Shown here: positions 1 through 64,000 of the stretch, in pieces
How positions within the stretch are numbered: the first letter of the stretch is position 1
How the letters are laid out: every line of letters starts with the position of its first letter
Source: Streptomyces sp. NBC_01283
GTDB taxonomy: Bacteria > Actinomycetota > Actinomycetes > Streptomycetales > Streptomycetaceae
NCBI RefSeq assembly: GCF_041435335.1
Contig: NZ_CP108430.1
Coordinates: 5,183,001-5,247,000, forward strand
DNA: 64,000 nucleotides
Reading direction: 5' to 3'
Made by a program: the position numbers and the translations under genes
The notes under the pieces: generated by a model
What the model was told of the DNA's origin: nothing
Database searches by the model: none
What the model saw: only the letters and a program-made list of their open reading frames with translations

Positions 1-42
1 GTAAGGGAGTTCGGGGCGCGGATGGACATCCAGGCGGCGTGA
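1..42 (+). CDS. C-terminal end of an upstream gene (partial)
   Basis: Frame 1 reads VREFGARMDIQAA and ends in TGA at 40-42. The codons have the strong G/C third-position bias of the neighbouring genes, so this is probably the tail of a gene that begins before the window. It is too short to identify. The following 43-309 has no convincing gene and should carry the promoter of the next one. Confidence 0.35.
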   Translation, partial: VREFGARMDIQAA

Positions 43-309
43 AGGAGTGCGGGACCGGGCGCGTGAAGGGTTTGTGACATGTGTCGCGCACCGGTGAACG
101 TGGCCCGTCCCCGCCCTTTCCGCACCGTGAACGGCCAACTCCCGTACGCGATCGATCCGCCCTGGTGACGTAATCAGCGTTTCGCGGAGAGCTTTTGTTA
201 CTTCGGCGATTGATACGGCGCCGGAGGTTTGAGCTGCGTGGCAGACGGCTGTGGCGACCCGGTAGCGTGAGCCGACGGTTCCGTAGGTCCCCCACTCGTA
301 GGAGTCCCG

Positions 310-2283
310 GTGACGCAGCAGAGCGGGCAGGGCGCCGCTTCCTCCGATCCGCATTCCGCGGACCGGCACGCGCACGAAGGCATCGTGCTGCCCGCCGACG
401 GAAGCGAACCCTTCATGCCCGGCACCACCGGCGACCACGTGGCTCCCGCGGGCGGCAGCCCCTGGGGCCAGCCGTGGGGTCCGGCCCCCGCGGACCCGCC
501 GCCGCCCGGCTCGGGCCAGGCATGGGCCCCCGCGCCCGGCCAGCAGCAGTCGTACGGAGCGGGCACCCCGCTGCCCGCCGAGGGCGCACAGCACCATGAG
601 GACCACCCGCAGGGCGGTTCCTACGGGGGCCAGCCCGCGGACGGTTCTTACGGGGGCCACGGAGGCTACGGAGGCCAGCCGCAGGGCGGCCCGTACGGCG
701 GGCAGGCTCCTGACGCCGCGTACGGGGGCCAGGCACAGGGCGCGCCGCACGGCGGCCAGCAGCCGCAGGGCGGCCACCCTCAAGCCGGGACGTACGCGGG
801 TCACGGGCAGGGCGGTCAGCACGCGAGCCACGCTCAGGGCGGCCAGCACGCCGGCCAGCACGCAGGGCAGCCCGCCGCCGACAAGCCGTACGCGGGGCAG
901 GGTCCGGGCGGGGCGCACGCGGGGCAGCCCGCGGGTGGCGCCCACGCGAGACATCAGGCGGGCGGAGCCCACGCGGGGCAGCCCGCCGACACCGCTTATC
1001 CGAGTCAGCACGGTCAGCACGGCCAGCACGGCCAGCAGGGTCAGCCGCTTCCGCAGGCCGGTCAGGCAGGTCAGCTGCCGCCCGCCGCTCAGGCGGGGCA
1101 GCTGCCCCCCGGCAACACCGGTACCGGTACCGGTGCCGGAGCGCCCTTGCCGCCCATCGCCGGAGGCCTCGCGCCGTTGCCGCCCGCCGCCGCGGGTGAC
1201 GCGGACGCGACGCAGTACATACCCGCGACGCCCGCCGCAGGCGCAGGCGTCGACGAAGGCGCCACGCAGTACATACCCCCGGTCGCCCCCGGTGCCCTGC
1301 CTCCCGAGGCACCCGCGGGCGACGCCACGCAGTTCCTGGGACGCTCGCCCATGCCGGGTGCGCCGATGCCCCCGGCGGCCGGTTCCGACAACGAGCCCAC
1401 GCAGTTCATCGCCCCCGTGCCCGCCGAGCCCGGCAAGGCACCCTTCGGGATACGGCCCGGCGCCCCGGGCGACCGGCAGCCGCCGGCCGAGTTCGACAGC
1501 CTCTTCCGTACCGAACAGGCGGAGCCCGAAGGCCCCGCGTCGACCCAGCAGATGCCCCGCTTCGAGCCACCGCAGCCCGCCGCCCACGGCGACGGCGGGG
1601 GCCGTGCCGCACGCCGCGCCGCGGCAGCCGCCCCGGCCCGCGGGAACGGCGGCGGGGGCCGCACCGGGTCGAAGGTGCCGCTCTTCGCGGCCATCGGTGT
1701 CGTCATCGCGCTGATCGGCGTCGGCGCCGGTGCCCTCCTCAGCAGTGGCGGTGACGACGAGAAGGACAGCCCCAAGACCGTCTCCGACTCCGCGCCGAGC
1801 GACGAGAAGCCCTCGCCCTCCGTCGACCCGGCCAAGGAGCAGGCCGTCGCCCTGGACAAGCTCCTCGCCGACAGCAACAACAGCCGTGACTCGGTGATCG
1901 GCGCCGTACGCAACGTGGGAAAGTGCGCCGACCTCGCCAAGTCGGCCACCGATCTGCGCAACGCGGCCAAGCAGCGCAACGGCCTGGTCACGCGCCTCTC
2001 GGGGCTCTCCGTGGACAAGCTCCCGGCCAACGCCCAACTGACCGCGTCCCTCACCAAGGCCTGGAAGGCGTCCGCCGCGGCCGACAACCACTACGCCGCG
2101 TGGGCGGGCCAGGTCGCGGGCAAGAAGGGCTGCAAGAAGGGCCACGCCCGCATCACGCCGCAGGCGGTCGCCGCCAACAAGTCGAGCGGCGAGGCGACCA
2201 CGGCCAAGCAGGAAGCCGCCGGGTTGTGGAACGCCATCGCCAAGCAGTACGGGCTCACCACCCGCGACAAGTCACAGCTCTAG
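310..2283 (+). CDS. Gln/Gly/His-rich single-pass membrane protein, unknown function
   Basis: 657 residues from a GTG start preceded by GGAG at 301-304. The first ~450 residues are low complexity: Gly-Gln-Ala-His-Pro repeats with QGG, YGGQ and HAGQ units, then three ATQY/F(I/L)-type motifs. One hydrophobic segment (about residues 457-477) follows, then a ~175-residue charged, Ser/Lys-rich domain containing two cysteines. The expected topology is a cytoplasmic disordered N-terminus and an extracytoplasmic C-terminal domain. Many streptomycete envelope or signalling proteins share this architecture, but I do not recognise a family and assign no function. It converges on the next gene with only 8 bp between the stop codons. 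Confidence 0.85.
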   Translation: MTQQSGQGAASSDPHSADRHAHEGIVLPADGSEPFMPGTTGDHVAPAGGSPWGQPWGPAPADPPPPGSGQAWAPAPGQQQSYGAGTPLPAEGAQHHEDHPQGGSYGGQPADGSYGGHGGYGGQPQGGPYGGQAPDAAYGGQAQGAPHGGQQPQGGHPQAGTYAGHGQGGQHASHAQGGQHAGQHAGQPAADKPYAGQGPGGAHAGQPAGGAHARHQAGGAHAGQPADTAYPSQHGQHGQHGQQGQPLPQAGQAGQLPPAAQAGQLPPGNTGTGTGAGAPLPPIAGGLAPLPPAAAGDADATQYIPATPAAGAGVDEGATQYIPPVAPGALPPEAPAGDATQFLGRSPMPGAPMPPAAGSDNEPTQFIAPVPAEPGKAPFGIRPGAPGDRQPPAEFDSLFRTEQAEPEGPASTQQMPRFEPPQPAAHGDGGGRAARRAAAAAPARGNGGGGRTGSKVPLFAAIGVVIALIGVGAGALLSSGGDDEKDSPKTVSDSAPSDEKPSPSVDPAKEQAVALDKLLADSNNSRDSVIGAVRNVGKCADLAKSATDLRNAAKQRNGLVTRLSGLSVDKLPANAQLTASLTKAWKASAAADNHYAAWAGQVAGKKGCKKGHARITPQAVAANKSSGEATTAKQEAAGLWNAIAKQYGLTTRDKSQL

Positions 2284-2291
2284 GGCCACCG

Positions 2292-3572
2292 TCACCGCAC
2301 CTGCTCCAGCGTCTTCGAGACGTTCACGAACCCCTTGCGCGCCGGCACCAGACGGCCGTCGCGCACCATCTGGAACGTGACGTCGGCGTTGACCAGGCGC
2401 GGGAAGTCGCTCGCCGCGAGCATGTCCTTGAAGCGCCAGCTCAGGGTGGGCGTGAGCCCGCCCGTCCGCACCTCCAGACCGTCGTCGAGTGCCCGCCGCA
2501 GCGTCCGTGACGAGACCTCGCCGCCGTCGAGCGACTCGACGGCCTGCTTCAGGACGGTGTAGGCGATCCACGTCGTCTGCACGCCCGCGTCCGTCGGGTC
2601 GACCCGGTTGTCGCCGAAGGCCTGCCTACGGATGACCTCGCGCATCTCGCCCCAGCGGGGATCGCTGGCGGCGGGGTACCAGCCGGTGAGATAGGCGCCT
2701 TCGTACGGGCCGTTGCCGCCGCCCGTGCGGTCGACGAGGGACTGGTCGACGCTGCCGAGCACGGAGGAGATCTTCGCGGGCGGGTACGCGTCCTCGGTGC
2801 GCCGGTAGGAGTCGTAGAACGTGTCCGTGCGCTCGCCGAGCGCCGCCGTCACGCAGCCGCCGGTGCCCGCGCGCTCCAGTGCCTGCTCGGCCTGCGACGT
2901 GAAGTCGGTGCCGTCCTCGGGCGCCCGAATGTCGGCGGAGGACCTGCGGTGGCCCTCCGTGAGACCCGCGTCCAGGAGCCCCGGGAGATCGTCCCCGGCG
3001 ATGGTGTCCGGGCGTACGAGGGAGACGCGCTCGCAGCGGGCGGCGAGCTGGCGGCCGTTGCCCGCCATGAGCGCCGGTTCGCCGCCGTTGACGGGATACG
3101 ACAGGGGGCTGCTGAACTCCTCGTCGGTGACGCCGTACCCGCCGATGTAGGGGATGCCGGCGACTTCGAGGGGGGAGAGGAAGGACCGGCCGTGCTGGCT
3201 GTAGGAGCCGACGACGGCCGCGACCTTCCTGTCGACGGCCTTGCGGGCGCAGTCGGCGGCGCCCACCGGGTCGTTGTGGTCGTTGCAGGTGATGACTTTG
3301 AGCTCGCGGCCGTCGAGGCCGCCGTTGGCGTTGACCCAGCGCGCGTAGGCCTGCGCCATCGCGGGGATGCCGGGCTTGTTCGTCGCCTTGGTCTTCTCCG
3401 GGGCCCAGGTCATGACGGTCACGGGGTCCTCCCTGGATCCCCCCGTGGAACCAGGGATGACCCCGCACGCGGCGGTCAGGGACGCACACGCCGCCACCAG
3501 GGCGGCCGCGCCGAGTGCTGCGGTCTTGGAGGGGCGGGGGAGCAGGGTGCGTCGCGAGACGGGCATGGTCAT
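2292..3572 (-). CDS. ABC-type substrate-binding lipoprotein (branched-chain amino acid type)
   Basis: 426 residues. The start at 3572 is chosen because it puts a lipoprotein signal directly at the N-terminus: SRR, then an Ala-rich hydrophobic stretch, then the lipobox LTAAC with Cys36. Upstream in-frame codons would add a non-signal-like extension. The mature part has the periplasmic-binding-protein type I (Leu/Ile/Val-binding) pattern: VMTWAPE near the start, AYARWVNANGGLDGR, CNDHNDPVGAADCARK and AAVVGSYS. It would capture an amino acid, amide or other small polar ligand at the membrane. No permease or ATPase genes are adjacent, so it is an orphan binding protein here. Confidence 0.88.
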   Translation of the reverse strand: MTMPVSRRTLLPRPSKTAALGAAALVAACASLTAACGVIPGSTGGSREDPVTVMTWAPEKTKATNKPGIPAMAQAYARWVNANGGLDGRELKVITCNDHNDPVGAADCARKAVDRKVAAVVGSYSQHGRSFLSPLEVAGIPYIGGYGVTDEEFSSPLSYPVNGGEPALMAGNGRQLAARCERVSLVRPDTIAGDDLPGLLDAGLTEGHRRSSADIRAPEDGTDFTSQAEQALERAGTGGCVTAALGERTDTFYDSYRRTEDAYPPAKISSVLGSVDQSLVDRTGGGNGPYEGAYLTGWYPAASDPRWGEMREVIRRQAFGDNRVDPTDAGVQTTWIAYTVLKQAVESLDGGEVSSRTLRRALDDGLEVRTGGLTPTLSWRFKDMLAASDFPRLVNADVTFQMVRDGRLVPARKGFVNVSKTLEQVR

Positions 3573-3737
3573 GCACGATTCCGTCGCAGTGCCAACCAAG
3601 GAGTGACGCACTCTCAACGCATGGTGACAAGAAGGTGAATGACAGGGGCCGATTCGGCTGCGCCGAGGGGGAACGTACGATCGATGACCGTGCAAGGTTC
3701 GGAGAACTCTTCCCGTCGTGGCCGTCGCTCAAGCACC

Positions 3738-4187
3738 ATGGGCGGCATGCCAACGAACGACATGCCGTGGTGGCGGTGGCGAAGCAACGTGCGCTCGGCG
3801 CTCCACATGCTCTCCGACCCGGGGTTCCAGCGTGAGTGCTGGCTCGCGGGGCGCGAGGAGTACGGGGACGTGACCGACGCCGTGTACCGCCTGGTCGAGG
3901 ACACGTGGCTCGACAACTGGTCCGCCGAGAAGTACGTCGGGACGATCTTCCGTGACGCGGAGGAGGCGGCCCTGGCCGACGCGGCGGTGCTGCGGGTCCT
4001 GCGGATCATGCACGAGGTGGGGCCGGACGCGCTGGTGTCCGCCTATCTCGATCACCCGGGATGGCCGGACGCGGTCCGTGCGGCGCGCGAAGCGCACGTG
4101 CGGCTCTCCGTCAGCGACGGGGAGGATCCGGACGCGCCGCCGCAGACGCTCGAGGTGCTGCGCATCATGACGCGGTCGGCGAGCTAG
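3738..4187 (+). CDS. Conserved small hypothetical protein
   Basis: 149 residues from the ATG at 3738 (MGGMPTNDMPWWRWR). An in-frame ATG at 3684 would add 18 poorly conserved-looking residues. The protein is acidic, mostly helical and rich in Trp near the start. I recognise it only as a conserved streptomycete hypothetical and see no catalytic motif. Its TAG stop codon (4185-4187) is the insertion site of the adjacent IS630 element. The T and A belong to the duplicated TA and the G is the first base of the element, so the reading frame is unchanged by the insertion. Confidence 0.75.
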   Translation: MGGMPTNDMPWWRWRSNVRSALHMLSDPGFQRECWLAGREEYGDVTDAVYRLVEDTWLDNWSAEKYVGTIFRDAEEAALADAAVLRVLRIMHEVGPDALVSAYLDHPGWPDAVRAAREAHVRLSVSDGEDPDAPPQTLEVLRIMTRSAS

Positions 4188-5442
4188 TGCGGTGGCCACG
4201 AACGTTGGCCGGGGTTGGTCAGGCGGCTTGAGGTCGTGGTCGTCCCCAGCGTTGTCGGCGTTCGCTGCGGACTTTGGCGCGTTCGCGGCGTTGGGCGGTC
4301 AGGATGTCGGGGTGGCGGGCGTTCGCGTTGCGCCATCGCAGGTAGTCCTGCAGTTTGCGGGCCAGCACGGTGTGGTTGGGGTGGTGGGAGCCTGCCATGA
4401 CGAAGTTCCGTAAGGGGCCGAACTGGGCCTCGATCGGGTTGGCCCACGACGCGCTGGTCGGTGTCAGGCATAACTCGACCCTGTTCCTGGCGGCCCATGT
4501 CCGGATGGCCGGGGTCTTGTTCGCCGACAGGTTGTCCATGATCACGTAGACGGGTGCGCCGTCGGGCCGTGCGGCACGGATCGACTTCAGTGCCGCGAGG
4601 CTGTGGTCGCCGCCCTTGCGGCGCCGGGTCACGCCCCACAGCTGGTCGTCGCCCAGGGAATAGCAGCCGTGGAAGTAACGGATGCCGTGGGTGCGGTGAT
4701 AGGTGGCCGGCAGGCGGGCCGGCTTGTTCTGCCGGGCCCATGAGGAGCCGTGGCAGGGGCGGATCGACAGCGGCCCGAACTGGTCGAAGGCGAAGCACCG
4801 GTCGAGGAAATCCCTGGTCACGTGCTCGATGCGGTCCAGTTTGGTGTCCTTGTCGGGATCTTTGGACTCCTTCCAGGTGCGGGTGCGCTGGAAGGAGATG
4901 CCGTGCTCGTGCAGGATCTGTCGCAGCCGTTCCCGGCCGATCGTGACCGTGCGGCCCCGGTTGTGTGCCAGGTGGTCGGCGAGCTTGCGAAGACTCCAGT
5001 GGGTGAAGGGTTGCCCCAGTGTCACGGGGCGGGCCGTGGCCGTCGCGATGATGATTCCCCGGTCTTCATCGCTGATCAGGCGGGGACGGCCTCCCGCCCA
5101 CTGAGGGTCCAGTGAGGCCAGACCTTTCTCGTTGAATGCGTGGATGACGTCGCGGACGGTGTCCTCATGCGCGGCGACGAGCCGGGCGATCGCTGTCACC
5201 GAAGTCCCCGACGCCGACGCCATGACGATCAAAGCCCGGCGGACCCGCACCGACTCATGCCGGCCCCGCCGGACGATCCGCTGCAGCCTCTGTCCCTCGT
5301 CATCACTCAACCGCCTTGCCCTGACCGGCTCGACCATCCCGACCTCACCCTCAACAACGACTACGTCACCATCAAGAGTGAGGCCAACAGAGCCATCCCC
5401 GCCAACTCCCGCCGCCCCGGCGAACGTTCGTGGACGCCGCAC
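4187..5442 (-). mobile_element. IS630-family insertion sequence, complete
   Basis: A 1256-bp element with imperfect terminal inverted repeats. The left end (4187 onward) begins GTGCGGTGGCCACGAACGTT; the right end, read inward from 5442, begins GTGCGGCGTCCACGAACGTT. About 28 of 32 positions match. A TA dinucleotide flanks each side (4185-4186 and 5443-5444), as expected for IS630/Tc1-type target duplication. The single transposase gene is intact, so the element may be active or recent. It separates the small conserved gene from purU. Confidence 0.9.
4219..5337 (-). CDS. IS630-family transposase
   Basis: 372 residues from the start at 5337 (MVEPVRARRLSDDE). Upstream in-frame codons run into the terminal repeat and are unlikely to be used. 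It has an N-terminal helix-turn-helix (about residues 20-100, SVTAIARLVAAHEDTVRDVI) and then a DDE nuclease core. The candidate triad is Asp in CFAFDQFGPL, Asp in VYVIMDNLSANK and Glu in ANPIEAQFGPL. The gene fills nearly the whole element. Two leucines (in RVELCL and FGPLRN) are encoded by TTA, a codon rare in Streptomyces, which may make translation depend on bldA tRNA. Confidence 0.93.
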   Translation of the reverse strand: MVEPVRARRLSDDEGQRLQRIVRRGRHESVRVRRALIVMASASGTSVTAIARLVAAHEDTVRDVIHAFNEKGLASLDPQWAGGRPRLISDEDRGIIIATATARPVTLGQPFTHWSLRKLADHLAHNRGRTVTIGRERLRQILHEHGISFQRTRTWKESKDPDKDTKLDRIEHVTRDFLDRCFAFDQFGPLSIRPCHGSSWARQNKPARLPATYHRTHGIRYFHGCYSLGDDQLWGVTRRRKGGDHSLAALKSIRAARPDGAPVYVIMDNLSANKTPAIRTWAARNRVELCLTPTSASWANPIEAQFGPLRNFVMAGSHHPNHTVLARKLQDYLRWRNANARHPDILTAQRRERAKVRSERRQRWGRPRPQAA

Positions 5443-5555
5443 TAGGCCCTGCCCGCCGTCCTGCCGGACGCCTTGCCGGACGCCTTCCTGCCGACCGGTC
5501 CCGACCCGCGGAACGGCGGACCGCGGCGGGTGCCGGTTGTGGGAACCTTAGGGGC

Positions 5556-6440
5556 ATGAATGAGCCGTCCGTCGCCGCGTCCGCCGACCCCGCTGAGCAG
5601 TACGTCCTGACCCTCTCCTGCCCGGACAAGCAGGGCATCGTGCACGCCGTGTCGAGTTATCTCTTCATGACCGGCTGCAACATCGAGGACAGTCAGCAGT
5701 TCGGCGACCACGACACCGGACTCTTCTTCATGCGCGTCCACTTCTCGGCGGAGCCGCCGGTGACGGTGGAGAAGCTGCGGGCGAGCTTCGCGGCGATCGG
5801 CGACTCCTTCCACATGGACTGGCAGCTGAACCGCGCCGACGACAAGATGCGCATCGTCCTCCTCGTGTCGAAGTTCGGGCACTGCCTGAACGACCTGCTG
5901 TTCCGCTCGCGGATCGGCGCGCTGCCGGTCGAGATCGCCGCGGTCGTCTCGAACCACAGGGACTTCGCCGAGCTGGCCGCCTCGTACGACATCCCCTTCC
6001 ACCACATTCCGGTGACGAAGGAGAACAAGGCGCAGGCCGAGGCGCAGATCCTGGAGCTCGTGCGCGCGGAGAACGTGGAGCTCGTCGTCCTCGCCCGCTA
6101 CATGCAGGTCCTCTCGGACGACTTCTGCAAGCAGCTCAGCGGCCGGATCATCAACATCCACCACTCGTTCCTGCCGAGCTTCAAGGGTGCGAAGCCGTAC
6201 CACCAGGCGCACGCGCGTGGTGTGAAGCTGATCGGTGCGACCGCGCACTATGTGACGGCGGACCTCGACGAGGGCCCGATCATCGAGCAGGAGGTCGAGC
6301 GGGTCGGCCACGACGTCACGCCGAACCAGCTCGTCGCGATCGGCCGTGACGTGGAGTGCCAGGCACTCGCGCGGGCCGTGAAGTGGCACGCCGAGCGCAG
6401 GATCCTGCTGAACGGCCACCGCACGGTCGTCTTCGCCTGA
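5556..6440 (+). CDS. purU: Formyltetrahydrofolate deformylase
   Basis: 294 residues from the ATG at 5556. PurU hydrolyses 10-formyltetrahydrofolate to formate and tetrahydrofolate, balancing one-carbon pools and feeding formate-dependent purine synthesis. An N-terminal ACT domain (about residues 13-90, LSCPDKQGIVHAVSSYL) is followed by a formyltransferase-fold catalytic domain with VSKFGHCLNDLLFR, ARYMQVLS, INIHHSFLPSFKGA and a DEGPIIEQ motif near the C-terminus. Length and motif order are those of the family. The IS630 element ends about 110 bp upstream and may have displaced the native promoter. Confidence 0.96.
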   Translation: MNEPSVAASADPAEQYVLTLSCPDKQGIVHAVSSYLFMTGCNIEDSQQFGDHDTGLFFMRVHFSAEPPVTVEKLRASFAAIGDSFHMDWQLNRADDKMRIVLLVSKFGHCLNDLLFRSRIGALPVEIAAVVSNHRDFAELAASYDIPFHHIPVTKENKAQAEAQILELVRAENVELVVLARYMQVLSDDFCKQLSGRIINIHHSFLPSFKGAKPYHQAHARGVKLIGATAHYVTADLDEGPIIEQEVERVGHDVTPNQLVAIGRDVECQALARAVKWHAERRILLNGHRTVVFA

Positions 6441-6496
6441 AGCGCCTGAAGCGCCTGAAGTGGGCCCTCCGGGCCCTCCGGGCCCTCCGGGCCCGC
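6435..6496. repeat. Two short tandem repeats behind purU
   Basis: Three copies of a GCCTGAAGC-type unit overlap the purU stop codon, followed by nearly four copies of GGGCCCTCC. The second block is self-complementary and could fold and act as a terminator between the convergent purU and anti-sigma genes. This is replication-slippage-type sequence with no coding role beyond the stop codon. Confidence 0.7.
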
Positions 6497-6503
6497 GAAC
6501 AGC

Positions 6504-7865
6504 TCACATCCGGCTCAGTGACGCCGCCGCGAACAGCACGTCCCTGATCGCTTGGCGGTCGCCGACCTGCCCCGCCGCGGCCTCCTCCGGAGACACGTGG
6601 CCCGCGGCAAGGCGGCAGAACTCGACGCCGTCCAGCGCTACATGGGCCACCTCACGGTCCGGCGACGCGTCGGCGCCGGGGGAGTCCAGCGGGATGAACC
6701 ATTCGCCGCCGCCCATGCCCTCGACCTCAAGGCGCAGGCTCCGGCCCGGGGCGCCCGCCGCCACCAGGCCCTGCGACGGGGCGGCGAGCCCCGCGCGGCG
6801 GCGCTCGGCGATCGTGCCGGGGAGCATCCGGGCGGCGAGGTCGATCATGCGGTGCAGATGGCGCGGCGACGGCGGTTCGTAGGGATAGTCCACCGCCTCC
6901 GCGATGTCGCCCGCGTGGATCCAGCACTCGAAGGCGCGGTCCAGCATCGAGTCCCGCAGCGGCAGTTCGACGCGGCGGCCGTGCTCGTCCGGGGCGCTGT
7001 ACGGAACGGTGAGGCCGCCGGAGCCGGAGCCCTGCGTGCCGCCCGCCGTGAAGGACACCGTGCGGATCAGCTCGTGGGTCTGCTCGCGCCAGGGGCCGCG
7101 CACCGCGCGGGTGGGAGGGAAGTACGAGGCGCGCCAGTACGCCTCGGTGCGCCGGCCCGGGTCGGCCTGCGGCGGTGCCTCCCTGCCCAGCGGGTCGTCG
7201 AGGCCGAGGGCCAGCGCGACCAGGCCGTCCACGGCGAGGAGGTGGGCGATCACCCCGGCCACCGTCGTCTTGCGGCTGACCGGACTGTCCTCGTCGAACC
7301 AGCGCAGGCGCACCGGGGCGTGCCACTCCGAGTCGCCGATGTCGCGCAGGAGGGCGTCGAGCCGGGCGGTCTCCGCGTCGTACGGAATGGCCCACTCGGG
7401 CACCGGGATACGGGGCGGGCGCCGTCCCAGGCAGTTCTCGATGACGCGGTTGCGCAGGCCCGGGTCGAGGTCGAGGCTCTCCTCCTGGTGCAGCAGGCCC
7501 ACCGCGTCGCGCAGCCGCAGCGCCTCTTCCGCGCAGGGGCCGCAGTGGCCCAGGTGCTCCTCGACGGCGATGGCCTCCTCGACCGAGCAGGCGGCGAGCG
7601 CCCATGCCCCGAGCAGGGACTTCAGGACGCGGTGGTCGAGGGCGAGCGGAGGGTCGGGCAAGGGTTGCCCGCTGTCCTCTATGGAGGTGCGGGGCAGCGG
7701 TATGCGAGGCGGCCGCCGGGCATCCGGCTGCTCACCGGGGCCGCCGGGACCACTCAGGCCGCCCGCACCGTCGCCGGTCTCAGGCCCAGTCCCAGGCCCA
7801 GGCCCAGCCTCAGAGCGGTCCCTGTCCGGTTCCTCGAACGGTTCCTGCCGGTCGGGCCCGTTCAC
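6504..7865 (-). CDS. Zinc-finger anti-sigma factor with a maleylpyruvate-isomerase/DinB-like domain
   Basis: 453 residues from a GTG at 7865, overlapping the sigma-factor stop by 4 bp (GTGA), so translation is probably coupled. After a ~70-residue acidic, Pro/Gly-rich leader there is a putative zinc-finger anti-sigma motif (HLGHCGPCAEEALRL). It is followed by a mycothiol-dependent maleylpyruvate isomerase-type N-terminal domain (DALLRDIGDSEW, TVAGVIAHLLAVDGLVALAL) and a MDMPI/SCP2-like C-terminal domain. Such fusions normally bind and inhibit the sigma factor made from the same operon, possibly with thiol or metal sensing by the Cys/His motif. No transmembrane segment is seen, so it should be cytosolic. 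Confidence 0.85.
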   Translation of the reverse strand: MNGPDRQEPFEEPDRDRSEAGPGPGTGPETGDGAGGLSGPGGPGEQPDARRPPRIPLPRTSIEDSGQPLPDPPLALDHRVLKSLLGAWALAACSVEEAIAVEEHLGHCGPCAEEALRLRDAVGLLHQEESLDLDPGLRNRVIENCLGRRPPRIPVPEWAIPYDAETARLDALLRDIGDSEWHAPVRLRWFDEDSPVSRKTTVAGVIAHLLAVDGLVALALGLDDPLGREAPPQADPGRRTEAYWRASYFPPTRAVRGPWREQTHELIRTVSFTAGGTQGSGSGGLTVPYSAPDEHGRRVELPLRDSMLDRAFECWIHAGDIAEAVDYPYEPPSPRHLHRMIDLAARMLPGTIAERRRAGLAAPSQGLVAAGAPGRSLRLEVEGMGGGEWFIPLDSPGADASPDREVAHVALDGVEFCRLAAGHVSPEEAAAGQVGDRQAIRDVLFAAASLSRM

Positions 7866-8461
7866 AGCGCTCTCCCGTAACCGGGACGCGCGCCCGGTGC
7901 GGGGTGCGGCTCCGCCGGTCCCGCCGCGTCGTTCGCGGTGGAGAGCAGCTGCAGGCCGAGGCGGAGGCGGCGGCGCGCCTCGTCCTCCGTCACGCCGAGG
8001 TCGGCAGCCGTCTGGCGGTAGTCCCGCCGCTGGAAGTAGGCCAGCTCCAGGGCGGCGCGCAGCGGAGCGGGCATGGCTGTGACGATGTAGTCCGCGCGGG
8101 CGGCGGCCGATGCGCGGCGGACCCTGCGCTCCAGGTCCTCCGTGGTGCCCTCGCCGCCGCGGGCCAGGGCGGCGGACTCGGTCTGGCGCAGCCGCCGGAC
8201 GGCCCGCTGGTGGGTGAGCTGGGCGACCCAGGAGCGCAGGGGGCCTTGCTTGGGGTCGTACGCGTCGGGGTTCTCCCAGATGTGGGCGAAGACCTCGCGG
8301 GTGATGCGGTCGGCGGCGTCCTCGTCGCCGAGCACGCGGTGGGCGAGGCCGTGCACGAGTGAGGCGAAGCGGTCGTACAGCTCGCCGAGCGCCGCAGCCT
8401 CCCCGTGCGTCAGTCGCTGCTGCATGCGGCGGTCCCAGCGGCGCGGCGCGTCCTTCGCCAT
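7862..8461 (-). CDS. ECF-type RNA polymerase sigma factor
   Basis: 199 residues from the ATG at 8461, which has a strong AGAGGGGG ribosome site. An in-frame ATG 90 bp further upstream lacks one. Region 2 is visible at GELYDRFASLVHGLAHRVLG, DEDAADRITREVFAHIW and the Trp/Arg-rich RSWVAQLTHQRAVRRLR. Region 4 is visible at ALELAYFQRRDYRQTAADLG and DEARRRLRLGLQLL. It directs RNA polymerase to a specific promoter set and is presumably held by the coupled zinc-finger protein. No sensor domain is visible. Confidence 0.93.
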   Translation of the reverse strand: MAKDAPRRWDRRMQQRLTHGEAAALGELYDRFASLVHGLAHRVLGDEDAADRITREVFAHIWENPDAYDPKQGPLRSWVAQLTHQRAVRRLRQTESAALARGGEGTTEDLERRVRRASAAARADYIVTAMPAPLRAALELAYFQRRDYRQTAADLGVTEDEARRRLRLGLQLLSTANDAAGPAEPHPAPGARPGYGRAL

Positions 8462-8722
8462 GCGGCCCCCTCTGCGCGTGCCGTTCCGTGCGCGTCCCGA
8501 TCCCCGTCCCGACCGAAACCCTCCATCGAATGTAGTCGCCACCACCGACAACGCATTGCCTTTGAGGCAAAGTGCGTCTGCTCCCGGCCTCGGATGATAG
8601 GGAGCTGCGTTGCTGGTGTTTCATGGAGAGGAGCTGGGGCAGCCGCGACGTAGGAAGCGTAGGGAAGGCTTCCGCATCGGCGAGCTACGAGCGAGCGGTA
8701 TCAGCGAGCGAGAGGCGTGCGA

Positions 8723-9097
8723 GTGACGCTGCAGGTGGCCGTGGACGAGCAGGACGGCTGGGCCGTGCTGCGGGTGTCCGGCGAGATGGACCTGGTGACC
8801 TCGCCCGTCGTGCGCCAGCGCGTGCACGACGCCGTGGCCGACGGCCGGCACAGCCTCGTCCTCGACCTCTCGGATGTCCTGTTCTGCGACTCCAGCGGCG
8901 TCGGCGTGCTGATCGCGACGCGCCGTCTGTTCCGCTCCTGTCAGGGCAGGCTGCGCCTGATACTGCCCGCGAAGGGCGCCGAGGACGGATCCCACGTGAA
9001 CCGCGTCCTCGCCGCCCTCGGCGTACGCCGCCTCTTCGAGGTCTTCCCGGACGTGGCGGCCGCGGTGGACGAGGAGGCCATTCCGCTCTCCGCGTGA
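8723..9097 (+). CDS. STAS-domain anti-sigma factor antagonist
   Basis: 124 residues. The GTG at 8723 is preferred over the GTG at 8717 because AGAGG (8711-8715) is 7 nt before it. It is one STAS domain: VLRVSGEMDLVTSP, LVLDLSDVLFCDSSGVGVL. The Ser pair in CDSSG is the usual phosphorylation site that switches binding to a HATPase-type anti-sigma kinase. It diverges from the sigma/anti-sigma operon, so it may belong to the same partner-switching circuit or pair with an unlinked kinase such as the HATPase at 14240. Confidence 0.9.
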   Translation: MTLQVAVDEQDGWAVLRVSGEMDLVTSPVVRQRVHDAVADGRHSLVLDLSDVLFCDSSGVGVLIATRRLFRSCQGRLRLILPAKGAEDGSHVNRVLAALGVRRLFEVFPDVAAAVDEEAIPLSA

Positions 9098-9387
9098 CCC
9101 GGCCGTCCCGCGCCGCCGACCGCGCCGCCGATCTCGCCACGCGCCAGGGGCAGATGGGCGCCGCGGACGGGCGGGAGCGGGGCCGTGCGGAGCCGGCGGG
9201 GTCAAGGGCGACCCAAAAGATCACCGGGAGCCGGTTCCTGGTACAACCTCTCTTGTCCCGGTCTTGGCACAAGCGTCGGCTTCCCGCCTCCGGGCGGTCG
9301 CCGAAGACGTACGCTCGCTGCCAGAGACACCCAGGGAACCCCCTGTGCACACGCACCCAACCGCAGAAGTGAGGCGGCCCGAACACC

Positions 9388-9900
9388 ATGGACAGTGCCG
9401 AGTACGAGCGTAAGATCGCGGCCCGTTTCGCCACCTTCGACCAGGACGGCAACGGCTACATCTCCCGTGAGGACTTCAGCACGGCGGCCGCCGCCCTGCT
9501 CAGCGAGTTCGGCGCCACGGCACGCTCCGGGAAGGGGCAGGCGCTCTACATCGGGGCCGAGGCCTTCTGGCAGGGCATGGCCGGGATCGCCGACCGTGAC
9601 GGCGACCAGCGGATCACCAAGCCGGAGTTCGTGGGCGGCGCCGTGAAGCGGCTGCGCGACAACCCGGCCCGGTTCGCCGAGATCGCGCGGCCGTTCCTGG
9701 ACGCCGTGATCGCCGTCGCGGACGGCGACGGGGACGGTGCGGTCAGCCCCCAGGAACTGGCGCGCGTGCTCAAGGCACTTGGTGTTCCGGAGGACATCGC
9801 GGGCACCGCGGGCAGCTCGCTCGACACCGACGGGGACGGACGGGTGACGGAGGACGAGATCGTCGCGGCGTTCGCGGCGTACTTCACCGTCCCCGAGTGA
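9388..9900 (+). CDS. EF-hand calcium-binding protein (four EF-hands)
   Basis: 170 residues with four recognisable EF-hand loops: DQDGNGYISRED (residues 18-29), DRDGDQRITKPE, DGDGDGAVSPQE and DTDGDGRVTEDE. Each has acidic residues at the calcium-coordinating positions, and the arrangement resembles calerythrin-type bacterial calmodulin-like proteins. It has no signal peptide or membrane segment, so it probably acts as a cytosolic calcium buffer or sensor. The upstream 9098-9387 (290 bp) is non-coding, with no feature I can name beyond a likely promoter. Confidence 0.93.
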   Translation: MDSAEYERKIAARFATFDQDGNGYISREDFSTAAAALLSEFGATARSGKGQALYIGAEAFWQGMAGIADRDGDQRITKPEFVGGAVKRLRDNPARFAEIARPFLDAVIAVADGDGDGAVSPQELARVLKALGVPEDIAGTAGSSLDTDGDGRVTEDEIVAAFAAYFTVPE

Positions 9901-9915
9901 GCCGCGCGGTGAGCG

Positions 9916-11502
9916 CTAGCTCCGCGTGAACCGCTCCCGCAGCTTGTACTTGAGCACCTTGCGCAGCGTCTCGTTGCGGGGGAGGGCCTCCACCAGCTCC
10001 AGTTGTTCCGGCAGCTTGTACGTGGAGAGTCCTTCCCCGCGGAGATAGCCGGTCATGGACTCCAGGGTCAGCGCGTCATGGTCGCCCGGCCGCTGCTCGA
10101 TCACCGCGCAGACCCGCTCGCCCCGTTCGGGGTCCGGGAGGCCGATCACCGCCGCGTCCCCGACGGCCGGATGCCGGTGCAGCAGGTCCTCGATCTCCTT
10201 GGCGGAGATGTTCTCGCCCTTGCGGATGATGATGTCCTTGGCCCGGCCGGTGAGGACCAGGTGCCCCGTCGGCCGTACGTGGCCCAGGTCGCCCGTGATC
10301 AGGAAGCCGTCCGCGTCGAAGACCCCCGCGCTCTGCTCGGGGTCCAGGTACCCCTGGCAGACGGCCTCCCCGCGCAGCCGCACCTCGCCGTCGACCCCTG
10401 CGGGCACCTCCTTGCCCTCGGCGTCCGTGACCCGGATCTCCATGCCATCGGGGGGCATTCCCTCCGTCGTCGCCAGGTTCTCCGCGGTGTCGTCCGGGGC
10501 GCCCATGGTGATCATCGGCACCTCGGTCATGCCGTACCCGTGGGTGAGCTGGCAGCCCATCTCGCGTACGACGGCGTGATAGATCTCCGGCGGCTTCGGC
10601 GCACCGCCGCCCGCGAGGAGGCGCAGGGTGGGGATGAGCTTCTCGCCGGGCGCCAGCTTGCGCTGCTCGGCGAGGAACATCGAGTAGAACGCGGTCGATC
10701 CGCCCGCCACGGTCACGCCGTGCCGCCGGTAGCCGTCCAGCGCGTCCGGCAGCGCGAACGTCTCGAACATCACCGCCGGGAAGCCGTACAGGAGCAGCAT
10801 CACCGTGTAGTCGGGCCCCGCGATGTGCGCGAAGGGGAACGCCATCGAGCCGACGTCGTCCGCGGAGAGGTGCAGCGCGTGCGCCAGGCACGAGCCGCCC
10901 GCGATCAGCGAACGGTCCGTGTGCAGTACGCCCTTGGGGTCGGACGTCGTGCCCGACGTCCAGTAGATCCAGCGCACCGACGTGCCGTCGGAGGGCGGCG
11001 GGGGCAGGACGGACGGATCGCCGTCGGGCAGGTCCTCGTACGCGTACGCCTTGAATATGCCCCGTGCGCCGAGGCGCTCGGCCATCTCCGTGTGGTCGAA
11101 GCCGCGCCACACCCCCGGCACGGCGAAGAACTCGGCCTTCGACTCCCGCAGCGCGAAGCCGACTTCGCGATCGCGGTAGAAGGGGATGACCGGCGACTGG
11201 ACCGCGCCGATACGGGCGAGCGCGAAGGAGAGCAGGGCGGTCTCGATGCGGGTGGGCAGTTGCCAGGCCACCACCGTGCCGGGGCGCACGCCCATTTCGT
11301 AGAGGCCCGCGGCCACGCGCTCGCAGCGGTCGCGCAGTTCGCCGAAGGTGAGCCGCCGGTCGTCGGCGGGGTCGGTGGCCGCCTGGAGCAGCACGGCCGT
11401 GTCCGGGGTGAGCGCGGCGCGCCGCTCGATGAGCTCCCAGAGGGTGCGGGAGGCGCCGAGTGTGTACGCGGTCTCGATCCCCGCGTTCCCTGAGGTGCTC
11501 AT
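9916..11502 (-). CDS. Acyl-CoA ligase (cyclohexanecarboxylate-CoA ligase-like)
   Basis: 528 residues of the ANL superfamily. The enzyme adenylates a carboxylic acid with ATP and transfers it to CoA. Visible motifs are the phosphate loop YWTSGTTSDPKG, LTHGYGMTE, the GDLGHVRPTGHLVLTGRAKD hinge and the C-terminal ETLRKVLKYKLRE with the catalytic Lys. The fold and N-terminal pattern recall AliA-type ligases for alicyclic acids, but substrate cannot be read from sequence. It is divergent from the acyl-CoA dehydrogenase pair, with two CTGACG palindromes between them, so it is probably the activation step of a co-regulated route. Confidence 0.9.
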   Translation of the reverse strand: MSTSGNAGIETAYTLGASRTLWELIERRAALTPDTAVLLQAATDPADDRRLTFGELRDRCERVAAGLYEMGVRPGTVVAWQLPTRIETALLSFALARIGAVQSPVIPFYRDREVGFALRESKAEFFAVPGVWRGFDHTEMAERLGARGIFKAYAYEDLPDGDPSVLPPPPSDGTSVRWIYWTSGTTSDPKGVLHTDRSLIAGGSCLAHALHLSADDVGSMAFPFAHIAGPDYTVMLLLYGFPAVMFETFALPDALDGYRRHGVTVAGGSTAFYSMFLAEQRKLAPGEKLIPTLRLLAGGGAPKPPEIYHAVVREMGCQLTHGYGMTEVPMITMGAPDDTAENLATTEGMPPDGMEIRVTDAEGKEVPAGVDGEVRLRGEAVCQGYLDPEQSAGVFDADGFLITGDLGHVRPTGHLVLTGRAKDIIIRKGENISAKEIEDLLHRHPAVGDAAVIGLPDPERGERVCAVIEQRPGDHDALTLESMTGYLRGEGLSTYKLPEQLELVEALPRNETLRKVLKYKLRERFTRS

Positions 11503-11545
11503 GTGATCCCCTCGCGACCGGAGTCCGGCTGACGGACCGACTGAA

Positions 11546-11560
11546 CTGACGGGCAGTCAG
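11546..11560. promoter_or_regulatory. Predicted TetR operator CTGACGGGCAGTCAG
   Basis: A near-perfect 15-bp palindrome 43 bp before the start of the acyl-CoA ligase, placed to control its promoter. It belongs to the repeated CTGACGNNNNGTCAG family seen across the window. Confidence 0.75.
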
Positions 11561-11623
11561 ATCGTGCCGAGAGCGTAAGGCTCACCGCCTTGTCGGTCCA
11601 GAGGTGCGAAGCTAGCCTGCGTT

Positions 11624-11638
11624 CTGACGGGTCATCAG
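11624..11638. promoter_or_regulatory. Predicted TetR operator CTGACGGGTCATCAG
   Basis: Second palindrome of this divergent region, 40 bp before the likely start of the acyl-CoA dehydrogenase at 11679. One position of the right arm deviates (ATCAG for GTCAG). Confidence 0.75.
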
Positions 11639-11678
11639 ATAGTCCGGAGGGGCCGGAGGGATGACCGGAGGGGGCGAC

Positions 11679-12845
11679 GTGGACCTCACCTACACGCAGG
11701 AGGAGGAATCCTTCCGGGCGGGCCTGCGCGAGTGGCTGGCCCGCACCCTCCCCCAACTGCCGGCGCGCCCGGACCCGTTGGACTGGCCGGGGCGCCGCGC
11801 GTACGACATGGGGTGGCAGCGCAGGCTGTACGACGCCGGATACGCGGGCCTGCACTGGCCCGTCGACGCGGGAGGGCGGGGCGCCACCCCCACCCAGCAC
11901 CTCATCTTCCTGGAGGAGACCGAGAAGGCGGGCGCACCCTACGTAGGGGCGAACTTCGTGGGCCTGCTGCACGCGGGCCCCACCATCGCCTCCGAAGGAA
12001 CCCCCGGACAGCGGGCCCGCTGGCTGCCGCCCGTGCTGCGCGGCGACGAGGTGTGGTGCCAGGGCTTCAGCGAACCGGACGCGGGCTCCGACCTCGCGTC
12101 ACTGCGCACGCGCGCGTGGCGCGACGGCGACGACTACGTGGTGAGCGGATCCAAGATCTGGACCTCGCACGCGGAGGTCGCCGACTGGTGCGAGCTCCTC
12201 GTGCGGACGACCCCGGTGAGCGAGGACGTGCCCAAGCACCGCGGCATCACATGGCTCGCGATGCCGATGGACGCACCCGGCATCACGGTCCGCCCGCTGC
12301 GCACGCTCGCGGGCTCCACCGAGTTCGCCGAGATGTTCCTCGACGAGGTGCGGGTCCCGGTCGCCAACCGCGTCGGCGCGGAGAACGACGGCTGGCGCGT
12401 GACCATGGTGACGCTCTCGTACGAGCGGGGCACGGCCTTCGTGGGGGAGGTCGTCGCCTGCCGCCGGGTCCTCGGCGAGCTGGCCCGCGAGGCCCGCAAG
12501 AACGGCCGCTGGGACGACGCGGTGCTGCGCCGCAGGCTCGGCAGGCTGGGCGCGGAGTTCGGGGCGCTGTGGCGGCTCACGCAGTGGAACGTCAGCGAGT
12601 CGCAGCGGGCGGGGACCGGGGTGCCGGGAATCGGCGGGTCCGTCTTCAAGCTCCGCTACTCGCACGCACGCCAGGAGCTGTACGAGGCGGCCGGCGAGGT
12701 ACTCGGGGCGGGCGCCCTCGACCTGGACCACGAGTGGACCCTGGACCGCCTCTCCTCTCTCTCCTACACGATCGCCGCCGGGACCTCGCAGATCCAGCAG
12801 AACATCGTGGCCGAGCGGATACTCGGCCTCCCGAAGGGGCGGTGA
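11679..12845 (+). CDS. Acyl-CoA dehydrogenase, large subunit type
   Basis: 388 residues. The GTG at 11679 has GGAGG 7 nt upstream and gives the family-typical start VDLTYTQEEESFR; the ATG at 11661 is an alternative. It has the full acyl-CoA dehydrogenase fold: a GxxGLHWPxxxGGRGA-like segment, WCQGFSEPDAGSDLASL, VSGSKIWTSHAEVADWC and the FAD-binding C-terminus GTSQIQQNIVAERILGLP. It would introduce an alpha-beta double bond into an acyl-CoA. It overlaps the next, shorter dehydrogenase gene by 4 bp. Paired genes of this type form alpha2beta2 enzymes in actinobacterial steroid side-chain degradation, and I infer the same here. Confidence 0.93.
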   Translation: MDLTYTQEEESFRAGLREWLARTLPQLPARPDPLDWPGRRAYDMGWQRRLYDAGYAGLHWPVDAGGRGATPTQHLIFLEETEKAGAPYVGANFVGLLHAGPTIASEGTPGQRARWLPPVLRGDEVWCQGFSEPDAGSDLASLRTRAWRDGDDYVVSGSKIWTSHAEVADWCELLVRTTPVSEDVPKHRGITWLAMPMDAPGITVRPLRTLAGSTEFAEMFLDEVRVPVANRVGAENDGWRVTMVTLSYERGTAFVGEVVACRRVLGELAREARKNGRWDDAVLRRRLGRLGAEFGALWRLTQWNVSESQRAGTGVPGIGGSVFKLRYSHARQELYEAAGEVLGAGALDLDHEWTLDRLSSLSYTIAAGTSQIQQNIVAERILGLPKGR

Positions 12846-13768
12846 GGGAGCACGTGGACTTCCAACTCACTGAAGATCAGCAGGCGTTGAAGAGCGGAGT
12901 GCGTGAACTGCTGGAGGGGCGCTTCGGCGGAGAAGCCTTACGGGCAGCGGTGGGTCCCGGGGACGCGTCGGGCTCGGAGGTGCCCTCCCTGGACCGGAAC
13001 CTCTGGCGGGAGCTCGGGGACGCCGGGTTCTTCTCGCTGCGGGTGCCGGAGGCGCAGGGCGGGGTCGGCCTCGCGCTTCCGGAGGCCGTGCTTGCCTTCG
13101 AGGAGGCGGGGCGGGTGCTGCTTCCCGGGCCGCTGGTGGCCACGTTCCTCGCCGCACGCGACGTCGCCGGCGCGGCACAGGGCGTGACCGTGGTGACGGC
13201 CCCGTACGGGGGGCTCGTCCCCTGGCTCGACGCGGCGGATGTCGCGCAGGGTGACGTCTCGGGGGCGGTTCCGTTGCGGTCGGTCGACCCGCTGACGCCG
13301 CTGCATCGGGTGTCTGCGTCTACGCCTTCGTCTGCGCCTTCGTCGCGTGAGGGGAGCGAGGGCGGGGCGGAGGCGGATCTCCTGCTCGCCGCCGAGCAGC
13401 TCGGCAGCGCCGCGCGAACCTGTGAGATGGCTGTCCAATACGCCCGGGAACGTACCCAATTCGGCCAGCCCATCGGGGCGTTCCAGGCCGTCAAGCACCT
13501 CTGCGCGCAGATGCTCGTCCGGGCCGAGGTCGCCCGTGTCGCCGTGTATGCCGCGGCCGTCACCGGTGACGTACTGGAGATCGCCGGGGCCAAGCTGCTC
13601 GCCGACGAGGCGGCGGTGAGGAACGCGCGGGACTGCCTCCAGGTGCACGGCGGAATGGGGTTCACCTGGGAGGCCGACGTACATCTGCATCTGAAGCGGG
13701 CCTGGGTGCGTGCCGGCCTCGGGCAGTCCGCGGCCCGGGCGGAGGAGGAGCTCGCGGCGGCACTCTGA
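12842..13768 (+). CDS. Acyl-CoA dehydrogenase, small subunit type
   Basis: 308 residues from a GTG overlapping the previous stop (GTGA). A GTG at 12854 is an alternative start. It is shorter than a normal acyl-CoA dehydrogenase because the middle beta domain is reduced and replaced by a Ser/Pro/Glu-rich linker (about residues 155-180). The N-terminal helical domain (DFQLTEDQQALKSGVRELL) and the C-terminal domain (ARERTQFGQPIGAFQAVKH, CLQVHGGMGFTWEADVHLH) are intact. This is the form of the partner subunit in heterotetrameric dehydrogenases. Leu codon 33 is TTA (12938-12940), a potential bldA-dependent control point. Confidence 0.9.
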   Translation: MREHVDFQLTEDQQALKSGVRELLEGRFGGEALRAAVGPGDASGSEVPSLDRNLWRELGDAGFFSLRVPEAQGGVGLALPEAVLAFEEAGRVLLPGPLVATFLAARDVAGAAQGVTVVTAPYGGLVPWLDAADVAQGDVSGAVPLRSVDPLTPLHRVSASTPSSAPSSREGSEGGAEADLLLAAEQLGSAARTCEMAVQYARERTQFGQPIGAFQAVKHLCAQMLVRAEVARVAVYAAAVTGDVLEIAGAKLLADEAAVRNARDCLQVHGGMGFTWEADVHLHLKRAWVRAGLGQSAARAEEELAAAL

Positions 13769-14239
13769 CGGCTTGGGCGGCTGTGGGGCTCGTGGGGCCA
13801 CGGGATCGTCGTGGGGCCGGTGTGCGGAGAGTGATCGACTTGTGGAGCTCCCGAAGTGGGGGGAGGCTACTGAGCGTCGATATCGGGTTGTGTCCTATGC
13901 GTGACTCGTCACGGCATGGAGTCGGGCTTCGGCTCCGGTACCTTGTGTGAGATGCGAGTGGTTCTGAGGTCGAGCCATGCCGGTGTTGCCACTGAGGCGG
14001 CGCCGGGCCCGGCAATGCGTGCCGTTCGCAGTGCAGGAAGGGGCTGTATGCCCGCCTGTTCGACCCCCCGCAGTGCGCGTCGCACAGTATGCCGCACGCG
14101 TACTCCTTCGCGCTGGAATATGCCTGAAGCGCTTGTTGGGGTGACTGAACGTCAACCATGCTGTCTCTCAAGGGGATCACGTTCCGTGACCCTGTGGAGT
14201 CGCGAGGCGATGTGTCCGCCGGTTCGGATGGTGTGAGCG
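13769..14239. other. Gene-poor 471-bp region with an inverted repeat
   Basis: No reading frame here has convincing codon bias or a ribosome site. The notable element is a perfect inverted repeat CGTGAC-TC-GTCACG at 13900-13913, just after a less GC-rich stretch (tatcgggttgtgtcctatgc). This resembles a promoter with an operator on its downstream edge. It differs from the CTGACG palindromes in arm sequence and spacing. Confidence 0.5.
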
Positions 14240-14731
14240 GTGCAGGTGCTTCAAGTTCAGCTGGAGGTCAGGCCGGACCCGGCCGAGGTGGGGCGGGCCC
14301 GAAGGTGGGCGCGCTCACGGCTCGCCGGTTCCGGGATAGGGGTCGACGAGCCACTGGCCGAGACGCTGATCCTGCTGATCTCGGAGCTGGTCACCAACGC
14401 GGTGGTGCACACGGGCTGTCCGGCCGTGCTGCGCATGCGGCTCCCGGACGTCCCGGAAGTGCCAGAGGAGGCCGCCGATGCCGGGCCGGGCACGGTCAGG
14501 GTCGAGGTGGCCGATGCCAGCGCACGTCCCCCGAAGCAGCGGCACGCGGACGGCGACGCGACCAACGGCCGGGGCCTTGAGCTCGTCGACGGCCTCGCGG
14601 ACCGCTGGGGCTGGCAGACCGAAGGCGCGGGAAAGAGCATCTGGTGCGAGGTGGACCGGTGCGAGCCGGGCGTCGAGGCGGTCGCGTTCGACGGGGCGAC
14701 CTACGAGGACGTCGCGTACGAAGCGGTCTGA
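14240..14731 (+). CDS. HATPase-fold ATP-binding protein (RsbW-like anti-sigma/serine kinase family)
   Basis: 163 residues from a GTG; a second GTG lies 6 bp downstream. It has a GHKL ATPase domain: N box ISELVTNAVVHTG, G1 box VEVADASARPPKQ and G2 box GRGLELVDGLADRWGW. Proteins of this size in Streptomyces are stand-alone anti-sigma or serine-kinase partners of STAS antagonists. A STAS gene lies at 8723-9097, but whether the two work together cannot be told from the sequence. Confidence 0.87.
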   Translation: MQVLQVQLEVRPDPAEVGRARRWARSRLAGSGIGVDEPLAETLILLISELVTNAVVHTGCPAVLRMRLPDVPEVPEEAADAGPGTVRVEVADASARPPKQRHADGDATNGRGLELVDGLADRWGWQTEGAGKSIWCEVDRCEPGVEAVAFDGATYEDVAYEAV

Positions 14732-15044
14732 GCACTGCGTGGCGGTGCTCATGACGGTGCTCATGGCCGCACTCATGGCAGGTCCCTTGGCGGTGCCGGG
14801 CGCCCGCATGCGCCGTCGCGTGCCACGATGCGCGGCCATGCGCGGCCGGAGCATAAGCGGCATAATTCATTAATCACCGGACGGGTGTTGACGTACCGTG
14901 TCCGATTGATCACGCTTGTGTGCAGCGATTCGCCGCGAGGGGACGTCGAGGGACGGTGGTCTGTGACCCGGTCCTCGGCGAGATGTGGGTCGCCGTCGGC
15001 GTCGGTCCCTTCGTGGCCGGAGAGCAGGACCAGTGCGCCGGAGC
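14732..15044. other. Non-coding 313-bp region
   Basis: No supported gene. It contains an A/T-richer patch at about 14853-14920 (cataattcattaatcacc and gtgttgacgtaccgtgtcc) that could hold a promoter. No partner gene follows on the plus strand, so its role is unclear. Confidence 0.4.
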
Positions 15045-15101
15045 CGGATGGCGGCGCGCGCGGCGACGCGCTCGGGGCGGGAGCCGGGCCGCCGCCATCC
15101 G
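15045..15101 (-). terminator. Hairpin terminator behind the cyclase-family gene
   Basis: The arms CGGATGGCGGC (15045-15055) and GCCGCCATCCG (15091-15101) form an 11-bp perfect stem six bases beyond the stop codon of the minus-strand cyclase gene. Confidence 0.6.
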
Positions 15102-15106
15102 AAGGC

Positions 15107-16078
15107 TCACAGCACCGCTACGGGCGCGACGGGTGTCCCCGTACCGCCGATGAACGGTTCGGGCATCGCGGAGAGCAGGAAGCTGTAGCGGGAAACTTCT
15201 GCACAGGCTGTGGACAACTTTTCGAGATTCCAGTTCTGGCCCTGCAGCATCCCCATCTCGACCAGGTCGAGCGCGTGCACGGGCAGCCAGAGGTTCTCGA
15301 TCTCGGGCGGGAAGATCTCGAAGGTGAGCGTGTCGTTGGCGACCGCCGCGACATCGCGAGCGTGGAACCACTCCGGGGTGTGGACCGAGAGGCCGGGGGA
15401 CGGATATCCGTACGCGTGCTTGTCGCCCGCCAGGTAGGTCTGGATCTGGCCGGTGCGTACGAGGACGATGTCGCCGGCGCGGACGGTGATCCCGGCGAAC
15501 TCCGCTGCCTCCGCCAGGTCTTCGGGCGTCACCGCGTGATCGCCGGGCAGCCGGTCCACGCCCTTGGCGCGGGCGACGTCGAGCAGTACGCCGCGCGAGA
15601 CGAGGTGCGGCACCTTGTCGATGCCGCTGAACCGCGCGCCGGTGTGGGCGGTGATGGAGTCGGCGGGGCGGCCGTTGTAGATCTTTCCCGAGTGCGAGGC
15701 GTGGGTGAGCGCGTCCCAGTGGGTGGCTGTCTGGAGGCCCATCGTGACGGCGTCGTCGCTGGTGGCGACCGTGCCGGGGCCGAAGAGCTCCTGGTTGATC
15801 TGCACCATCGTGTGGAGGGGGTTGATCCGGCCGGGTATCAGGCCGGTCTGGACGCCGTCCTCCTTGAGCGGCAGTGCGAGTGGAATGCGCCTGCCGGTGC
15901 GAATGGTGGCGGCGGCCTCGCGTACGACCTCGTCGGTGATGAGGTTGAGGGTGCCGATCTCGTCGTCGGAGCCCCAACGGCCCCAGTTGTTCACGCGTTT
16001 GGCGATGTCGTGGAACTCGGGCGGCAGGGCGGACGCCGGGGTCGAATCGGTGGGACCTGTGGGTGCCGAGTCTGACAT
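15107..16078 (-). CDS. Cyclase-family (kynurenine formamidase-like) metal-dependent hydrolase
   Basis: 323 residues from the ATG at 16078, with GGAGG five bases upstream. The family signature THWDALTHASHSGKIYNG supplies the metal-binding His and Asp residues of the cyclase/formamidase fold. Known members hydrolyse amides, lactones or cyclic ketone derivatives. In a catabolic setting a ring-opening or lactone-hydrolysis role is plausible but inferred. It is divergent from the SDR at 16163, with two operator-like palindromes between the genes, so it is probably part of the predicted TetR regulon. Confidence 0.85.
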   Translation of the reverse strand: MSDSAPTGPTDSTPASALPPEFHDIAKRVNNWGRWGSDDEIGTLNLITDEVVREAAATIRTGRRIPLALPLKEDGVQTGLIPGRINPLHTMVQINQELFGPGTVATSDDAVTMGLQTATHWDALTHASHSGKIYNGRPADSITAHTGARFSGIDKVPHLVSRGVLLDVARAKGVDRLPGDHAVTPEDLAEAAEFAGITVRAGDIVLVRTGQIQTYLAGDKHAYGYPSPGLSVHTPEWFHARDVAAVANDTLTFEIFPPEIENLWLPVHALDLVEMGMLQGQNWNLEKLSTACAEVSRYSFLLSAMPEPFIGGTGTPVAPVAVL

Positions 16079-16108
16079 GGGTCCTCCGCAGGGCTTGTCT
16101 TCCGGTAT

Positions 16109-16123
16109 CTGACGGGTCATAGA
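16109..16123. promoter_or_regulatory. Predicted TetR operator, degenerate (CTGACGGGTCATAGA)
   Basis: The left arm is perfect and the right arm is decayed. It lies 31 bp before the cyclase start and is centred 17 bp from a second site. Confidence 0.55.
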
Positions 16124-16125
16124 AT

Positions 16126-16140
16126 CTAACGGTCCGTCAG
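16126..16140. promoter_or_regulatory. Predicted TetR operator CTAACGGTCCGTCAG
   Basis: One mismatch in the left arm. It lies 22 bp before the GTG start of the SDR gene. Together with 16109-16123 it could hold two regulator dimers over the divergent promoter. Confidence 0.7.
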
Positions 16141-16162
16141 AAACCGCGGGAAGGGGCCGGAC

Positions 16163-17074
16163 GTGGGGAACTTCTTGGCAGGCAAGGTGGTGGCCGTCAC
16201 CGGCGCCGGACGCGGCATCGGCAGGGCGGTCGCGCTCGCCGCCGCGGCCGAGGGTGCCAGGGTCATCGTGAATGACTACGGCGTCTCCATGGAGGGGGCG
16301 GAACCGACCAGTGAGATAGCCGACGGCGTGGTCAAGGAGATCCAGGCGGCGGGCGGCGAGGCCGTCGCCGTCGCCGACGACATCTCCACCATGGCGGGCG
16401 GGCAGCGGATCGTGGACGTCGCGCTCGCCGAGTACGGGCGCATCGACGGTGTGGTGTGCGTGGCCGGGATCCTGCGCGAACGGATGCTCTTCAACATGTC
16501 CGAGGAGGAGTGGGACCCGGTGGTCGCCACCCACCTCAAGGGCACGTTCACCGTCTTCAGGGCCGCTTCGGCGGTCATGCGGAAGCAGGGGACGGGCACA
16601 CTGATCGGCTTCACCAGCGGCAACCACCAGGGGTCCGTCGCGCAGGCCAACTACAGCGCCGCCAAGGGCGGGATCATCTCGCTGGTGCGGAGCGCCGCGC
16701 TCGGCCTGAACAAGTACGGGGTGACGGCGAACGCGGTGGCGCCCGTCGCGCGCACGCGCATGTCCGCCAATGTGCCCATGGAGCTGAAGGAGATCGGGGA
16801 GCCGGAGGACGTGGCCGCGCTGGTCACGTATCTGCTGAGCGAGCGGGCCCGGGAGGAGAAGATCACCGGGCAGGTCTATACGGTCGCGGGCCCGAAGATC
16901 GCCGTCTGGGCACAGCCGCGTGAGCTGCGGGCCGGGTATGTCGAGGGCGGCTGGACCCCGGAGAAGATCGCCGACTTCCTGCCGGGGACGGTGGGGGTCG
17001 ACCCGATGCCGATGCTGGCCCAGCTGGAGGCGATGGCGAAGGCCGCCGCCGCCAAAGACCGGCCGAACGCGTAG
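16163..17074 (+). CDS. Short-chain dehydrogenase (3-hydroxyacyl-CoA / 17-beta-HSD type)
   Basis: 303 residues from a GTG. The Rossmann motif VTGAGRGIGRAVA (about residues 12-24), CVAGILRERML, catalytic-site FTSGNH and NYSAAKGGI (Tyr and Lys of YxxxK) are all present. The long C-terminal tail (GPKIAVWAQPRELRAG...) resembles the dehydrogenase part of peroxisomal-type multifunctional enzymes and actinobacterial Hsd4A proteins, which oxidise 3-hydroxyacyl-CoAs of steroid side chains. The downstream acyl-CoA dehydrogenase begins 8 bp after its stop codon, so they are probably co-transcribed. Confidence 0.9.
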   Translation: MGNFLAGKVVAVTGAGRGIGRAVALAAAAEGARVIVNDYGVSMEGAEPTSEIADGVVKEIQAAGGEAVAVADDISTMAGGQRIVDVALAEYGRIDGVVCVAGILRERMLFNMSEEEWDPVVATHLKGTFTVFRAASAVMRKQGTGTLIGFTSGNHQGSVAQANYSAAKGGIISLVRSAALGLNKYGVTANAVAPVARTRMSANVPMELKEIGEPEDVAALVTYLLSERAREEKITGQVYTVAGPKIAVWAQPRELRAGYVEGGWTPEKIADFLPGTVGVDPMPMLAQLEAMAKAAAAKDRPNA

Positions 17075-17082
17075 GCCGGGCG

Positions 17083-18372
17083 GTGGAGTTCGGATTCGGC
17101 CCGGAGGACGAGGAGTTCCGCGCGGAGGCCCGCGCGTGGCTCACCGAACACCTGACGGGGGTGTTCGCCGGGGCGGCGGGGCGGGGTGGCCCCGGGAGTG
17201 AGCACGAGGGGGCGGAGGAAAGGCGGGCCTGGGACCGGGAGTTGGGGAGGGGTGGGTGGATTGGGCTTGGGTGGGGTGCGGGTGCGGGTGCGGGTGCGGG
17301 TGCTGGTGCAGGGGCCGGTGCAGGTGCAGGTGTAGGTGCAGGTGCTGGGGTTTTGGGGGTGTATGGGAATCGGCTGGCCTCGTTGACCCAGCAAGTCGTC
17401 TGGGCCGAGGAGTACGCGCGCGTGCGGGCTCCCGGGCGCTATGGGCACATCGGCGAGAACCTGCTGGCCCCGACCCTCCTCGCTTACGGCACGCAGGAGC
17501 AGCAGGACGAGTTCCTGCCGCCCATCGCGCGCGGGGAGGCCCTGTGGTGCCAGGGGTACAGCGAGCCGGGCGCCGGGTCGGACCTGGCGGGGCTGCGGAC
17601 GGTGGCGGTGCGGGACGGCGACGTGTACCGCGTCACCGGGCAGAAGATCTGGACCTCGCTCGCCCACGAGGCGGACTGGTGCTTCGTCCTCGCGCGGACG
17701 GAGGCGGGGTCCACCGGCCACCGGGGGATCTCGTTCCTGCTGGTCCCGATGGATCAGCCCGGACGCGTCGAGGTGCGTCCCATACGGCAGTTGACGGGTA
17801 CGAGCGAGTTCAACGAAGTCTTCTTCGACGGTGCGGTCGCGCGCGCCGCGCACGTGGTCGGCGGTGCCGGAAACGGGTGGCGCGTCGCCATGGGCCTCCT
17901 CGGCTTCGAACGGGGCGTGTCCACGCTCGTCCAGCAGATCGGGTTCGCCGAGGAGCTGGGGAGCGTCGTACGGGAGGCCGTCGACAGCGGGGCCGTCGAC
18001 GATCCCGTGCTGCGGGACCGCCTCGTGCGGCAGTGGGCGGAGCTACGGGTCATGCGGTGGAACGCCCTGCGTACGTTGGGGAGTTCGGGCGGCTCCCGGG
18101 CCGACTCCGGGGTCGGCGCGGGCGCTCCCAGTGTGGCCAAGCTGCTCTGGGGCGGGTGGCATCAGCGGCTCGGCGAGCTGGCGATGGCGGTACGGGGGGC
18201 TGCGGGGGCGGTCGGTCCAGGGGACTGGAGCGAGAGCGAACCGTACGAACTCGATGCCCTGCAAAGGCTCTTCCTCTTCACGCGGGCCGACACCATCTAC
18301 GGCGGCTCGGACGAGATTCAGCGCAACATCATCGCCGAGCGCGTGCTCGGCCTGCCGAGGGAGGCGCGATGA
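17083..18372 (+). CDS. Acyl-CoA dehydrogenase with an internal Gly-Ala repeat
   Basis: 429 residues from a GTG. It has the typical dehydrogenase motifs EFRAEARAWLTEHL, WCQGYSEPGAGSDLAGL, VTGQKIWTSLAHEADWC, FNEVFFDGA and a C-terminal GSDEIQRNIIAERVLGLP for FAD binding. Residues about 63-90 are a run of Gly-Ala dipeptides ending GVLGVYGNR. They sit where family members have a GxGWPxxYGGRG loop near the substrate and FAD entrance. The insert arises from a hexanucleotide microsatellite. The gene overlaps the downstream alcohol dehydrogenase by 4 bp (ATGA). Whether the enzyme is active with this loop is uncertain. Confidence 0.9.
   Translation: MEFGFGPEDEEFRAEARAWLTEHLTGVFAGAAGRGGPGSEHEGAEERRAWDRELGRGGWIGLGWGAGAGAGAGAGAGAGAGAGVGAGAGVLGVYGNRLASLTQQVVWAEEYARVRAPGRYGHIGENLLAPTLLAYGTQEQQDEFLPPIARGEALWCQGYSEPGAGSDLAGLRTVAVRDGDVYRVTGQKIWTSLAHEADWCFVLARTEAGSTGHRGISFLLVPMDQPGRVEVRPIRQLTGTSEFNEVFFDGAVARAAHVVGGAGNGWRVAMGLLGFERGVSTLVQQIGFAEELGSVVREAVDSGAVDDPVLRDRLVRQWAELRVMRWNALRTLGSSGGSRADSGVGAGAPSVAKLLWGGWHQRLGELAMAVRGAAGAVGPGDWSESEPYELDALQRLFLFTRADTIYGGSDEIQRNIIAERVLGLPREAR
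17271..17352. repeat. Hexanucleotide microsatellite inside a coding region
   Basis: About 13 units of GGTGCG/GGTGCA/GGTGCT, encoding Gly-Ala with occasional Gly-Val. Length changes in multiples of six keep the frame. It replaces a conserved loop of the acyl-CoA dehydrogenase rather than being added at a terminus. Confidence 0.9.
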
Positions 18373-19439
18373 GGGGTGTCGTTTTCGACAGGAGCAAGGC
18401 CGAGGGTTCGAGGGTGGAGGTCGTCGACGACCTCGACGTACGGGATCCGGGGCCGGGGGAGGTGCTGGTCGCCGTCGCGGCGGCCGGGCTGTGCCACAGT
18501 GACCTCTCGGTGATCGACGGGACCATTCCCTTCCCCTCGCCGGTGGTGCTCGGGCACGAAGGAGCGGGGGTGGTGGAGGCGGTCGGTGCGGGGGTGACCC
18601 ATGTGGCGGCCGGTGATCATGTGGCGCTCTCGACCATCGCCAGCTGCGGGACGTGCGGGGAGTGCAACCGGGGGCGGCCGACCATGTGCCGGCGCGCCAT
18701 CGGGATGCCGGACCAGCCGTTCTCGCGGGGCGGCGAGCCGATCTACCAGTTCGCGGCGAACTCCGCGTTCGCGGAACGCACGGTGGTGAAGGCCGTGCAG
18801 GCCGTGAAGATCCCGGAGAGCATCCCGCTGACGTCGGCGGCGTTGATCGGGTGCGGGGTGGTGACCGGGGTCGGGGCCGCGCTGAACCGGGCCAAGGTGG
18901 ACCGCGGGGACAGCGTGGTGGTGATCGGTACCGGTGGCATCGGCCTGAACGTGCTGCAGGGGGCGAGGATCGGCGGGGCGACGCGGATCGTGGCGGTCGA
19001 CGCGAACCCCGATAAGGAGAGCGTGGCACGGCAGTTCGGTGCCACGCACTTCTTCTCGTCGGCGGAGGCGGAGGGCGTGAAGGAGCTGCTGCCCACGGGG
19101 GCGGACCACGTCTTCGAGTGCGTGGGCCGGGTCGAGCTGATCCGGCAGGCGGTCGATCTCCTGGACCGGCATGGGCAGGCGATCCTGCTGGGGGTGCCGC
19201 CGGCCACGGCCGAGGCGTCGTTCCTGGTGTCGTCGTTGTTCCTGGACAAGTCGATCCTGGGCTGCCGCTATGGCTCGGCACGTCCGCAGCGGGACTTCGC
19301 GCTGTACGCGGAGCTTTATCTGGCGGGGCGCCTTCTGCTGGACGAGCTCGTCACGGAGACGTATCCGGTGGAGGACTTCGCGAAGGCTGTGGGGGATGCG
19401 GAGGCGGGGCGGGTGGCTCGGGGGGTTCTGACGTTCTGA
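18369..19439 (+). CDS. Zinc-dependent alcohol dehydrogenase (class III-like)
   Basis: 356 residues, with the ATG overlapping the previous stop. Catalytic zinc ligands are seen in GLCHSDLS and VLGHEGAGVVE. The structural zinc is bound by four Cys in SCGTCGECNRGRPTMC, and the NAD fold is VVVIGTGGIGLNVLQGA. The order matches mycothiol/glutathione-dependent formaldehyde-dehydrogenase-like ADHs and actinobacterial AdhD-type enzymes. As the last gene of the SDR - acyl-CoA dehydrogenase operon it probably oxidises an alcohol intermediate of the same route. Physiological substrate unknown. Confidence 0.92.
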   Translation: MRGVVFDRSKAEGSRVEVVDDLDVRDPGPGEVLVAVAAAGLCHSDLSVIDGTIPFPSPVVLGHEGAGVVEAVGAGVTHVAAGDHVALSTIASCGTCGECNRGRPTMCRRAIGMPDQPFSRGGEPIYQFAANSAFAERTVVKAVQAVKIPESIPLTSAALIGCGVVTGVGAALNRAKVDRGDSVVVIGTGGIGLNVLQGARIGGATRIVAVDANPDKESVARQFGATHFFSSAEAEGVKELLPTGADHVFECVGRVELIRQAVDLLDRHGQAILLGVPPATAEASFLVSSLFLDKSILGCRYGSARPQRDFALYAELYLAGRLLLDELVTETYPVEDFAKAVGDAEAGRVARGVLTF

Positions 19440-19757
19440 GCGGGCCCGCTGGTGCGGGTGGGTGCGGGGTGCGGGGTGCGGTGCGGTGCGGTCCGCCTTG
19501 GGGTGCGAGGCCGCGCCCTTGGGGTGCGGGGCCGTGCCGGTATGTCCGTCCTCGCTATCGTGCGGTGGCCGCTGGGGTGCTTCGGGGCTGGAGTGCCGCG
19601 AGCCGTGCTCCGGGCGGACATACCGCCACGTCCCCTCGCGAGCGCTGCCGACTGCGGCCGGTCGTTGGCTGATCGATGGTGCTGCGGGGCAATCGGGTGG
19701 GTGGGCGGGAAAGGCTTGTTCGTTCAGGGTGGCTGCGGGCCCACGGCGCCCCACCGT
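19440..19757. other. 318-bp intergenic region with G-rich repeats
   Basis: Between the convergent alcohol dehydrogenase and GlxA-type genes. It begins with slippage-prone GGTGCGGGGTGCGGTGCGGT repeats (19453-19520). No gene is supported. No clean hairpin terminator was identified, though the G-rich repeats may serve to end transcription. Confidence 0.5.
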
Positions 19758-20792
19758 TCAAGAGAGACACGCGCCGGCGCGGAAAGTGCGGCGGTAGGCG
19801 GTCGGGGTTACACCCAGGGCCGCCTGCAAGTGACCCCGCATGGACTGTGCCGTACCGAAGCCCGCATCCCGCGCCACCCGGTCCACGGAAAGATCGCTGG
19901 ACTCCAGGAGGTGCCGCGCCCGCTCCACCCGCTGCTGCGCGAGCCACTGGCCGGGGCTGATCCCCACCTCCTCCCGGAAGCGCCGCGTGAACGTGCGTAC
20001 GGACATGGACTCCTGGTCCGCCATGTCGCGGAGCTGGATCGGCTCGTGGAGGCGGGCGAGGGCCCACGCCCGCGCGGCGGTCGTCGTGGCCAACTGCGGT
20101 TCAGGGACCGGGCGTTGGATGTACTGGGCCTGGCCCCCGTCCCGGTGCGGGGGCACCACCGTACGGCGGGCCACGTCATTGGCTACCACCGATCCGTGAT
20201 CGCTGCGTACGACATGGAGGCAGAGGTCGAGGCCGGCCGCCACACCCGCCGAGGTGAGGACGTCGCCGTCGTCGATGAAGAGGACCTCGGGATCCACCGT
20301 GATCCGCGGGAAGACGCGCTGGAAGTGCTCCGCCGACGACCAGTGCGTCGTCGCCGTGCGGCCGTCGAGGTAGCCCGCGGCGGCGAGGACGTAACCACCC
20401 GTGCAGATGGAGATCATGCGCGTGCCCGGTGTGATGTGGGCCAGGGCCGAGGCTAGTTCCTCGGTCAGGCGGCCTTCCTCGTAGACCGGACCCAGTTCGT
20501 ACGAAGCCGGGATCACCACCGTGTCGGCGGTGGCCAGACAGTCCGGGCCGTTCTCGACGAGGATCGAGTAGTCGGCGTCCGTGCGCACCGGGCCCGGCGG
20601 GCGGACGGACGCGGTCACGACCTCGTAGAGGGGCTCGGCGTCAGCGGTTCGCGCCCGGCCGAAGATCCGCTGCGGGATGCCCAACTCGAAGGGGATGACA
20701 CCGTCCAGGGCCAGGACCACCACGCGGTGACGGGCGGTGGCGGTCGGCCCGGGGGTGCCGGGCACTCCGGAATCGCCGGTCGTTGAGGCCAT
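19758..20792 (-). CDS. GlxA-family transcriptional regulator (DJ-1/PfpI domain plus AraC helix-turn-helix)
   Basis: 344 residues. The N-terminal half is a DJ-1/PfpI-like domain (VVVLALDGVIPFELGIPQRI, ISICTGGYVLAAAGYLDG, with Cys in the nucleophile-elbow position). The C-terminal ~100 residues carry two AraC-type helix-turn-helices (MSVRTFTRRFREEVG, LSVDRVARDAGFGTAQSMRG). Such proteins usually activate neighbouring genes in response to a small ligand. It is divergent from the MFS transporter at 20864 and probably regulates it. No CTGACG palindrome lies in this divergent region. Confidence 0.92.
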   Translation of the reverse strand: MASTTGDSGVPGTPGPTATARHRVVVLALDGVIPFELGIPQRIFGRARTADAEPLYEVVTASVRPPGPVRTDADYSILVENGPDCLATADTVVIPASYELGPVYEEGRLTEELASALAHITPGTRMISICTGGYVLAAAGYLDGRTATTHWSSAEHFQRVFPRITVDPEVLFIDDGDVLTSAGVAAGLDLCLHVVRSDHGSVVANDVARRTVVPPHRDGGQAQYIQRPVPEPQLATTTAARAWALARLHEPIQLRDMADQESMSVRTFTRRFREEVGISPGQWLAQQRVERARHLLESSDLSVDRVARDAGFGTAQSMRGHLQAALGVTPTAYRRTFRAGACLS

Positions 20793-20863
20793 GGCCCGAT
20801 TCTAGCTAATGCTGTCCCTCCGGCCACTCGTTCGGAGGCGGCCGGATCCGGATTCTGGGTGCC

Positions 20864-22189
20864 GTGACCCAGACAGACGTGAATCAGCCGGTCGAGCCGC
20901 CCCGGGAGGCGCCGGTCCGGCGCCGCCGCATCCACCGGGCCTGGTTCGTCGCCGCCGTCACCTTCGTGACGATCATCGGTGCCGCCGCGTTCCGCTCCCT
21001 GCCGGGCCTGCTCATCGATCCGCTGCACGCGGAGTTCCACTGGTCGCGCGGCACGATCGGCCTCGCGGTCTCCATCAACCTCGCGCTGTACGGGCTCACC
21101 GCGCCGTTCGCCGCCGCCCTGATGGACCGCTTCGGCATCCGGCGGGTCGTCGCCGTCGCGCTCGTCGTGATCGCGCTCGGCTCCGGACTCACCGTCTGGA
21201 TGCAGTCCGCCTGGCAGCTCCTGCTGTGCTGGGGGCTGCTCGTCGGGCTCGGCTCGGGGTCGATGGCGCTCGCCTTCGCCGCCACCGTCACCAACCGCTG
21301 GTTCACCACGCGGCGCGGACTCGTCACCGGCATCCTGACGGCGGCCTCCGCGTCCGGACAGCTGATCTTCCTGCCGCTGCTCTCCTGGATGGTGGAGGCG
21401 TACAAGTGGCGGCCCGCCGCGGTGACCGTCGCCCTGACCGCGCTCGCCGTCGTCCCGTTCGTATGGCTGCTGCTGCGCGACCACCCCGCGGACGTCGGCC
21501 TGAAGCCGTACGGGTCCGAGGAGTTCGTGGAGAAGCCCCCGCCCGCCACGGGGGCGGCGCGGCGTGCGGTGACCGTGCTGTTCAAGGCGGCCCGCACCGG
21601 GCCCTTCTGGCTGCTCGCCGGGACCTTCGCCATCTGCGGCGCCTCGACGAACGGACTGATCCAGACGCACTTCGTGCCCGCCGCGCACGACCACGGCATG
21701 CCGATCACGGCGGCCGCGTCGCTCCTCGCCGTCATCGGCGTCTTCGACGTGGTGGGGACGATCGCGTCCGGCTGGTTCACGGACCGCTTCGACGCGCGGC
21801 GGCTCCTTGCCGTGTACTACGCGCTGCGCGGCGTCTCGCTGCTCTTCCTGCCGCTGCTGCTCGACTCGGCCGTGCACCCGCCGATGGTCTTCTTCATCGT
21901 CTTCTACGGACTCGACTGGGTGGCCACCGTGCCGCCGACCCTGGCCCTGTGCCGGGAGCAGTACGGCGAGGACAGCGCCATCGTCTTCGGCTGGGTGCTC
22001 GCGTCGCACCAGGTGGGGGCCGCGCTCGTGGCCGTCATCGGGGGTGTCGTGCGGGACACGTTCGGGTCGTACGACGTGATGTGGATCGCCTCGGGGGCGC
22101 TGTGCGCGGCGGCTGCGCTGATGGCCCTGGTCATCCGGCGGGCCGGCGGCGGCGCGGAGACGGCCGTGCGACCGCCCGCGCTCACGTAG
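20864..22189 (+). CDS. Major facilitator superfamily transporter
   Basis: 441 residues from a GTG. About 12 hydrophobic segments are visible, starting with AWFVAAVTFVTIIGAAAFRS after a basic cytoplasmic N-terminus. The MFS loop signature between helices 2 and 3 is ALMDRFGIRRVV, and a duplicated version occurs in the second half (GWFTDRFDARRLL). The overall pattern resembles monocarboxylate/oxalate-type (OFA/MCT-like) transporters. It could import an acid or export a product. It faces the GlxA regulator and ends only 32 bp from the convergent flavin reductase. Confidence 0.9.
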   Translation: MTQTDVNQPVEPPREAPVRRRRIHRAWFVAAVTFVTIIGAAAFRSLPGLLIDPLHAEFHWSRGTIGLAVSINLALYGLTAPFAAALMDRFGIRRVVAVALVVIALGSGLTVWMQSAWQLLLCWGLLVGLGSGSMALAFAATVTNRWFTTRRGLVTGILTAASASGQLIFLPLLSWMVEAYKWRPAAVTVALTALAVVPFVWLLLRDHPADVGLKPYGSEEFVEKPPPATGAARRAVTVLFKAARTGPFWLLAGTFAICGASTNGLIQTHFVPAAHDHGMPITAAASLLAVIGVFDVVGTIASGWFTDRFDARRLLAVYYALRGVSLLFLPLLLDSAVHPPMVFFIVFYGLDWVATVPPTLALCREQYGEDSAIVFGWVLASHQVGAALVAVIGGVVRDTFGSYDVMWIASGALCAAAALMALVIRRAGGGAETAVRPPALT

Positions 22190-22240
22190 CGGGGCTGCCG
22201 TTCACGTCGTGGGGCCGCCGTTTACGTGGCCGGGGTGTCG
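22181..22240. repeat. Three 20-bp tandem repeats across convergent gene ends
   Basis: Three consecutive 20-bp units beginning CTCACGTAG, TTCACGTCG and TTTACGTGG share the pattern yTyACGTnGnGGGGCYGCCG. They span the MFS stop codon and the last codons of the flavin reductase, so the repeat contributes coding sequence on one strand. Confidence 0.6.
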
Positions 22241-22857
22241 AACCTGCCGAACTCGCCCCGGTGGAAGAGGAGCGGTTCGCCGTCGTCGGTGGCGCCCAGG
22301 GCGTCCACCCGGCCGACCACGATCAGGTGGTCGCCCCCGGTGTGCACCGCCTGGATCGTGCAGTCGATCCAGGCCGGTACGCCGGCCAGGCGGGGCGAGC
22401 CGGTGACGGGAGCGGCGTCGTAGACCACTCCCGCGAACTTGTCGGCTCCGCTCACCGCGAAGCCGCGGCACAGTGCGCCCTGGTCGGCGCCCAGGACGTT
22501 GACGCAGAAGACGCCCGCGCGCGCGATGCGCGGCCACGTCGTCGACGTACGCGCGACCATGAAGGAGACCAGGGGCGGGGCGAGGGAGAGCGAGGAGAAG
22601 GACTGGCAGGCGAATCCGGCCGGGCCTGCCTCGCCTTCGGACGCCGGCGCGGTGATCACGGTCACGCCGGTGGCGAAGTTCCCGAGGACGCGCCGGAACT
22701 CGCCCGCGTCAAGGGGAGCCCGCTCGTCGTCGCCGACCGCCCGTAACTGCGGGCGGGGAAGGGCTTCGACCGGGCCGGTGGTGGTCGGCGCGCCGACCGA
22801 CCTGAGGTATCGGACGACGGTGGCCGCCATCCCTGCATGTCCCATCACACCGACCAT
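22222..22857 (-). CDS. Flavin reductase (HsaB-like)
   Basis: 211 residues from 22857; in-frame ATGs at 22845 and 22830 are possible because the operator almost abuts the first start. It has a flavin-reductase-like FMN-binding domain: FRRVLGNFATGVTVIT, GFACQSFSSLSLAPPLVSF, GVFCVNVL, ADKFAGVVYD, WIDCTIQAVHTGGDH and LLFHRGEFG. Motif by motif it recalls HsaB, which supplies reduced flavin to the oxygenase HsaA in steroid degradation. No HsaA-type oxygenase is adjacent. The partner could be an unlinked oxygenase or one of the LLM enzymes at 53.4-56.5 kb. Confidence 0.9.
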   Translation of the reverse strand: MVGVMGHAGMAATVVRYLRSVGAPTTTGPVEALPRPQLRAVGDDERAPLDAGEFRRVLGNFATGVTVITAPASEGEAGPAGFACQSFSSLSLAPPLVSFMVARTSTTWPRIARAGVFCVNVLGADQGALCRGFAVSGADKFAGVVYDAAPVTGSPRLAGVPAWIDCTIQAVHTGGDHLIVVGRVDALGATDDGEPLLFHRGEFGRFDTPAT

Positions 22858-22862
22858 TGAAG

Positions 22863-22877
22863 CTGACGGGTCGTCAG
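22863..22877. promoter_or_regulatory. Predicted TetR operator CTGACGGGTCGTCAG
   Basis: It has perfect five-base outer arms and is followed by AT. It lies 6 bp before the first possible start of the flavin reductase gene. The identical 15-mer occurs at 51960-51974. Confidence 0.8.
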
Positions 22878-22953
22878 ATAGGAAGGCCCGTGCAGGCGTA
22901 GCATCGCGCCGGGTGCGTGCGGATACGGGTGCGCGTCCGTTCGCGCGGGCCTC

Positions 22954-23775
22954 TCAGCGGCCTTCGTACGAAGGTGAACGCCGTTCCACGAAGCTGGCCA
23001 CGCCCTCGTTCGCGTCCGCCGTCGTCATGTTGATCTCCTGGGCGGCGGCCTCGGCCGCGAAGGCCGTCGCGCGGTCGGATCCGAGGGACGCGTTGACCAG
23101 TTGCTTGGTCATGGCGATGGCGCGGGTCGGCCCCGTCGCGAGGCGTTCCGCCCAGGCGCGGGCCGTCTTCTCCAGTTCGCCGGCCGGTACGACGCGATTG
23201 ACGAGCCCGAGCCGTTCGGCGTCCGCGGCCGGCACGGAGTCGCCGAAGAACATCAGCTCCTTGGCGCGTTGCGGGCCGATGAGGCGCGGCAGCAGATAGG
23301 CGCCGCCGCCGTCGGGCACCAGGCCCCGTCGTACGAACACCTCGATGAACTTGGCCTGTTCGGTGGCGATGACGAGATCGCAGGCGAACGCGAGATGCGC
23401 GCCGATCCCGGCCGCGGTCCCGTTCACCGCGGCGATCACCGGCTTCTCGCAGTCCAGGACGGCGGCGATGAGCCGCTGGGCGCCCAGCCTGATGGTGCGG
23501 GCCACGTCGCCGGGCACGCGCTCCCCGGTGCTCGGCGCCCCGCGCAGATCCGCGCCCGCGCAGAAACCCTTGCCGGTCGCGGTGATCACCACGGCCCGGA
23601 CGGTGGGGTCGGCGGAGGCTTCGGCGAGCAGCGAGATGACGCGTTCGCGCTGGTCCCAGGTGACGGCGTTCATGGCTTCGGGGCGGTTGAGCGTGATCCA
23701 CGAGACGCCGTTGTCAGTGGCGTGGAGTACCAATGAGTCGAGGGAGGCAACTGGCCTGTCGGGGGGAGTGGTCAT
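22954..23775 (-). CDS. Enoyl-CoA hydratase/isomerase family protein
   Basis: 273 residues. Crotonase-fold motifs: ITLNRPEAMNAV, the oxyanion-hole segments GKGFCAGADLRG and AVNGTAAGIGAHLAFACDLV, then FVRRGLVPDGGGAYLLPRLIG. It would hydrate or isomerise a 2-enoyl-CoA. It lies 127 bp downstream of the ADP-forming CoA ligase on the same strand and upstream of the flavin reductase, which has its own operator. I infer a catabolic operon running 26128 to 22222. Confidence 0.92.
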   Translation of the reverse strand: MTTPPDRPVASLDSLVLHATDNGVSWITLNRPEAMNAVTWDQRERVISLLAEASADPTVRAVVITATGKGFCAGADLRGAPSTGERVPGDVARTIRLGAQRLIAAVLDCEKPVIAAVNGTAAGIGAHLAFACDLVIATEQAKFIEVFVRRGLVPDGGGAYLLPRLIGPQRAKELMFFGDSVPAADAERLGLVNRVVPAGELEKTARAWAERLATGPTRAIAMTKQLVNASLGSDRATAFAAEAAAQEINMTTADANEGVASFVERRSPSYEGR

Positions 23776-23902
23776 GAGCGGACGGGCTCCGTTTCGGCGC
23801 GGGTTTCGGCGCGGCGTGTTCGCGTGGCGCGGGGTGCGCGGGTGGTTGTGCGGGTGGGCGTGCGGGAGGAGATCGGCGCCCAGCGGTGTCCTGGGGCGCC
23901 GC

Positions 23903-26128
23903 TCACCGGCAGACGGCCAAGGCGTCCAGCGCGACCGCCCCCTGCCCCCTTGGGAGCACCATCAGGGGATTGATGTCCAGCTCCGCCAGGTCGTCGCCGA
24001 GTTCGAGAGCCATCCGCTGGACCCGGAGCACCACCTCGACGAGAGCGTCGACGTCGACCGGCGGCCCCCCTCGGACCCCGTCGAGCAACGGCCGCCCGCG
24101 CAGCTCGGAGAGCATCGCGAGCGCCTGGTCCTCCCCGAAGGGCGGCACCCGTACGGCCACGTCCCGCAGGACCTCGACGAGCACACCCCCGAGCCCGACG
24201 GTCACCGTCGGTCCGAACAGCTCGTCCTGCGTCACGCCCACCACCATCTCGACGCCCCGCTCCACCATCTGGCAGACGAGTACGCCGTCCAGGGCGATCC
24301 CTTCGTAGCGGGCGATGTCGGTCAGTTCGCGATAGGCGTCCCGCACCTGGCTGGCCGACGTCAGCCCGACCTTCACAAGGCCGAGATCACTCTTGTGGGC
24401 AAGCCGCGCGCCGGACGCCTTCATCACCACCGGGTAGCCGACGAGCCCCGCCGCCCGCACGGCCGCCGCCGCGCTGGTCACCAACTGCTCGCGCGGTACG
24501 CGAATCCCGTACGCGCGCAGCAGCTGCTTCGCCGCGTGCTCGCTCAGCTGCTGGCCGGGCCGCATCAGGGCCTGCGCCTTGCGGAAGGACGGCGAGGCCG
24601 TGCGCGGGGCGTCGGCGAAGGGGGAGCGGTAGCGGGTCGTGAACCGGTGGTGGTCCAGATAGGCCCGCACCGCCGTGATGCAGTTGCCGAAGGTGCGGAA
24701 GGTGGCGACGCGCGACGAGCCGAGCAGCGTCGTGCGGTAGGCCTCCTCGGTGCCGACGGGCGAGCCCCACACCACGCACACCAGCTTGTCCGTCTGCTCC
24801 GCCGCGTCCACCAGGTCCTGCGCCAGCTTGTCGCTCATCGGCGGGAAGGGGCCGGTGATGGGGCAGATCAGCACCCCCACCTCCGGATCGTCCAGGATCG
24901 CGTCGATGATCTTCCGGCCGCGCCAGTCGCCCACCGGGTGCCCGCCGTTGTCGACGGGGTTGGCGACGTTCAGGTAGTCGGGTATCCACTGGTGCAGCTC
25001 CGCCTGCTTGGCGTCGGAGAGGGCGGGAAGCCGGAGCCCCGCCTCGGTCGCCAGGTCCGAGAAATGCGCGCCCGTGCCGCCCGAGATCGAATACACGACG
25101 ACGCCCTCGGCCCGCGGCGGCCTCGCGCGCGCCAACAGGGCGGACGTGTCCTGGAGTTCGTCGAGCCCGTCCACGCGGATCACGCCGAACTGCCGCATCG
25201 CCGCGTCGACCACCGTGTCGGCGCCGGTGAGCTTGCCGGTATGTGAGGCGGCCATCCGGGCGCCGGTCTCGGTGCGGCCGACCTTGACGGCGACGACGGG
25301 CACGCCGCGCTGGGCGGCGCGGTCGGCGGCGAGCAGGAAGGAGCGGCCGTCCTTGAGGCCCTCTACGTAACAGGCGATGGCGCCGACCTCGGGGCGCTCG
25401 GCGAAGTAGGAGATGAAGTCGGAGGTCTCCAGGTCGGCTTCGTTGCCGGTGGGCGCCCAGTGCGAGAGGCGTACGCCGATCTCCTGCATCGTGAAGACGG
25501 GGCGCCCCTGGTGGCCGGACTGGGTGATCAGCGCGATCGCCGGTCCTTCGAGGTCGTCGCGGAACTTCTCGAAGGCGTTGAGGTTGGTGTTGGGCCCGAG
25601 CAGCCGCAGGCCGGAGCGTTCCACGGCGGCGGCCAGCCGGGCCTGGGCCGCCGCGCCCTCCTCGCCCGTCTCCGCGAAGCCGGAGGCGAAGGCGACGGCG
25701 AACTTCACCTTGGACTCGGCGAGTTCCTCGATCACGGGAAGGGGGTCACTGACGAGAAGTACGGCCAGATCGACCTGTTCCGGCAGGTCCGCGACGGAGG
25801 GGAAGCAGGGGGTGCCGAAGACGGACTGCCGGGTGGGGTGCACGGGGTGCAGCCGGGCGCCGCCCCGCTCGGCCCAGTCCATGAGCTGACGCGTGATGCC
25901 GGTGTTGGGCCGCCCCTCGGCGTCCGACGCGCCGATGACGGCGACGGACTCGGGGCGGAAGAACCGGTCGAGGTCCGGTATGTCGGCGTGCAGGGGTCGT
26001 CCGCTGACGTCCAGGTCGTCCGCCGTGGCGGCCTGTCCATGGACGGCGGGTGCCGGGGCTTCGCCGCAGGCCACAACACGCGCGCGGCGGGGGTCGGTGG
26101 TGAAGGTGCCGTAAGTCGATCCAAGCAT
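23903..26128 (-). CDS. Acyl-CoA synthetase, NDP-forming (acetate-CoA ligase ADP-forming family)
   Basis: 741 residues from the ATG at 26128. Upstream in-frame codons run into the operators and look non-coding. The N-terminal half has a CoA-binding domain (FFRPESVAVIGASDAEGRP), succinyl-CoA-ligase-like domains with ITQSGHQGRP and ASHTGKLTGAD, where the His is the likely phosphorylated residue. The C-terminal half is an ATP-grasp domain (AYGIRVPREQLVTS, GYPVVMKASG, LADLGLVKVGL-like strand, MVERGVEMVVGVTQDELFGP). It forms acyl-CoA from an acid with ATP to ADP chemistry, or runs in reverse to gain ATP. Two operators precede it. Confidence 0.9.
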   Translation of the reverse strand: MLGSTYGTFTTDPRRARVVACGEAPAPAVHGQAATADDLDVSGRPLHADIPDLDRFFRPESVAVIGASDAEGRPNTGITRQLMDWAERGGARLHPVHPTRQSVFGTPCFPSVADLPEQVDLAVLLVSDPLPVIEELAESKVKFAVAFASGFAETGEEGAAAQARLAAAVERSGLRLLGPNTNLNAFEKFRDDLEGPAIALITQSGHQGRPVFTMQEIGVRLSHWAPTGNEADLETSDFISYFAERPEVGAIACYVEGLKDGRSFLLAADRAAQRGVPVVAVKVGRTETGARMAASHTGKLTGADTVVDAAMRQFGVIRVDGLDELQDTSALLARARPPRAEGVVVYSISGGTGAHFSDLATEAGLRLPALSDAKQAELHQWIPDYLNVANPVDNGGHPVGDWRGRKIIDAILDDPEVGVLICPITGPFPPMSDKLAQDLVDAAEQTDKLVCVVWGSPVGTEEAYRTTLLGSSRVATFRTFGNCITAVRAYLDHHRFTTRYRSPFADAPRTASPSFRKAQALMRPGQQLSEHAAKQLLRAYGIRVPREQLVTSAAAAVRAAGLVGYPVVMKASGARLAHKSDLGLVKVGLTSASQVRDAYRELTDIARYEGIALDGVLVCQMVERGVEMVVGVTQDELFGPTVTVGLGGVLVEVLRDVAVRVPPFGEDQALAMLSELRGRPLLDGVRGGPPVDVDALVEVVLRVQRMALELGDDLAELDINPLMVLPRGQGAVALDALAVCR

Positions 26129-26161
26129 CGGTCCGCCCGCTCCTGTGTGACAGCAACTCAA

Positions 26162-26176
26162 CTGACGCATAGTCAG
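26162..26176. promoter_or_regulatory. Predicted TetR operator CTGACGCATAGTCAG
   Basis: Perfect CTGAC/GTCAG arms, 33 bp before the start of the NDP-forming CoA ligase and followed by AT. Confidence 0.75.
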
Positions 26177-26185
26177 ATTACTGAA

Positions 26186-26200
26186 CTGACGCTGTGTCAG
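26186..26200. promoter_or_regulatory. Predicted TetR operator CTGACGCTGTGTCAG
   Basis: Second site, centre-to-centre 24 bp from the first. The paired arrangement recurs at several promoters of the set. Confidence 0.75.
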
Positions 26201-26387
26201 GAACAGTGCTGCACGCAAAGCCTGGAGCGGGGTCGCGCCCTTTAGCCGTACCCAGGTGCCCCGGGGGGCTACTCCCCTCCCGGTGGGCGGGGCCGCCGGG
26301 AGGGGGCAGTACCGGCCACCGGAGGCGGGGGTGCCGACCTCTGGGGTGCCCCTGCGAAGGTGTGCGGGGCCCGTGGTGCTTGGCTTG

Positions 26388-27572
26388 TCAGCGGCTGGTG
26401 CTCAGTGTTCTCGCCGTTCTCGCCACCGCCTTCGCGATCTTCTCGGCGTCCAGTGCCATCTCGCGCAGCATCCCGCTGATGGGGTTCGTGAACCCGGTGA
26501 AGTAGAGGCCGGGGGCCGACTTCGAGGTGCGGGCGCCGCGGACGAGCGGGCTGCCCTGCGCGTCGAGTACGCCGAGGCCGCCGATGAGCGGCTCCAGGGC
26601 GCGGCGGTAGCCCGTGGCCGCGATGACCGCCTCGGGGACGATCCGGGTGCCGTCGGCCAGGACGACCTTGCCGTCCTCGAAGGAGTCGACGGCCGCGACC
26701 GGTTCGACCTTGCCCTTGCGCACCGCGTCGATCAGGCCCACGTCCTGGACCGGGATCGCACCCTCCTTGACCCGGGAGTACAGGCCGGTGTCGGGGCGGG
26801 GCAGCCCCTGCGCGGACAGATCGGGGACGCTGACCTTGGCGATCGGGCCCGCGAGCCGGTCCACGAGCGCGACGGGCAGCCTGCGGCACAGGATGCCCGT
26901 GCGCTGCGCGGGCCAGCCCGCCGTGGAGCGGCGCACGATGTGCGGCGCAGTGCGCACCGCGAGGCGGACGCGGGCCGCGCCGCCCGCGACGAGGTCGACG
27001 GCTATCTCGGCGCCGGTGTTGCCGACGCCCACGACCAGGACGTCCTTGCCCTCGTAGGGGCGCGGGTCGCGGTAGGCGCTCGCGTGCACGAGTTCGCCCG
27101 AGTACGTGTCGCGGCCGGGCCAGTCCGGCAGGTGGGGCGTGTGGTTGTACCCGGTGGCGATCACCACCGCGCTGCCCGTCAGCTCGCGTCCGCCGCTGGC
27201 GTGCAGCAGCCAGCCGGTGCCGTCGGCGGAGCGCTCCAGGCGGGACACCTCGACGCCGGTGACGATCTCCAGCTCGTGGAACTCGGCGTACTTCTCCAGG
27301 TAGCGGACCACGTTGTCACGTGACACCCAGCGCCCGAAGGAGCGCGGTATCGCGAGTCCGGGCAGCGCGGAGAGGCGGCGCGTGGTGTGCAGGTGCAGGC
27401 GGTCGTAGTGCGTGCGCCAGGAGGCGCCGACGCGGTCGGACTTCTCCAGCACGACCGCACGGACGCCGCGGGCACGCAGCGCAGCCGCGACGGAGAGCCC
27501 GCCGGGTCCGCCGCCGACGACGTACACAGGGCGGTCTTGCTGTGGCGCTTGTGGGGGAGTGGTGTCGGCCAT
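26388..27572 (-). CDS. FAD/NAD(P)H-dependent monooxygenase (YUCCA/FMO-like)
   Basis: 394 residues from the ATG at 27572. Two dinucleotide motifs are present: FAD-binding VYVVGGGPGGLSVAAALRAR near the N-terminus and NADPH-binding VLVVGVGNTGAEIAVDL after about residue 170. Between them are ATGYNHTPHLPDW and YSGELVHASAYRDP, a variant of the flavin-monooxygenase fingerprint FxGxxxHxxxY. It would insert an oxygen atom into an organic substrate (hydroxylation, Baeyer-Villiger or N/S-oxidation; not distinguishable). It diverges from the DUF35 gene; the operators of that region lie on the DUF35 side. Confidence 0.88.
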   Translation of the reverse strand: MADTTPPQAPQQDRPVYVVGGGPGGLSVAAALRARGVRAVVLEKSDRVGASWRTHYDRLHLHTTRRLSALPGLAIPRSFGRWVSRDNVVRYLEKYAEFHELEIVTGVEVSRLERSADGTGWLLHASGGRELTGSAVVIATGYNHTPHLPDWPGRDTYSGELVHASAYRDPRPYEGKDVLVVGVGNTGAEIAVDLVAGGAARVRLAVRTAPHIVRRSTAGWPAQRTGILCRRLPVALVDRLAGPIAKVSVPDLSAQGLPRPDTGLYSRVKEGAIPVQDVGLIDAVRKGKVEPVAAVDSFEDGKVVLADGTRIVPEAVIAATGYRRALEPLIGGLGVLDAQGSPLVRGARTSKSAPGLYFTGFTNPISGMLREMALDAEKIAKAVARTARTLSTSR

Positions 27573-27818
27573 GAACCTGAGAGTAATCACGTGGTCACTT
27601 GATGGGGGACGGTCAAGCCCCAAACCGGTTGCGAATTGATCACGGGTATGCGCGACGCACCCTCTGTCCGTGGGTTTCGTGCCACGTCGGTGGGTGTGTG
27701 TGCCGTACGCCCTCATGCGTATGTCTCTCGCGCACGATTCTTGGGTGCGCCTCTTGCGTGCACGCCTCTCGCGTCCCCCGCGCACTGCCTCTTGCGTACG
27801 TGTCGGGCGTGCGCTGAA

Positions 27819-27833
27819 CTGACGTACCGTCAG
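27819..27833. promoter_or_regulatory. Predicted TetR operator CTGACGTACCGTCAG
   Basis: Perfect five-base arms, upstream of the DUF35 gene. The rest of the 328-bp divergent region (27573-27900) shows no gene. Confidence 0.75.
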
Positions 27834-27841
27834 GAGTTTGA

Positions 27842-27856
27842 GTGACGTGCTGTCAG
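27842..27856. promoter_or_regulatory. Predicted TetR operator GTGACGTGCTGTCAG
   Basis: One mismatch (first base). Centre-to-centre 23 bp from the preceding site, 44 bp before the DUF35 GTG start. Confidence 0.7.
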
Positions 27857-27900
27857 TGTCCTTTGCGAGGCTGGGAGTTCAAGGCGATGGGACTGTTTCT

Positions 27901-28374
27901 GTGAGCACCAAGGCCTCGGCCACGCCCCCGACCGCATCCTCGGCCGCACCTCTGGCCCCGCGTTTCGACCTCCCCGAGCCGGACGCCTTCACCCGCCCCT
28001 ACTGGGACGCGGCGGCCGAGGGAAACCTCCTGATCCGCCGCTGCGGCGGGTGCGGCAAGGCGCACCACTACCCGCGCGAGTTCTGCCCCTACTGCTGGAG
28101 CGAGGACGTCACCTGGGAGCGGGCGAGCGGCCACGCCACGCTCTACACCTGGTCCGTGGTGCACCGGAACGACCTGCCGCCGTTTGGCTCCCGCGTCCCG
28201 TACGTCGCCGCGGTCGTCGACCTCGCCGAAGGTCCGCGCATGATGACGGAGATCGTCGACCGTGAGGAGAGCGAGCACGAACTCCGGATCGGGATGGCGC
28301 TGGAGGTCGCGTTCCGCGAGGAGGGGGAGGACAAGGGGGGTGTGGTGGTGCCGGTGTTCCGGCGGGTGCGGTGA
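27901..28374 (+). CDS. DUF35 OB-fold protein with zinc ribbon
   Basis: 157 residues from the GTG at 27901. A rubredoxin-like zinc ribbon CGGCGKAHHYPREFCPYC (about residues 46-63) is followed by an OB-fold (GHATLYTWSVVHRNDLPPFG, VAAVVDLAEGPRMMTEIVD). Such proteins bind acyl-CoA and partner thiolase-like aldolases or MaoC hydratases (for example ChsH2 with Ltp2 in steroid side-chain cleavage). The likely partner here is the thiolase-like protein at 30284-31489; no MaoC gene is visible. Two operators lie just upstream. Confidence 0.9.
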   Translation: MSTKASATPPTASSAAPLAPRFDLPEPDAFTRPYWDAAAEGNLLIRRCGGCGKAHHYPREFCPYCWSEDVTWERASGHATLYTWSVVHRNDLPPFGSRVPYVAAVVDLAEGPRMMTEIVDREESEHELRIGMALEVAFREEGEDKGGVVVPVFRRVR

Positions 28375-28378
28375 GGGC

Positions 28379-28443
28379 GCCGCCCTACTGCCCTACTGCC
28401 CTGCGGCCTGCGGCCTGCGGCCTGTCGCTCTACTGCCCTGCAC
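28379..28443. repeat. Short tandem repeats between DUF35 and acetyltransferase genes
   Basis: Consecutive CCCTACTG and CCTGCGG units in an otherwise empty ~135-bp intergenic stretch. Slippage-type sequence with no obvious function. Confidence 0.6.
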
Positions 28444-28510
28444 CCCGCCCCTCTCCGCCCCGCCCCGTAATTCGCTTCTGTTGAAGGTGTGGTGCGGGGG
28501 AGCATGGCCC

Positions 28511-29419
28511 ATGGCTTCCTCTCCGCCCTCCTCTCCGTACCCTCGCTGGCAGTTGACCTCCGACCTCGACGAGTTCCTCTCCCGCGCGGGTGCCTTCCTG
28601 CGCTCGGCGCCCGCCCCGCACACCGCGCTGCTCAGCGTCACCGACATGCTGCGGACGCGAGGGCTCCATGTGTACGGGGAGAGCGACCCCCTCTTCGGGA
28701 TCCGCACCGGCGGTGACGGAGCGCGGGGGCCACGGGAGGCTTCCGTGAGCGGTGCGTTCCTGTGGACCCCGCCGCACTTCCTAGCCCTGAGTCCGCTCGC
28801 GGACGAGGCCGCCGCCGACGAGCTCGCCGAGGTTCTCGCCGACGCGGGTCTGGAACCTGCCGGGGTCGGGGCCGAGAGCGCCACGGCAGCAGCGTTCTCT
28901 GCGGCCTGGGAGCGGCGGACGAAAGCCGACGCCGCCGTCAGCTTCCCCCAGCGGCTGTACCGCCTCGGCACCCTCACCCCGCCCGATCCCTCCCCGGAGG
29001 GCAGCGCGCGCGTCGCCACCGACGCCGACCGGGCGCTGCTCGCGCGCTGGCACGGCGAGTTCCACGAGGCCATCGGGGAGAAGGCCGGGATGGACGCCGG
29101 CGAGTGGGCCGACGCCCGCATCTCCTACGGAGGCGTCACCCTCTGGGAGGCTCCCGACGGCACCCCCGTCGCCATGGCGGGCAACACCCGCCAGGTCGCG
29201 GGCCAGGTCCGGGTCGCCCCCGTCTACACCCCGGCCCACCTGCGCGGGCGGGGCTACGCGGGCGCGGTCACCACGGCGGTGAGCCGTGCCGCGCTTGCGG
29301 CGGGCGCGGCCGAGGTGCTGCTCTTCACGGACGTCGGCAACCCCACGAGCAACGAGCTGTATCAGCGGCTGGGGTTCCGCCCGGTGCGGGACTTCACGCA
29401 GTACAGCTTCACGCGCTGA
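28511..29419 (+). CDS. GNAT-family acetyltransferase
   Basis: 302 residues from the ATG at 28511, about 9 nt after a GGGGGAG ribosome site. The C-terminal half is a GNAT domain with the acetyl-CoA loop VYTPAHLRGRGYAGAVTTAV (motif RGRGYA) and the closing strand LFTDVGNPTSNELYQRLGFRPV. The N-terminal ~150 residues resemble a second, degenerate GNAT-like fold. Substrate unknown. There is no operator upstream and no sign of catabolic function. Confidence 0.88.
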   Translation: MASSPPSSPYPRWQLTSDLDEFLSRAGAFLRSAPAPHTALLSVTDMLRTRGLHVYGESDPLFGIRTGGDGARGPREASVSGAFLWTPPHFLALSPLADEAAADELAEVLADAGLEPAGVGAESATAAAFSAAWERRTKADAAVSFPQRLYRLGTLTPPDPSPEGSARVATDADRALLARWHGEFHEAIGEKAGMDAGEWADARISYGGVTLWEAPDGTPVAMAGNTRQVAGQVRVAPVYTPAHLRGRGYAGAVTTAVSRAALAAGAAEVLLFTDVGNPTSNELYQRLGFRPVRDFTQYSFTR

Positions 29420-29488
29420 CCTGCGCGGCTCGCAGTCCGGTGGCCCGTACCCGGCGGGTGGCCCGTACCCGGCCGGTGACGCGGGTCC

Positions 29489-30175
29489 TCACGGCCACAG
29501 CAGCTCCTTGGCCCAGCCGCCGTCCGTCCCCCGCACGTACCGCAGCCGCACGTGCCTGCGCCGCGCCTCGCCCTGGAAGAACTCGACCTCCGCCGGTTCG
29601 AGCACGTACAGGGTCCAGCTCGGCGCCGGGGCGTCCGGGTCCGCCTGCGCGTGCTCCCAGGCCGCCTGGCTCGCGGCCACCAGGTCCCCGTACGACGGCA
29701 GCACCTCGCTCTGCCTGCCGACCAGCGCCGACGCCAGTGCCCCGGGCGAACGGCGGGCGAGATCGGCGCGGCTCTCGGTGGCGCTCGCCGTCGTGACCCG
29801 GCCCCGCACCCGGACCTGGCGGCCCTGCACGGGCCAGTAGAAACCGAGCGCGGCCTCCGGGTTCCCCGCGAGCTGGCGACCCTTCGCGCTGCCGGAGTGC
29901 GAACCGAAGTGCCAGCCGGCCTCGTCCGCGTCGTGGAGCATCAGCGTGCGCAGGTCCGGTCGGCCCGCCTCGTCGACCGTCGCCAGGCTCATGGTGTGCG
30001 GCTCCACCTGACCCGCCTCGGCGACGTCCACGAACCACTGCCAGAAGAGGGCCAGCGGGGCGTCGGGGGCGCCCTCCAGGTCGAACGGGGGCAGCTCGGT
30101 GTCCCAGACACGGAGGGAACGGAGGAGGGCACGGCCGTGGGCGGTGTCATCGGGCCGGGTGTCGGAGTCGTCCAT
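29489..30175 (-). CDS. Pyridoxamine 5'-phosphate oxidase family FMN protein
   Basis: 228 residues. It has the PNPOx split-barrel: MSLATVDEAGRPDLRTLMLHD, WHFGSHSGSAKGRQLAGNP and ALGFYWPVQGRQVRVRGRV, plus the dimerisation C-terminus VEFFQGEARRRHVRLRYVR. Full-length PdxH oxidises pyridoxine/pyridoxamine phosphate to PLP. The same architecture is shared by PhzG-like oxidases, so the assignment to vitamin B6 metabolism is probable, not certain. It stands alone between the acetyltransferase and the thiolase-like gene. Confidence 0.87.
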   Translation of the reverse strand: MDDSDTRPDDTAHGRALLRSLRVWDTELPPFDLEGAPDAPLALFWQWFVDVAEAGQVEPHTMSLATVDEAGRPDLRTLMLHDADEAGWHFGSHSGSAKGRQLAGNPEAALGFYWPVQGRQVRVRGRVTTASATESRADLARRSPGALASALVGRQSEVLPSYGDLVAASQAAWEHAQADPDAPAPSWTLYVLEPAEVEFFQGEARRRHVRLRYVRGTDGGWAKELLWP

Positions 30176-30228
30176 CCACCGAATCTACGCGAGCCCCCAC
30201 CCCCACGACCTCAGGCAGAGGGCCCCCT

Positions 30229-30296
30229 CGCCCCCGCCCCCTTGCCCCCGCCCCCTTGCCCCCGCCCCCTCGCCCCCGCCCCCTCACCCCCGCCCC
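30229..30296. repeat. 14-bp C-rich tandem repeat overlapping a stop codon
   Basis: About 4.5 copies of CGCCCCCTYGCCCC. In one copy the variant CTCA supplies, on the minus strand, the TGA stop (30284-30286) of the thiolase-like gene. Other copies carry CTCG or CTTG and would be read through. Confidence 0.8.
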
Positions 30297-31489
30297 AGCA
30301 CCACCGTCCCCGACGAGCAGAACCACCCGCCCGTCCCCGATGCCACCGCCACCTCCGGCAGCCTTCCTCCCGCCTTCCGTACCTGGCGGCCATCGCCTGC
30401 CTCGCCCCGCAGTTGCCGTACCGCTTCCACCAGCAGGAACAGGCCCCGCATGCCGGGGTGTTGGGCCGACAGGCCGCCGCCGTCCGTGTTGGTCGGGAGT
30501 TCGCCGTCCCGCAGCAGGCGGCCCTTCTCCACGAACGCGCCGCCCTCGCCCTTCGCGCAGAAACCCAGGTCCTCCAGCGTCACCAGGGTCATGTAGGTGA
30601 AGGCGTCGTAGATCTCGGCGACGTCCACGTCCTGTGGACGCACCCCGGCCCGTTCGAACGCGAGGCGGCCGCTCACCGCCGCCGGGGAGACCGTGAAGTC
30701 CTCCCACTCCGACATCGTCGTGTGCGAGACGTGCTCGCCGGTGCCGAGCACCCAGACGGGGGTGGAGGCGCAGTCGGCCACGTACTCCTCCGCCGCCAGG
30801 AGCACCGCGCAGCCGCCGTCGGAACGTATGCAGCAGTGCAGCTTGGTGAACGGGTCCGCGATCATCGGGCCGTCGAGGACCTCGTCGACCGTGATCGGGT
30901 CGCGGTACATCGCGTCCGGGTTGGTCGCGGCGTTCGCCCGTGCCTGGACCGCCACGGAGGCGAGCTGTTCGAGCGTCGTGCCGTACTCGTGCATGTGGCG
31001 GCGCGCGGCCATCGCGTACTTGGAGATCAGGGAGTGGCCGTAGGGGACCTCGAACTGGAGGGGGCCGCGCGCGCCGAAGGAGAGGTTCGACGTGCGCCGT
31101 CTCGCCTTGATGTCCGCACGGGCCGTCGATCCGTAGACGAGGAGGACGGCGTTGGCGCGGCCCGCCGCGATCGCGTCCGCCGCGTGCGCCGCCATGACCT
31201 CCCAGGTGGAGCCGCCGACGGAGGTGGAGTCGACCCAGCGCGGCTTCAGGCCGAGGTATTCGGCGACCTCGACCGGGGCGAGCGTGCCCAGGCCCGCCGA
31301 CGCGACGCCGTCGATGACCTCGCGGCCCAGGCCCGAGTCGGCCAGGGCGCGGCGGGCCGCCTGGGCGTGCAGGGCGTAGGGCGTGGCCTCGTCCACGCGC
31401 CCGCAGTCGGAGAGGGATATGCCGACGACGGCCACCTTGCGCGGGCGGGCCACCGTCTCACCAGGGTTGGAGGAATGGGTAGTTGGCAT
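30284..31489 (-). CDS. Thiolase-like / lipid-transfer protein (SCP-X thiolase family)
   Basis: 401 residues of thiolase fold: VAVVGISLSDCGR, ATPYALHAQAARRALADSGL, TSVGGSTWEVMAAHAADAI, FTKLHCCIRSDGGCAVLLA, DVAEIYDAFTYMTLVTLEDLGFC and LSAQHPGMRGLFLL. At the thiolase nucleophile position it has GGST rather than Cys, as in aldolase-type relatives (Ltp proteins) that cleave beta-hydroxyacyl-CoAs with a DUF35 partner. A retro-aldol or thiolytic chain-shortening role is therefore inferred. The last residues are encoded by the 14-bp repeat. An operator lies only 5 bp before the start. Confidence 0.9.
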   Translation of the reverse strand: MPTTHSSNPGETVARPRKVAVVGISLSDCGRVDEATPYALHAQAARRALADSGLGREVIDGVASAGLGTLAPVEVAEYLGLKPRWVDSTSVGGSTWEVMAAHAADAIAAGRANAVLLVYGSTARADIKARRRTSNLSFGARGPLQFEVPYGHSLISKYAMAARRHMHEYGTTLEQLASVAVQARANAATNPDAMYRDPITVDEVLDGPMIADPFTKLHCCIRSDGGCAVLLAAEEYVADCASTPVWVLGTGEHVSHTTMSEWEDFTVSPAAVSGRLAFERAGVRPQDVDVAEIYDAFTYMTLVTLEDLGFCAKGEGGAFVEKGRLLRDGELPTNTDGGGLSAQHPGMRGLFLLVEAVRQLRGEAGDGRQVRKAGGRLPEVAVASGTGGWFCSSGTVVLGRG

Positions 31490-31493
31490 GAAT

Positions 31494-31508
31494 CTGACGG
31501 TACATCAG
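31494..31508. promoter_or_regulatory. Predicted TetR operator CTGACGGTACATCAG
   Basis: It lies immediately before the start of the minus-strand thiolase-like gene and is flanked by AT on both sides (AATCTGAC...CAGATA). Confidence 0.75.
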
Positions 31509-31577
31509 ATATAGCGGCTCCCGGCAGGGTGTTACGTGGCGTCGCGGGCCTGTGCATCTCGCGGGTGCCGTCTTAGC

Positions 31578-31592
31578 ATGACGGCCCGTCAG
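31578..31592. promoter_or_regulatory. Predicted TetR operator ATGACGGCCCGTCAG
   Basis: One outer mismatch. It lies 69 bp before the acyl-CoA dehydrogenase start on the plus side of the divergent region. Confidence 0.72.
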
Positions 31593-31661
31593 ATCCGGGT
31601 CGCCCCGCCCTCGTGCACGACGCCGAGGAACCAGGCCGCGACCCGGGGGAGGAGCCCGCCG

Positions 31662-32864
31662 ATGGACGCCGCCTTCACCGCGGAGCAGGAAGAAATCCGC
31701 CGCACCCTTCGTGAGCTCGTCACCAAACGCTGCGGGCCGGACGAGGTGAAGGCCGCGGTCCGCACCCCCGCCGGACACGACTCCGCCCTCTGGTCCGCGC
31801 TCGCCGAACAGCTCGGCCTGCCCGGCATCGCCGTCCCCGAGGCGTACGGGGGAGTGGGGTGCGGCTCGGCGGAGCTCGCCCTCGGCAGCGAGGAGCTCGG
31901 CCGCGCCCTCGCCCCCTCACCCCTCTTCGCCACCGCCGCGCTCGTCGCCCCGCTCCTCCAGCGCCTGGGCACCGACGGGCAGCGGTCGGAGCTGCTGCCC
32001 CGCATCGCGACGGGCGGTCTCACCGCGGCGCTCGCCGTGCCCGGCACCGGGCTCGCCACCGCGCTCGGCCTGGTCGGCGACAACCTCGGCGACTGGTCCG
32101 GCGGAGGCCGTGCGGGCGGCGTGCAGGCCAAGCTCGCGGACGGCGTCTGGCGGCTCTACGGCCAGGCCGAGCAGGTCCTCGACGGGCACAGCGCGGGGCT
32201 GCTCCTGGTGGCCGCGCACACCGGGGGCTTCGCCCGTTCCCGTACGCTCCTCTATCTCGTACGCGAGGGGGCCGCCGGACTCGTGCGGGCCCGGCAGACA
32301 TCCCTCGACGAGACCCGCCCGCAGGCCCGGGTCGAACTGCGCGACGTGGAAGCCGAGTTGCTCGGCACCGCCGACGACGCGGACGTGCCGGGCGCGCTCG
32401 CCGCCGTCGGTGACGTCGCCGCGACCGTGCTCGCCGCGGAGGCCGTGGGCGCGGCGGACCGGGCCCTTGAGCGGACCGTCGAATACGTCAAGCAGCGCGA
32501 GCAGTTCGGGCGGCCGATCGGCTCCTTCCAGGCGGTCAAGCACCGCCTCGCGGACGTGTACGTACAGGTGCAGGCCGCGCGGTCGGCGGCGTACTACGCG
32601 GCGTGGGCGACCGGGGACGGCTCCGAGCAGGTGGGAGGGCTCGCGCTCGCGCAGTCCCTCGACGCGCTGCGGACCGCCGCGTCGGAGGCCGTGCAGCTGC
32701 ACGGCGGCATCGGGTTCACCTGGGAGCACGAGGCGCATCTGTACTTCAAGCGGGCGTCGAGCGACGAACTCCTGTTCGGCCCCGGGCACCTACTGCGGGC
32801 CCGCGCGGCGGAACGCGCCGACCTGTTCACGCCCGCACAGCCGACGGCGACGGTGGCCGTCTGA
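31662..32864 (+). CDS. Acyl-CoA dehydrogenase family protein
   Basis: 400 residues from the ATG at 31662, with GGAGGAG eight bases upstream. The N-terminal helical domain (DAAFTAEQEEIRRTLRELV, GLPGIAVPEAYGGVG) and C-terminal domain (KQREQFGRPIGSFQAVKHRLADV, VQLHGGIGFTWEHEAHLYFKRA) are clear. The central beta domain is divergent: it lacks the usual WCQGxSEPxAGSD motif (here ALAVPGTGLATALG). This resembles the non-canonical partner subunits of heteromeric dehydrogenases, so it may need another subunit for activity. It is translationally coupled to the next gene. Confidence 0.9.
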   Translation: MDAAFTAEQEEIRRTLRELVTKRCGPDEVKAAVRTPAGHDSALWSALAEQLGLPGIAVPEAYGGVGCGSAELALGSEELGRALAPSPLFATAALVAPLLQRLGTDGQRSELLPRIATGGLTAALAVPGTGLATALGLVGDNLGDWSGGGRAGGVQAKLADGVWRLYGQAEQVLDGHSAGLLLVAAHTGGFARSRTLLYLVREGAAGLVRARQTSLDETRPQARVELRDVEAELLGTADDADVPGALAAVGDVAATVLAAEAVGAADRALERTVEYVKQREQFGRPIGSFQAVKHRLADVYVQVQAARSAAYYAAWATGDGSEQVGGLALAQSLDALRTAASEAVQLHGGIGFTWEHEAHLYFKRASSDELLFGPGHLLRARAAERADLFTPAQPTATVAV

Positions 32865-33340
32865 TGGCCCCCGGTGTGCGCCTGATGCAGAAGGTGTCGT
32901 CCACCCGGACCTTCGCGAAGATCGCCCCGCACTTCATCCCCGCGATGGACCGCACGGTGCACCGCCTCACGCGCGGCAAGGTGCTGCTCAGCGCGAAGAT
33001 GCTGCCGGGGGTGATCCTGACCGTGCGCGGCGCCAAGAGCGGGCTTCCCCGGCGCACTCCCTTGGCCTGCATGCCGGAGGACGCGGGGAGTTGGATTCTG
33101 ATCGGCTCCAATTTCGGCCGCCCGGGGCATCCCGCCTGGACCGGCAACCTCATCGCCCATCCGGATGCCGACGTGAGCTGGCGGGGTGCGGACATCCCGG
33201 TCAGGGCACGGCTGTTGGCGGGGGAGGAACGGAAGGCGGCTTGGGAGGCGGTGCTGAAGTTCTGGCCGCCGTACGCGACGTACCAGTCCCGCGTGGACCG
33301 GGAGATCCGGCTGTTCCGCCTGGAGCGGCGCACGGAGTAG
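32864..33340 (+). CDS. Nitroreductase/quinone-reductase family protein (deazaflavin, DDN-like)
   Basis: 158 residues, with the ATG overlapping the previous stop (TGATG). It has the DDN-type split beta-barrel: VLLSAKMLPGVILTVRGAKSG, PRRTPLACMPEDAGSWILIG, SNFGRPGHPAWTGNLIAHPD and FWPPYATYQSR. Relatives use reduced F420 to reduce quinones or nitro compounds. It is one of three probable F420-linked enzymes in the window (with the two LLM proteins). It may reduce a pathway enone or protect against quinone intermediates. Confidence 0.88.
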   Translation: MAPGVRLMQKVSSTRTFAKIAPHFIPAMDRTVHRLTRGKVLLSAKMLPGVILTVRGAKSGLPRRTPLACMPEDAGSWILIGSNFGRPGHPAWTGNLIAHPDADVSWRGADIPVRARLLAGEERKAAWEAVLKFWPPYATYQSRVDREIRLFRLERRTE

Positions 33341-33488
33341 ACGCACGGAGCAGCCGGGCGAACCGGTCGCCGTGACGGGCCTGTCCGGGTAGCACAGCGG
33401 CGGATCACCGTCCATCAGTGATCCGCCGCTGCGGTGACAGGACTTGAGGAGCGTCAGAAGAGACGTACCGGATGACGTACTGGATGCC

Positions 33489-34136
33489 CTACTTCGTCGG
33501 CTTCTTGCCTGTTACGCCCAGATGCACCAACAGTGCGAGGTTCGGCTTCAGTTCGGTCTGCTTGACGCCCCAGGTCTGGAAGCCCCGCTGGTGCGAGGCG
33601 ACCGCGGCGAGCATCGCCACGAGGGAGCCCGCCATCGCCGCGGGGTTGACGTCCTTGTCGACCTTCCCCTTGGACTGGAGCTCCTTGACCGTGTCCGTAA
33701 GGGAGTTGTTGACCGAGTTCAGGATCTTCATGCGGAGCTTGTAGAAGCGCTTGTCGCCCTCCGCGGCGCCCAGATCGACGACCCGGAGGATCGCGTCGTT
33801 CTTGCGCCAGAAGTCGAGGAAGCCGTCGACCAGCTCCTGTGCGGTCTGCCACCCCGCCTTGCCGACCCATGAACGGCCGTCGAGGAGCTGGGTCAACTCG
33901 GCTCCCTCGGCCGCCATTTGCTCGGCGATCTCGAGGACGGCGCCCTCGACGTCGGGGAAGTACTGATAGAAGGTCGCGGGTGAAGTCCCCGCCTTCCGGG
34001 CGACGTCGATGACTTTGACGTCCCGGTAGGGCGAGGAGCTGAGCATCTCGCTGAGGCAGTCGAGCAGCTTCTGACGCGTCGCCTGACCGCGCCGACCGGC
34101 CACGCGGCCGTCGACGGTACGTACCTGTCCTGTCAT
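33489..34136 (-). CDS. TetR-family regulator, candidate master regulator of the CTGACG regulon
   Basis: 215 residues. The N-terminal helix-turn-helix domain spans about residues 16-65 (RGQATRQKLLDCLSEMLSSS, DVKVIDVARKAGTSPATFYQYF). The C-terminal ligand domain is helical (FLDFWRKNDAILRVVDLGAAEGDKRFYKLRM). It is the only TetR gene in the window and lies among the catabolic genes. A CTGACGG/GACAG palindrome covers its own start codon (34130-34144), which suggests autorepression. If the true start lies slightly downstream, the operator would be in the leader. The likely inducer is an acyl-CoA intermediate, as for KstR-type regulators (inference). Confidence 0.9.
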   Translation of the reverse strand: MTGQVRTVDGRVAGRRGQATRQKLLDCLSEMLSSSPYRDVKVIDVARKAGTSPATFYQYFPDVEGAVLEIAEQMAAEGAELTQLLDGRSWVGKAGWQTAQELVDGFLDFWRKNDAILRVVDLGAAEGDKRFYKLRMKILNSVNNSLTDTVKELQSKGKVDKDVNPAAMAGSLVAMLAAVASHQRGFQTWGVKQTELKPNLALLVHLGVTGKKPTK

Positions 34137-34144
34137 GCCGTCAG
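34130..34144. promoter_or_regulatory. Predicted autoregulatory operator over the TetR start codon
   Basis: Read on the minus strand: CTGACGGCATGACAG. The seven-base left arm is perfect; the right arm has one mismatch. The ATG lies inside the palindrome. Confidence 0.6.
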
Positions 34145-34450
34145 CTTACCGAGGGGTGATCGGAGCGCGATTCGGCCGAGTGCAAATGGGGTTGTGGGCC
34201 GTATTCCTCTCGTATCCGCGTCCTGTCCGCGCGCCGCTCGGGAGCCGATATTGAATAGGTCACACGTTCGAATCAACTTTCGCTCACATATCTCCTTCTC
34301 CTTGCGTCTCCTTTGTCCCACAACACCCCGATCCCGCCCCGGGTTCGCAACCGCCGCCCCGGACAGGAAGAATCAGGGTGCGTGCCGCCGTAGCGGCTCG
34401 GTGGTGAGACGCTGCACGGGGCCGCTCATACGGCGCCCGCGTACGGGGAG
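34145..34450. other. 306-bp divergent region between TetR and afsK
   Basis: No gene is supported. It is relatively A/T-rich for this genome between 34240 and 34330 (gatattgaataggtcacac, and a pyrimidine-rich tract ctccttctccttgcgtctcc) and should contain the afsK promoter. I cannot place -35/-10 boxes reliably. Confidence 0.45.
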
Positions 34451-34462
34451 GTGGCAGGGCAA

Positions 34463-36820
34463 GTGGTGGATCAGCTGACGCAGCACGATCCGAGGCGGAT
34501 CGGTCCGTTCGAGGTGCTCGGCCGGCTCGGAGCCGGTGGCATGGGCCTTGTCTACCTCGCGCGCTCCGCGTCAGGGCGGCGCGTGGCGATCAAGACGGTC
34601 AGGACCGAGCTCGCCGAGGACCAGCTGTTCCGCGTCCGCTTCACGCGCGAGGTCGAGGCGGCACGGGCCGTGTCCGGTTTCTACACGGCCGCCGTCGTGG
34701 ACGCCGACCCGCGCGCGGCCGTGCCGTGGCTGGCCACCGCCTATGTGCCCGCCCCCTCGCTCGAAGAAATAGTGAATGAACACGGGCCGCTGCCCACCCA
34801 GGCCGTGCGCTGGCTCGCGGCCGGCGTCGCCGAGGCCCTGGAGTCCATCCACGGCGCGGGCCTCGTCCACCGTGACCTCAAGCCGTCGAACGTCCTCGTG
34901 GTGGAGGACGGCCCGCGTGTGATCGACTTCGGCATCGCGTCCGGCGTCTCCAACACCCGTCTGACCATGACGAACGTCGCCGTCGGCACGCCCGCCTACA
35001 TGTCGCCCGAGCAGGCGAAGGACTCGCGCAGCGTCACCGGCGCCAGCGACGTCTTCTCGCTCGGCTCGATGCTCGTCTTCGCCGCCACCGGGCACGCGCC
35101 CTTCCACGGGGCGAACCCCGTCGAGACCGTCTTCATGCTGCTGCGCGAGGGTCCTGACCTGGCAGGACTCCCGGACGAGCTCCGTCCGCTCATCGAGACC
35201 TGCATGCAGATGGAGGCGGTGCTGCGGCCCAGCCCCGCCGACCTCCAGGCCCAGCTCGCCCCGCACCTCTTCGCCTCGGAGAGCGAGGACGGCGACAGCG
35301 GCACGGCGTCCGCCTGGCTCCCGGAGCGGGCCGTCGCGCTCATCGAGGCCCGCCGAGGCGGGCGTCCGCCCGCGCGGGCCGCGCTCGCCTCATCGGGCCG
35401 CAGCGGCGGCCGAGGCGGCGCCCCCGCCGTCGCCCCACCCCCTCCGCGGCACGCACCGCCGGCCCCGCCGACGCAGCCGCCCCCCTTCGGGGCCGTGCCG
35501 GACGCCGGGCCCGTGCACCTCGCGGGGGCGAAGGTGCCGATCGGACCCGGCCCCCGGGTGGCCGACGCACGCGCCGCCGTCAGCTCGGTGCCCGTCGACA
35601 CCGGGCTCGCCGCCTCCTGGTCGCGGTCCAGGGCCGTGACGAACGGCGCCGACCCCGTGGTGCCCGCCCCCGCCGCCGCGCCGGACGCGGGGGCCGCCTG
35701 GCGGCCGTGGCGCTTCCGGATGTCGAACGACGTCTGGGGTACGCCCGCCGTCGCGGGGAACCTCGTGTACGTCACGTCCTTCGAGGTGCACGCCCTGGAC
35801 GTCGGCACGGGCCGCCGCAGCTTCAAGACCCGGGACGTCGCCTGGTCCATGGGCGTCGCCGACGGACGCATCCACGCCTCGGACGGCCCCACGCTCTACG
35901 CCCTCGACGGCGCCGACGGCACCGACCTGTGGCGTCTGAACACCGATGCCTGGGTGTACTCCCTGCAGGCTGACCGCGGCACCGTCGTCACCGGGACGCG
36001 CGGCGGCGGCGTACAGGCCTGGGAGGCCGCGAACGGCGAGAAGCTCTGGGAGATCACCGGGGCCCAGACCGACTTCGAGACCCCCGAGGCGGGACCCGTC
36101 GTCCACGACGGCACGGTCTACGTCTGGAAGGACGCGCGCCTGCGCGCCCTGGAGGCCCGCACGGGCGACGAGCGCTGGTCGTACCCCGTCGGCGACGCGG
36201 CATCCTGCGGCGGCGTCCCGGTGCGGCTCGCCCCCGCCCAGGACGGGTACGTGTACGTGTCCGCGGGCACCCGGGTCCTCGCGATCGACGTGGTCGGCGG
36301 GCATGTCCGCTGGCACTTCGAGGCACCCGCCGCCTTCCTGTGCCCGCCCGCGTTCGCGCCGGGCCCCGCCGTCACCGGCGGCGGCGTGTACCTGGCCGAC
36401 TACCTCGGCACCGTGTACGCCCTCGACGCCACGGACGGCCGTGACCGCTGGCGCATCGCCACGGAGTCCCGGGCGTCGATCGAGCCGGTGCTCGTCGCCG
36501 ACGGGCACGTCCACGTCGGCAGCGGCAAGGGGCTCTACACCCTGGACGCGGTGACGGGCACGCCGAAATGGCGCTTCCAGGCCGGCGGCGAGGTCGTCGG
36601 CACACCCGTCGTCGCCGACCGGCGGATCCACTTCGGGTCGACGGACCACCTGCTGTACACGCTCAAGGCGGACGACGGCCGCCTGCGCTGGAAGCTGGCC
36701 ACGGGCGGCGAGATCACCGGGGCGCCGGTGGTGCGGGACGGCGTCGTGTACGCGTGCAGCAAGGACCGGTGCGTGTACGCGCTGGACGCCGAGCGGGGGA
36801 CCGGCACGGCTCGGTCGTAG
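34463..36820 (+). CDS. afsK: Serine/threonine protein kinase AfsK
   Basis: 785 residues from the GTG at 34463; the GTGs at 34451 and 34466 are alternatives, and GGGGAGG at 34445-34451 favours the later ones. It has a kinase domain (about 10-270): GRLGAGGMGLVYLA, VAIK lysine, GLVHRDLKPSNVLV, VIDFGIA and activation loop TMTNVAVGTPAYMSPEQ. A Pro/Ala-rich linker follows, then a seven-bladed PQQ-type propeller with repeated YALDAxDGxxRWR units. No transmembrane helix is obvious. Sequence and order match S. coelicolor AfsK as I recall it, which phosphorylates AfsR and affects polar growth. Here afsR lies ~12 kb away rather than close by. Confidence 0.94.
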   Translation: MVDQLTQHDPRRIGPFEVLGRLGAGGMGLVYLARSASGRRVAIKTVRTELAEDQLFRVRFTREVEAARAVSGFYTAAVVDADPRAAVPWLATAYVPAPSLEEIVNEHGPLPTQAVRWLAAGVAEALESIHGAGLVHRDLKPSNVLVVEDGPRVIDFGIASGVSNTRLTMTNVAVGTPAYMSPEQAKDSRSVTGASDVFSLGSMLVFAATGHAPFHGANPVETVFMLLREGPDLAGLPDELRPLIETCMQMEAVLRPSPADLQAQLAPHLFASESEDGDSGTASAWLPERAVALIEARRGGRPPARAALASSGRSGGRGGAPAVAPPPPRHAPPAPPTQPPPFGAVPDAGPVHLAGAKVPIGPGPRVADARAAVSSVPVDTGLAASWSRSRAVTNGADPVVPAPAAAPDAGAAWRPWRFRMSNDVWGTPAVAGNLVYVTSFEVHALDVGTGRRSFKTRDVAWSMGVADGRIHASDGPTLYALDGADGTDLWRLNTDAWVYSLQADRGTVVTGTRGGGVQAWEAANGEKLWEITGAQTDFETPEAGPVVHDGTVYVWKDARLRALEARTGDERWSYPVGDAASCGGVPVRLAPAQDGYVYVSAGTRVLAIDVVGGHVRWHFEAPAAFLCPPAFAPGPAVTGGGVYLADYLGTVYALDATDGRDRWRIATESRASIEPVLVADGHVHVGSGKGLYTLDAVTGTPKWRFQAGGEVVGTPVVADRRIHFGSTDHLLYTLKADDGRLRWKLATGGEITGAPVVRDGVVYACSKDRCVYALDAERGTGTARS

Positions 36821-36973
36821 GCGCGGGCCCTGGTGGCGTCGTCGCCGTGACGGCCGTCGTGCCAGCTTTGGAAGGGGTCCGGACGGCGGCCGTCCACTCG
36901 TGACGTTACGCCGAGTGCATGAACGTCGCCAGGCGACGGCCGGGGCCCGGTACGCCCCTCACCTCGCCACGCC

Positions 36974-37759
36974 TCACCTCGTACGGAAGCCGGGGCTGCG
37001 GCCCGTGAAGAGGCCCGCCTGCCGCTCCGGGGGCAGGTTGCCGAGCGCGATGAGGTGCGGCGCCTGGGCCAGGGCCTGGGTGCGGGCAGCCTCCTTCGCC
37101 GACCAGAGCGCTCGCACGGTGCCCTGGACCGGCTCGGTCGGGCACGCGGCGATGACCTCGGCCGCACGGGTGGCGGCCGTCAACAGGTCGGTGGACGCGG
37201 TGACTTCGGAGACCAGGCCCGTCTCGTACGCCCGCCGGGCGGAGATCCGCTCGGCCGTGCCCATCAGCGACATCCTGGCGACCTCGCCGATCGGCATGCG
37301 CTGCGCCATGAGGATCGCCTCGTACGCGCTGACCATCCCGTAGGTGGTGTGCGGGTCGAAGAACGTGGCGTGCTCGGCGGCGATGATGAACTCCGCCTCG
37401 CCCAGGAGATAGAAGGCGCCGCCGCACGCCATGCCGTTTACGGCGGCGATGAGCGGCTTCCACAGGTCGTTCGCCTTGGGTCCGATGGTCAGGAGCGGAT
37501 CGTCCATCGAGTACGGGGAGCCGGGCTGCGGGACGTCCGTGTCGCGGTCGATGCCGGTGCAGAACGCCTTCTCCCCGGCGCCGGTGAGGACGATCGCGCG
37601 TACGGAGTCGTCGAAGCGGAACTCCCGCCAGGTGGAGGTGAGTTGCTCGGCTGTCTCGGGGTCGATGGCGTTGTGCCGGGCGGGGCGGTCGAGGGTGACG
37701 ACCGCGACGCCCGTGTCCTTGTCGGTCTCCGTGCGCAGGGCGCTCGCGGCAGCCGTCAT
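36974..37759 (-). CDS. Enoyl-CoA hydratase/isomerase family protein
   Basis: 261 residues. The ATG overlaps the stop of the DUF35 gene (ATGA). Crotonase motifs: VVTLDRPARHNAIDPETAEQ, GEKAFCTGIDRDTD, AVNGMACGGAFYLLGEAEFI and FFDPHTTYGMVSAYEAILMA. The usual acidic residues of classical hydratases are not all in place, and the GIDRD segment is unusual, so it may be an isomerase, thioesterase or hydrolase of the fold. It is the last gene of the operon thiolase-like - DUF35 - crotonase, read from the operators at 39511-39552. Confidence 0.9.
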   Translation of the reverse strand: MTAAASALRTETDKDTGVAVVTLDRPARHNAIDPETAEQLTSTWREFRFDDSVRAIVLTGAGEKAFCTGIDRDTDVPQPGSPYSMDDPLLTIGPKANDLWKPLIAAVNGMACGGAFYLLGEAEFIIAAEHATFFDPHTTYGMVSAYEAILMAQRMPIGEVARMSLMGTAERISARRAYETGLVSEVTASTDLLTAATRAAEVIAACPTEPVQGTVRALWSAKEAARTQALAQAPHLIALGNLPPERQAGLFTGRSPGFRTR

Positions 37760-38214
37760 GGCCGCTCCAGGAGCCAGCGGGGCATCGCGATGCCGTCCAC
37801 ATCGGTGAACGCGACCTGCACCTTCGCCCCGATGCGGAGACGGTCGGGATCGACGGAGTTCAGCGCGGCCTCCGGGGCGGCGACGAGGTTGCCGACGAGA
37901 CGGATGTGCGGGGCATCGGCCAGCTCGACGATGATCGCGTTGTACGGGGCCTGCGCGGCGTAGGCGGGGAGCAGGGGCGGATGCGGGCGGACGTAGGACC
38001 AGATGCGGCCCCGGCCGCTCATCCTGCGCCACTCGCTGTCGAAGGACTGGCAGTGGGGGCAGCAGGGCCTGGGCGGGAACCGGAGCTCGCCGCAGGCGGT
38101 GCAGGCTTGGATTCTCAGTTCGCCCTGGGCGGCGTACTGCCAGAAGGGGGCGCCGTCCGTGTCGATGGTGGGGGTCAGCAGGGGCTCGGTCGTCGAGGTT
38201 GTCGCGTCTGCCAT
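37756..38214 (-). CDS. DUF35 OB-fold protein with zinc ribbon (second copy)
   Basis: 152 residues from the ATG at 38214; a start 72 bp upstream would add a low-complexity leader. Zinc ribbon CTACGELRFPPRPCCPHC, then OB-fold SGRGRIWSYVRPHPPLLPAY and APYNAIIVELADAPHIRLVG. It lies directly between a thiolase-like gene and a crotonase, the classical setting of a DUF35/thiolase acyl-CoA-processing complex. Compared with the copy at 27901 this one sits in a tight operon with its presumed partner. Confidence 0.9.
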   Translation of the reverse strand: MADATTSTTEPLLTPTIDTDGAPFWQYAAQGELRIQACTACGELRFPPRPCCPHCQSFDSEWRRMSGRGRIWSYVRPHPPLLPAYAAQAPYNAIIVELADAPHIRLVGNLVAAPEAALNSVDPDRLRIGAKVQVAFTDVDGIAMPRWLLERP

Positions 38215-38298
38215 GTGGCTGGCCTCTTTCGGGTGCGGGATGCGTCGTGGTTGCTCGCGCTCACGCGGCGGAGCCGCGGATGTCACAGCCTCGCGCCC

Positions 38299-39450
38299 CT
38301 AGGGGGCCCGCAGCAGTACCGCCGACGTCGGGACTCCCTCGCCCGCCGTGACCAGGCACGTCGACGCGTTCGGCACCTGGGCCGTGCTCGTGCCCCGCAG
38401 CTGCTTCACGCCCTCGTTGATGAGGTTGAAGCCGTGGACGTAGGCCTCGCTCAGGCCGCCGCCCCCGGTGTTGATCGGCAGGCGGCCCCCGCTCTCCAGT
38501 GCGCCGCCCTCGGTGAACGCGCCGCCCTCGCCGCGCCCGCAGAACCCGTACCCCTCAAGGGACAGCGGGATGAGCGGGGTGAACGCGTCGTAGATCTGCG
38601 CCACGTCCACGTCCTCCGGCGAGAAGTCCGCCTGCTTCCAGAGCTGGCGGGCCGCCGTCCACGCGGGACCCGTCAGCGGGTCGTCGTTCCAGTAGTTGAC
38701 CATCCCGTGGTGCTGCGCGGGCAGCCCCTGGGCGACGGAGTGGACGTACACGGGCCTCTGCCGGCAGTCCCGCGCTCGCTCGGCGGACACGATGACGCAC
38801 GCCAACGCGCCGTCGGTCTCAAGGCAGTTGTCGAACAGACACAGCGGCTCGCTGATCCAGCGCGAGGACATGTACATCTCGCGGGTCAGCGGGCGTTCGT
38901 ACATCATCGCGGCCGGGTTCTGGTTCGCCCGGTTCCTGCACGCGAGGGCGACGTTGAAGAGGTGGTCGCGGGTCGCCCCGTACTCGTGCATGTAGCGGCG
39001 GGCCAGCATCCCGATCTCGTCGGCCGGGCGGAGCAGCCCGAAGGGGCGCGTCCACTGGGCGGGCGTGGGGAGTTGGACCGCCGTGTTCTTCCAGGGGCGC
39101 GGCCCGCTGCCGCGCTTGCGGGACCGCCACGCGATGCCGACGCTCGCCTGCCCGGTGGCGACGGCGGAGGCGAGGTGCGCGATGGTCGCGCAGGAACCGC
39201 CGCCCCCGTAGCCCACCTTGCTGAAGAACGTCACGTCGCCCGCGCCGATCGCCTTCGCGACCTCGACCTCGTCCGTCTCCTCCATCGTGTACGAGGCGAA
39301 CGCGTCCACCTCGGACGGCGCGATGCCCGCGTCGTCGAGCGCGGCGACGATCGCCCGGCACGCCAACGTCTTCTCGTCCTCGGGCAGTTGTTTGGCGAAG
39401 GCGGTCTGCCCGATCCCGACTATCGCTGTAGCGTCTTTGAGTGAAGCCAT
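38299..39450 (-). CDS. Thiolase-like / lipid-transfer protein (second copy)
   Basis: 383 residues from the ATG at 39450; an upstream ATG at 39495 adds a Gly-rich leader. Thiolase fold: TAIVGIGQTAFAKQLPEDEK, FFSKVGYGGGGSCATIAHLA, RRYMHEYGATRDHLFNVALA, DVDVAQIYDAFTPLIPLSLE and INTGGGGLSEAYVHGFNLI. The nucleophile-region Cys (GGGGSCAT) is present, unlike the copy at 30284. It begins the operon thiolase-like - DUF35 - crotonase, and two operators lie between it and the divergent FadD3-like ligase. The inferred role is carbon-carbon cleavage of a CoA ester with the DUF35 partner. Confidence 0.9.
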   Translation of the reverse strand: MASLKDATAIVGIGQTAFAKQLPEDEKTLACRAIVAALDDAGIAPSEVDAFASYTMEETDEVEVAKAIGAGDVTFFSKVGYGGGGSCATIAHLASAVATGQASVGIAWRSRKRGSGPRPWKNTAVQLPTPAQWTRPFGLLRPADEIGMLARRYMHEYGATRDHLFNVALACRNRANQNPAAMMYERPLTREMYMSSRWISEPLCLFDNCLETDGALACVIVSAERARDCRQRPVYVHSVAQGLPAQHHGMVNYWNDDPLTGPAWTAARQLWKQADFSPEDVDVAQIYDAFTPLIPLSLEGYGFCGRGEGGAFTEGGALESGGRLPINTGGGGLSEAYVHGFNLINEGVKQLRGTSTAQVPNASTCLVTAGEGVPTSAVLLRAP

Positions 39451-39510
39451 GGGCAAGACACCTCCGCCACCGGCGAGGCCCCAGGGCTTCGCCATACGTC
39501 GTCCCGACTG

Positions 39511-39525
39511 CTGACAGCGCGTCAG
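39511..39525. promoter_or_regulatory. Predicted TetR operator CTGACAGCGCGTCAG
   Basis: Perfect outer arms, 60 bp before the thiolase-like start on the minus side. Confidence 0.75.
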
Positions 39526-39537
39526 GTTACAGCTAAT

Positions 39538-39552
39538 CTGACGGATAGTCAG
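39538..39552. promoter_or_regulatory. Predicted TetR operator CTGACGGATAGTCAG
   Basis: Perfect outer arms, 23 bp before the FadD3-like start. The pair is spaced 27 bp centre to centre across the divergent promoter. Confidence 0.78.
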
Positions 39553-39575
39553 CTACTGCGGCGGAGGGGCTTGCG

Positions 39576-41180
39576 ATGCGCGGCGACCTGGAGTGGGGCA
39601 GCATCCCGGGACTGGTCCGGGCGGCAGCCGAGCGGTACGGCGACCGGGAGGCGGTCGTCGAGGGCCGCACCCGCGTCACGTACGCCGAGCTCGGCCGACG
39701 CGTGGAGCGGGCCGCCGCCGCGTGCATGGCGAACGGCGTCAACTCCGGTGACCGGGTGGCCGTCTGGGCGCCCAACACCCTGGACTGGATCGTCTCGGCG
39801 CTCGGCGCGGTGTCGGCGGGCGCGGTCCTGGTCCCCCTCAACACCCGCTTCAAGGGCGCGGAGGCGTCCTACGTACTGCAACGCAGCCGGGCGAAGCTGC
39901 TCTTCGTGACGGGCACGTTCCTCGGCACGTCGTACGTGGCCTCGCTGCGCCGGGCCGCCGCGGACGGAAAGGGGAAAGGCCCCCTGCCGGGCCTTCCGCA
40001 CCTGGAGCAGGTGGTGGTCCTGTCCGACGACGCCCCGGAGGACTTCCGCACGTGGAAGGACTTCATGGCCAGCGGCGACGGGGTACGGGGCGAGGACGTA
40101 CGGGCCAGGGCGGACGGCGTCGAGAGCACCGCACCCTCGGACATCGTCTACACGTCGGGCACGACCGGCCGCCCCAAGGGCGCGATCATCACCCACGCCC
40201 AGACCTTGCGCTGCTACAGCATCTGGAGCGAACTGGCGGGCCTGCGCGAGGGCGACCGCTACCTGATCGTGAACCCCTTCTTCCACACCTTCGGCTACAA
40301 GGCGGGCATCATCGCCTGCCTGATGCGCGGCGCGACGATGATCCCGCAGCCGGTCTTCAACGTGGACACCGTCCTGGCCAACGTCGCGGCGGAACGCATC
40401 TCGGTCCTCCCGGGCCCGCCCACCCTGCACCAGTCGCTCCTCGACCACCCCGCCCGCGACCAGCACGACCTGACGGCCCTGCGCCTGGTCGTGACGGGCG
40501 CGGCGGTGGTCCCCCTGCAACTGGTCGAGCGCCTGCGCACCGAACTGCACATCGCCACGGTCCTGACGGCGTACGGCCTCTCCGAGGCCAGCGGCATCGT
40601 CACCATGTGCCGCCAGGGAGACGCCGCCCGGGTCATCGCGTCGACCTCGGGCCGGGCCATCCCGGACACGGAGGTACGAGTGGTGAGCCCCGGCGGCGAG
40701 GACCTTTCCCCGGGCCACGCGGGAGAGGTCCTCGTACGCGGACACAACGTCATGCAGGGCTACTTCGAGGACCCGGCGGAGACGAAGAAGGCGGTCACCC
40801 CGGACGGCTGGCTGCGGACGGGCGATGTCGGCGTCCTGGACGAGGCGGGCAACCTCCGCATCACGGACCGGATCAAGGACATGTTCATAGTCGGCGGCTT
40901 CAACGCCTACCCGGCAGAGATCGAGCAACTGATCGGCGTACACCCGCAGGTGGCGGACGTGGCGGTGATCGGCGTCCCGGATCCGCGGCTCGGCGAGGTG
41001 GGCAAGGCGTACGTGGTGCGGCGGCCCGGGGCGGTCCTCACCTCCGACGACCTGATCGCCTGGTCCCGCCGCGAGATGGCGAACTACAAGGTCCCCAGGG
41101 AGATCGAATTCGTCACGGAACTGCCGAGGAATGCGAGCGGGAAGGTCCTGAAACAGGAACTGCGGTGCAGCAAGGGGTAG
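39576..41180 (+). CDS. Acyl-CoA ligase, FadD3-like (steroid ring C/D acid activation type)
   Basis: 534 residues from the ATG at 39576, with GCGGAGGGG upstream. ANL motifs: VYTSGTTGRPKGAI, NPFFHTFGYKAGIIACL, VLPGPPTLHQSLLDHPA, TAYGLSEASG, GDVGVLDEAGNLRITDRIKD and the terminal NASGKVLKQEL Lys. From memory, several segments are nearly the same as M. tuberculosis FadD3, which activates the indane propionate (HIP) left after steroid A/B-ring degradation. I therefore infer a bicyclic or alicyclic propionate substrate. The divergent thiolase operon and two operators support co-regulation. Confidence 0.9.
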   Translation: MRGDLEWGSIPGLVRAAAERYGDREAVVEGRTRVTYAELGRRVERAAAACMANGVNSGDRVAVWAPNTLDWIVSALGAVSAGAVLVPLNTRFKGAEASYVLQRSRAKLLFVTGTFLGTSYVASLRRAAADGKGKGPLPGLPHLEQVVVLSDDAPEDFRTWKDFMASGDGVRGEDVRARADGVESTAPSDIVYTSGTTGRPKGAIITHAQTLRCYSIWSELAGLREGDRYLIVNPFFHTFGYKAGIIACLMRGATMIPQPVFNVDTVLANVAAERISVLPGPPTLHQSLLDHPARDQHDLTALRLVVTGAAVVPLQLVERLRTELHIATVLTAYGLSEASGIVTMCRQGDAARVIASTSGRAIPDTEVRVVSPGGEDLSPGHAGEVLVRGHNVMQGYFEDPAETKKAVTPDGWLRTGDVGVLDEAGNLRITDRIKDMFIVGGFNAYPAEIEQLIGVHPQVADVAVIGVPDPRLGEVGKAYVVRRPGAVLTSDDLIAWSRREMANYKVPREIEFVTELPRNASGKVLKQELRCSKG

Positions 41181-41219
41181 GTGCGGTCCGCTTCCCTCTG
41201 GTTCTCCGTCACCGCCTGT

Positions 41220-41600
41220 CTAACTACTCTCGCCGCGTTCGGCGGCGCTGCACTCGACGCAGAACTCATTGCCTTCCAGGTCGCTGAGAGTGACCCAGCC
41301 GCGCCCGTTGGGCTTGCGGTGATCGCCCACGACCTTCGCACCCAGCTCCAGGAGCCGCTCGACCTCCTCGTCACGGGTGCGGTCCTGCGGCTGAAGGTCT
41401 ATGTGCACGCGATTCTTGACGGACTTGGCGTCGGGCACGGTGACGAAGAGCAGAGTGACACCCTCGGCCGTGACGAGGGCTTCGGGATCCCCGGGAAAGT
41501 CGTCGTCGGCGATCTTCCCGCCGAGAACCCCGGCCCAGAAGGTGCCCTGACGATAGGCGTCGGAACAGTCGAACGTGAGGTGGCGCACGAGAGAGCTCAT
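41220..41600 (-). CDS. VOC/glyoxalase-fold protein
   Basis: 126 residues from the ATG at 41600. It has the vicinal-oxygen-chelate fold with two beta-alpha-beta-beta-beta halves: HLTFDCSDAYRQGTFWAGVL and NRVHIDLQPQDRTRDEEV, and the closing strand VTLSDLEGNEFCVECS. The His and Glu at metal-ligand positions are present, but members range from dioxygenases to resistance proteins, so function is not assignable. It converges with the FadD3-like gene and has no operator of its own. Confidence 0.82.
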   Translation of the reverse strand: MSSLVRHLTFDCSDAYRQGTFWAGVLGGKIADDDFPGDPEALVTAEGVTLLFVTVPDAKSVKNRVHIDLQPQDRTRDEEVERLLELGAKVVGDHRKPNGRGWVTLSDLEGNEFCVECSAAERGESS

Positions 41601-41763
41601 GCGCCGCACTATCGGGGAGGGGCGCGGGGGTGTCCAAAGGGTTTTCGGCTGCGGGGGGCGCTGTACTGCGCTGCACTGGTGAGCCATTTGCCGAATCGGC
41701 AAAGTTGCTCGCGGGTGGGGGAGGTGGGGGGACAGGATCAGGATCACGGCGTACGCGGTTGTT

Positions 41764-41848
41764 CTGTACGTGTACGTGTACGCGGACGTGTCCGTGGACG
41801 TGTCCGTGGATCCGGATTCCGGATTCCGGATTCCGGATTTCCGATTTC
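41764..41848. repeat. Run of three short tandem repeats before the epoxide hydrolase
   Basis: Successive blocks: GTACGT units, two copies of GGACGTGTCCGT, and about four GGATTCC units. They end 23 bp before the gene start, so copy-number change could alter promoter spacing. Confidence 0.7.
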
Positions 41849-41870
41849 TGACTTCGGTCCGGGAGGAAAC

Positions 41871-42869
41871 GTGACGCATTACCCGCAGCATCACCGACTG
41901 GTGGACGTCCCCGGTGGGCGGATCCATCTGGTGGAGCAGGGCACGGGCCCGCTCGTTCTCCTGGTGCACGGCTTTCCCGAGTCCTGGTACTCGTGGCGCC
42001 ACCAGCTCCCCGTGCTCGCCGAGGCGGGCTTCCGTGCGGTGGCGATCGACGTGCGTGGCTACGGGCGCTCGTCGAAGCCGCGTGAGGTGGCCGCGTACCG
42101 GATGACGGAGCATGTCGCCGACAACGTCGGGGTCGTACGCGCGCTGGGCGAGGAGTCCGCGACGATCGTGGGGCACGACTGGGGATCGGCCATCGCCGCC
42201 AACTCCGCGCTGCTCAAGCCGGATGTCTTCACCGCGGTGGGCCTGCTGAGCGTTCCGTACGCTCCGAGGAACGGCTTCCGGCCGACCGACGCCTTCGCGG
42301 CGATCGGCGGCGACGAGGAGTTCTACGTCAGCTACTTCCAGGAGGAGGGCAGGGCGGAGGCGGAGATCGAGCCTGATGTGCGTGGATGGCTCGCGGGGTT
42401 CTACGCGAGTCTCTCCGCCGACACGATGCCGTCGGCGGCCGACGGTCCGAGCCTCCACTTCGTGGCTCCGGGCGGAAGGATGTCGGACCGGTTCCCGGCT
42501 GGAGAGGGTCAGGCCGGTCACGCCGGTCAGCCCCTCCCCTCCTGGCTGACGGAGGCCGATCTCGACTTCTACGCGGCCGAGTTCGAGCGCACCGGCCTGA
42601 CCGGCGCGCTCAACCGCTACCGCAACGTCGACCGTGACTGGGAGGACCTTGCGGCGTGGGACGGGGCGCCGATCGTCCAGCCGTCACTGTTCATCGGCGG
42701 CGACCAGGACGCGTCGACGACGTGGCTGGCGGACGCGATCAAGGCGTACCCGGAGACCCTGCCCGGCCTGGCGTCCTCGCACATCCTCGAAGGCTGCGGG
42801 CACTGGGTGCAGCAGGAGCGGGCCTACGAGGTGAACCGGCTGCTCGTGGAGTGGCTGAAGGCGGTGTGA
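41871..42869 (+). CDS. Alpha/beta hydrolase, epoxide hydrolase type
   Basis: 332 residues from a GTG with an excellent GGGAGGAAAC ribosome site. Motifs of soluble epoxide hydrolases: LVHGFPESWYSWRHQLPVL (oxyanion HGFP), DVRGYGRSSKP, nucleophile GHDWGSAIA (Asp), lid Tyr residues and the catalytic His in EGCGHWVQQE. It opens an epoxide to a diol through an aspartyl ester. In the cluster it may handle an epoxide from a monooxygenase step, but no operator is present, so membership is uncertain. Confidence 0.92.
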   Translation: MTHYPQHHRLVDVPGGRIHLVEQGTGPLVLLVHGFPESWYSWRHQLPVLAEAGFRAVAIDVRGYGRSSKPREVAAYRMTEHVADNVGVVRALGEESATIVGHDWGSAIAANSALLKPDVFTAVGLLSVPYAPRNGFRPTDAFAAIGGDEEFYVSYFQEEGRAEAEIEPDVRGWLAGFYASLSADTMPSAADGPSLHFVAPGGRMSDRFPAGEGQAGHAGQPLPSWLTEADLDFYAAEFERTGLTGALNRYRNVDRDWEDLAAWDGAPIVQPSLFIGGDQDASTTWLADAIKAYPETLPGLASSHILEGCGHWVQQERAYEVNRLLVEWLKAV

Positions 42870-42939
42870 GGTTGTGTGGCGTGGCGGGACGTGTTGTGAC
42901 GGGACGTGGCGTGTGGCTGGGTGTCTGCGTGGCGTGAGG

Positions 42940-43551
42940 TCAGTGGCCGATGGGCGGTTCCATGCATCCGGTTTCCATGAAGGGGCCGTTGGCCTTCGCC
43001 TCAGAGTTGCTCGGCTGCACGAAGGCGGTGACGCAGGCGTCCTCGCGTACGCGTAGGCCGATCATGGTGCCCTCGGGGGTGACGTACTCGCCGTTCTCGT
43101 AGCGCGATCGCATCTCCTGGACGATGAGTTCGCCGCCGAGGACCTTGCCCTTGCCGCCGTACTCCACGACCTCGTACCCGAGCTCACCGGTGAGGGCTGC
43201 CCGCACGCTCTCCGGGTCCCATTTCCCCTTGCCGTGCAGGCGCTTGAGGACGGGCGCCATGCGGGCAGCCTCGGCCTGGGCCGCTTCCTCGCCCGCCGGG
43301 GACATGTCGCCGGGTTGGCGGTAGGCGTTGCTCTCCCCGTTGTGGGGTGCGCCGTCGACGACACCGGGTTCCACGTACGGGGAGGCGCCGCTGGACGCGC
43401 CGCTGTGGGAGGAGGTGGGGGAGGGTGCGGTGGGAGAGGCTGCGGTGGCGTCGTGCCGGGACGTGCCGCAGGCGGTGAGTGAGGTGATGGCGGCGCCCAT
43501 GAGGAGGACGGATGCCGTGCCGAGACGCCGCCGCTGCTTCGAGGTGACCAT
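42940..43551 (-). CDS. Putative lipoprotein, unknown function
   Basis: 203 residues. The signal sequence KQRRRLGTASVLLMGAAITS ends in the lipobox LTAC (Cys28), followed by a Ser/Thr/Pro linker. The C-terminal domain (about 85-203) has GKWDPESVRAALTGELGYEV, VLGGELIVQEMRSRYENGEY and two late Cys, all suggesting a small folded extracellular domain. I do not recognise the family. Confidence 0.82.
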   Translation of the reverse strand: MVTSKQRRRLGTASVLLMGAAITSLTACGTSRHDATAASPTAPSPTSSHSGASSGASPYVEPGVVDGAPHNGESNAYRQPGDMSPAGEEAAQAEAARMAPVLKRLHGKGKWDPESVRAALTGELGYEVVEYGGKGKVLGGELIVQEMRSRYENGEYVTPEGTMIGLRVREDACVTAFVQPSNSEAKANGPFMETGCMEPPIGH

Positions 43552-43639
43552 GCGGAGACTGTGTCAGGTGCAAGTCCCGCCCGGGACACGACCAGGACAC
43601 GGTCTGTGCTGAGGGCTGAGGGCTGAGGGCGGAGGGCGG

Positions 43640-44260
43640 CTAGGAGACGGTCTGCGCCCGGAACTTCTCCACGATTGCGGCCGGGGCCTTCTCCGGTGAG
43701 CCGGCGTCGTACGGCGGCTGGGGGTCGTACTCGATGAGCAGCTGTACGGTCTGCGCGTGCTCGTCGCCCGCGATCTTCCCGGCGAGGGTGAGGCCCATGT
43801 CGATCCCGGCGGAGACGCCTGCGCCGGTGACGTACTTCCCGTCGAAGACGACGCGCTGCCCGGTCGAATCGACACCGAACTGCCTGATCTGCTCCAGCGC
43901 CAGCCAATGCGACGTGGCGCGGCGGCCCTTGAGGAGGCCCGCGGCCGCGAGGATGAGGGAGCCGGTGCAGACGGATGTCGTCCAGGTGGTGGTCGCGTCG
44001 ACGGCCCGCAGCCAGTCGAGGACGGCCTCGTTCTCCAGGTCGGGCTCGGGGCTCCCGGGTACGACGACGATGTCCGGGCTGCTCACCTCGGCGAGGGACT
44101 TGGTGGCGAGGAGGGAGAGGTTCCGGGTGTCGTCGAGTACGGGACCGGCCTCCTCGGCGACGAAGACGACTTCGGCGCCGGGCAGCCCGGCGAGGGTCTG
44201 GAAGGGGCCGATCGCGTCGAGGACGGTGAACTTGTCGTAGAGGAGGATCGCGATCTGCAT
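43640..44260 (-). CDS. DJ-1/PfpI family protein (isonitrile-hydratase-like)
   Basis: 206 residues from the ATG at 44260. It is a class I glutamine amidotransferase-like fold with IAILLYDKFTVLDAIGPFQT, VVVPGSPEPDLENEAV, the nucleophile elbow TTSVCTGSLILAAAGLL (Cys) and ATSHWLALEQI. There is no AraC domain, unlike the protein at 19758. Stand-alone homologues are often annotated as isonitrile hydratase or protease-like proteins; the real activity is unknown. Confidence 0.87.
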   Translation of the reverse strand: MQIAILLYDKFTVLDAIGPFQTLAGLPGAEVVFVAEEAGPVLDDTRNLSLLATKSLAEVSSPDIVVVPGSPEPDLENEAVLDWLRAVDATTTWTTSVCTGSLILAAAGLLKGRRATSHWLALEQIRQFGVDSTGQRVVFDGKYVTGAGVSAGIDMGLTLAGKIAGDEHAQTVQLLIEYDPQPPYDAGSPEKAPAAIVEKFRAQTVS

Positions 44261-44276
44261 GGGGTCCCTTCCCGGA

Positions 44277-44503
44277 TGCGGTGTGCGGTGTGCGGTGTGC
44301 GGTGGGCGGTGCGGCGTCGTGTGGTCGTGTTCCGAGCCGTGTCTCAAGTCTTGTGTCGCACCCCGATGTCCGCAATGACGAGCAGCCCACCTTTCCTGCC
44401 ACGGTGCGCCTTGCGAGTGGACGGTGGGAGCCGTGGTTATCCACAGGGGCGTGGTTATCCACAGGCTGAAACTCGTGAGGCCGGTGTGCGGCAGTCTGTG
44501 GTC
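44277..44503. other. Intergenic region with GCGGTGT repeats and paired DnaA-box-like sequences
   Basis: Begins with four or five GCGGTGT units (about 44278-44320). At 44437-44445 and 44455-44463 the sequence TTATCCACA occurs twice on the plus strand, each inside a CGTGGTTATCCACAGG repeat, 18 bp apart. TTATCCACA is the canonical bacterial DnaA box. This may be functional or a by-product of a short direct duplication. Confidence 0.55.
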
Positions 44504-45538
44504 ATGGGGGGTTCGAGGGAGCCGAAGAGTGCGGGGGAGCGGGGTGGGCTTGGGGAGTTGGCTGTCGAGGGGGTGCTGCTCACGCGCTGGGCCAGGGAGG
44601 CGGGTTGGTCGGCGAGCGCGCTGTCCAGAAGCCTGGCGGCTGAGGGGTGGACGCGTATTCCGGGAGGCGGCTGGGCGGAACCGGGGCGCACGGTCGATCT
44701 CGCGGTGCGTCTCTGGGCCGGGCAGTTGACGATGCCGGGCCTGGTGGCGAGCCACCGGTCGGCGGCGGCGCTGTGGCACATCGAAGTGCTGCGGGAGGAG
44801 CTGGAGTTCACTGACCCACTGGGAACACGTCGCAAGGTTGGCGCTCGCGTCCACTGGCTTCCGCTGCCGCCGGGCGGGACCGCTGTGGTGGGGGATCTCA
44901 GAGTGACGACGGTCGTGCGTACGCTGGCGGATCTGCTGCGCGGTGGCCCGAGGGAGGACGCCCTGGTGGCGCTCGACTCGGCGCTGAGCAGCCGCCGGTA
45001 CGGCGGGCGTTGTCGGCGGGGACCGTTGATCGGCGGTGTCGATGCCGTGGCCGAGGCGTTGGACGCGCCGCCGGTGGCGGGGGCGGCCGGGGTGGTGAGG
45101 GCGCGGCGGTGGCTGGCGCTTGCCGACCCGGGGGCGGGCTCACCTGCGGAGACGGTCGCGCGGCTCCGGATGCGTGATGCGGGGCTGTGCCCGGAGACCC
45201 AGGCAGAGATCTTGACGCCGTCGGGCCGCCTGCTGCGCCCGGACTTCCTCTTCCGGGGGGAGGGCGTGGTGGTCGAGATCGAGGGTTACGCCTACCACGG
45301 CACCCGCGAGGCCCACCGCCGGGACCTGGCCCGGTACAACGACCTCGCGTCGTGCCCCGAAGTCCGAGTGCTGCTGCGCTTCGGCGCCGAGGAGGTCTTC
45401 GGCGCACCGGAGGCGTTCGTGGCGAAGGTGCGGGCGGCGGTGGGCCGCGCGAGGGGCGGGGGCTGCGATGCGCCGGGGTCGGGAGGTGGCCGGGGCCGCC
45501 CGGTGCTCGGAAGTGTGGCGGTTTCGGCGGCCCAGTAA
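44504..45538 (+). CDS. AbiEi-like N-terminal domain fused to a DUF559/Vsr-type nuclease-like domain
   Basis: 344 residues from the ATG at 44504. An N-terminal winged-helix region (about 15-70, LLTRWAREAGWSASALSRSL, EGWTRIPGGGWAEPG) resembles the AbiEi antitoxin domain. The middle has VTTVVRTLADLLRGG. The C-terminal ~100 residues look like a DUF559 restriction-like fold: ETVARLRMRDAGLCPETQAE, RPDFLFRGEGVVVEIEGYAY and HRRDLARYNDLA. The acidic pair DF...EIE could form the nuclease site. No AbiEii nucleotidyltransferase is adjacent, as is usual for actinobacterial members, so a classical toxin-antitoxin role is doubtful. Confidence 0.82.
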   Translation: MGGSREPKSAGERGGLGELAVEGVLLTRWAREAGWSASALSRSLAAEGWTRIPGGGWAEPGRTVDLAVRLWAGQLTMPGLVASHRSAAALWHIEVLREELEFTDPLGTRRKVGARVHWLPLPPGGTAVVGDLRVTTVVRTLADLLRGGPREDALVALDSALSSRRYGGRCRRGPLIGGVDAVAEALDAPPVAGAAGVVRARRWLALADPGAGSPAETVARLRMRDAGLCPETQAEILTPSGRLLRPDFLFRGEGVVVEIEGYAYHGTREAHRRDLARYNDLASCPEVRVLLRFGAEEVFGAPEAFVAKVRAAVGRARGGGCDAPGSGGGRGRPVLGSVAVSAAQ

Positions 45539-46072
45539 AGGGCGCTCCTGCGTCGCGTCGGCTCCGCCGATTCCGCTCCGCTCCACCCTTGACTGCCCCA
45601 CCTCCACCTCAGGAACGCTGGTTGACCGGGCGGCCGGGGGAGGGGCGTAGGGGCGGGTGGGGTGGATGGCGGCGACGGGTTGCCTGCCGGGTGCGGACTG
45701 GTTCTTCTGGTGCGAGCGTCGATTTTCGATGTGAGCGTCACGGAGATCGCATCAGTCGCGCTGCTCGGTCGAATGGCGGGGGTGGGGGTGGGGGGGAGAG
45801 GGGTTGGGAAGGGTGCAGAGGGGTGGGGTGCAAGAAAGTCCCGGGGTGGGGCGCTGTTTGCCCGCTGGGCGTGGGAATTTCTTGCAGGTGGCGCCAATCG
45901 GCCGCCCTGGGTCCACTCCTGGGCGTCGGCGTCAGCCCGTACTGGGGTGGGGTGCTGGCTGCCCGCTGGGCGTGGGAGTTTCCTGCAGGCCGCGCCAACC
46001 AGCCGCCCCCCACCGACATCGGCTACTGCCGCCCGGGCCGACCTCGGCCAAGGCCGCCGCCCGTCGGCATCG
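45539..46072. other. 534-bp non-coding region with a long imperfect direct repeat
   Basis: No credible gene. Two ~57-bp copies occur at 45851-45907 and 45952-46008, both containing TGCCCGCTGGGCGTGGGA and TGCAGG, 101 bp apart. G-rich runs (GGGGGTGGGGG) precede them. The rest shows no recognisable element. Confidence 0.6.
45851..46008. repeat. Direct repeat, two ~57-bp copies
   Basis: The copies differ at about ten positions. They are not flanked by inverted repeats and do not encode a protein I recognise. Confidence 0.7.
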
Positions 46073-46540
46073 TCAAGTCCGGTTCTGGGGCTGGGTTTTG
46101 GACCAAGCCGTGGCGTCGGTGCCGTAGCGGACCAAGAGGCGGGCGAATGTGACCTGGTCCTCCGGGGGCCAGGTCGCGGTGATTTCCTGGAAGGCCTTTC
46201 GCTGTTCGGCGGCGAAGCGGGCGCGTTCGGCCTCGCCGTGCTCGGTGAGTTCCAGCACGGTGCGGCGGCCGTCGGCCTGGGATGCCGCGCGGCGCAGCAG
46301 TCCGTCGTCGATGCACGCCGCCACGGTCCGGCTGGCCACCGGCTGGGCGACGCCCATCTCGGCGGCGAGGCCGCCGACGGTCGTCTCGCCCGGAGCGTCG
46401 GCGATCACGTTGAGCACGAGGTTGCGCGAGAGGTCCTTGGGTGAAGCGGGCGCGCGGCGGCGCAGACGGGACAGGGCCGGGCCGATCTGGTCCAGCGCCG
46501 GGTCGTCGGCCGGCTGCTCGGGGGAAGACGCGCTGCTCAT
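46073..46540 (-). CDS. MarR-family transcriptional regulator
   Basis: 155 residues from the ATG at 46540. Winged helix-turn-helix: LSRNLVLNVIADAPGETTVG, GLAAEMGVAQPVASRTVAAC and the wing LLRRAASQADGRRTVLELTE. It diverges from the amidohydrolase at 46635 with a 94-bp, unusually A/T-rich promoter region between (gatagg, gcatagcatcggg, gtatgtaaatg). It presumably represses that gene and itself. Confidence 0.92.
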   Translation of the reverse strand: MSSASSPEQPADDPALDQIGPALSRLRRRAPASPKDLSRNLVLNVIADAPGETTVGGLAAEMGVAQPVASRTVAACIDDGLLRRAASQADGRRTVLELTEHGEAERARFAAEQRKAFQEITATWPPEDQVTFARLLVRYGTDATAWSKTQPQNRT

Positions 46541-46634
46541 GTGTCCGAGTGTAGGGGTGCGGGGTGTGCAGTTGCATGGTGATAGGTATGTGCATAGCAT
46601 CGGGTATGTAAATGTGAAAGAGCAAGGACATGAG

Positions 46635-47858
46635 GTGGCTCCTGTGGCACTTACCGCGATCACGAACGCCCGGGTCTTCGACGGGGAGAAGGCCGTCGGC
46701 GTGCAGACCGTGGTCATCGACGGCGGGCGGATCGCCCGTGTCGGTGGTGAGGCTCCACGGGGCAGCGAAATTGTTGACGGCAGTGGTGCCACGTTGCTGC
46801 CGGGGCTCATCGACGCCCATGTTCATTCCGCCCCGGGATCCCTGGCGCTCGCCCTGCGGTTCGGGGTGACGACCGAGCTGGAGATGCAGGGGATGAACAC
46901 CCGGGAGAACCGGGGGGCCATCACCGATGACGACACCGTTGCCGACGTGCGCTCCGCCGGTTTCGGTATCACGCCGCCCGGGGGACACCCGAGCGAGCTG
47001 ATGCCCGAAGGGTTCCGGCCGAAGTGGGAGCTGCCCCCGGTGATGCCCCTGATGCCGTTCTCCAGCACGCCGGAGGAGGCGGCTGCCTTCGTGCCTCAGC
47101 TGCTGGCCCGGGGGTCCGACTTCATCAAGTTCATGATCGATGACGGCAGCGTGGAGGGGCACCCCGGGCTGCCCATGCTCGACCAGGCCACCGTGAACGC
47201 CGGTGTGGCGGAAGCCAAGAAGTACGGGGCTCTCACCGTGGCTCACGCGCTGACCGTGGAGGCCACCAGGATGGCCGCCGAGGCCGGTATCGACGGTCTC
47301 GCGCATGTGTTCATGGACCAGCCGCACACTGCCGAGATCATCGGTCTCATCAAGGACGCCGGCATGTTCGTCGTTCCCTGCATCAGCCTCAACGCCTCGA
47401 TGATGGGGATCACCGGCAGCGAACTCGCCGACGACCCCCGGGTCGCCGCGCGCCTCGACAGCAAGTGGGACGAGACCCTGCGGTCCAGCTACAACCGCTA
47501 CCCGCAGGGCAAGCTCGACGACGTGTACGACACCGTGCGTGCCCTGGAGGCCGCCGGCGTCGACGTGCTGGCCGGTACCGACGTGTCCATGTCCGAGACG
47601 TTCTTCGGGGGTCTGGCGCACGGAGCGAGCCTGCACCACGAACTGCAGTACCTGGTGGCAGCCGGCCTCACGCCCGCACGCGCCCTGCGCGCGGCCACGG
47701 CGACCACGGCCCGGCGCTTCCGCCTCGGCGACCGGGGCCGTATCGCCGAGGGGCTCCGCGCCGACCTCCTGCTGGTCGACGGCGATCCGACCAGCGACAT
47801 CGGCGACACCCTCAACACCCGCGCCATCTGGCGCCGCGGCGCCCGTCTCGCGGACTGA
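46635..47858 (+). CDS. Amidohydrolase (imidazolonepropionase/prolidase-like, metal-dependent)
   Basis: 407 residues from a GTG at 46635, with AAGGA six bases before it. TIM-barrel amidohydrolase: LLPGLIDAHVHSAPG (HxH), FIKFMIDDGS (likely carboxylated Lys), ALTVAHAL and DGLAHVFMDQ (His ligands), GVDVLAGTDVS (catalytic Asp) and the closing GRIAEGLRADLLLVDGDP. It hydrolyses an amide, cyclic amide or dipeptide; the substrate is unknown. It is controlled probably by the divergent MarR. Confidence 0.92.
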   Translation: MAPVALTAITNARVFDGEKAVGVQTVVIDGGRIARVGGEAPRGSEIVDGSGATLLPGLIDAHVHSAPGSLALALRFGVTTELEMQGMNTRENRGAITDDDTVADVRSAGFGITPPGGHPSELMPEGFRPKWELPPVMPLMPFSSTPEEAAAFVPQLLARGSDFIKFMIDDGSVEGHPGLPMLDQATVNAGVAEAKKYGALTVAHALTVEATRMAAEAGIDGLAHVFMDQPHTAEIIGLIKDAGMFVVPCISLNASMMGITGSELADDPRVAARLDSKWDETLRSSYNRYPQGKLDDVYDTVRALEAAGVDVLAGTDVSMSETFFGGLAHGASLHHELQYLVAAGLTPARALRAATATTARRFRLGDRGRIAEGLRADLLLVDGDPTSDIGDTLNTRAIWRRGARLAD

Positions 47859-47889
47859 CCGCCCTCCGAGGGCGGGGCGCGGACAGTGC

Positions 47890-47920
47890 GATGGGGCCGG
47901 GCGGATGCTTCGGCCCCATC
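47890..47920. terminator. Bidirectional hairpin terminator
   Basis: GATGGGGCCG (47890-47899) pairs with CGGCCCCATC (47911-47920) around an 11-nt loop, between the convergent amidohydrolase and the secreted AfsS-like gene. Confidence 0.7.
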
Positions 47921-47945
47921 GGGGTGGCGGGTGGCCCGCCTGAGG

Positions 47946-48116
47946 TCAGTCCTGCGGCATGGTCGGCGTATGCCCGTCGCCGAGCGGGCTGACGGCTATG
48001 TGGTCGCCACCCGGCGGTACCGGGCTGTGTCCCTCGGCGAGGGCCGGAGCGGCGGCCCCGACGGCGGTGGCGGTCGCGACGGCCACGATGACGAGGATCT
48101 TCTTGGCGCGAGTCAT
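47946..48116 (-). CDS. Small secreted peptide precursor with AfsS-like motifs
   Basis: 56 residues from the ATG at 48116, with AAGGGAG upstream. MTRAKKILVIVAVATATAVG then AAAPALA is a clear Sec signal peptide with an AxA cleavage site. The predicted mature peptide is 29 residues, EGHSPVPPGG ... LGDGHTPTMPQD. Its two motifs (EGHSPVPP and GDGHTPTMP) match the repeat of the AfsS protein encoded just upstream (GEGHTPAPP). This suggests it arose by duplication of afsS repeats fused to a signal peptide, or the reverse. Function unknown; a signalling or metal-binding peptide is possible. Confidence 0.8.
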   Translation of the reverse strand: MTRAKKILVIVAVATATAVGAAAPALAEGHSPVPPGGDHIAVSPLGDGHTPTMPQD

Positions 48117-48200
48117 GCCAACTCCCTTGATGAGGCGGACTAGTGGACTATCAGCGTCAAGTGACCCTAGTGACGGGGCAGCTGAATGCTCGGTTCCGTC

Positions 48201-48307
48201 GCTCGGCGCTGCGTGGCGCCAGCCGGTCCATCCCTTAACGCTCGGCGCCGCGTGGCGCGAGCCCTTCCATCGAGTAATGCCCGGCGCCAGCCGTTCCACC
48301 CCGTAAC
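48201..48307. repeat. 39-bp tandem repeat between afsS and the secreted peptide gene
   Basis: Units at 48201-48239 and 48240-48278 begin GCTCGGCGC and contain CGTGGCGC. A third unit at 48279-48307 lacks about ten internal bases. Each unit is partly self-complementary (GGCGCC/GGCGCGAGCC) and could attenuate read-through from afsS. Confidence 0.7.
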
Positions 48308-48392
48308 GCCCCCCGGGACATGCATCGGCCGCGGTGGCTCCCCCTCCGCGCCACCGCGGCCGATCGTCCCCCGTCGGGATATAGGTCCTGGG

Positions 48393-48566
48393 TCAGTCCT
48401 TGGGCGGGGCGGGCGTGTGGCCCTCACCCAGCGTGGTCACCGTGCCGTCCTTCGGCGGGGCAGGCGTGTGGCCCTCGCCCTGCGTGGTCGCGGTGCCGTC
48501 CTTCGGCGGAGCCGGCGTGTGGCCCTCGCCCATGGTCGTGATGTCGTTCTTGTTGATCTCGCTCAT
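48393..48566 (-). CDS. afsS: AfsS, small regulator of secondary metabolism
   Basis: 57 residues from the ATG at 48566, with AGGAG seven bases upstream. After MSEINKND it consists of three near-identical repeats of the form TTxGEGHTPAPPKDG. S. coelicolor AfsS is a ~63-residue protein built of similar repeats (TxxDNHMPAPP-type in my recollection). The gene lies directly downstream of afsR, as there. It is the main AfsR target and raises antibiotic production by an unknown mechanism. GEGHT replaces DNHMP in the repeat, a notable divergence. Confidence 0.88.
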   Translation of the reverse strand: MSEINKNDITTMGEGHTPAPPKDGTATTQGEGHTPAPPKDGTVTTLGEGHTPAPPKD

Positions 48567-48607
48567 GTGACAACTCCTATGGAATTGCTGGGGCCTGACA
48601 TCGGATA

Positions 48608-48647
48608 CGCCCGTTCGGCAACTCCCCCGAGGGTCGCCGAACGGGCG
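48608..48647 (-). promoter_or_regulatory. Strong hairpin in the afsS leader
   Basis: CGCCCGTTCGGC (48608-48619) and GCCGAACGGGCG (48636-48647) form a perfect 12-bp stem with a 16-nt loop, 41 bp before afsS. It could terminate afsR transcripts or regulate afsS. Confidence 0.6.
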
Positions 48648-48735
48648 TTTGGGCCGCTCACTGTATCCAAAGGGCCCTTGCGACCCGTCTGCCCCCCGAC
48701 GCGACGGATCGACTCCATGAGAGTGGCAGCCGCCC

Positions 48736-48753
48736 ATAAACGTTCGATGAACG
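48736..48753 (-). promoter_or_regulatory. Candidate AfsR (SARP) binding site upstream of afsS
   Basis: On the minus strand, CGTTCAT (48753-48747) and CGTTTAT (48742-48736) form a direct heptamer repeat with 11-bp periodicity, the arrangement typical of SARP-family sites. It lies 27-44 bp downstream of the afsR stop. Confidence 0.6.
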
Positions 48754-48779
48754 CCCGTGGGAATGCCCCTGGAGGGCGG

Positions 48780-51728
48780 TCAGACCGCGGCGACCGGCTT
48801 GAGGAGGTGCTGTACCTGAGCCGCTTCGGGCGCGCCCGCCGCCTCGTGGATGGTGAGGGCCTCGCGCCAGCAGGCCCGTGCGCGGTCGACCTGCCCGAGG
48901 TTGTCCAGAGCCCTGCCCAGGATCGTCAGGACGTTCGCGCGCATCCAGTCGCCGCCGACGCAGCCGGTGCTCAGGGCCTGCTCCGCGTGCTGAGCCGCCT
49001 GTGCCGGGCGGAGAGCCGCGAAGTGGACCTGGGCGATGCGGTAGTGGGTCGCTCCCTGCCACAGGCGCTGGCGGTTCACCTCGAAGATCCGCCGGGCGTC
49101 CTCAAGCTGGTCGAGGGCTTCGGGGTGGCGGCCCGCCTGGCTGAGGGCGAGCCCGAGGGTGTACTTGGCGTTGGCCAGCCGGAAGGTGACGCCGAGGTCG
49201 CCGTAGATGGCCATTCCCTGCCGGGCCAGATCGATGGACTTCGCAGTGCGACCCATCGCTAGGAGGGCCCGCGAGAGGTTGCACAGCGCGCTGGCCTCGC
49301 TGTGGCGGTTGCCGTCGCCCCGGAAGACGGCGATCGCTTCGAGGAGGTATGTCTCGCTCGCGGACGGGTTGTTGATGCAGTTGTTGACGATGCCCTGTTC
49401 GTTGAGGGCGTTCCCGCTGGTCCAGGGGTCCTTGGATTCCTCGGCGAGCGCGGCGGCGTACTCGAGTTCCTCGGCGGCGTCGTCGAAGCGCCCGAACTTG
49501 TTGAGCACCTGCGCCAGGCTGACCCGGGCCCGCCCCTCGGCGCGTGCGTTCCCTTCGGCGGCCGCTGCCTCGCGCGCCATGCGGGTGGCGACCTCGTACC
49601 GGTGCGAACTCGCGCCGGACTCGGCCAGGTCCTTCGCGGCGAGCAGCAGGTCCACCGCGCGCTGCAGACTGCCGGGCCTCAGCGACTGCTGGATGCAGGC
49701 CAGGATGCAGGAGGCCTCCGCGTGCAGCCAGTCGAACGCCTTGGCGCCGTCGCTGAACTCCAGGCCGACCTGCGGGGTCGTCTCCAGGTGGTCCGCCGTC
49801 CGGTCGCCGGGCCGTTCTATCGCGTACACCCGTGCCGCCGTGGCCAGATAGAAGTCCAGCAGCCGTGACGTCGCCGCCTCCCGCTCGTCCGCCGGGAGTT
49901 CCCGCTCGGCGCACGCACGCGCGTAGAGCCGGACCAGGTCGTGGTAGCGGTAGCGGCCCGGGGCCGCCGATTCGACCAGGGACGTGTCGACCAGGGATTC
50001 GAGCAGGTCCTCCGCCTCCTCGGCCGGCAGGTCGAGCACCGCGGCGGCAGCGGCGAGCGAGAGGTCCGGGCCGTCCGCCAGGCCCAGCAGGCGGAACGCG
50101 CGGGCCTGCGCGGGCTCCAGCTGGCCGTAGCCCAGTTCGAACGTCGCCTTGACCGCCAGGTCGCCCGCCTGGAGTTCGTCCAGGCGGCGCCGTTCGTCCG
50201 CCAGCTTCGCGGCGAGGGTCGAGACCGTCCACGTACGACGGGCCGCCAGGCGGGAGGCGGCGATGCGGATCGCCAGGGGGAGGAAGCCGCAGGCCGCGAC
50301 CACGTCGAGCGCGGCCTTGCGCTCCGACGTCACCCTCTCCTCGCCGACGATCCGGGTGAAGAGGAGGAGGGCCTCCTCGGGGGACATGACGTCCAGGTCG
50401 ACGAGGTGCGCCCCGGCGAGGTCCACCATGCGGATGCGGCTGGTCACGAGTGCCGCGCAGCCCTCCATGCCGGGGAGCAGCGGACGTACCTGGGCCGCGT
50501 CGCGCGCGTTGTCCAGGACCACCAGCACCCTGCGGCCGTCGAGCACCGAGCGGTACAGCGCCGCCCGCTCCTCCAGGGAGTCGGGGATCGCCGAGTCCGC
50601 CGTTCCCAGGGCGCGGAGGAAGGCGCCCAGGACGGTTTCCGGTTCGGCCGCTCGCGCGCCCGCGCCCTGGAGGTCCACGTAGAGCTGTCCGTCGGGGAAG
50701 TGCGTCCGGGCCACGTGTGCCACGTGGACTGCGAGGGTCGTCTTGCCCACGCCGCCGATTCCCGCGAGCGCGGAGACCGCCATCACGCGGCCCTCGGCCG
50801 CCGACAGGATCTCGCTCAGTTCCGACACGAAGGACGCGCGGCCCGTGAAGTCCGGGACGGTAGCGGGCAGTTGGGCGGGCCGCACCACCGCTGCGGCCGG
50901 TTCCGGGGTCGACGCCGGGGCTCCCGCGAGCGCCGGGTCCGCCTGGAGGATGCGCTGCTGGAGTTCCTTCAGACCCGGGCGCGGGTCCACTCCCAGTTCG
51001 TCGGCGAGGAGGCGGCGGGTGTCCGCGTAGACGGCGAGGGCCTCCGCCTGGCGTCCGCTGCGGTACAGCGCCAGCATGAGCAGTTCGCGCAGGCGTTCGC
51101 GGAGGGGGTGCGCCGCCGTGAGGGCCGTGAGCTCCGAGACGGCTTCGGCGTGGCAGCCGGCCTCCAGGTCCATGTCCAGGCGGGATTCCAGGAGCTGGAG
51201 GCGCCACTCCTCAAGGCGGGTGCGTTCCGTTTCCGCGTACGGCCCGGGGACGTTCGCCAGGGGTTCGCCGTCCCAGAGGCCCAGCGCCTTGTTGGCCAGG
51301 GAGCGCGCCTGGCAGAGGTCGGCCACGCCGCGCGCCTTCTCCGCCTCAGCCCACAGGTCCTCGGCGAGCGCCAGGTCGAGCGCGCCGTCGGCCACCGCGA
51401 TCGCGTACCCGCCCGACTCGCTGACCAGGACGCCGGCGGGCAGTACCTTGCGCAGCCGCGAGGCGTACGTGCGGACCGCGGCCAGCGCCTGCGAGGGCGG
51501 CTCCTCGCCCCACAGGGCGTCGATCAGTTCGTGCGCCGTCGCCGTGCGGCCGTCACGCAGCAGGAGCGCCGCGAGCAGCGCGCGCTGCTGCGGAGAGCCC
51601 ATGGAGAGCTGCTCGGCGCCGTGCCATGCGCGTACGGGGCCGAGCACGCTGAAGTGCGGTCTCAGTTCCTCGGGGGCGTTCCCCGGGGCCGGACGCCGTT
51701 GGTCCGGTACTCGCGGTACACCGTCCAT
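48780..51728 (-). CDS. afsR: SARP-family global regulator AfsR
   Basis: 982 residues from the ATG at 51728, with GGGGGAG upstream. The start at 51764 is rejected because MDGVPRVPDQR matches the known N-terminus. Domain order: OmpR-type winged helix (about 25-115), bacterial transcriptional activation domain (to about 270), NB-ARC ATPase with P-loop GIGGVGKTT (about 321-329) and LVVLDNARDAAQVRPLLPG, then a TPR C-terminus. AfsR is phosphorylated by AfsK and other kinases, binds the afsS promoter and stimulates secondary metabolism. The length is close to the ~993 residues of the S. coelicolor protein. Confidence 0.96.
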   Translation of the reverse strand: MDGVPRVPDQRRPAPGNAPEELRPHFSVLGPVRAWHGAEQLSMGSPQQRALLAALLLRDGRTATAHELIDALWGEEPPSQALAAVRTYASRLRKVLPAGVLVSESGGYAIAVADGALDLALAEDLWAEAEKARGVADLCQARSLANKALGLWDGEPLANVPGPYAETERTRLEEWRLQLLESRLDMDLEAGCHAEAVSELTALTAAHPLRERLRELLMLALYRSGRQAEALAVYADTRRLLADELGVDPRPGLKELQQRILQADPALAGAPASTPEPAAAVVRPAQLPATVPDFTGRASFVSELSEILSAAEGRVMAVSALAGIGGVGKTTLAVHVAHVARTHFPDGQLYVDLQGAGARAAEPETVLGAFLRALGTADSAIPDSLEERAALYRSVLDGRRVLVVLDNARDAAQVRPLLPGMEGCAALVTSRIRMVDLAGAHLVDLDVMSPEEALLLFTRIVGEERVTSERKAALDVVAACGFLPLAIRIAASRLAARRTWTVSTLAAKLADERRRLDELQAGDLAVKATFELGYGQLEPAQARAFRLLGLADGPDLSLAAAAAVLDLPAEEAEDLLESLVDTSLVESAAPGRYRYHDLVRLYARACAERELPADEREAATSRLLDFYLATAARVYAIERPGDRTADHLETTPQVGLEFSDGAKAFDWLHAEASCILACIQQSLRPGSLQRAVDLLLAAKDLAESGASSHRYEVATRMAREAAAAEGNARAEGRARVSLAQVLNKFGRFDDAAEELEYAAALAEESKDPWTSGNALNEQGIVNNCINNPSASETYLLEAIAVFRGDGNRHSEASALCNLSRALLAMGRTAKSIDLARQGMAIYGDLGVTFRLANAKYTLGLALSQAGRHPEALDQLEDARRIFEVNRQRLWQGATHYRIAQVHFAALRPAQAAQHAEQALSTGCVGGDWMRANVLTILGRALDNLGQVDRARACWREALTIHEAAGAPEAAQVQHLLKPVAAV

Positions 51729-51959
51729 CGCTCCCCCTGCTGCCCTGACGTACCCGGCCGTCACCGTGCCTGGTCATGCGCCGCGGGCCTGCCCTGCCCG
51801 CGATTGTCGCTCTTTGTCTGTTTCCGTTCTCCGCCTGGCTCTTGCTCCCCGCCAGTTTGCCTTGTTCATGGCGGATGCGTCAGCTCCGGGAGACGGCTCT
51901 CACAGGGTCCACGCACACAGGCTTCCGCGACAGTCCGCGTACCGATGCCCGTCGAGGAG

Positions 51960-51974
51960 CTGACGGGTCGTCAG
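51960..51974. promoter_or_regulatory. Predicted TetR operator CTGACGGGTCGTCAG
   Basis: Identical to the site at 22863, 21 bp before the amidohydrolase start and followed by ATC. It is the first site on the far side of afsR. Confidence 0.8.
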
Positions 51975-51995
51975 ATCGGCGCTACCGTGGACCAC

Positions 51996-53240
51996 ATGGA
52001 GACCACTGAGACCTTGCCGACGTTCCCGAGGATCATCTCGGTGGACGACCACACCGTTGAGCCCGCCCATGTCTGGCGGGACCGGCTGCCGTCGAAGTAC
52101 CAGGACAGCGGGCCGCGCGTCGTCCGGGCACCCCTGAAGGAAATGACGTTTCTGGGCGGGAAGTTCGCACCCATCATGGGGGCGAAGGGGGATGAAGGCC
52201 CCATAGGTGACTGGTGGATCTACGAGGACCTGCATCGGCCCCTCACCCGTCTCGACACCTCCGTCGGTTACGACCGGGACGAGATCAAGCTTGAGGTCAT
52301 CACGTACGAGCAGATGCGCCCGGGGTCCTTCAGCGTGCCCGACCGCCTCGCCGACATGGACGTCAACCACGTCCAGTCCGCCCTCTGCTTCCCCACCTTC
52401 CCCCGCTTCTGCGGGCAGACGTTCACCGAGGCCAAGGACCGCGAGCTCGGTCTGCTCAGCGTGCGCGCCTACAACGACTGGATGGTGGACGAGTGGTGCG
52501 GCCCGGAGGCGCGCGGCCGGCTCATCCCCCTCACTCTCATTCCGCTCTGGGATGCCGAACTCGCCGCCGCCGAGGTCCGCCGCAACGCCGCCCGAGGCGT
52601 GCGCGCCGTCGCTTTCTCCGAGATACCGCCCCACCTGGGCCTGCCCTCCATCCACACCGACGAGTGGGACCCCTTCCTGCGGGCCTGCGACGAGACCGGC
52701 ACCGTCATCGCCATGCACATCGGGTCGAGCAGCAAGATGCCGAGCACGTCGGCGGACGCGCCGCCCGCCGTGGGATCCACGATCACCTTCGCCAACTGCT
52801 GTTTCTCGATGGTCGACTGGCTGATGAGCGGCAAGTTCGAGCGCTTCCCGAACCTCAAGATCATGTATGCCGAGGGGCAGATCGGGTGGATCCCGTACAT
52901 CCTGGAGCGCGCGGACGTGGTCTGGGAGGAGAACCGCGGCTGGGGCGGGGTCGCCGACAAGGTGCACCGCCCGCCGTCCGAGCTCTTCACCGAGCACGTG
53001 TACGGCTGCTTCTTCGACGACGCCTTCGGGCTGCGGAACCTCGACGCGATCGGCGTCGGGAACGTCCTCTACGAGACCGACTATCCGCACTCCGACTCCA
53101 CCTGGCCCAAGTCCCGGGAGGTCGGTGAGTCCCAGATGGGGCACCTGGCGCCCGACGTGGTCGACCGGATCGTGCGGGGCAACGCCATCGACCTGCTCGG
53201 TCTGACTGGCGACGGGCTGTGGGCGGGGCCCGGGGCGTAA
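51996..53240 (+). CDS. Amidohydrolase-2 family (ACMSD-like TIM-barrel) protein
   Basis: 414 residues from the ATG at 51996; a GTG at 51987 is an alternative. Members act as metal-dependent hydrolases or decarboxylases. Seen here: RIISVDDHTVEP in place of the usual HxH, PLTLIPLWDAELAAAEVRRN, AVAFSEIPPHLGLPSIHTDE, VIAMHIGSS (His), LKIMYAEGQIGWIPYILERA and NVLYETDYPHSDSTWP (Asp). Related proteins are frequent in actinobacterial steroid and lipid catabolic loci. With the strong operator just upstream it belongs to the predicted regulon; the reaction is unknown. Confidence 0.9.
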   Translation: METTETLPTFPRIISVDDHTVEPAHVWRDRLPSKYQDSGPRVVRAPLKEMTFLGGKFAPIMGAKGDEGPIGDWWIYEDLHRPLTRLDTSVGYDRDEIKLEVITYEQMRPGSFSVPDRLADMDVNHVQSALCFPTFPRFCGQTFTEAKDRELGLLSVRAYNDWMVDEWCGPEARGRLIPLTLIPLWDAELAAAEVRRNAARGVRAVAFSEIPPHLGLPSIHTDEWDPFLRACDETGTVIAMHIGSSSKMPSTSADAPPAVGSTITFANCCFSMVDWLMSGKFERFPNLKIMYAEGQIGWIPYILERADVVWEENRGWGGVADKVHRPPSELFTEHVYGCFFDDAFGLRNLDAIGVGNVLYETDYPHSDSTWPKSREVGESQMGHLAPDVVDRIVRGNAIDLLGLTGDGLWAGPGA

Positions 53241-53368
53241 GGGAAGGCGGGGCGAGGGCGGGGCACCTGCGAGGCCGCGGGTGCCCCGCTTCCGGGTGCC
53301 TGGCCGGTGGCCCAACGGCGGCCGGCTGAGGGCCCGGCACCTTCGGGCAGTCGCCGCCGACCTCTTGC

Positions 53369-53383
53369 CTGACGATCCGTCAG
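53369..53383. promoter_or_regulatory. Predicted TetR operator CTGACGATCCGTCAG
   Basis: Perfect outer arms, upstream of the first LLM gene. The spacing to the next site is 41 bp centre to centre. Confidence 0.75.
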
Positions 53384-53409
53384 CTACGACGATGGGCCCG
53401 TCTTCGTTT

Positions 53410-53424
53410 GTGACGAACCGTCAG
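53410..53424. promoter_or_regulatory. Predicted TetR operator GTGACGAACCGTCAG
   Basis: One outer mismatch, 24 bp before the LLM ATG. Confidence 0.72.
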
Positions 53425-53448
53425 GTCTAGGTGAGGGGCTGGGTTCCC

Positions 53449-54408
53449 ATGGCTGCCAACGCGCTGGCGCACATCTTCCCGCAGGGGCGACTGGTCTACG
53501 GGATGCAGCTCCCGATCCAGTCGCAGAGCGTCATGTACGCGGAGGCGTGGGAGGCGGACGCCACCGTGGACGACCTCGCCGAGATCGCCCGCACCGCCGA
53601 CCGGAGCGGCTTCGCGTACATCGCTAGCTGCGACCACGTGGCCATCCCGCGGCGGCTCGCCGACACCATGAGCACGGTCTGGTACGACCCGGTGGCCACG
53701 CTCTCCTTCCTCGCCGGAATCACCGAGAACGTACGGCTGATGAGCCATGTCGCCGTCGTCGGGCTCCGGCATCCGCTGGTCGGCGCCAAGCAGTACGCCA
53801 CCCTGGACCGGCTCAGCGGCGGACGGCTGATCCTGGGGGTCGGGGCGGGGCACGTACAGGAGGAATTCGACGCCGTCGGCGCCGACTTCGAGCGGCGCGG
53901 GCCCGTGCTCGACGAGACCGTCGACGCACTCAGGGCTGCCCTCGGCCCCGAGGAGTACCCCGAACACCACGGAGAGCACTACGACTTCGGCGGGCTCGGC
54001 CAGCAGCCGCGCCCCGCGCAGTCCCACGTGCCCATCTGGGTGGGCGGTTCCTCGCCCGCCGCCGTCCGCAGGGCCGCCGTACGCGGCGACGGGTGGCTGC
54101 CGCAGGGCGACCCGCGCGACAAGCTGCCCGCGCAGATCGCCAGGCTCAAGCGGCTCAGGGAAGAGGCGGGGGTCGCGGAGCCCGCCGTCGTGGGGGCGAT
54201 CGCCGAGCCCCTCTATGTGGGGGAGCCGACGTGGTCGGTGGGGCGGCGCACCCTGAGCGGGAAGCCGGACGCCCTGGCGGAGTCGCTGCGCGCCTACGGG
54301 GCGATGGGCGTGCAGCAGATCCAGGTGCGGTTCCGCAGCCGGGGCCGCACCGAACTCACGGATCAGATGGCCGCGTTCGCCGCCGAGGTCGCCCCGCACC
54401 TCAACTGA
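53449..54408 (+). CDS. LLM-class (luciferase-like) F420-dependent oxidoreductase
   Basis: 319 residues from the ATG at 53449; a GTG at 53431 is an alternative. Luciferase-like TIM barrel: LAEIARTADRSGFAYIASCD, LAGITENVRLMSHVAVVGLR, TLDRLSGGRLILGVGAGHVQ and VPIWVGGSSPAAVRRAAVRG. Most actinobacterial proteins of this type use F420 rather than FMN. It would reduce or oxidise a pathway intermediate, as Rv3520c-like LLM proteins are thought to do in the mycobacterial cholesterol regulon. It lies 64 bp upstream of the SDR gene, with which it is probably co-transcribed. Confidence 0.9.
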   Translation: MAANALAHIFPQGRLVYGMQLPIQSQSVMYAEAWEADATVDDLAEIARTADRSGFAYIASCDHVAIPRRLADTMSTVWYDPVATLSFLAGITENVRLMSHVAVVGLRHPLVGAKQYATLDRLSGGRLILGVGAGHVQEEFDAVGADFERRGPVLDETVDALRAALGPEEYPEHHGEHYDFGGLGQQPRPAQSHVPIWVGGSSPAAVRRAAVRGDGWLPQGDPRDKLPAQIARLKRLREEAGVAEPAVVGAIAEPLYVGEPTWSVGRRTLSGKPDALAESLRAYGAMGVQQIQVRFRSRGRTELTDQMAAFAAEVAPHLN

Positions 54409-54472
54409 CCCCGGAAGTACGTCAACTTACAAACCCCGCACCGCAACTGACAGCTCGACTGAGGAGACTCGT

Positions 54473-55258
54473 ATGGGCAAGCTGGACGGCCGCGTCGTCA
54501 TCGTCACCGGTGCGGCGCGCGGGCAGGGCGAGCAGGAGGCGCGGCTCTTCGCCGCCGAGGGGGCGCGGGTCGTCATCGCCGATGTGCTCGACGACCAGGG
54601 CGAGGCCCTCGCCAAGGAACTCGGCGCCGACGTGGCCAAGTACGTGCACCTGGACGTCGGCCAGGAGGCCGGCTGGGTCGCGGCGGTCGGCGCCGCCAAG
54701 GATGCCTTCGGGAAGATCGACGGACTCGTCAACAATGCCGGGATCCTGCGCTTCAACGAACTCGTCAGCACCCCGCTCGAAGAGTTCCAGCAGATCATCC
54801 AGGTCAACCAGATCGGCTGCTTCCTCGGCATCCGCAACGTCGCGCCCGAGATCGGGGCCGCCGGCGGCGGGACCATCGTGAACACCGCCTCGTACACGGC
54901 GATGACGGGCATGGCGTACGTCGGCGCGTACGCCGCGACCAAGCACGCCATCCTCGGGCTCACCCGCGTCGCCGCGCTGGAGCTCGCCGCCAGGAACATC
55001 CGCGTCAACGCCGTCTGCCCGGGGGCCGTCGACACCCCGATGACCAATCCCGCGCAGCTGGACCCGAACGCCGACCCCACCGAGGCGGGGGAGGCCGTCG
55101 CCGAGCTCTACAAGAAGCTCGTGCCGCTCGGACGGATCGGCAGGCCCGAGGAGGTGGCCGCGCTGGCGCTCTTCCTGACCGGGGGCGACTCGGCGTACAT
55201 CACCGGGCAGCCGTTCGTCATCGACGGCGGGTGGCTCGCGGGCGTCAGCATTGTCTGA
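54473..55258 (+). CDS. Short-chain dehydrogenase, 3-alpha/20-beta-hydroxysteroid dehydrogenase-like
   Basis: 261 residues from an ATG preceded by GAGGAGA. Rossmann motif [20 protein letters not shown], acidic Asp of VIADVL for NAD preference, [24 protein letters not shown], catalytic Ser in [10 protein letters not shown] and [13 protein letters not shown] (YxxxK), then [10 protein letters not shown]. Several segments recall the Streptomyces 3-alpha,20-beta-hydroxysteroid dehydrogenase and mycobacterial FabG3. A hydroxyl/keto interconversion on a ring substrate is inferred. Its stop codon lies within the next operator (55255-55269). Confidence 0.9.
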
Positions 55259-55269
55259 CGGAACGTCAG
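55255..55269. promoter_or_regulatory. Predicted TetR operator CTGACGGAACGTCAG
   Basis: Perfect seven-base arm on the left; it overlaps the SDR stop codon and lies about 110 bp before the second LLM gene. Confidence 0.75.
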
Positions 55270-55330
55270 TAGTCGTGCCCCCGGGTATTGACGGTCCTCG
55301 CGGCCGGTGGAACAGTCGACGCATCACGAT

Positions 55331-55345
55331 CTGACGGTTCGTCAG
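55331..55345. promoter_or_regulatory. Predicted TetR operator CTGACGGTTCGTCAG
   Basis: Almost fully palindromic, flanked by AT and AA, 35 bp before the TTG start of the LLM gene. Confidence 0.8.
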
Positions 55346-55380
55346 AAACTCGCAGATACTCACGAGGATGGTGAACCTCC

Positions 55381-56508
55381 TTGGAATTCGGTCTCTTTGT
55401 ACAGGGATACGTGCCCGCCAAGCGGGCCAAGGTCGACCCCGAAGCCGAGCACAAGGCACTCATCGAGGAGACCGAGTACGTCATCCAGGCGGACAAGTCC
55501 GGCTTCAAGTACGCCTGGGCCTCCGAGCACCACTTCCTGGAGGAGTACTCGCACCTCTCCGCCAATGACGTCTTCCTCGGCTATCTCGCCCACGCGACCG
55601 ACCGCATCCACCTGGGCTCCGGCATCTTCAACCCGCTCGCCCCGGTGAACCACCCGGTCAAGGTCGCCGAGAAGGTCGCCATGCTCGACCATCTCTCCGA
55701 AGGCCGCTTCGAGTTCGGGTCGGGCCGCGGTGCCGGGTCGCACGAGATTCTGGGCTTCATGCCGGGCATCACCGACATGAACCACACCAAGGAACTCTGG
55801 GAAGAGACCATCGCCGAGTTCCCCAAGATGTGGCTCCAGGACGAGTACGTCGGCTTCCAGGGCAAACACTGGTCGCTGCCGCCCCGCAAGATCCTGCCCA
55901 AGCCGTACGGGAAGTCGCACCCGGCCATGTGGTACGCCGCCGGGTCCCCGCCCTCGTACGCGATGGCCGGCAAGAAGGGGCTCGGGGTCCTCGGTTTCAG
56001 CGTGCAGAAGGTCTCCGACATGGAGTGGGTCCTGGAGTCGTACAAGGCGGCCGTGAAGGAGGCCGAGCCGGTCGGTGCCTTCGTCAACGACAACGTCATG
56101 GTGACCTCGACCGCGATCTGCGCGGAGACGCACAAGAAGGCCGTGGAGATAGCCGTCAGCGGCGGGCTCAACTATCTGCAGTCGCTGCTCTTCCGCTACC
56201 ACGACACCTTCCCCCGGCCCGAGGGCATTCCCGAGTGGCCCGAGCTGCTGCCCGAGTACACGGAGGAGATCATCGAGCTGCTCATCGCCGAGGAGCTGAT
56301 GATCTGCGGTGACCCGGACGAGGTGCTCACGCAGTGCAAGCGGTGGGAGCAGGCGGGGGCCGATCAGCTCAGCTTCGGTCTTCCGATCGGGATCTCGCCC
56401 GAGGACACGAAGAACACGATCAAGCTGATCGGTGAGCATGTGATTCCGAAGATCGACACGGATCCCGTGCACCGCACCACCCGCATGCGGCAGTCGGGCT
56501 CTTCCTGA
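55381..56508 (+). CDS. LLM-class flavin/F420-dependent oxidoreductase (second copy)
   Basis: 375 residues. The start is TTG at 55381: an in-frame TGA lies at 55372-55374, so nothing upstream can be used, and the protein begins with the family-typical MEFGLFVQGY. Luciferase-like motifs: FKYAWASEHHFLEEYSHLSA, RIHLGSGIFNPLAPVNHPVK, VAMLDHLSEGRFEFGSGRGA and ISPEDTKNTIKLIGEHVIP. The EHHF motif and the length fit the bacterial-luciferase/alkanal monooxygenase branch, possibly using FMNH2 from the HsaB-like reductase. Weak TTG initiation suggests low expression. Operators precede it. Confidence 0.88.
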   Translation: MEFGLFVQGYVPAKRAKVDPEAEHKALIEETEYVIQADKSGFKYAWASEHHFLEEYSHLSANDVFLGYLAHATDRIHLGSGIFNPLAPVNHPVKVAEKVAMLDHLSEGRFEFGSGRGAGSHEILGFMPGITDMNHTKELWEETIAEFPKMWLQDEYVGFQGKHWSLPPRKILPKPYGKSHPAMWYAAGSPPSYAMAGKKGLGVLGFSVQKVSDMEWVLESYKAAVKEAEPVGAFVNDNVMVTSTAICAETHKKAVEIAVSGGLNYLQSLLFRYHDTFPRPEGIPEWPELLPEYTEEIIELLIAEELMICGDPDEVLTQCKRWEQAGADQLSFGLPIGISPEDTKNTIKLIGEHVIPKIDTDPVHRTTRMRQSGSS

Positions 56509-56522
56509 AGTAACCCCCAGCT

Positions 56523-56557
56523 GCCCCGGCTTCCCCTTCCCGGACGGGAGCCGGGGC
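56523..56557 (+). terminator. Hairpin terminator after the second LLM gene
   Basis: GCCCCGGCT (56523-56531) and AGCCGGGGC (56549-56557) form a 9-bp stem 15 bp after the stop codon. Confidence 0.7.
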
Positions 56558-56578
56558 ACCCTCTTCGCCCTTCGGGCG

Positions 56579-56602
56579 TGTCCTCAAGCGCCGGACGGGC
56601 TG
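56579..56602. repeat. Streptomyces-type dispersed intergenic motif
   Basis: TCCTCAAGCGCCGGACGGGC, a sequence I recall as common between genes in Streptomyces genomes. Only one copy is seen here and its role is unknown. Confidence 0.5.
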
Positions 56603-56677
56603 TCTCCCACCCACCACCCGCTCTGGACGGGTCAACTCCGCACCGATAGAAACCGATCAAGGGGGCTGTCCACCGTC

Positions 56678-58417
56678 ATGCTCGACCACCTCATCAAAGG
56701 CGCGACCGTAGTCGACGGAACCGGCGCCCCCGCGTACGACGCCGACGTGGGCATCCGGGACGGGCGCATCGCCGTCGTCGCCGAGCCGGGAACCGTCAGT
56801 GAGGACGCGCGGACCAGCGAAGACGCCCAGGGGCGCGTCCTCGCGCCCGGATTCGTCGATCCGCACACGCATTACGACGCCCAGCTCTTCTGGGACCCGT
56901 ACGCGACCCCGTCCCTGAACCACGGCGTCACCACCGTCGCGGGCGGCAACTGCGGCTTCACGCTTGCCCCGTTGAACCCCGCGCGCCCCGAGGACGCCGA
57001 CTACACGCGGCGGATGATGTCCAAGGTCGAGGGCATGTCGCTGGTGGCCCTCGAAGAGGGTGCGCCCTGGTCCTGGAATTCGTTCGGGGAGTATCTCGAT
57101 GCCCTGGACGGGCGCGTCGCAGTCAACGCCGGTTTCATGGTGGGGCATTGCGCGCTGCGGCGGTACGTCATGGGCGCGGATGCCGTGGGCGGGCAGCCGA
57201 CCCCCGAGCAGCTCGACGAGATGCTGCGGCTCTTCCATGACGCCATGGATGCCGGTGCCTGGGGGCTCTCCACCACCCAGTCCTCCACCCACTCCGACGG
57301 CGACGGGCAGCCCGTGGCCTCCCGGCACGCGAAGCCCGACGAGCTGCTCGCGCTCAGCCGGGCCGTCGCCGAGCACGAGGGCACGCAGCTGGAGGCCATC
57401 GTCGCCGGGTGTCTCGATCAGTTCAGCGACGATGAGATCGAGTTGTTCGTCGAGATGAGTGCCGCCGCGGGGCGGCCCCTCAACTGGAACGTCCTCACCA
57501 TCGACTCCGCCGTGCCCGAGCGCGTCCCGCGCCAGCTGGTGGCCAGCGAGCGCGCCCGTAAGTCCGGTGGCCGGATCGTCGCCCTGACGATGCCGATCCT
57601 CACCCCCATGAACATGTCGCTCGGCACCTTCTGCGCCCTGAACCTGATCCCCGGCTGGGGAGACGTGCTCGGCCTGCCCGTCCCCGAGCGCATCGCCGAG
57701 CTGCGTGACCCGGACGTCAGGGGCGAGATGCTGCGGCGCGCCGAGAGCAAGGAGGCCGGGGTCTTCCGGCGGCTCACGCACTTCGACCGCTACGTCATCG
57801 GGGACACGTACTCCAAGGAGAACGAAGGCCTCACCGGACGCGTCGTGGGCGACATCGCCGCCGAGCGCGGCCAGGAGCCCTTCCAGTGCCTCGTCGAGAT
57901 CTGCGCCAACGACGACCTGCGTACGGTCCTGTGGCCCATGCCCTCGGACAACGACCCCGAGTCGTGGGCCCTGCGCCAGGAGGCGTGGCAGCACGAGGAC
58001 GTCATGCTGGGCGGGTCCGACGCGGGCGCGCACCTGGACCGCATGTGCGGCGCCCCGTACACGACCCGGTTCATCGGCGACTGTCTGCGGGGCCGCAAGC
58101 TGGTCGGTCTCGAAGCGGCGGTGAAGATGCTCACCGACGATCCCGCGCGGCTCTTCGGGCTGCGGGAGCGGGGGCGCATCGAGGAGGGTTTCCACGCCGA
58201 CCTCGTGCTTTTCGACCCCGAGCACATCGACGCGGGCAAGGCCACGCTGGTGCACGACCTGCCCGGTGACAGTCCTCGCCTCGACTCCAAGGCCATCGGC
58301 GTCAACGCCGTCTGGGTCAACGGGGTCGAGGTCATCCGCGAGGACCAGGTGACGGGCGCGACGCCCGGCACGGTGCTCCGCTCGGGCCGTGACACCAGGA
58401 CGGTGAGCACCAAGTGA
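56678..58417 (+). CDS. N-acyl-D-amino-acid deacylase-like amidohydrolase
   Basis: 579 residues. Metal-dependent amidohydrolase: DHLIKGATVVDGTGAPAYDA, PGFVDPHTHYDAQLFWDP (HxH), TTVAGGNCGFTLAPL, VGHCALRRYVMG, SDAGAHLDRM (Asp) and FHADLVLFDPEHIDAGKA. The layout is of the D-aminoacylase/dihydroorotase branch. Homologues appear in actinobacterial lipid loci without defined substrate. No good operator is present; only a weak half-site (56625-56639) lies upstream. It is translationally coupled to the aldehyde dehydrogenase, so the two probably work in one route. Confidence 0.9.
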   Translation: MLDHLIKGATVVDGTGAPAYDADVGIRDGRIAVVAEPGTVSEDARTSEDAQGRVLAPGFVDPHTHYDAQLFWDPYATPSLNHGVTTVAGGNCGFTLAPLNPARPEDADYTRRMMSKVEGMSLVALEEGAPWSWNSFGEYLDALDGRVAVNAGFMVGHCALRRYVMGADAVGGQPTPEQLDEMLRLFHDAMDAGAWGLSTTQSSTHSDGDGQPVASRHAKPDELLALSRAVAEHEGTQLEAIVAGCLDQFSDDEIELFVEMSAAAGRPLNWNVLTIDSAVPERVPRQLVASERARKSGGRIVALTMPILTPMNMSLGTFCALNLIPGWGDVLGLPVPERIAELRDPDVRGEMLRRAESKEAGVFRRLTHFDRYVIGDTYSKENEGLTGRVVGDIAAERGQEPFQCLVEICANDDLRTVLWPMPSDNDPESWALRQEAWQHEDVMLGGSDAGAHLDRMCGAPYTTRFIGDCLRGRKLVGLEAAVKMLTDDPARLFGLRERGRIEEGFHADLVLFDPEHIDAGKATLVHDLPGDSPRLDSKAIGVNAVWVNGVEVIREDQVTGATPGTVLRSGRDTRTVSTK

Positions 58418-59892
58418 GCGACCAACTGCCGCGGGAGCAGCAGCTGTTCATCGGCGGTGCGTGGGTCGAGCCCGACAGCGGGCACTACGAGGTGATCAAC
58501 CCGGCGACCGAGGGTGTCGTGGGCCTGGCGCCCGAGGCGAGCCGCGAGCAGGTGCACGCGGCGGCCGGCGCCGCCCGCGAGGCCTTCGCCACCTGGTCGC
58601 GCACGACCCCCGAGGAACGGGCCGTCGTCCTGGACCGCGCCGCGTCGATCATGCAGCGCCACCTCGTCCCGTACGCGGAACTCGCGCAGGCCGAGAGCGG
58701 CGCGACGACCGGCACGGCGCGGGGCATGCAGGTCGCGGTGTCGGTGGCGCGCTTCAGGAGGTACGCGAAAGGCGCCGCCGAGCCGGTCGAGGCGGCGTTG
58801 CCGCCGCAGATCAACGAGGCGGGCCCGATGGGGAGGGCGGGCGTCGTGGGGGCGCTCACCGTCCGGCAGCCGGTGGGTGTCGTCACCTGCATCACCTCGT
58901 ACAACAACCCGTGGGCCAACCCGGCGGGCAAGGTGGCACCCGCCCTGGCCATGGGCAACACGGTCGTCGTGAAGCCCGCCCCGCAGGACCCGCTGTCGGT
59001 GTACCGGATGGCGGCGGCCCTTGAGGAGGCAGGGGCGCCGCCGGGAGTGGTGAACGTGGTGAGCGGTGCGCGTCCCGAGGTGGGTGAGGCGGCCGTCGAC
59101 TCGCCGGACGTCGACATGGTGAGCTTCACCGGTTCGACGTCGGTGGGGCAGCGGATCGCCGAGGTGTGCGGCCGGGACATGAAGCGCCAGCTCATGGAGC
59201 TGGGCGGCAAGGGCGCTGCGCTCGTCTTCGAGGACGCGGACCTGGACTCGGCGGTGGCGGGCATCGGGACGACGTTCTCCTTCTACAGCGGCCAGATCTG
59301 CACGGCTCCGACGCGGGTGATCGTGCACCGCGCGGTCCACGACGCCCTGATCGAGAAGCTGACGGGCTACATCGGCTTCATGAAGGTCGGTGACCCGCGG
59401 GAGAAGGGGACGGTCGTCGGCCCGGTGATCTCGGCGGCTCACCGGGACCGCATCGAGTCGTACGTGGAGCTGGGCAGGAAGGAGGGCGCGCGGGTCGTCG
59501 CGGGCGGTGAGCGCCCGGCGGGCCCCGGTCTGGACCGCGGCTTCTACGTCGCCCCGACGCTGCTCGCGGACTGCACGAACGACATGCGGGTGGTCCGGGA
59601 GGAGATCTTCGGCCCGGTCGTGGTGGTGGTCCCCTTCGACGACGAGGAGGAGGGCATCGCGCTGGCCAACGACAGCGACTACGGCCTCCTCGACTACGTC
59701 TGGTCGGGCGACGTGGCCCGCGCCTTCCGTGTCGCGCGGCGGCTGCGCGCGGGCGGGGTCGGCGTGAACACGATCGGCCGGAACATGGAGGCGCCGTTCG
59801 GCGGGTTCAAGAAGAGCGGGGTGGGCCGGGACGTCGGGTCGTACGCGCTGCACGCGTACAGCGAGCTGCAGTCGATCGTGTGGCCGGGCTAG
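58414..59892 (+). CDS. NAD-dependent aldehyde dehydrogenase
   Basis: 492 residues from a GTG overlapping the previous stop (GTGA). Motifs: FIGGAWVEPDSGHYEVINPA, TSYNNPWANPAGKVAPALAM, FTGSTSVGQRIAEVC, the general-base Glu in LMELGGKGAALVFEDADL, the catalytic Cys in FYSGQICTAPTRV and EEIFGPVVVVVPF. It oxidises an aldehyde to the acid, perhaps the product of a luciferase-like or monooxygenase step. The substrate is not readable from sequence. Confidence 0.94.
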   Translation: MSDQLPREQQLFIGGAWVEPDSGHYEVINPATEGVVGLAPEASREQVHAAAGAAREAFATWSRTTPEERAVVLDRAASIMQRHLVPYAELAQAESGATTGTARGMQVAVSVARFRRYAKGAAEPVEAALPPQINEAGPMGRAGVVGALTVRQPVGVVTCITSYNNPWANPAGKVAPALAMGNTVVVKPAPQDPLSVYRMAAALEEAGAPPGVVNVVSGARPEVGEAAVDSPDVDMVSFTGSTSVGQRIAEVCGRDMKRQLMELGGKGAALVFEDADLDSAVAGIGTTFSFYSGQICTAPTRVIVHRAVHDALIEKLTGYIGFMKVGDPREKGTVVGPVISAAHRDRIESYVELGRKEGARVVAGGERPAGPGLDRGFYVAPTLLADCTNDMRVVREEIFGPVVVVVPFDDEEEGIALANDSDYGLLDYVWSGDVARAFRVARRLRAGGVGVNTIGRNMEAPFGGFKKSGVGRDVGSYALHAYSELQSIVWPG

Positions 59893-60144
59893 AGCGGGGG
59901 CCGGGCCGTCCGGCATGTGACACGGGGGAGGCGGCGCGGGAAAATTTTGAACCCTGACAAAACGGACAGTGCTGCGGTTCCCGCATACCGGACGGTCTGG
60001 CTTTTGCCTCGCGATGAGTAGGTGACCGACCGAGAAGGTCACTCAATCGATGGCAGCTGCCCCGATTTCTCCATCGATTACAAGACGGAAGATCCGGATT
60101 CTGATCCTCCGTATATGGAAACCGCAGGACTTAACGTCCTGTTC
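59893..60144. promoter_or_regulatory. Leader and promoter region of the APC permease
   Basis: A/T-rich for this genome (aaaattttgaaccctgac at about 59941). CAGGAC-TTAAC-GTCCTG at 60124-60140 is a 6-bp-stem hairpin ending four bases before the chosen ATG and could mask the ribosome site. In-frame starts at 60022 and 60115 are also possible. Confidence 0.5.
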
Positions 60145-61704
60145 ATGACCCAGTTGGACGTACGGCCCCAGGCCGGAGACACGGTAAGCGGCGCCCCCGA
60201 CGGGGGCGTGCGCGCCAAAGGCCTCGGCGGGAACTCCGTCGGCCTCATGGGCAGCGCCGTCATCGGCATCTCGACCGTCGCCCCCGTCTACTGCCTGACG
60301 TCGACCCTCGGCTCCACGGCCGGCGAGGTCGGCCTGGCCATGCCCGCGGTCTTCCTCGCGGGCTTCCTGCCGATGCTTCTGGTGGCCTTCGCCTACCGCG
60401 AGCTCAACAAGGCCATGCCGGACTGCGGCACGTCCTTCACCTGGACCGTCAAGGCCTTCGGCCCGCGGATCGGCTGGATGTGCGGCTGGGGCCTGGTCAT
60501 CGCCACGATCATCGTCCTGTCGAACCTGGCGGGCGTGGCGACCTCGTATTTCTGGCTCCTGGCGGGCGAGATCACGGGCAACGACTCGATAGCGGCCCTG
60601 GACGACAACAAGGCCGTCCACATCCTCACCTGCCTCGCCCTGATCGCCGCCGCGACCGCGATCAGCTATCGCGGGATGACGGCCACCAAGGGTGTGCAGT
60701 ACGCCCTGGTGGGGCTGCAGCTCGTCGTGCTCGCGGTCTTCGTGGTGATGGCCTTCCAGAAGGCCGGCACCCCCGAGTTCCCCCTGTCGCAGGACTTCTC
60801 CTGGTCGTGGCTGAATCCGTTCGCCGTGAAGTCGTTCTCCTCCTTCACCGCGGGCCTCTCGCTCGCGATCTTCATCTACTGGGGCTGGGACGCGTGCCTG
60901 GCCGCCAACGAGGAGACGACCGGCAGCGACAAGACGCCCGGCCGCGCCGCGCTCATCGCGATGGTCGTGCTCGTCGGCTCCTACCTCGCGACGGCCGTCG
61001 CCGCGCAGATGGTGGTGGGCGCGGGAAGCAAGGGTCTCGGCCTCGCCAACCCCGACACCTCCGACAACGTCTTCGCCGTCCTCGCGGGCCCCGTGATGGG
61101 CCCGACCCTGGGCATCCTGCTCTTCGTCGCGGTCCTCGCGTCGGCCGCCGCGAGCCTCCAGACCACGTTCATCCCGGTGGCCCGCACGGTCCTCGCCATG
61201 TCCTCGTACGAGGCGCTCCCGGCGTCGTTCGCACGCGTCCACCCGCGCTTCAAGACGCCGGGCCGCGCGACGGTCACCGCGGGTGTCGCGACCGCCGTCT
61301 TCTACACGGTCATGACGCTGGTCTCCGAGCACGTCCTGGTCGACACGATCTACGCGCTCGGCCTCATGATCTGCTTCTACTACGCGCTGACGGCCTTCGC
61401 CTGCGTCTGGTACTTCCGCCACGAGCTCTTCAGCTCGGTCCGGGGCTTCGTCTTCAAGGCCCTGCTCCCGGCCCTCGGCGGCGTCCTCCTGACCGGCGTC
61501 TTCGCCAAGACCCTGATCGACATGTGGAACCCCGCCTACGGCAGCGGCTCCTCCGTCTTCGGCGTCGGCTCGGTCTTCGTGATCGGCGTGGGCCTGCTGC
61601 TCCTCGGCGTGGTGATCATGCTGGTGATGGGCCGCACGAGCCCGGCGTTCTTCCGCGGCGAGGTCCTGAAGCGGGACACCCCGGCCCTGGTCGTCGAGGA
61701 CTGA
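60145..61704 (+). CDS. APC-superfamily amino acid/amine permease
   Basis: 519 residues from the ATG at 60145 (MTQLDVRPQAGDT); upstream in-frame starts would add a hydrophilic leader with no clear signal. About 12 hydrophobic helices are visible. The first contains the APC unwound-helix pattern GSAVIGISTVAPVYCLTSTL, and helix 6 has LAIFIYWGWDACLAANEET. The order recalls amino acid permeases of the glutamate/GABA or basic-amino-acid type. It lies downstream of the deacylase and aldehyde dehydrogenase genes. It may import a nitrogenous substrate for them, but there is no operator to confirm linkage. Confidence 0.9.
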   Translation: MTQLDVRPQAGDTVSGAPDGGVRAKGLGGNSVGLMGSAVIGISTVAPVYCLTSTLGSTAGEVGLAMPAVFLAGFLPMLLVAFAYRELNKAMPDCGTSFTWTVKAFGPRIGWMCGWGLVIATIIVLSNLAGVATSYFWLLAGEITGNDSIAALDDNKAVHILTCLALIAAATAISYRGMTATKGVQYALVGLQLVVLAVFVVMAFQKAGTPEFPLSQDFSWSWLNPFAVKSFSSFTAGLSLAIFIYWGWDACLAANEETTGSDKTPGRAALIAMVVLVGSYLATAVAAQMVVGAGSKGLGLANPDTSDNVFAVLAGPVMGPTLGILLFVAVLASAAASLQTTFIPVARTVLAMSSYEALPASFARVHPRFKTPGRATVTAGVATAVFYTVMTLVSEHVLVDTIYALGLMICFYYALTAFACVWYFRHELFSSVRGFVFKALLPALGGVLLTGVFAKTLIDMWNPAYGSGSSVFGVGSVFVIGVGLLLLGVVIMLVMGRTSPAFFRGEVLKRDTPALVVED

Positions 61705-61734
61705 CCCTCCCCCCGGAAGAACGCCGGGGGAGGG
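61705..61734. terminator. Bidirectional terminator between permease and phosphoesterase
   Basis: CCCTCCCCCCGG (61705-61716) pairs with CCGGGGGAGGG (61724-61734), with one bulge, between convergent genes. Confidence 0.75.
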
Positions 61735-61751
61735 CCGGCCGCCCGGCGGTG

Positions 61752-63293
61752 CTAGTGGCGGCCCAGGAAGATCGGGTTCGTGAACGCCGTCAGCGGACCC
61801 GGGAGGCCCGGTGTCACCGGTGCGTGGCGGACCTCCGCCCGCACGTACGCGGCGTACGACGGCGTGGTCCGCCACTCCGCCGTGCCGGTCCCGGAAGCCG
61901 GGATCGCGGGGCCGGTGAACAGGACGCCCTGGTCCGTGACGAAGCGGATCGTGGAGCCCGGGGCGCCCGTGACGTCGAGGCGGACCGTCACCGGGGCATC
62001 CTGCTCGACGTACAGGCGCTCGCCGATGCCCGCCTGCTTTCCCCTGCCGCCGGTGGCGGTGAACTTCAGCGATACGTCCTTGGACTCGGCGATGTAGCTG
62101 TGGCCCGCGCGGATGCCCGCCTGGATGGCCTCCCGCGTCAGGTCGTCCGCGAGGACCACCGTCTGCGGGCTGCCGACGGGGTCGGGGTCGCGGTGGGCGT
62201 CGCTGTTGCCCATGGCGGGGATCCAGGGCCTGCGGCCCCGGACGGAGGCGACCAGCATGCTGTCCCAGTCGGCCAGGGCGATCTCGTCGTCCGGGGTGTA
62301 CGGGCCGTTCCACGCCTCGATCGCGTCCGCCTCGCCGAAGCCGAACTTCCAGTTGCAGCCGACGCAGGTGGCGTGCGGATGGGCGGGCACGACGAGGCCG
62401 CCCGCGTCCCGGATTTCGCGGGCGTACTTGCCGAAGCGGTTGTCGCGGGCGCGGTAGCGCCAGTCGATGAACGTGCCGGGGTCCGTGCCGAGGGCGACCA
62501 CGTGACCGTTGCGGGTGGTGACCTCCTCGCCCAGCATGATCAGCAGGTCGTCGCCCGCCAGATCGGCCCAATGGGCGTGCGCGGAGTGCGTGTTGTGCTC
62601 GGAGCTGTTGATGAAGTCGAGCCCCGCCGCGCGCGCGGCGGCCGCGATCTCGGCCAGGGTGCGTTTGCCGTCCGAGTACACGGAGTGCAGGTGGCAGTCC
62701 CCGCGGTACCAGGCGCGTCCCCGCCCCTTCGCCCGCTCCGGCGGGTAGACGGCCCTGGGCGTCTTGCCGGGCGCCCCGAACCTGAGGGTGATCGTGACCT
62801 CGTAGGGCAGGCCTTGCGGTGCGACGGTGTACGGGCCGAGCGCGATGTTCCAGGTGCCCGCCTTGACCGGGCCCGGGATGTAGCCGGGCGTGGCGTCGTC
62901 GGCGCGGATGAAGAACTCCGTGCGCGCGCCGCCCGACCAGCCCCGGAAGCCCTTGCCGCCGAGGGCGGTGCCGCGCTGGTCGAAGACGCCGATGTCGAGC
63001 GCGTTGCCCTGCGTGCCCGCCGGGACGGTGACCTTCTCGTAGGTGTACGCGACGTGGATCTCGCGTACGCCGTCGGGGACTTCGACCGGCAGGTACACGA
63101 AGTCGGGTGACCCGGTGGGCAGCGTGCCGCGCACCACCCTGGTCTCGTCGCCACTTGCGGAGTCACGCCCTGCGGCGCTCGCGAAGCTCACGCTGTTCAA
63201 CGTAAGCGCGGCGGCGGCTCCCGTCACGAGCAGACCGCGCCGGTTCAGGGGCGTGTCGGCGGATCTGGCCGGGCGGTGTTCGTCCTCGCACAT
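61752..63293 (-). CDS. Tat-exported PHP-domain metallohydrolase (CehA/McbA family)
   Basis: 513 residues from the ATG at 63293, with GGGGAG upstream. A twin-arginine signal (LNRRGLLVTGAAAALTLNSV) targets it outside the membrane. The central PHP domain has WYRGDCHLHSVYSDGKRTL (HxH), FINSSEHNTHSAHAHW, GLVVPAHPHATCVG and PAMGNSDAHRDPDP, which together supply a multi-metal site. It is flanked by beta-rich N- and C-terminal domains. CehA/McbA members hydrolyse phosphoesters or carbamates; this one may scavenge phosphate. The substrate is unknown. Confidence 0.92.
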   Translation of the reverse strand: MCEDEHRPARSADTPLNRRGLLVTGAAAALTLNSVSFASAAGRDSASGDETRVVRGTLPTGSPDFVYLPVEVPDGVREIHVAYTYEKVTVPAGTQGNALDIGVFDQRGTALGGKGFRGWSGGARTEFFIRADDATPGYIPGPVKAGTWNIALGPYTVAPQGLPYEVTITLRFGAPGKTPRAVYPPERAKGRGRAWYRGDCHLHSVYSDGKRTLAEIAAAARAAGLDFINSSEHNTHSAHAHWADLAGDDLLIMLGEEVTTRNGHVVALGTDPGTFIDWRYRARDNRFGKYAREIRDAGGLVVPAHPHATCVGCNWKFGFGEADAIEAWNGPYTPDDEIALADWDSMLVASVRGRRPWIPAMGNSDAHRDPDPVGSPQTVVLADDLTREAIQAGIRAGHSYIAESKDVSLKFTATGGRGKQAGIGERLYVEQDAPVTVRLDVTGAPGSTIRFVTDQGVLFTGPAIPASGTGTAEWRTTPSYAAYVRAEVRHAPVTPGLPGPLTAFTNPIFLGRH

Positions 63294-63435
63294 GTGTCGG
63301 CTCCCCAGGGTGTCGGAAGGGACTGCAGGGCAACCCTGGTATTGAGCCGTGAACTCCCCGTCAAGGGAAGGCAATTGACAGACCTACGGGCGGTGTCGGG
63401 CTTGCGGGTGGTGTCGGCGCGGGGCCGGTCGGTGC

Positions 63436-63777
63436 TCAGTGGCTGCCGCGGGCCTTGCGCACGCGGCGCAGGGCCAGCACGGCAATGATGATGATCGCGA
63501 TGACGACCAGGACCCCGAGGAACAGGCCGATCTTCCCGCCCTTCGACTTCTTCTTTTTCTTCTTCGGCTTCGCCTCGGGCTTCGTCAGGGGCTTGGAGTG
63601 CGAAGCGTCCGCCGCCCGCGTGTCCGTCCTGGCGGCCACGGCTCCCGTCGTGTGCGTCGTCGAGGTGGCCGCGGACACCGCCGCCGTCCGCGGGGTGGCC
63701 GCGTACACCCCGGTGCCGGCCGTTCCGCCCAGCAGGGCCCCGAGCAGCAGCAATACGGTCGCGAAGCGAAGTCGCAT
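63436..63777 (-). CDS. Small secreted/membrane protein with C-terminal anchor
   Basis: 113 residues. An N-terminal signal peptide (LRFATVLLLLGALLGGTAGT), a Thr/Ala-rich stalk, a Lys-rich patch (KPEAKPKKKKKKSKGG), then a transmembrane helix (IGLFLGVLVVIAIIIIAVLA) and a basic tail RRVRKARGSH. This arrangement would display the Thr/Ala segment outside. No family recognised. Confidence 0.78.
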   Translation of the reverse strand: MRLRFATVLLLLGALLGGTAGTGVYAATPRTAAVSAATSTTHTTGAVAARTDTRAADASHSKPLTKPEAKPKKKKKKSKGGKIGLFLGVLVVIAIIIIAVLALRRVRKARGSH

Positions 63778-63857
63778 GACGGAATCCCCCAGATTCCCCC
63801 GAAGTCTTCGGCTATTGCCCGGATCCCGCGGATCCTAGGGCACGCGGCGCCCCGCGC

Positions 63858-64000
63858 CTAGGCGTTCGCGCCCGCGGCCCGCAGCACGGCCGCCGTCTCC
63901 TCGTGCCCGCACTGCGTCGCCCAGCGCAGGGGAGTGGAGCCCGTGCCGTGATCCTCCCGGAGGTTGGGATCCGCGCCATGGGCGAGGAGTTCGCGGACGG
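63858..64000 (-). CDS. Ankyrin-repeat protein, C-terminal part (cut by window edge)
   Basis: The stop is at 63858-63860 (TAG). The visible residues read VRELLAHGADPNLREDHGTG then STPLRWATQCGHEETAAVLR and AAGANA. The LLAHGADPN and GSTPLRWAxxxGHxE elements are canonical ankyrin repeats. The N-terminal part lies beyond the window. Confidence 0.8.
   Translation of the reverse strand, partial: VRELLAHGADPNLREDHGTGSTPLRWATQCGHEETAAVLRAAGANA

Follow-up and report, generated by a model that had tools for sequence, protein, structure and literature searches.

A conserved palindrome as the predicted operator of a TetR-family repressor of acyl-CoA catabolic genes in Streptomyces

The recurrence of one short palindrome among catabolic genes raises the question of which protein reads it and which genes that protein controls. 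In the window considered here, a stretch of 64,000 nucleotides from Streptomyces sp. NBC_01283 (contig NZ_CP108430.1), an earlier note had listed 19 full or near matches to a 15-bp palindrome within a block of about 44 kb and had proposed a single regulator, the linked TetR protein. Eighteen of the matches stand: 11 are exact copies of CTGACGNNNNGTCAG on at least one strand (11546, 22863, 26162, 26186, 27819, 39511, 39538, 51960, 53369, 55255 and 55331) and seven differ from it at one position (11624, 16126, 27842, 31494, 31578, 34130 and 53410), while at 16109 no more than a half-site is present (PWM 8.7), adjoining the 16126 site. The core of the motif is better given as CTGACG-N3-CGTCAG, often with AT flanks. 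The palindrome had been called previously unlisted, and nothing to the contrary appeared among the matches listed in open-licence literature for the motif letters, SCO4421, PF19352 and the topic.

A weight matrix trained on every listed site except 34130 and 16109 (17 of 19) gave 16 matches at a PWM score of at least 16 in the window, against a mean of 0.15 over 40 Markov sequences; the matrix is circular for its own training sites, and genome-wide and cross-genome counts are free of that circularity. When two mismatches are allowed the window holds 57 matches where 35.9 are expected, so that the loosest matches are mostly noise. The 9.59-Mb genome contains 30 distinct exact copies of CTGACGNNNNGTCAG, 11 of them inside the 44-kb block (binomial 9e-19), and 16 copies of the full palindrome CTGACGNNNCGTCAG, six of them in the window (p 7e-11); the reversed-palindrome control has none. 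The motif is thus concentrated in the block, as the note had described, and far from equally frequent elsewhere. The block is the densest part of the regulon in this genome, but it does not delimit it, since the predicted regulon extends genome-wide and family-wide.

Within the block, the predicted operators lie next to genes of acyl-CoA metabolism. Site 11546..11560 (PWM 26.0) precedes an acyl-CoA ligase (9916-11502, minus strand), 11624..11638 (PWM 25.3) an acyl-CoA dehydrogenase (11661-12845, plus), and 16126..16140 (PWM 26.0) the SDR and acyl-CoA dehydrogenase genes at 16163-18372 (plus). The perfect palindrome at 22863..22877 belongs to a flavin reductase (22222-22857, minus), whose ortholog in genome G009 also has a site. 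An ADP-forming acyl-CoA synthetase (23903 to about 26128, minus) has a promoter-proximal site at 26162..26176 and a second one 24 bp away at 26186..26200, a pair kept in 5/5 Streptomyces genomes; alignment puts its start near 26128 rather than 26218, so both sites are upstream of it. Another perfect palindrome (27819..27833, PWM 24.8) lies between an FMO-type monooxygenase (26388-27785, minus) and a ChsH2-like OB/zinc-ribbon ORF running to 28374 (plus), as recognised by Pfam, with a weak second site 23 bp away at 27842..27856 (PWM 12.1). Sites 31494..31508 (PWM 27.4) and 31578..31592 (PWM 19.7), both conserved in genome G148, are assigned to a thiolase-like/lipid-transfer gene (30284-31489, minus) and to an acyl-CoA dehydrogenase ORF ending at 32864 (plus). 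Site 39511..39525 (exact on the minus strand, PWM 18.5) is assigned to an Ltp-type thiolase-like gene (38299-39495, minus), and 39538..39552 (PWM 26.2) to a CoA ligase of the FadD3 family by NCBIfam (39576-41180, plus).

Towards the end of the block, the perfect palindrome at 51960..51974, conserved in 5/5 Streptomyces genomes, occupies the one intergenic region shared by an Amidohydro_2 (PF04909) enzyme gene (51996..53240, plus) and afsR (48780..51764, minus). The latter encodes the global SARP regulator AfsR (1437 bits to PDB AfsR 8jke/8k60) and is a possible target; an afsK-like kinase gene lies in the same 44-kb block. A minus-strand ORF at 51900-53315 was a wrong first-choice call, replaced by the Amidohydro_2 gene. 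The LLM (53431-54408) and SDR (54473-55258) genes share a promoter with a perfect palindrome at 53369..53383 and a second site at 53410..53424 (PWM 23.4), and the LLM ortholog in G148 has a site as well. A further LLM gene (55411-56508) has two perfect palindromes, the upstream one at 55255..55269 straddling the SDR stop codon, as the note had seen, and the downstream one at 55331..55345 (PWM 29.5); this pair is also kept in 5/5 genomes. The reported placement close to starts of catabolic genes therefore holds, with two corrections, the gene after 51960 and the start of the synthetase. Genes not checked against Pfam are coarse GC-frame calls, several first-choice ORFs having proved wrong.

Of 110 strong sites in five Streptomyces genomes, 89 were found near called gene starts. 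Pairing sites with starts 8-130 bp away gave 93 site-gene pairs, separated by a median of 48 bp. In 13 of these pairs a TAnnnT element begins 4 bases ahead of the operator, compared with a mean of 0.5 per offset. Divergent or tandem gaps hold 51 of the 57 intergenic perfect palindromes; 27 of all 84 fall inside called ORFs, some of which are probably over-long. No preferred site spacing suggestive of cooperativity was seen beyond the orthologous 24-bp pair (five pairs among the 110 strong sites). Three promoters are kept in all five genomes, and the predicted core of the regulon is accordingly the acyl-CoA synthetase, the LLM oxidoreductase and the PtmU3-like amidohydrolase.

The TetR protein encoded at 33489..34136 (minus) scores above the cut-off for both PF00440 and the PF19352 C-domain, and its predicted structure is all-helical (pLDDT 91.6; a poor single-sequence model, pLDDT 64, was not used). 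Recognition-helix residues T51, S52 and A54-F60 are invariant in 37/37 aligned sequences, comprising the window protein and 36 of 40 loci (L144, L145, L154 and L159 left out). As the note had reported, a site (34130..34144, PWM 12.8) overlaps the TetR start codon, and it is predicted to be a weak autoregulatory operator. This self-site is found at -8 in 92/92 close loci with a located start (110 fetched) and in 20/20 divergent Streptomycetaceae loci. In this family it is weak (PWM 11.9-14.5), and its right arm is coding (MTGQ) and would be conserved anyway. Among 40 divergent loci, 38 have a site scoring at least 11.7 close to the TetR start, against 14% of random windows reaching 11.5; the two exceptions (G170 and G179) are distant homologs in genomes without palindromes. 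Outside Streptomycetaceae, 15 of 20 loci have a self-site of at least 14, versus 11% of random windows.

The TetR gene and the palindrome occur together. Among 150 Streptomycetaceae genomes sampled, all have a TetR match, 149 a clear ortholog (E 1e-88 or better) and 149 the perfect palindrome, in 0-127 copies per genome; the reversed palindrome and a wrong-spacing pattern reach only 0-4 and 0-3 copies. The class-level test took in 246 genomes, and outside Streptomycetaceae the mean was 38.3 copies with the ortholog (n=21) versus 0.73 without (n=203), at least five copies being present in 15/21 and 2/203, respectively (p 8e-17). Family f14 gives 14, 14, 13, 14, 7, 10 and 6 copies with TetR versus 0, 0, 10, 0 and 1 without, the genome with 10 being 68% complete. 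There are departures from this pattern: G113, of the same genus, keeps TetR with no perfect palindrome, G203 has the ortholog and one palindrome, G291 has five palindromes and no detected ortholog, and both motif and self-site are missing from G170 and G179. Of 93 perfect palindromes in six further genomes of the same genus as the window, 41 lie within 50 kb of TetR. Together, this co-occurrence, the self-site in several families, the invariant recognition helix and the targets conserved in five Streptomyces genomes argue that the linked TetR is very probably the cognate regulator of the palindrome, in agreement with the single-regulator proposal.

In a distant family, f13, the five genomes carry 109-218 perfect palindromes per 4.3-5.5 Mb. 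These copies show no preference for promoters, where they are rare; most fall within genes or in convergent gaps, and divergent gaps hold 5 of 64 intergenic copies. Convergent gaps hold 29/40 intergenic copies in G183 and 15/24 in G161; the control CTGA-N7-TCAG outside the motif gives 9/18 (p 0.17), and since stop codons within the motif explain much of this bias, we do not claim it. The first 100 of 135 sites in G161 are randomly spaced (CV 0.99, KS p 0.43), with no apparent enrichment near dnaA (1.788 Mb). A dense stretch at 3.18-3.52 Mb holds 23 sites, eight near gene starts, seven deep in genes and eight elsewhere, a mixture that speaks against a plain operator cluster. Ten of the 30 sites compared from G161 have a counterpart at the corresponding position in G183 (96 of the 109 G183 sites fall within the 90 loci examined); with a backbone identity of 90%, randomly chosen 6+6 positions remain unchanged in 40%, so individual sites are not specially conserved. 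Six of the ten keep the arms with a different centre; one of these six, L178, aligns at only 74%, and its place may be paralogous. The f13 ortholog retains the recognition helix, but its effector domain is shortened or divergent. SlmA is a TetR-type nucleoid occlusion factor with dispersed palindromic sites, and SlmA/Noc offers an analogy for f13, a TetR-fold protein with dispersed palindromes that are not promoter-placed. The window TetR scores 33 bits against the SlmA cut-off of 120, and the absence of SlmA among the 50 fold matches listed excludes nothing. By this analogy we entertain, as a tentative and rather doubtful idea, that the same TetR-palindrome pair might serve for catabolic repression in Streptomyces, from about 10-20 operators placed mostly at promoters, and for chromosome-wide binding in f13.

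Co-occurrence alone does not identify the partner of the palindrome, and a different transcription factor always co-inherited with TetR might bind it; an AraC-type regulator (19758-20792) is encoded in the same block. This seems improbable, since the TetR self-site recurs at differing positions in families f1, f12, f14 and f18, and at lower scores in f13, whereas no PWM match of at least 8 occurs between the AraC and MFS genes. Still less probable is a terminator or other hairpin with a 6-bp stem and 3-base loop. It draws on the 44 of 64 intergenic f13 copies between convergent genes, often with stop codons inside, but any CTGA-N7-TCAG sequence carries stops and is likewise convergent-biased. 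For Streptomyces it was rejected on account of the short distances to gene starts, the divergent and tandem gaps, and the scarcity of the reversed palindrome, which would fold into a hairpin just as well. Spread by a mobile or repeated element, suggested by the many copies in f13 and in a few Streptomycetaceae, has the smallest likelihood of all: no common flank was seen by eye in 30 G161 copies or in 30 copies from four high-count genomes, and copies precede DUF222 genes in 3 of 30 G161 loci and in 0 of 100 counted in G183 loci.

We therefore return to the palindrome as the operator of TetR 33489-34136, which would repress acyl-CoA catabolic genes until released by a ligand, a reading that we consider quite likely. 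A TetR dimer very probably binds CTGACG-N3-CGTCAG; once bound it would cover the -10/start region and so repress the promoters, and it may weakly repress its own gene through the site over its start codon. A CoA-thioester pathway intermediate, the most likely ligand, would release it from DNA. The genes under this predicted control serve CoA activation, acyl-CoA dehydrogenation and hydration, and include an Ltp/ChsH2-type aldolase pair, flavin- and LLM-type oxidoreductases and the PF04909 enzyme, a make-up which suggests that the pathway breaks down beta-branched or polycyclic (terpenoid-like) carboxylates.

PtmU3 is a diiron beta-hydroxylase. The product of 51996-53240 is related in sequence to DitZ (200 bits) and to PtmU3 (128 bits), both homologs of just one controlled enzyme. 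When aligned with them, the product keeps the metal-site motifs DxH, HIG, E and DYPH, the residue after E being G, or A in PtmU3. The dinuclear-site ligand set was taken from AibH2 (PMC7782822).

Comparison with known systems places this TetR among the TetR-family repressors, with a helix-turn-helix and helical C-domain, a short palindromic operator (by sequence) and a site in its own promoter. The mycobacterial TetR repressor KstR (Rv3574) has a palindromic operator, with the motif core TnnAACnnGTTnnA, that occurs in the promoter of its own gene as well as ahead of further genes of lipid metabolism (PMC1995591). It shares with the present system the protein type, the palindromic operator, the self-site and lipid-type targets, but its core differs from CTGACG-N3-CGTCAG, as the note had stated. 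EthR of M. tuberculosis has a predicted fold in common with this TetR but only 18% identity, and a shared fold is not a shared function; EthR has the ethA monooxygenase adjacent, whereas here the FMO at 26388-27785 is a likely target yet not a neighbour of TetR.

By TetR family and afsK neighbourhood, rather than by comparison with its sequence, the window TetR corresponds to SCO4421, the name of the TetR gene near afsK in S. coelicolor (PMC3878966). According to the accessible part of that report, the SCO4421 promoter is on in spores and off in vegetative hyphae, with lower expression in a whiA mutant, and a deletion gave no detected phenotype, growth on a matching substrate not being among the conditions mentioned there (PMC3878966); we counted this lack of a phenotype against the TetR-operator reading. 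The same part names no operator, regulon or ligand for SCO4421. No described target of this TetR or of SCO4421 was found in open-licence literature. A TetR present in 149 of 150 Streptomycetaceae is now paired with a predicted operator and target list, which makes the SCO4421 deletion strain (PMC3878966) directly testable. Furthermore, afsR, which encodes a global antibiotic regulator, and the gene of a PtmU3-like enzyme have a predicted operator in the gap between them. If the dispersed role in f13 were true, that family would be a natural case of an operator turned into a dispersed chromosomal site.

Eleven of the 19 positions that the earlier note had listed for a palindrome in the block 11546..55345 carry an exact copy of CTGACGNNNNGTCAG on one strand or both and seven more carry it with one mismatch, while 16109 is a half-site. 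The consensus of this predicted operator is CTGACG-N3-CGTCAG, with A/T favoured immediately outside the arms when sites are aligned in both orientations. A 19-column weight matrix (PWM) built from 17 sites, leaving out 34130 and 16109, gave 16 window matches scoring at least 16, where the null model averages 0.15. The 9.59-Mb genome holds 30 distinct exact sites, and 11 of the 30 fall inside the 44-kb block (p 9e-19), so that the motif is not equally frequent elsewhere in the genome, in keeping with the regulon proposed. Outside the block there are 19 exact sites: a called gene start is close by for 12, another 4 are within genes, and 3 score below 16. Seven of those 12 precede gene kinds also found in the window (acyl-CoA dehydrogenases, MaoC, enoyl-CoA hydratase, ChsH2-like/thiolase, PNPOx/isochorismatase and a second Amidohydro_2), and the remaining five are found ahead of MreB/Mbl, glutaminase, PorA-like and ABC genes. 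The MreB/Mbl site (L118:5001; G000:C1:6024374, in the genome under study) lies 61 bp before its gene, and no ortholog with a site was found among four other Streptomyces genomes. Close to both chromosome ends, an identical site accompanies an ABC gene (loci L111 and L127; G000:C1:55974 and 9369050), a duplicate that probably reflects terminal inverted repeats. A full-text search of the open-licence literature gave no description of the operator among the matches listed, in which SCO4421 of S. coelicolor is named by a single paper.

The proposed cognate regulator, the TetR protein at 33489-34136 (-), has PF19352 as its C-terminal domain. It has a match at E 1e-30 in all 150 Streptomycetaceae genomes (a single one in 147, two in 3) and at 1e-88 or better in 149, G074 (76% complete) giving only 2e-35. 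Named contigs whose TetR is 92-98% identical all belong to Streptomyces (80 kept of 575 candidates). The full palindrome is present in 149 of these 150 genomes (0-127 copies), compared with control counts of 0-4 for the reversed palindrome and 0-3 for a 16-base wrong-spacing version. Three small genomes of the genus (G113, G098 and G068; 5.8-6.1 Mb) keep TetR with 0-1 perfect palindromes. Across the class, 43 of 246 genomes carry the ortholog and, outside Streptomycetaceae, 21 carriers average 38.3 palindromes (median 9) versus 0.73 in 203 non-carriers (Mann-Whitney 8e-12), a contrast kept within families f14 (p 0.008) and f18 (p 0.006); family f4 has one carrier, which lacks the palindrome. 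The exceptions are G170 and G179, whose homologs are distant (identity 44 and 42%) and which lack the palindrome, and G289 (68% complete) and G291, with 10 and 5 palindromes and no TetR detected. The recognition-helix residues are invariant in 37 of 37 aligned sequences.

All 92 close Streptomycetaceae loci with a located start (110 fetched) have a weak site over the TetR start codon at a fixed position, as do 20 of 20 divergent ones, although part of this conservation may be coding. Other families have different self-sites, mostly stronger and upstream of TetR, scoring at least 14 in 15 of 20 loci versus 11% of random 660-bp windows; three loci of the distant family f13 reach only 11.7, and those of G170 and G179 are the two without a self-site.

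Six other genomes of the genus have 93 perfect palindromes between them, 41 of which are no more than 50 kb away from TetR. Strong sites from the genome under study and four of those six are mostly near called gene starts (89 of 110; 17 deep in genes, 4 elsewhere). Three site-bearing promoters are conserved in 5/5 Streptomyces genomes. Two of them have a pair of sites each: that of the ADP-forming acyl-CoA synthetase, with a spacing of 24 bp, and that of the LLM oxidoreductase at 55411. The third is the gap shared by afsR and the Amidohydro_2 gene (48780-53240), with a putative operator. Of 93 site-gene pairs, 13 have a -10-like TAnnnT that starts 4 bases ahead of the operator, compared with a mean of 0.5 per offset; this fits repression by covering of the promoter. 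The AraC/DJ-1 regulator and divergent MFS transporter (19758-22189), though inside the block, are probably outside the regulon, since the PWM found no operator-like site there. The three ORFs tested in the ~3 kb at 12900-16100 (12877-13665, 13662-14180, 14828-16075) have no Pfam family.

AfsR, which scores 1437 bits against the solved AfsR, is encoded at 48780-51764, and 34451-36820 encodes a kinase with PQQ-type propeller domains, an architecture that we take to fit AfsK. Both neighbours agree with the position near afsK that a passage of PMC3878966 gives for SCO4421.

The Amidohydro_2 target has DitZ and PtmU3 as closest solved proteins, the latter described in an excerpt of PMC7782822 as a diiron beta-hydroxylase of diterpenoid biosynthesis that accepts CoA-ligated substrates. 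At 336 bits, lipid-transfer protein 6ok1 is the nearest solved match of the thiolase-like protein (38299-39495). A further likely target is a ChsH2-like protein. Because of these three likely targets, we prefer a pathway in which beta-hydroxylation would be followed by aldol-type cleavage, for acids with a blocked beta-carbon.

Palindromes number 109, 113, 119, 135 and 218 in five f13 genomes. Spacing in G161 is random (CV 0.99, KS p 0.43; first 100 palindromes listed), and sites in the genome under study are clustered (CV 1.65). G161, G183 and G215 (L168-L170, L171-L200, L283-L389) each exceed 100 perfect palindromes without promoter preference. The 148 distinct sites classified in G161 and G183 divide into 81 within genes, 64 intergenic (44 convergent, 15 tandem, 5 divergent) and 3 at locus edges; divergent gaps hold 25 of 57 intergenic sites in five Streptomyces genomes (difference p 5e-6). 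Fourteen f13 sites contain the stop codons of both convergent genes, and in five such pairs checked 10 of 10 proteins have a Pfam family; the convergent excess is not clearly above that of a stop-carrying sequence. Three f13 sites (L186, L192 and L195) share the same distance, exactly 83 bp, to the DUF222 family gene that follows. G161 and G183 show turnover of individual sites. The f13 TetR ortholog, 118 kb from dnaA in G161, conserves the helix and has a reduced effector domain (PF19352 50 and 81 bits in two tested, versus 243). Placement is mixed in four Streptomycetaceae with 77-127 copies (30 sites examined). The boldest reading left for this high-copy regime is a putative dispersed-site role.
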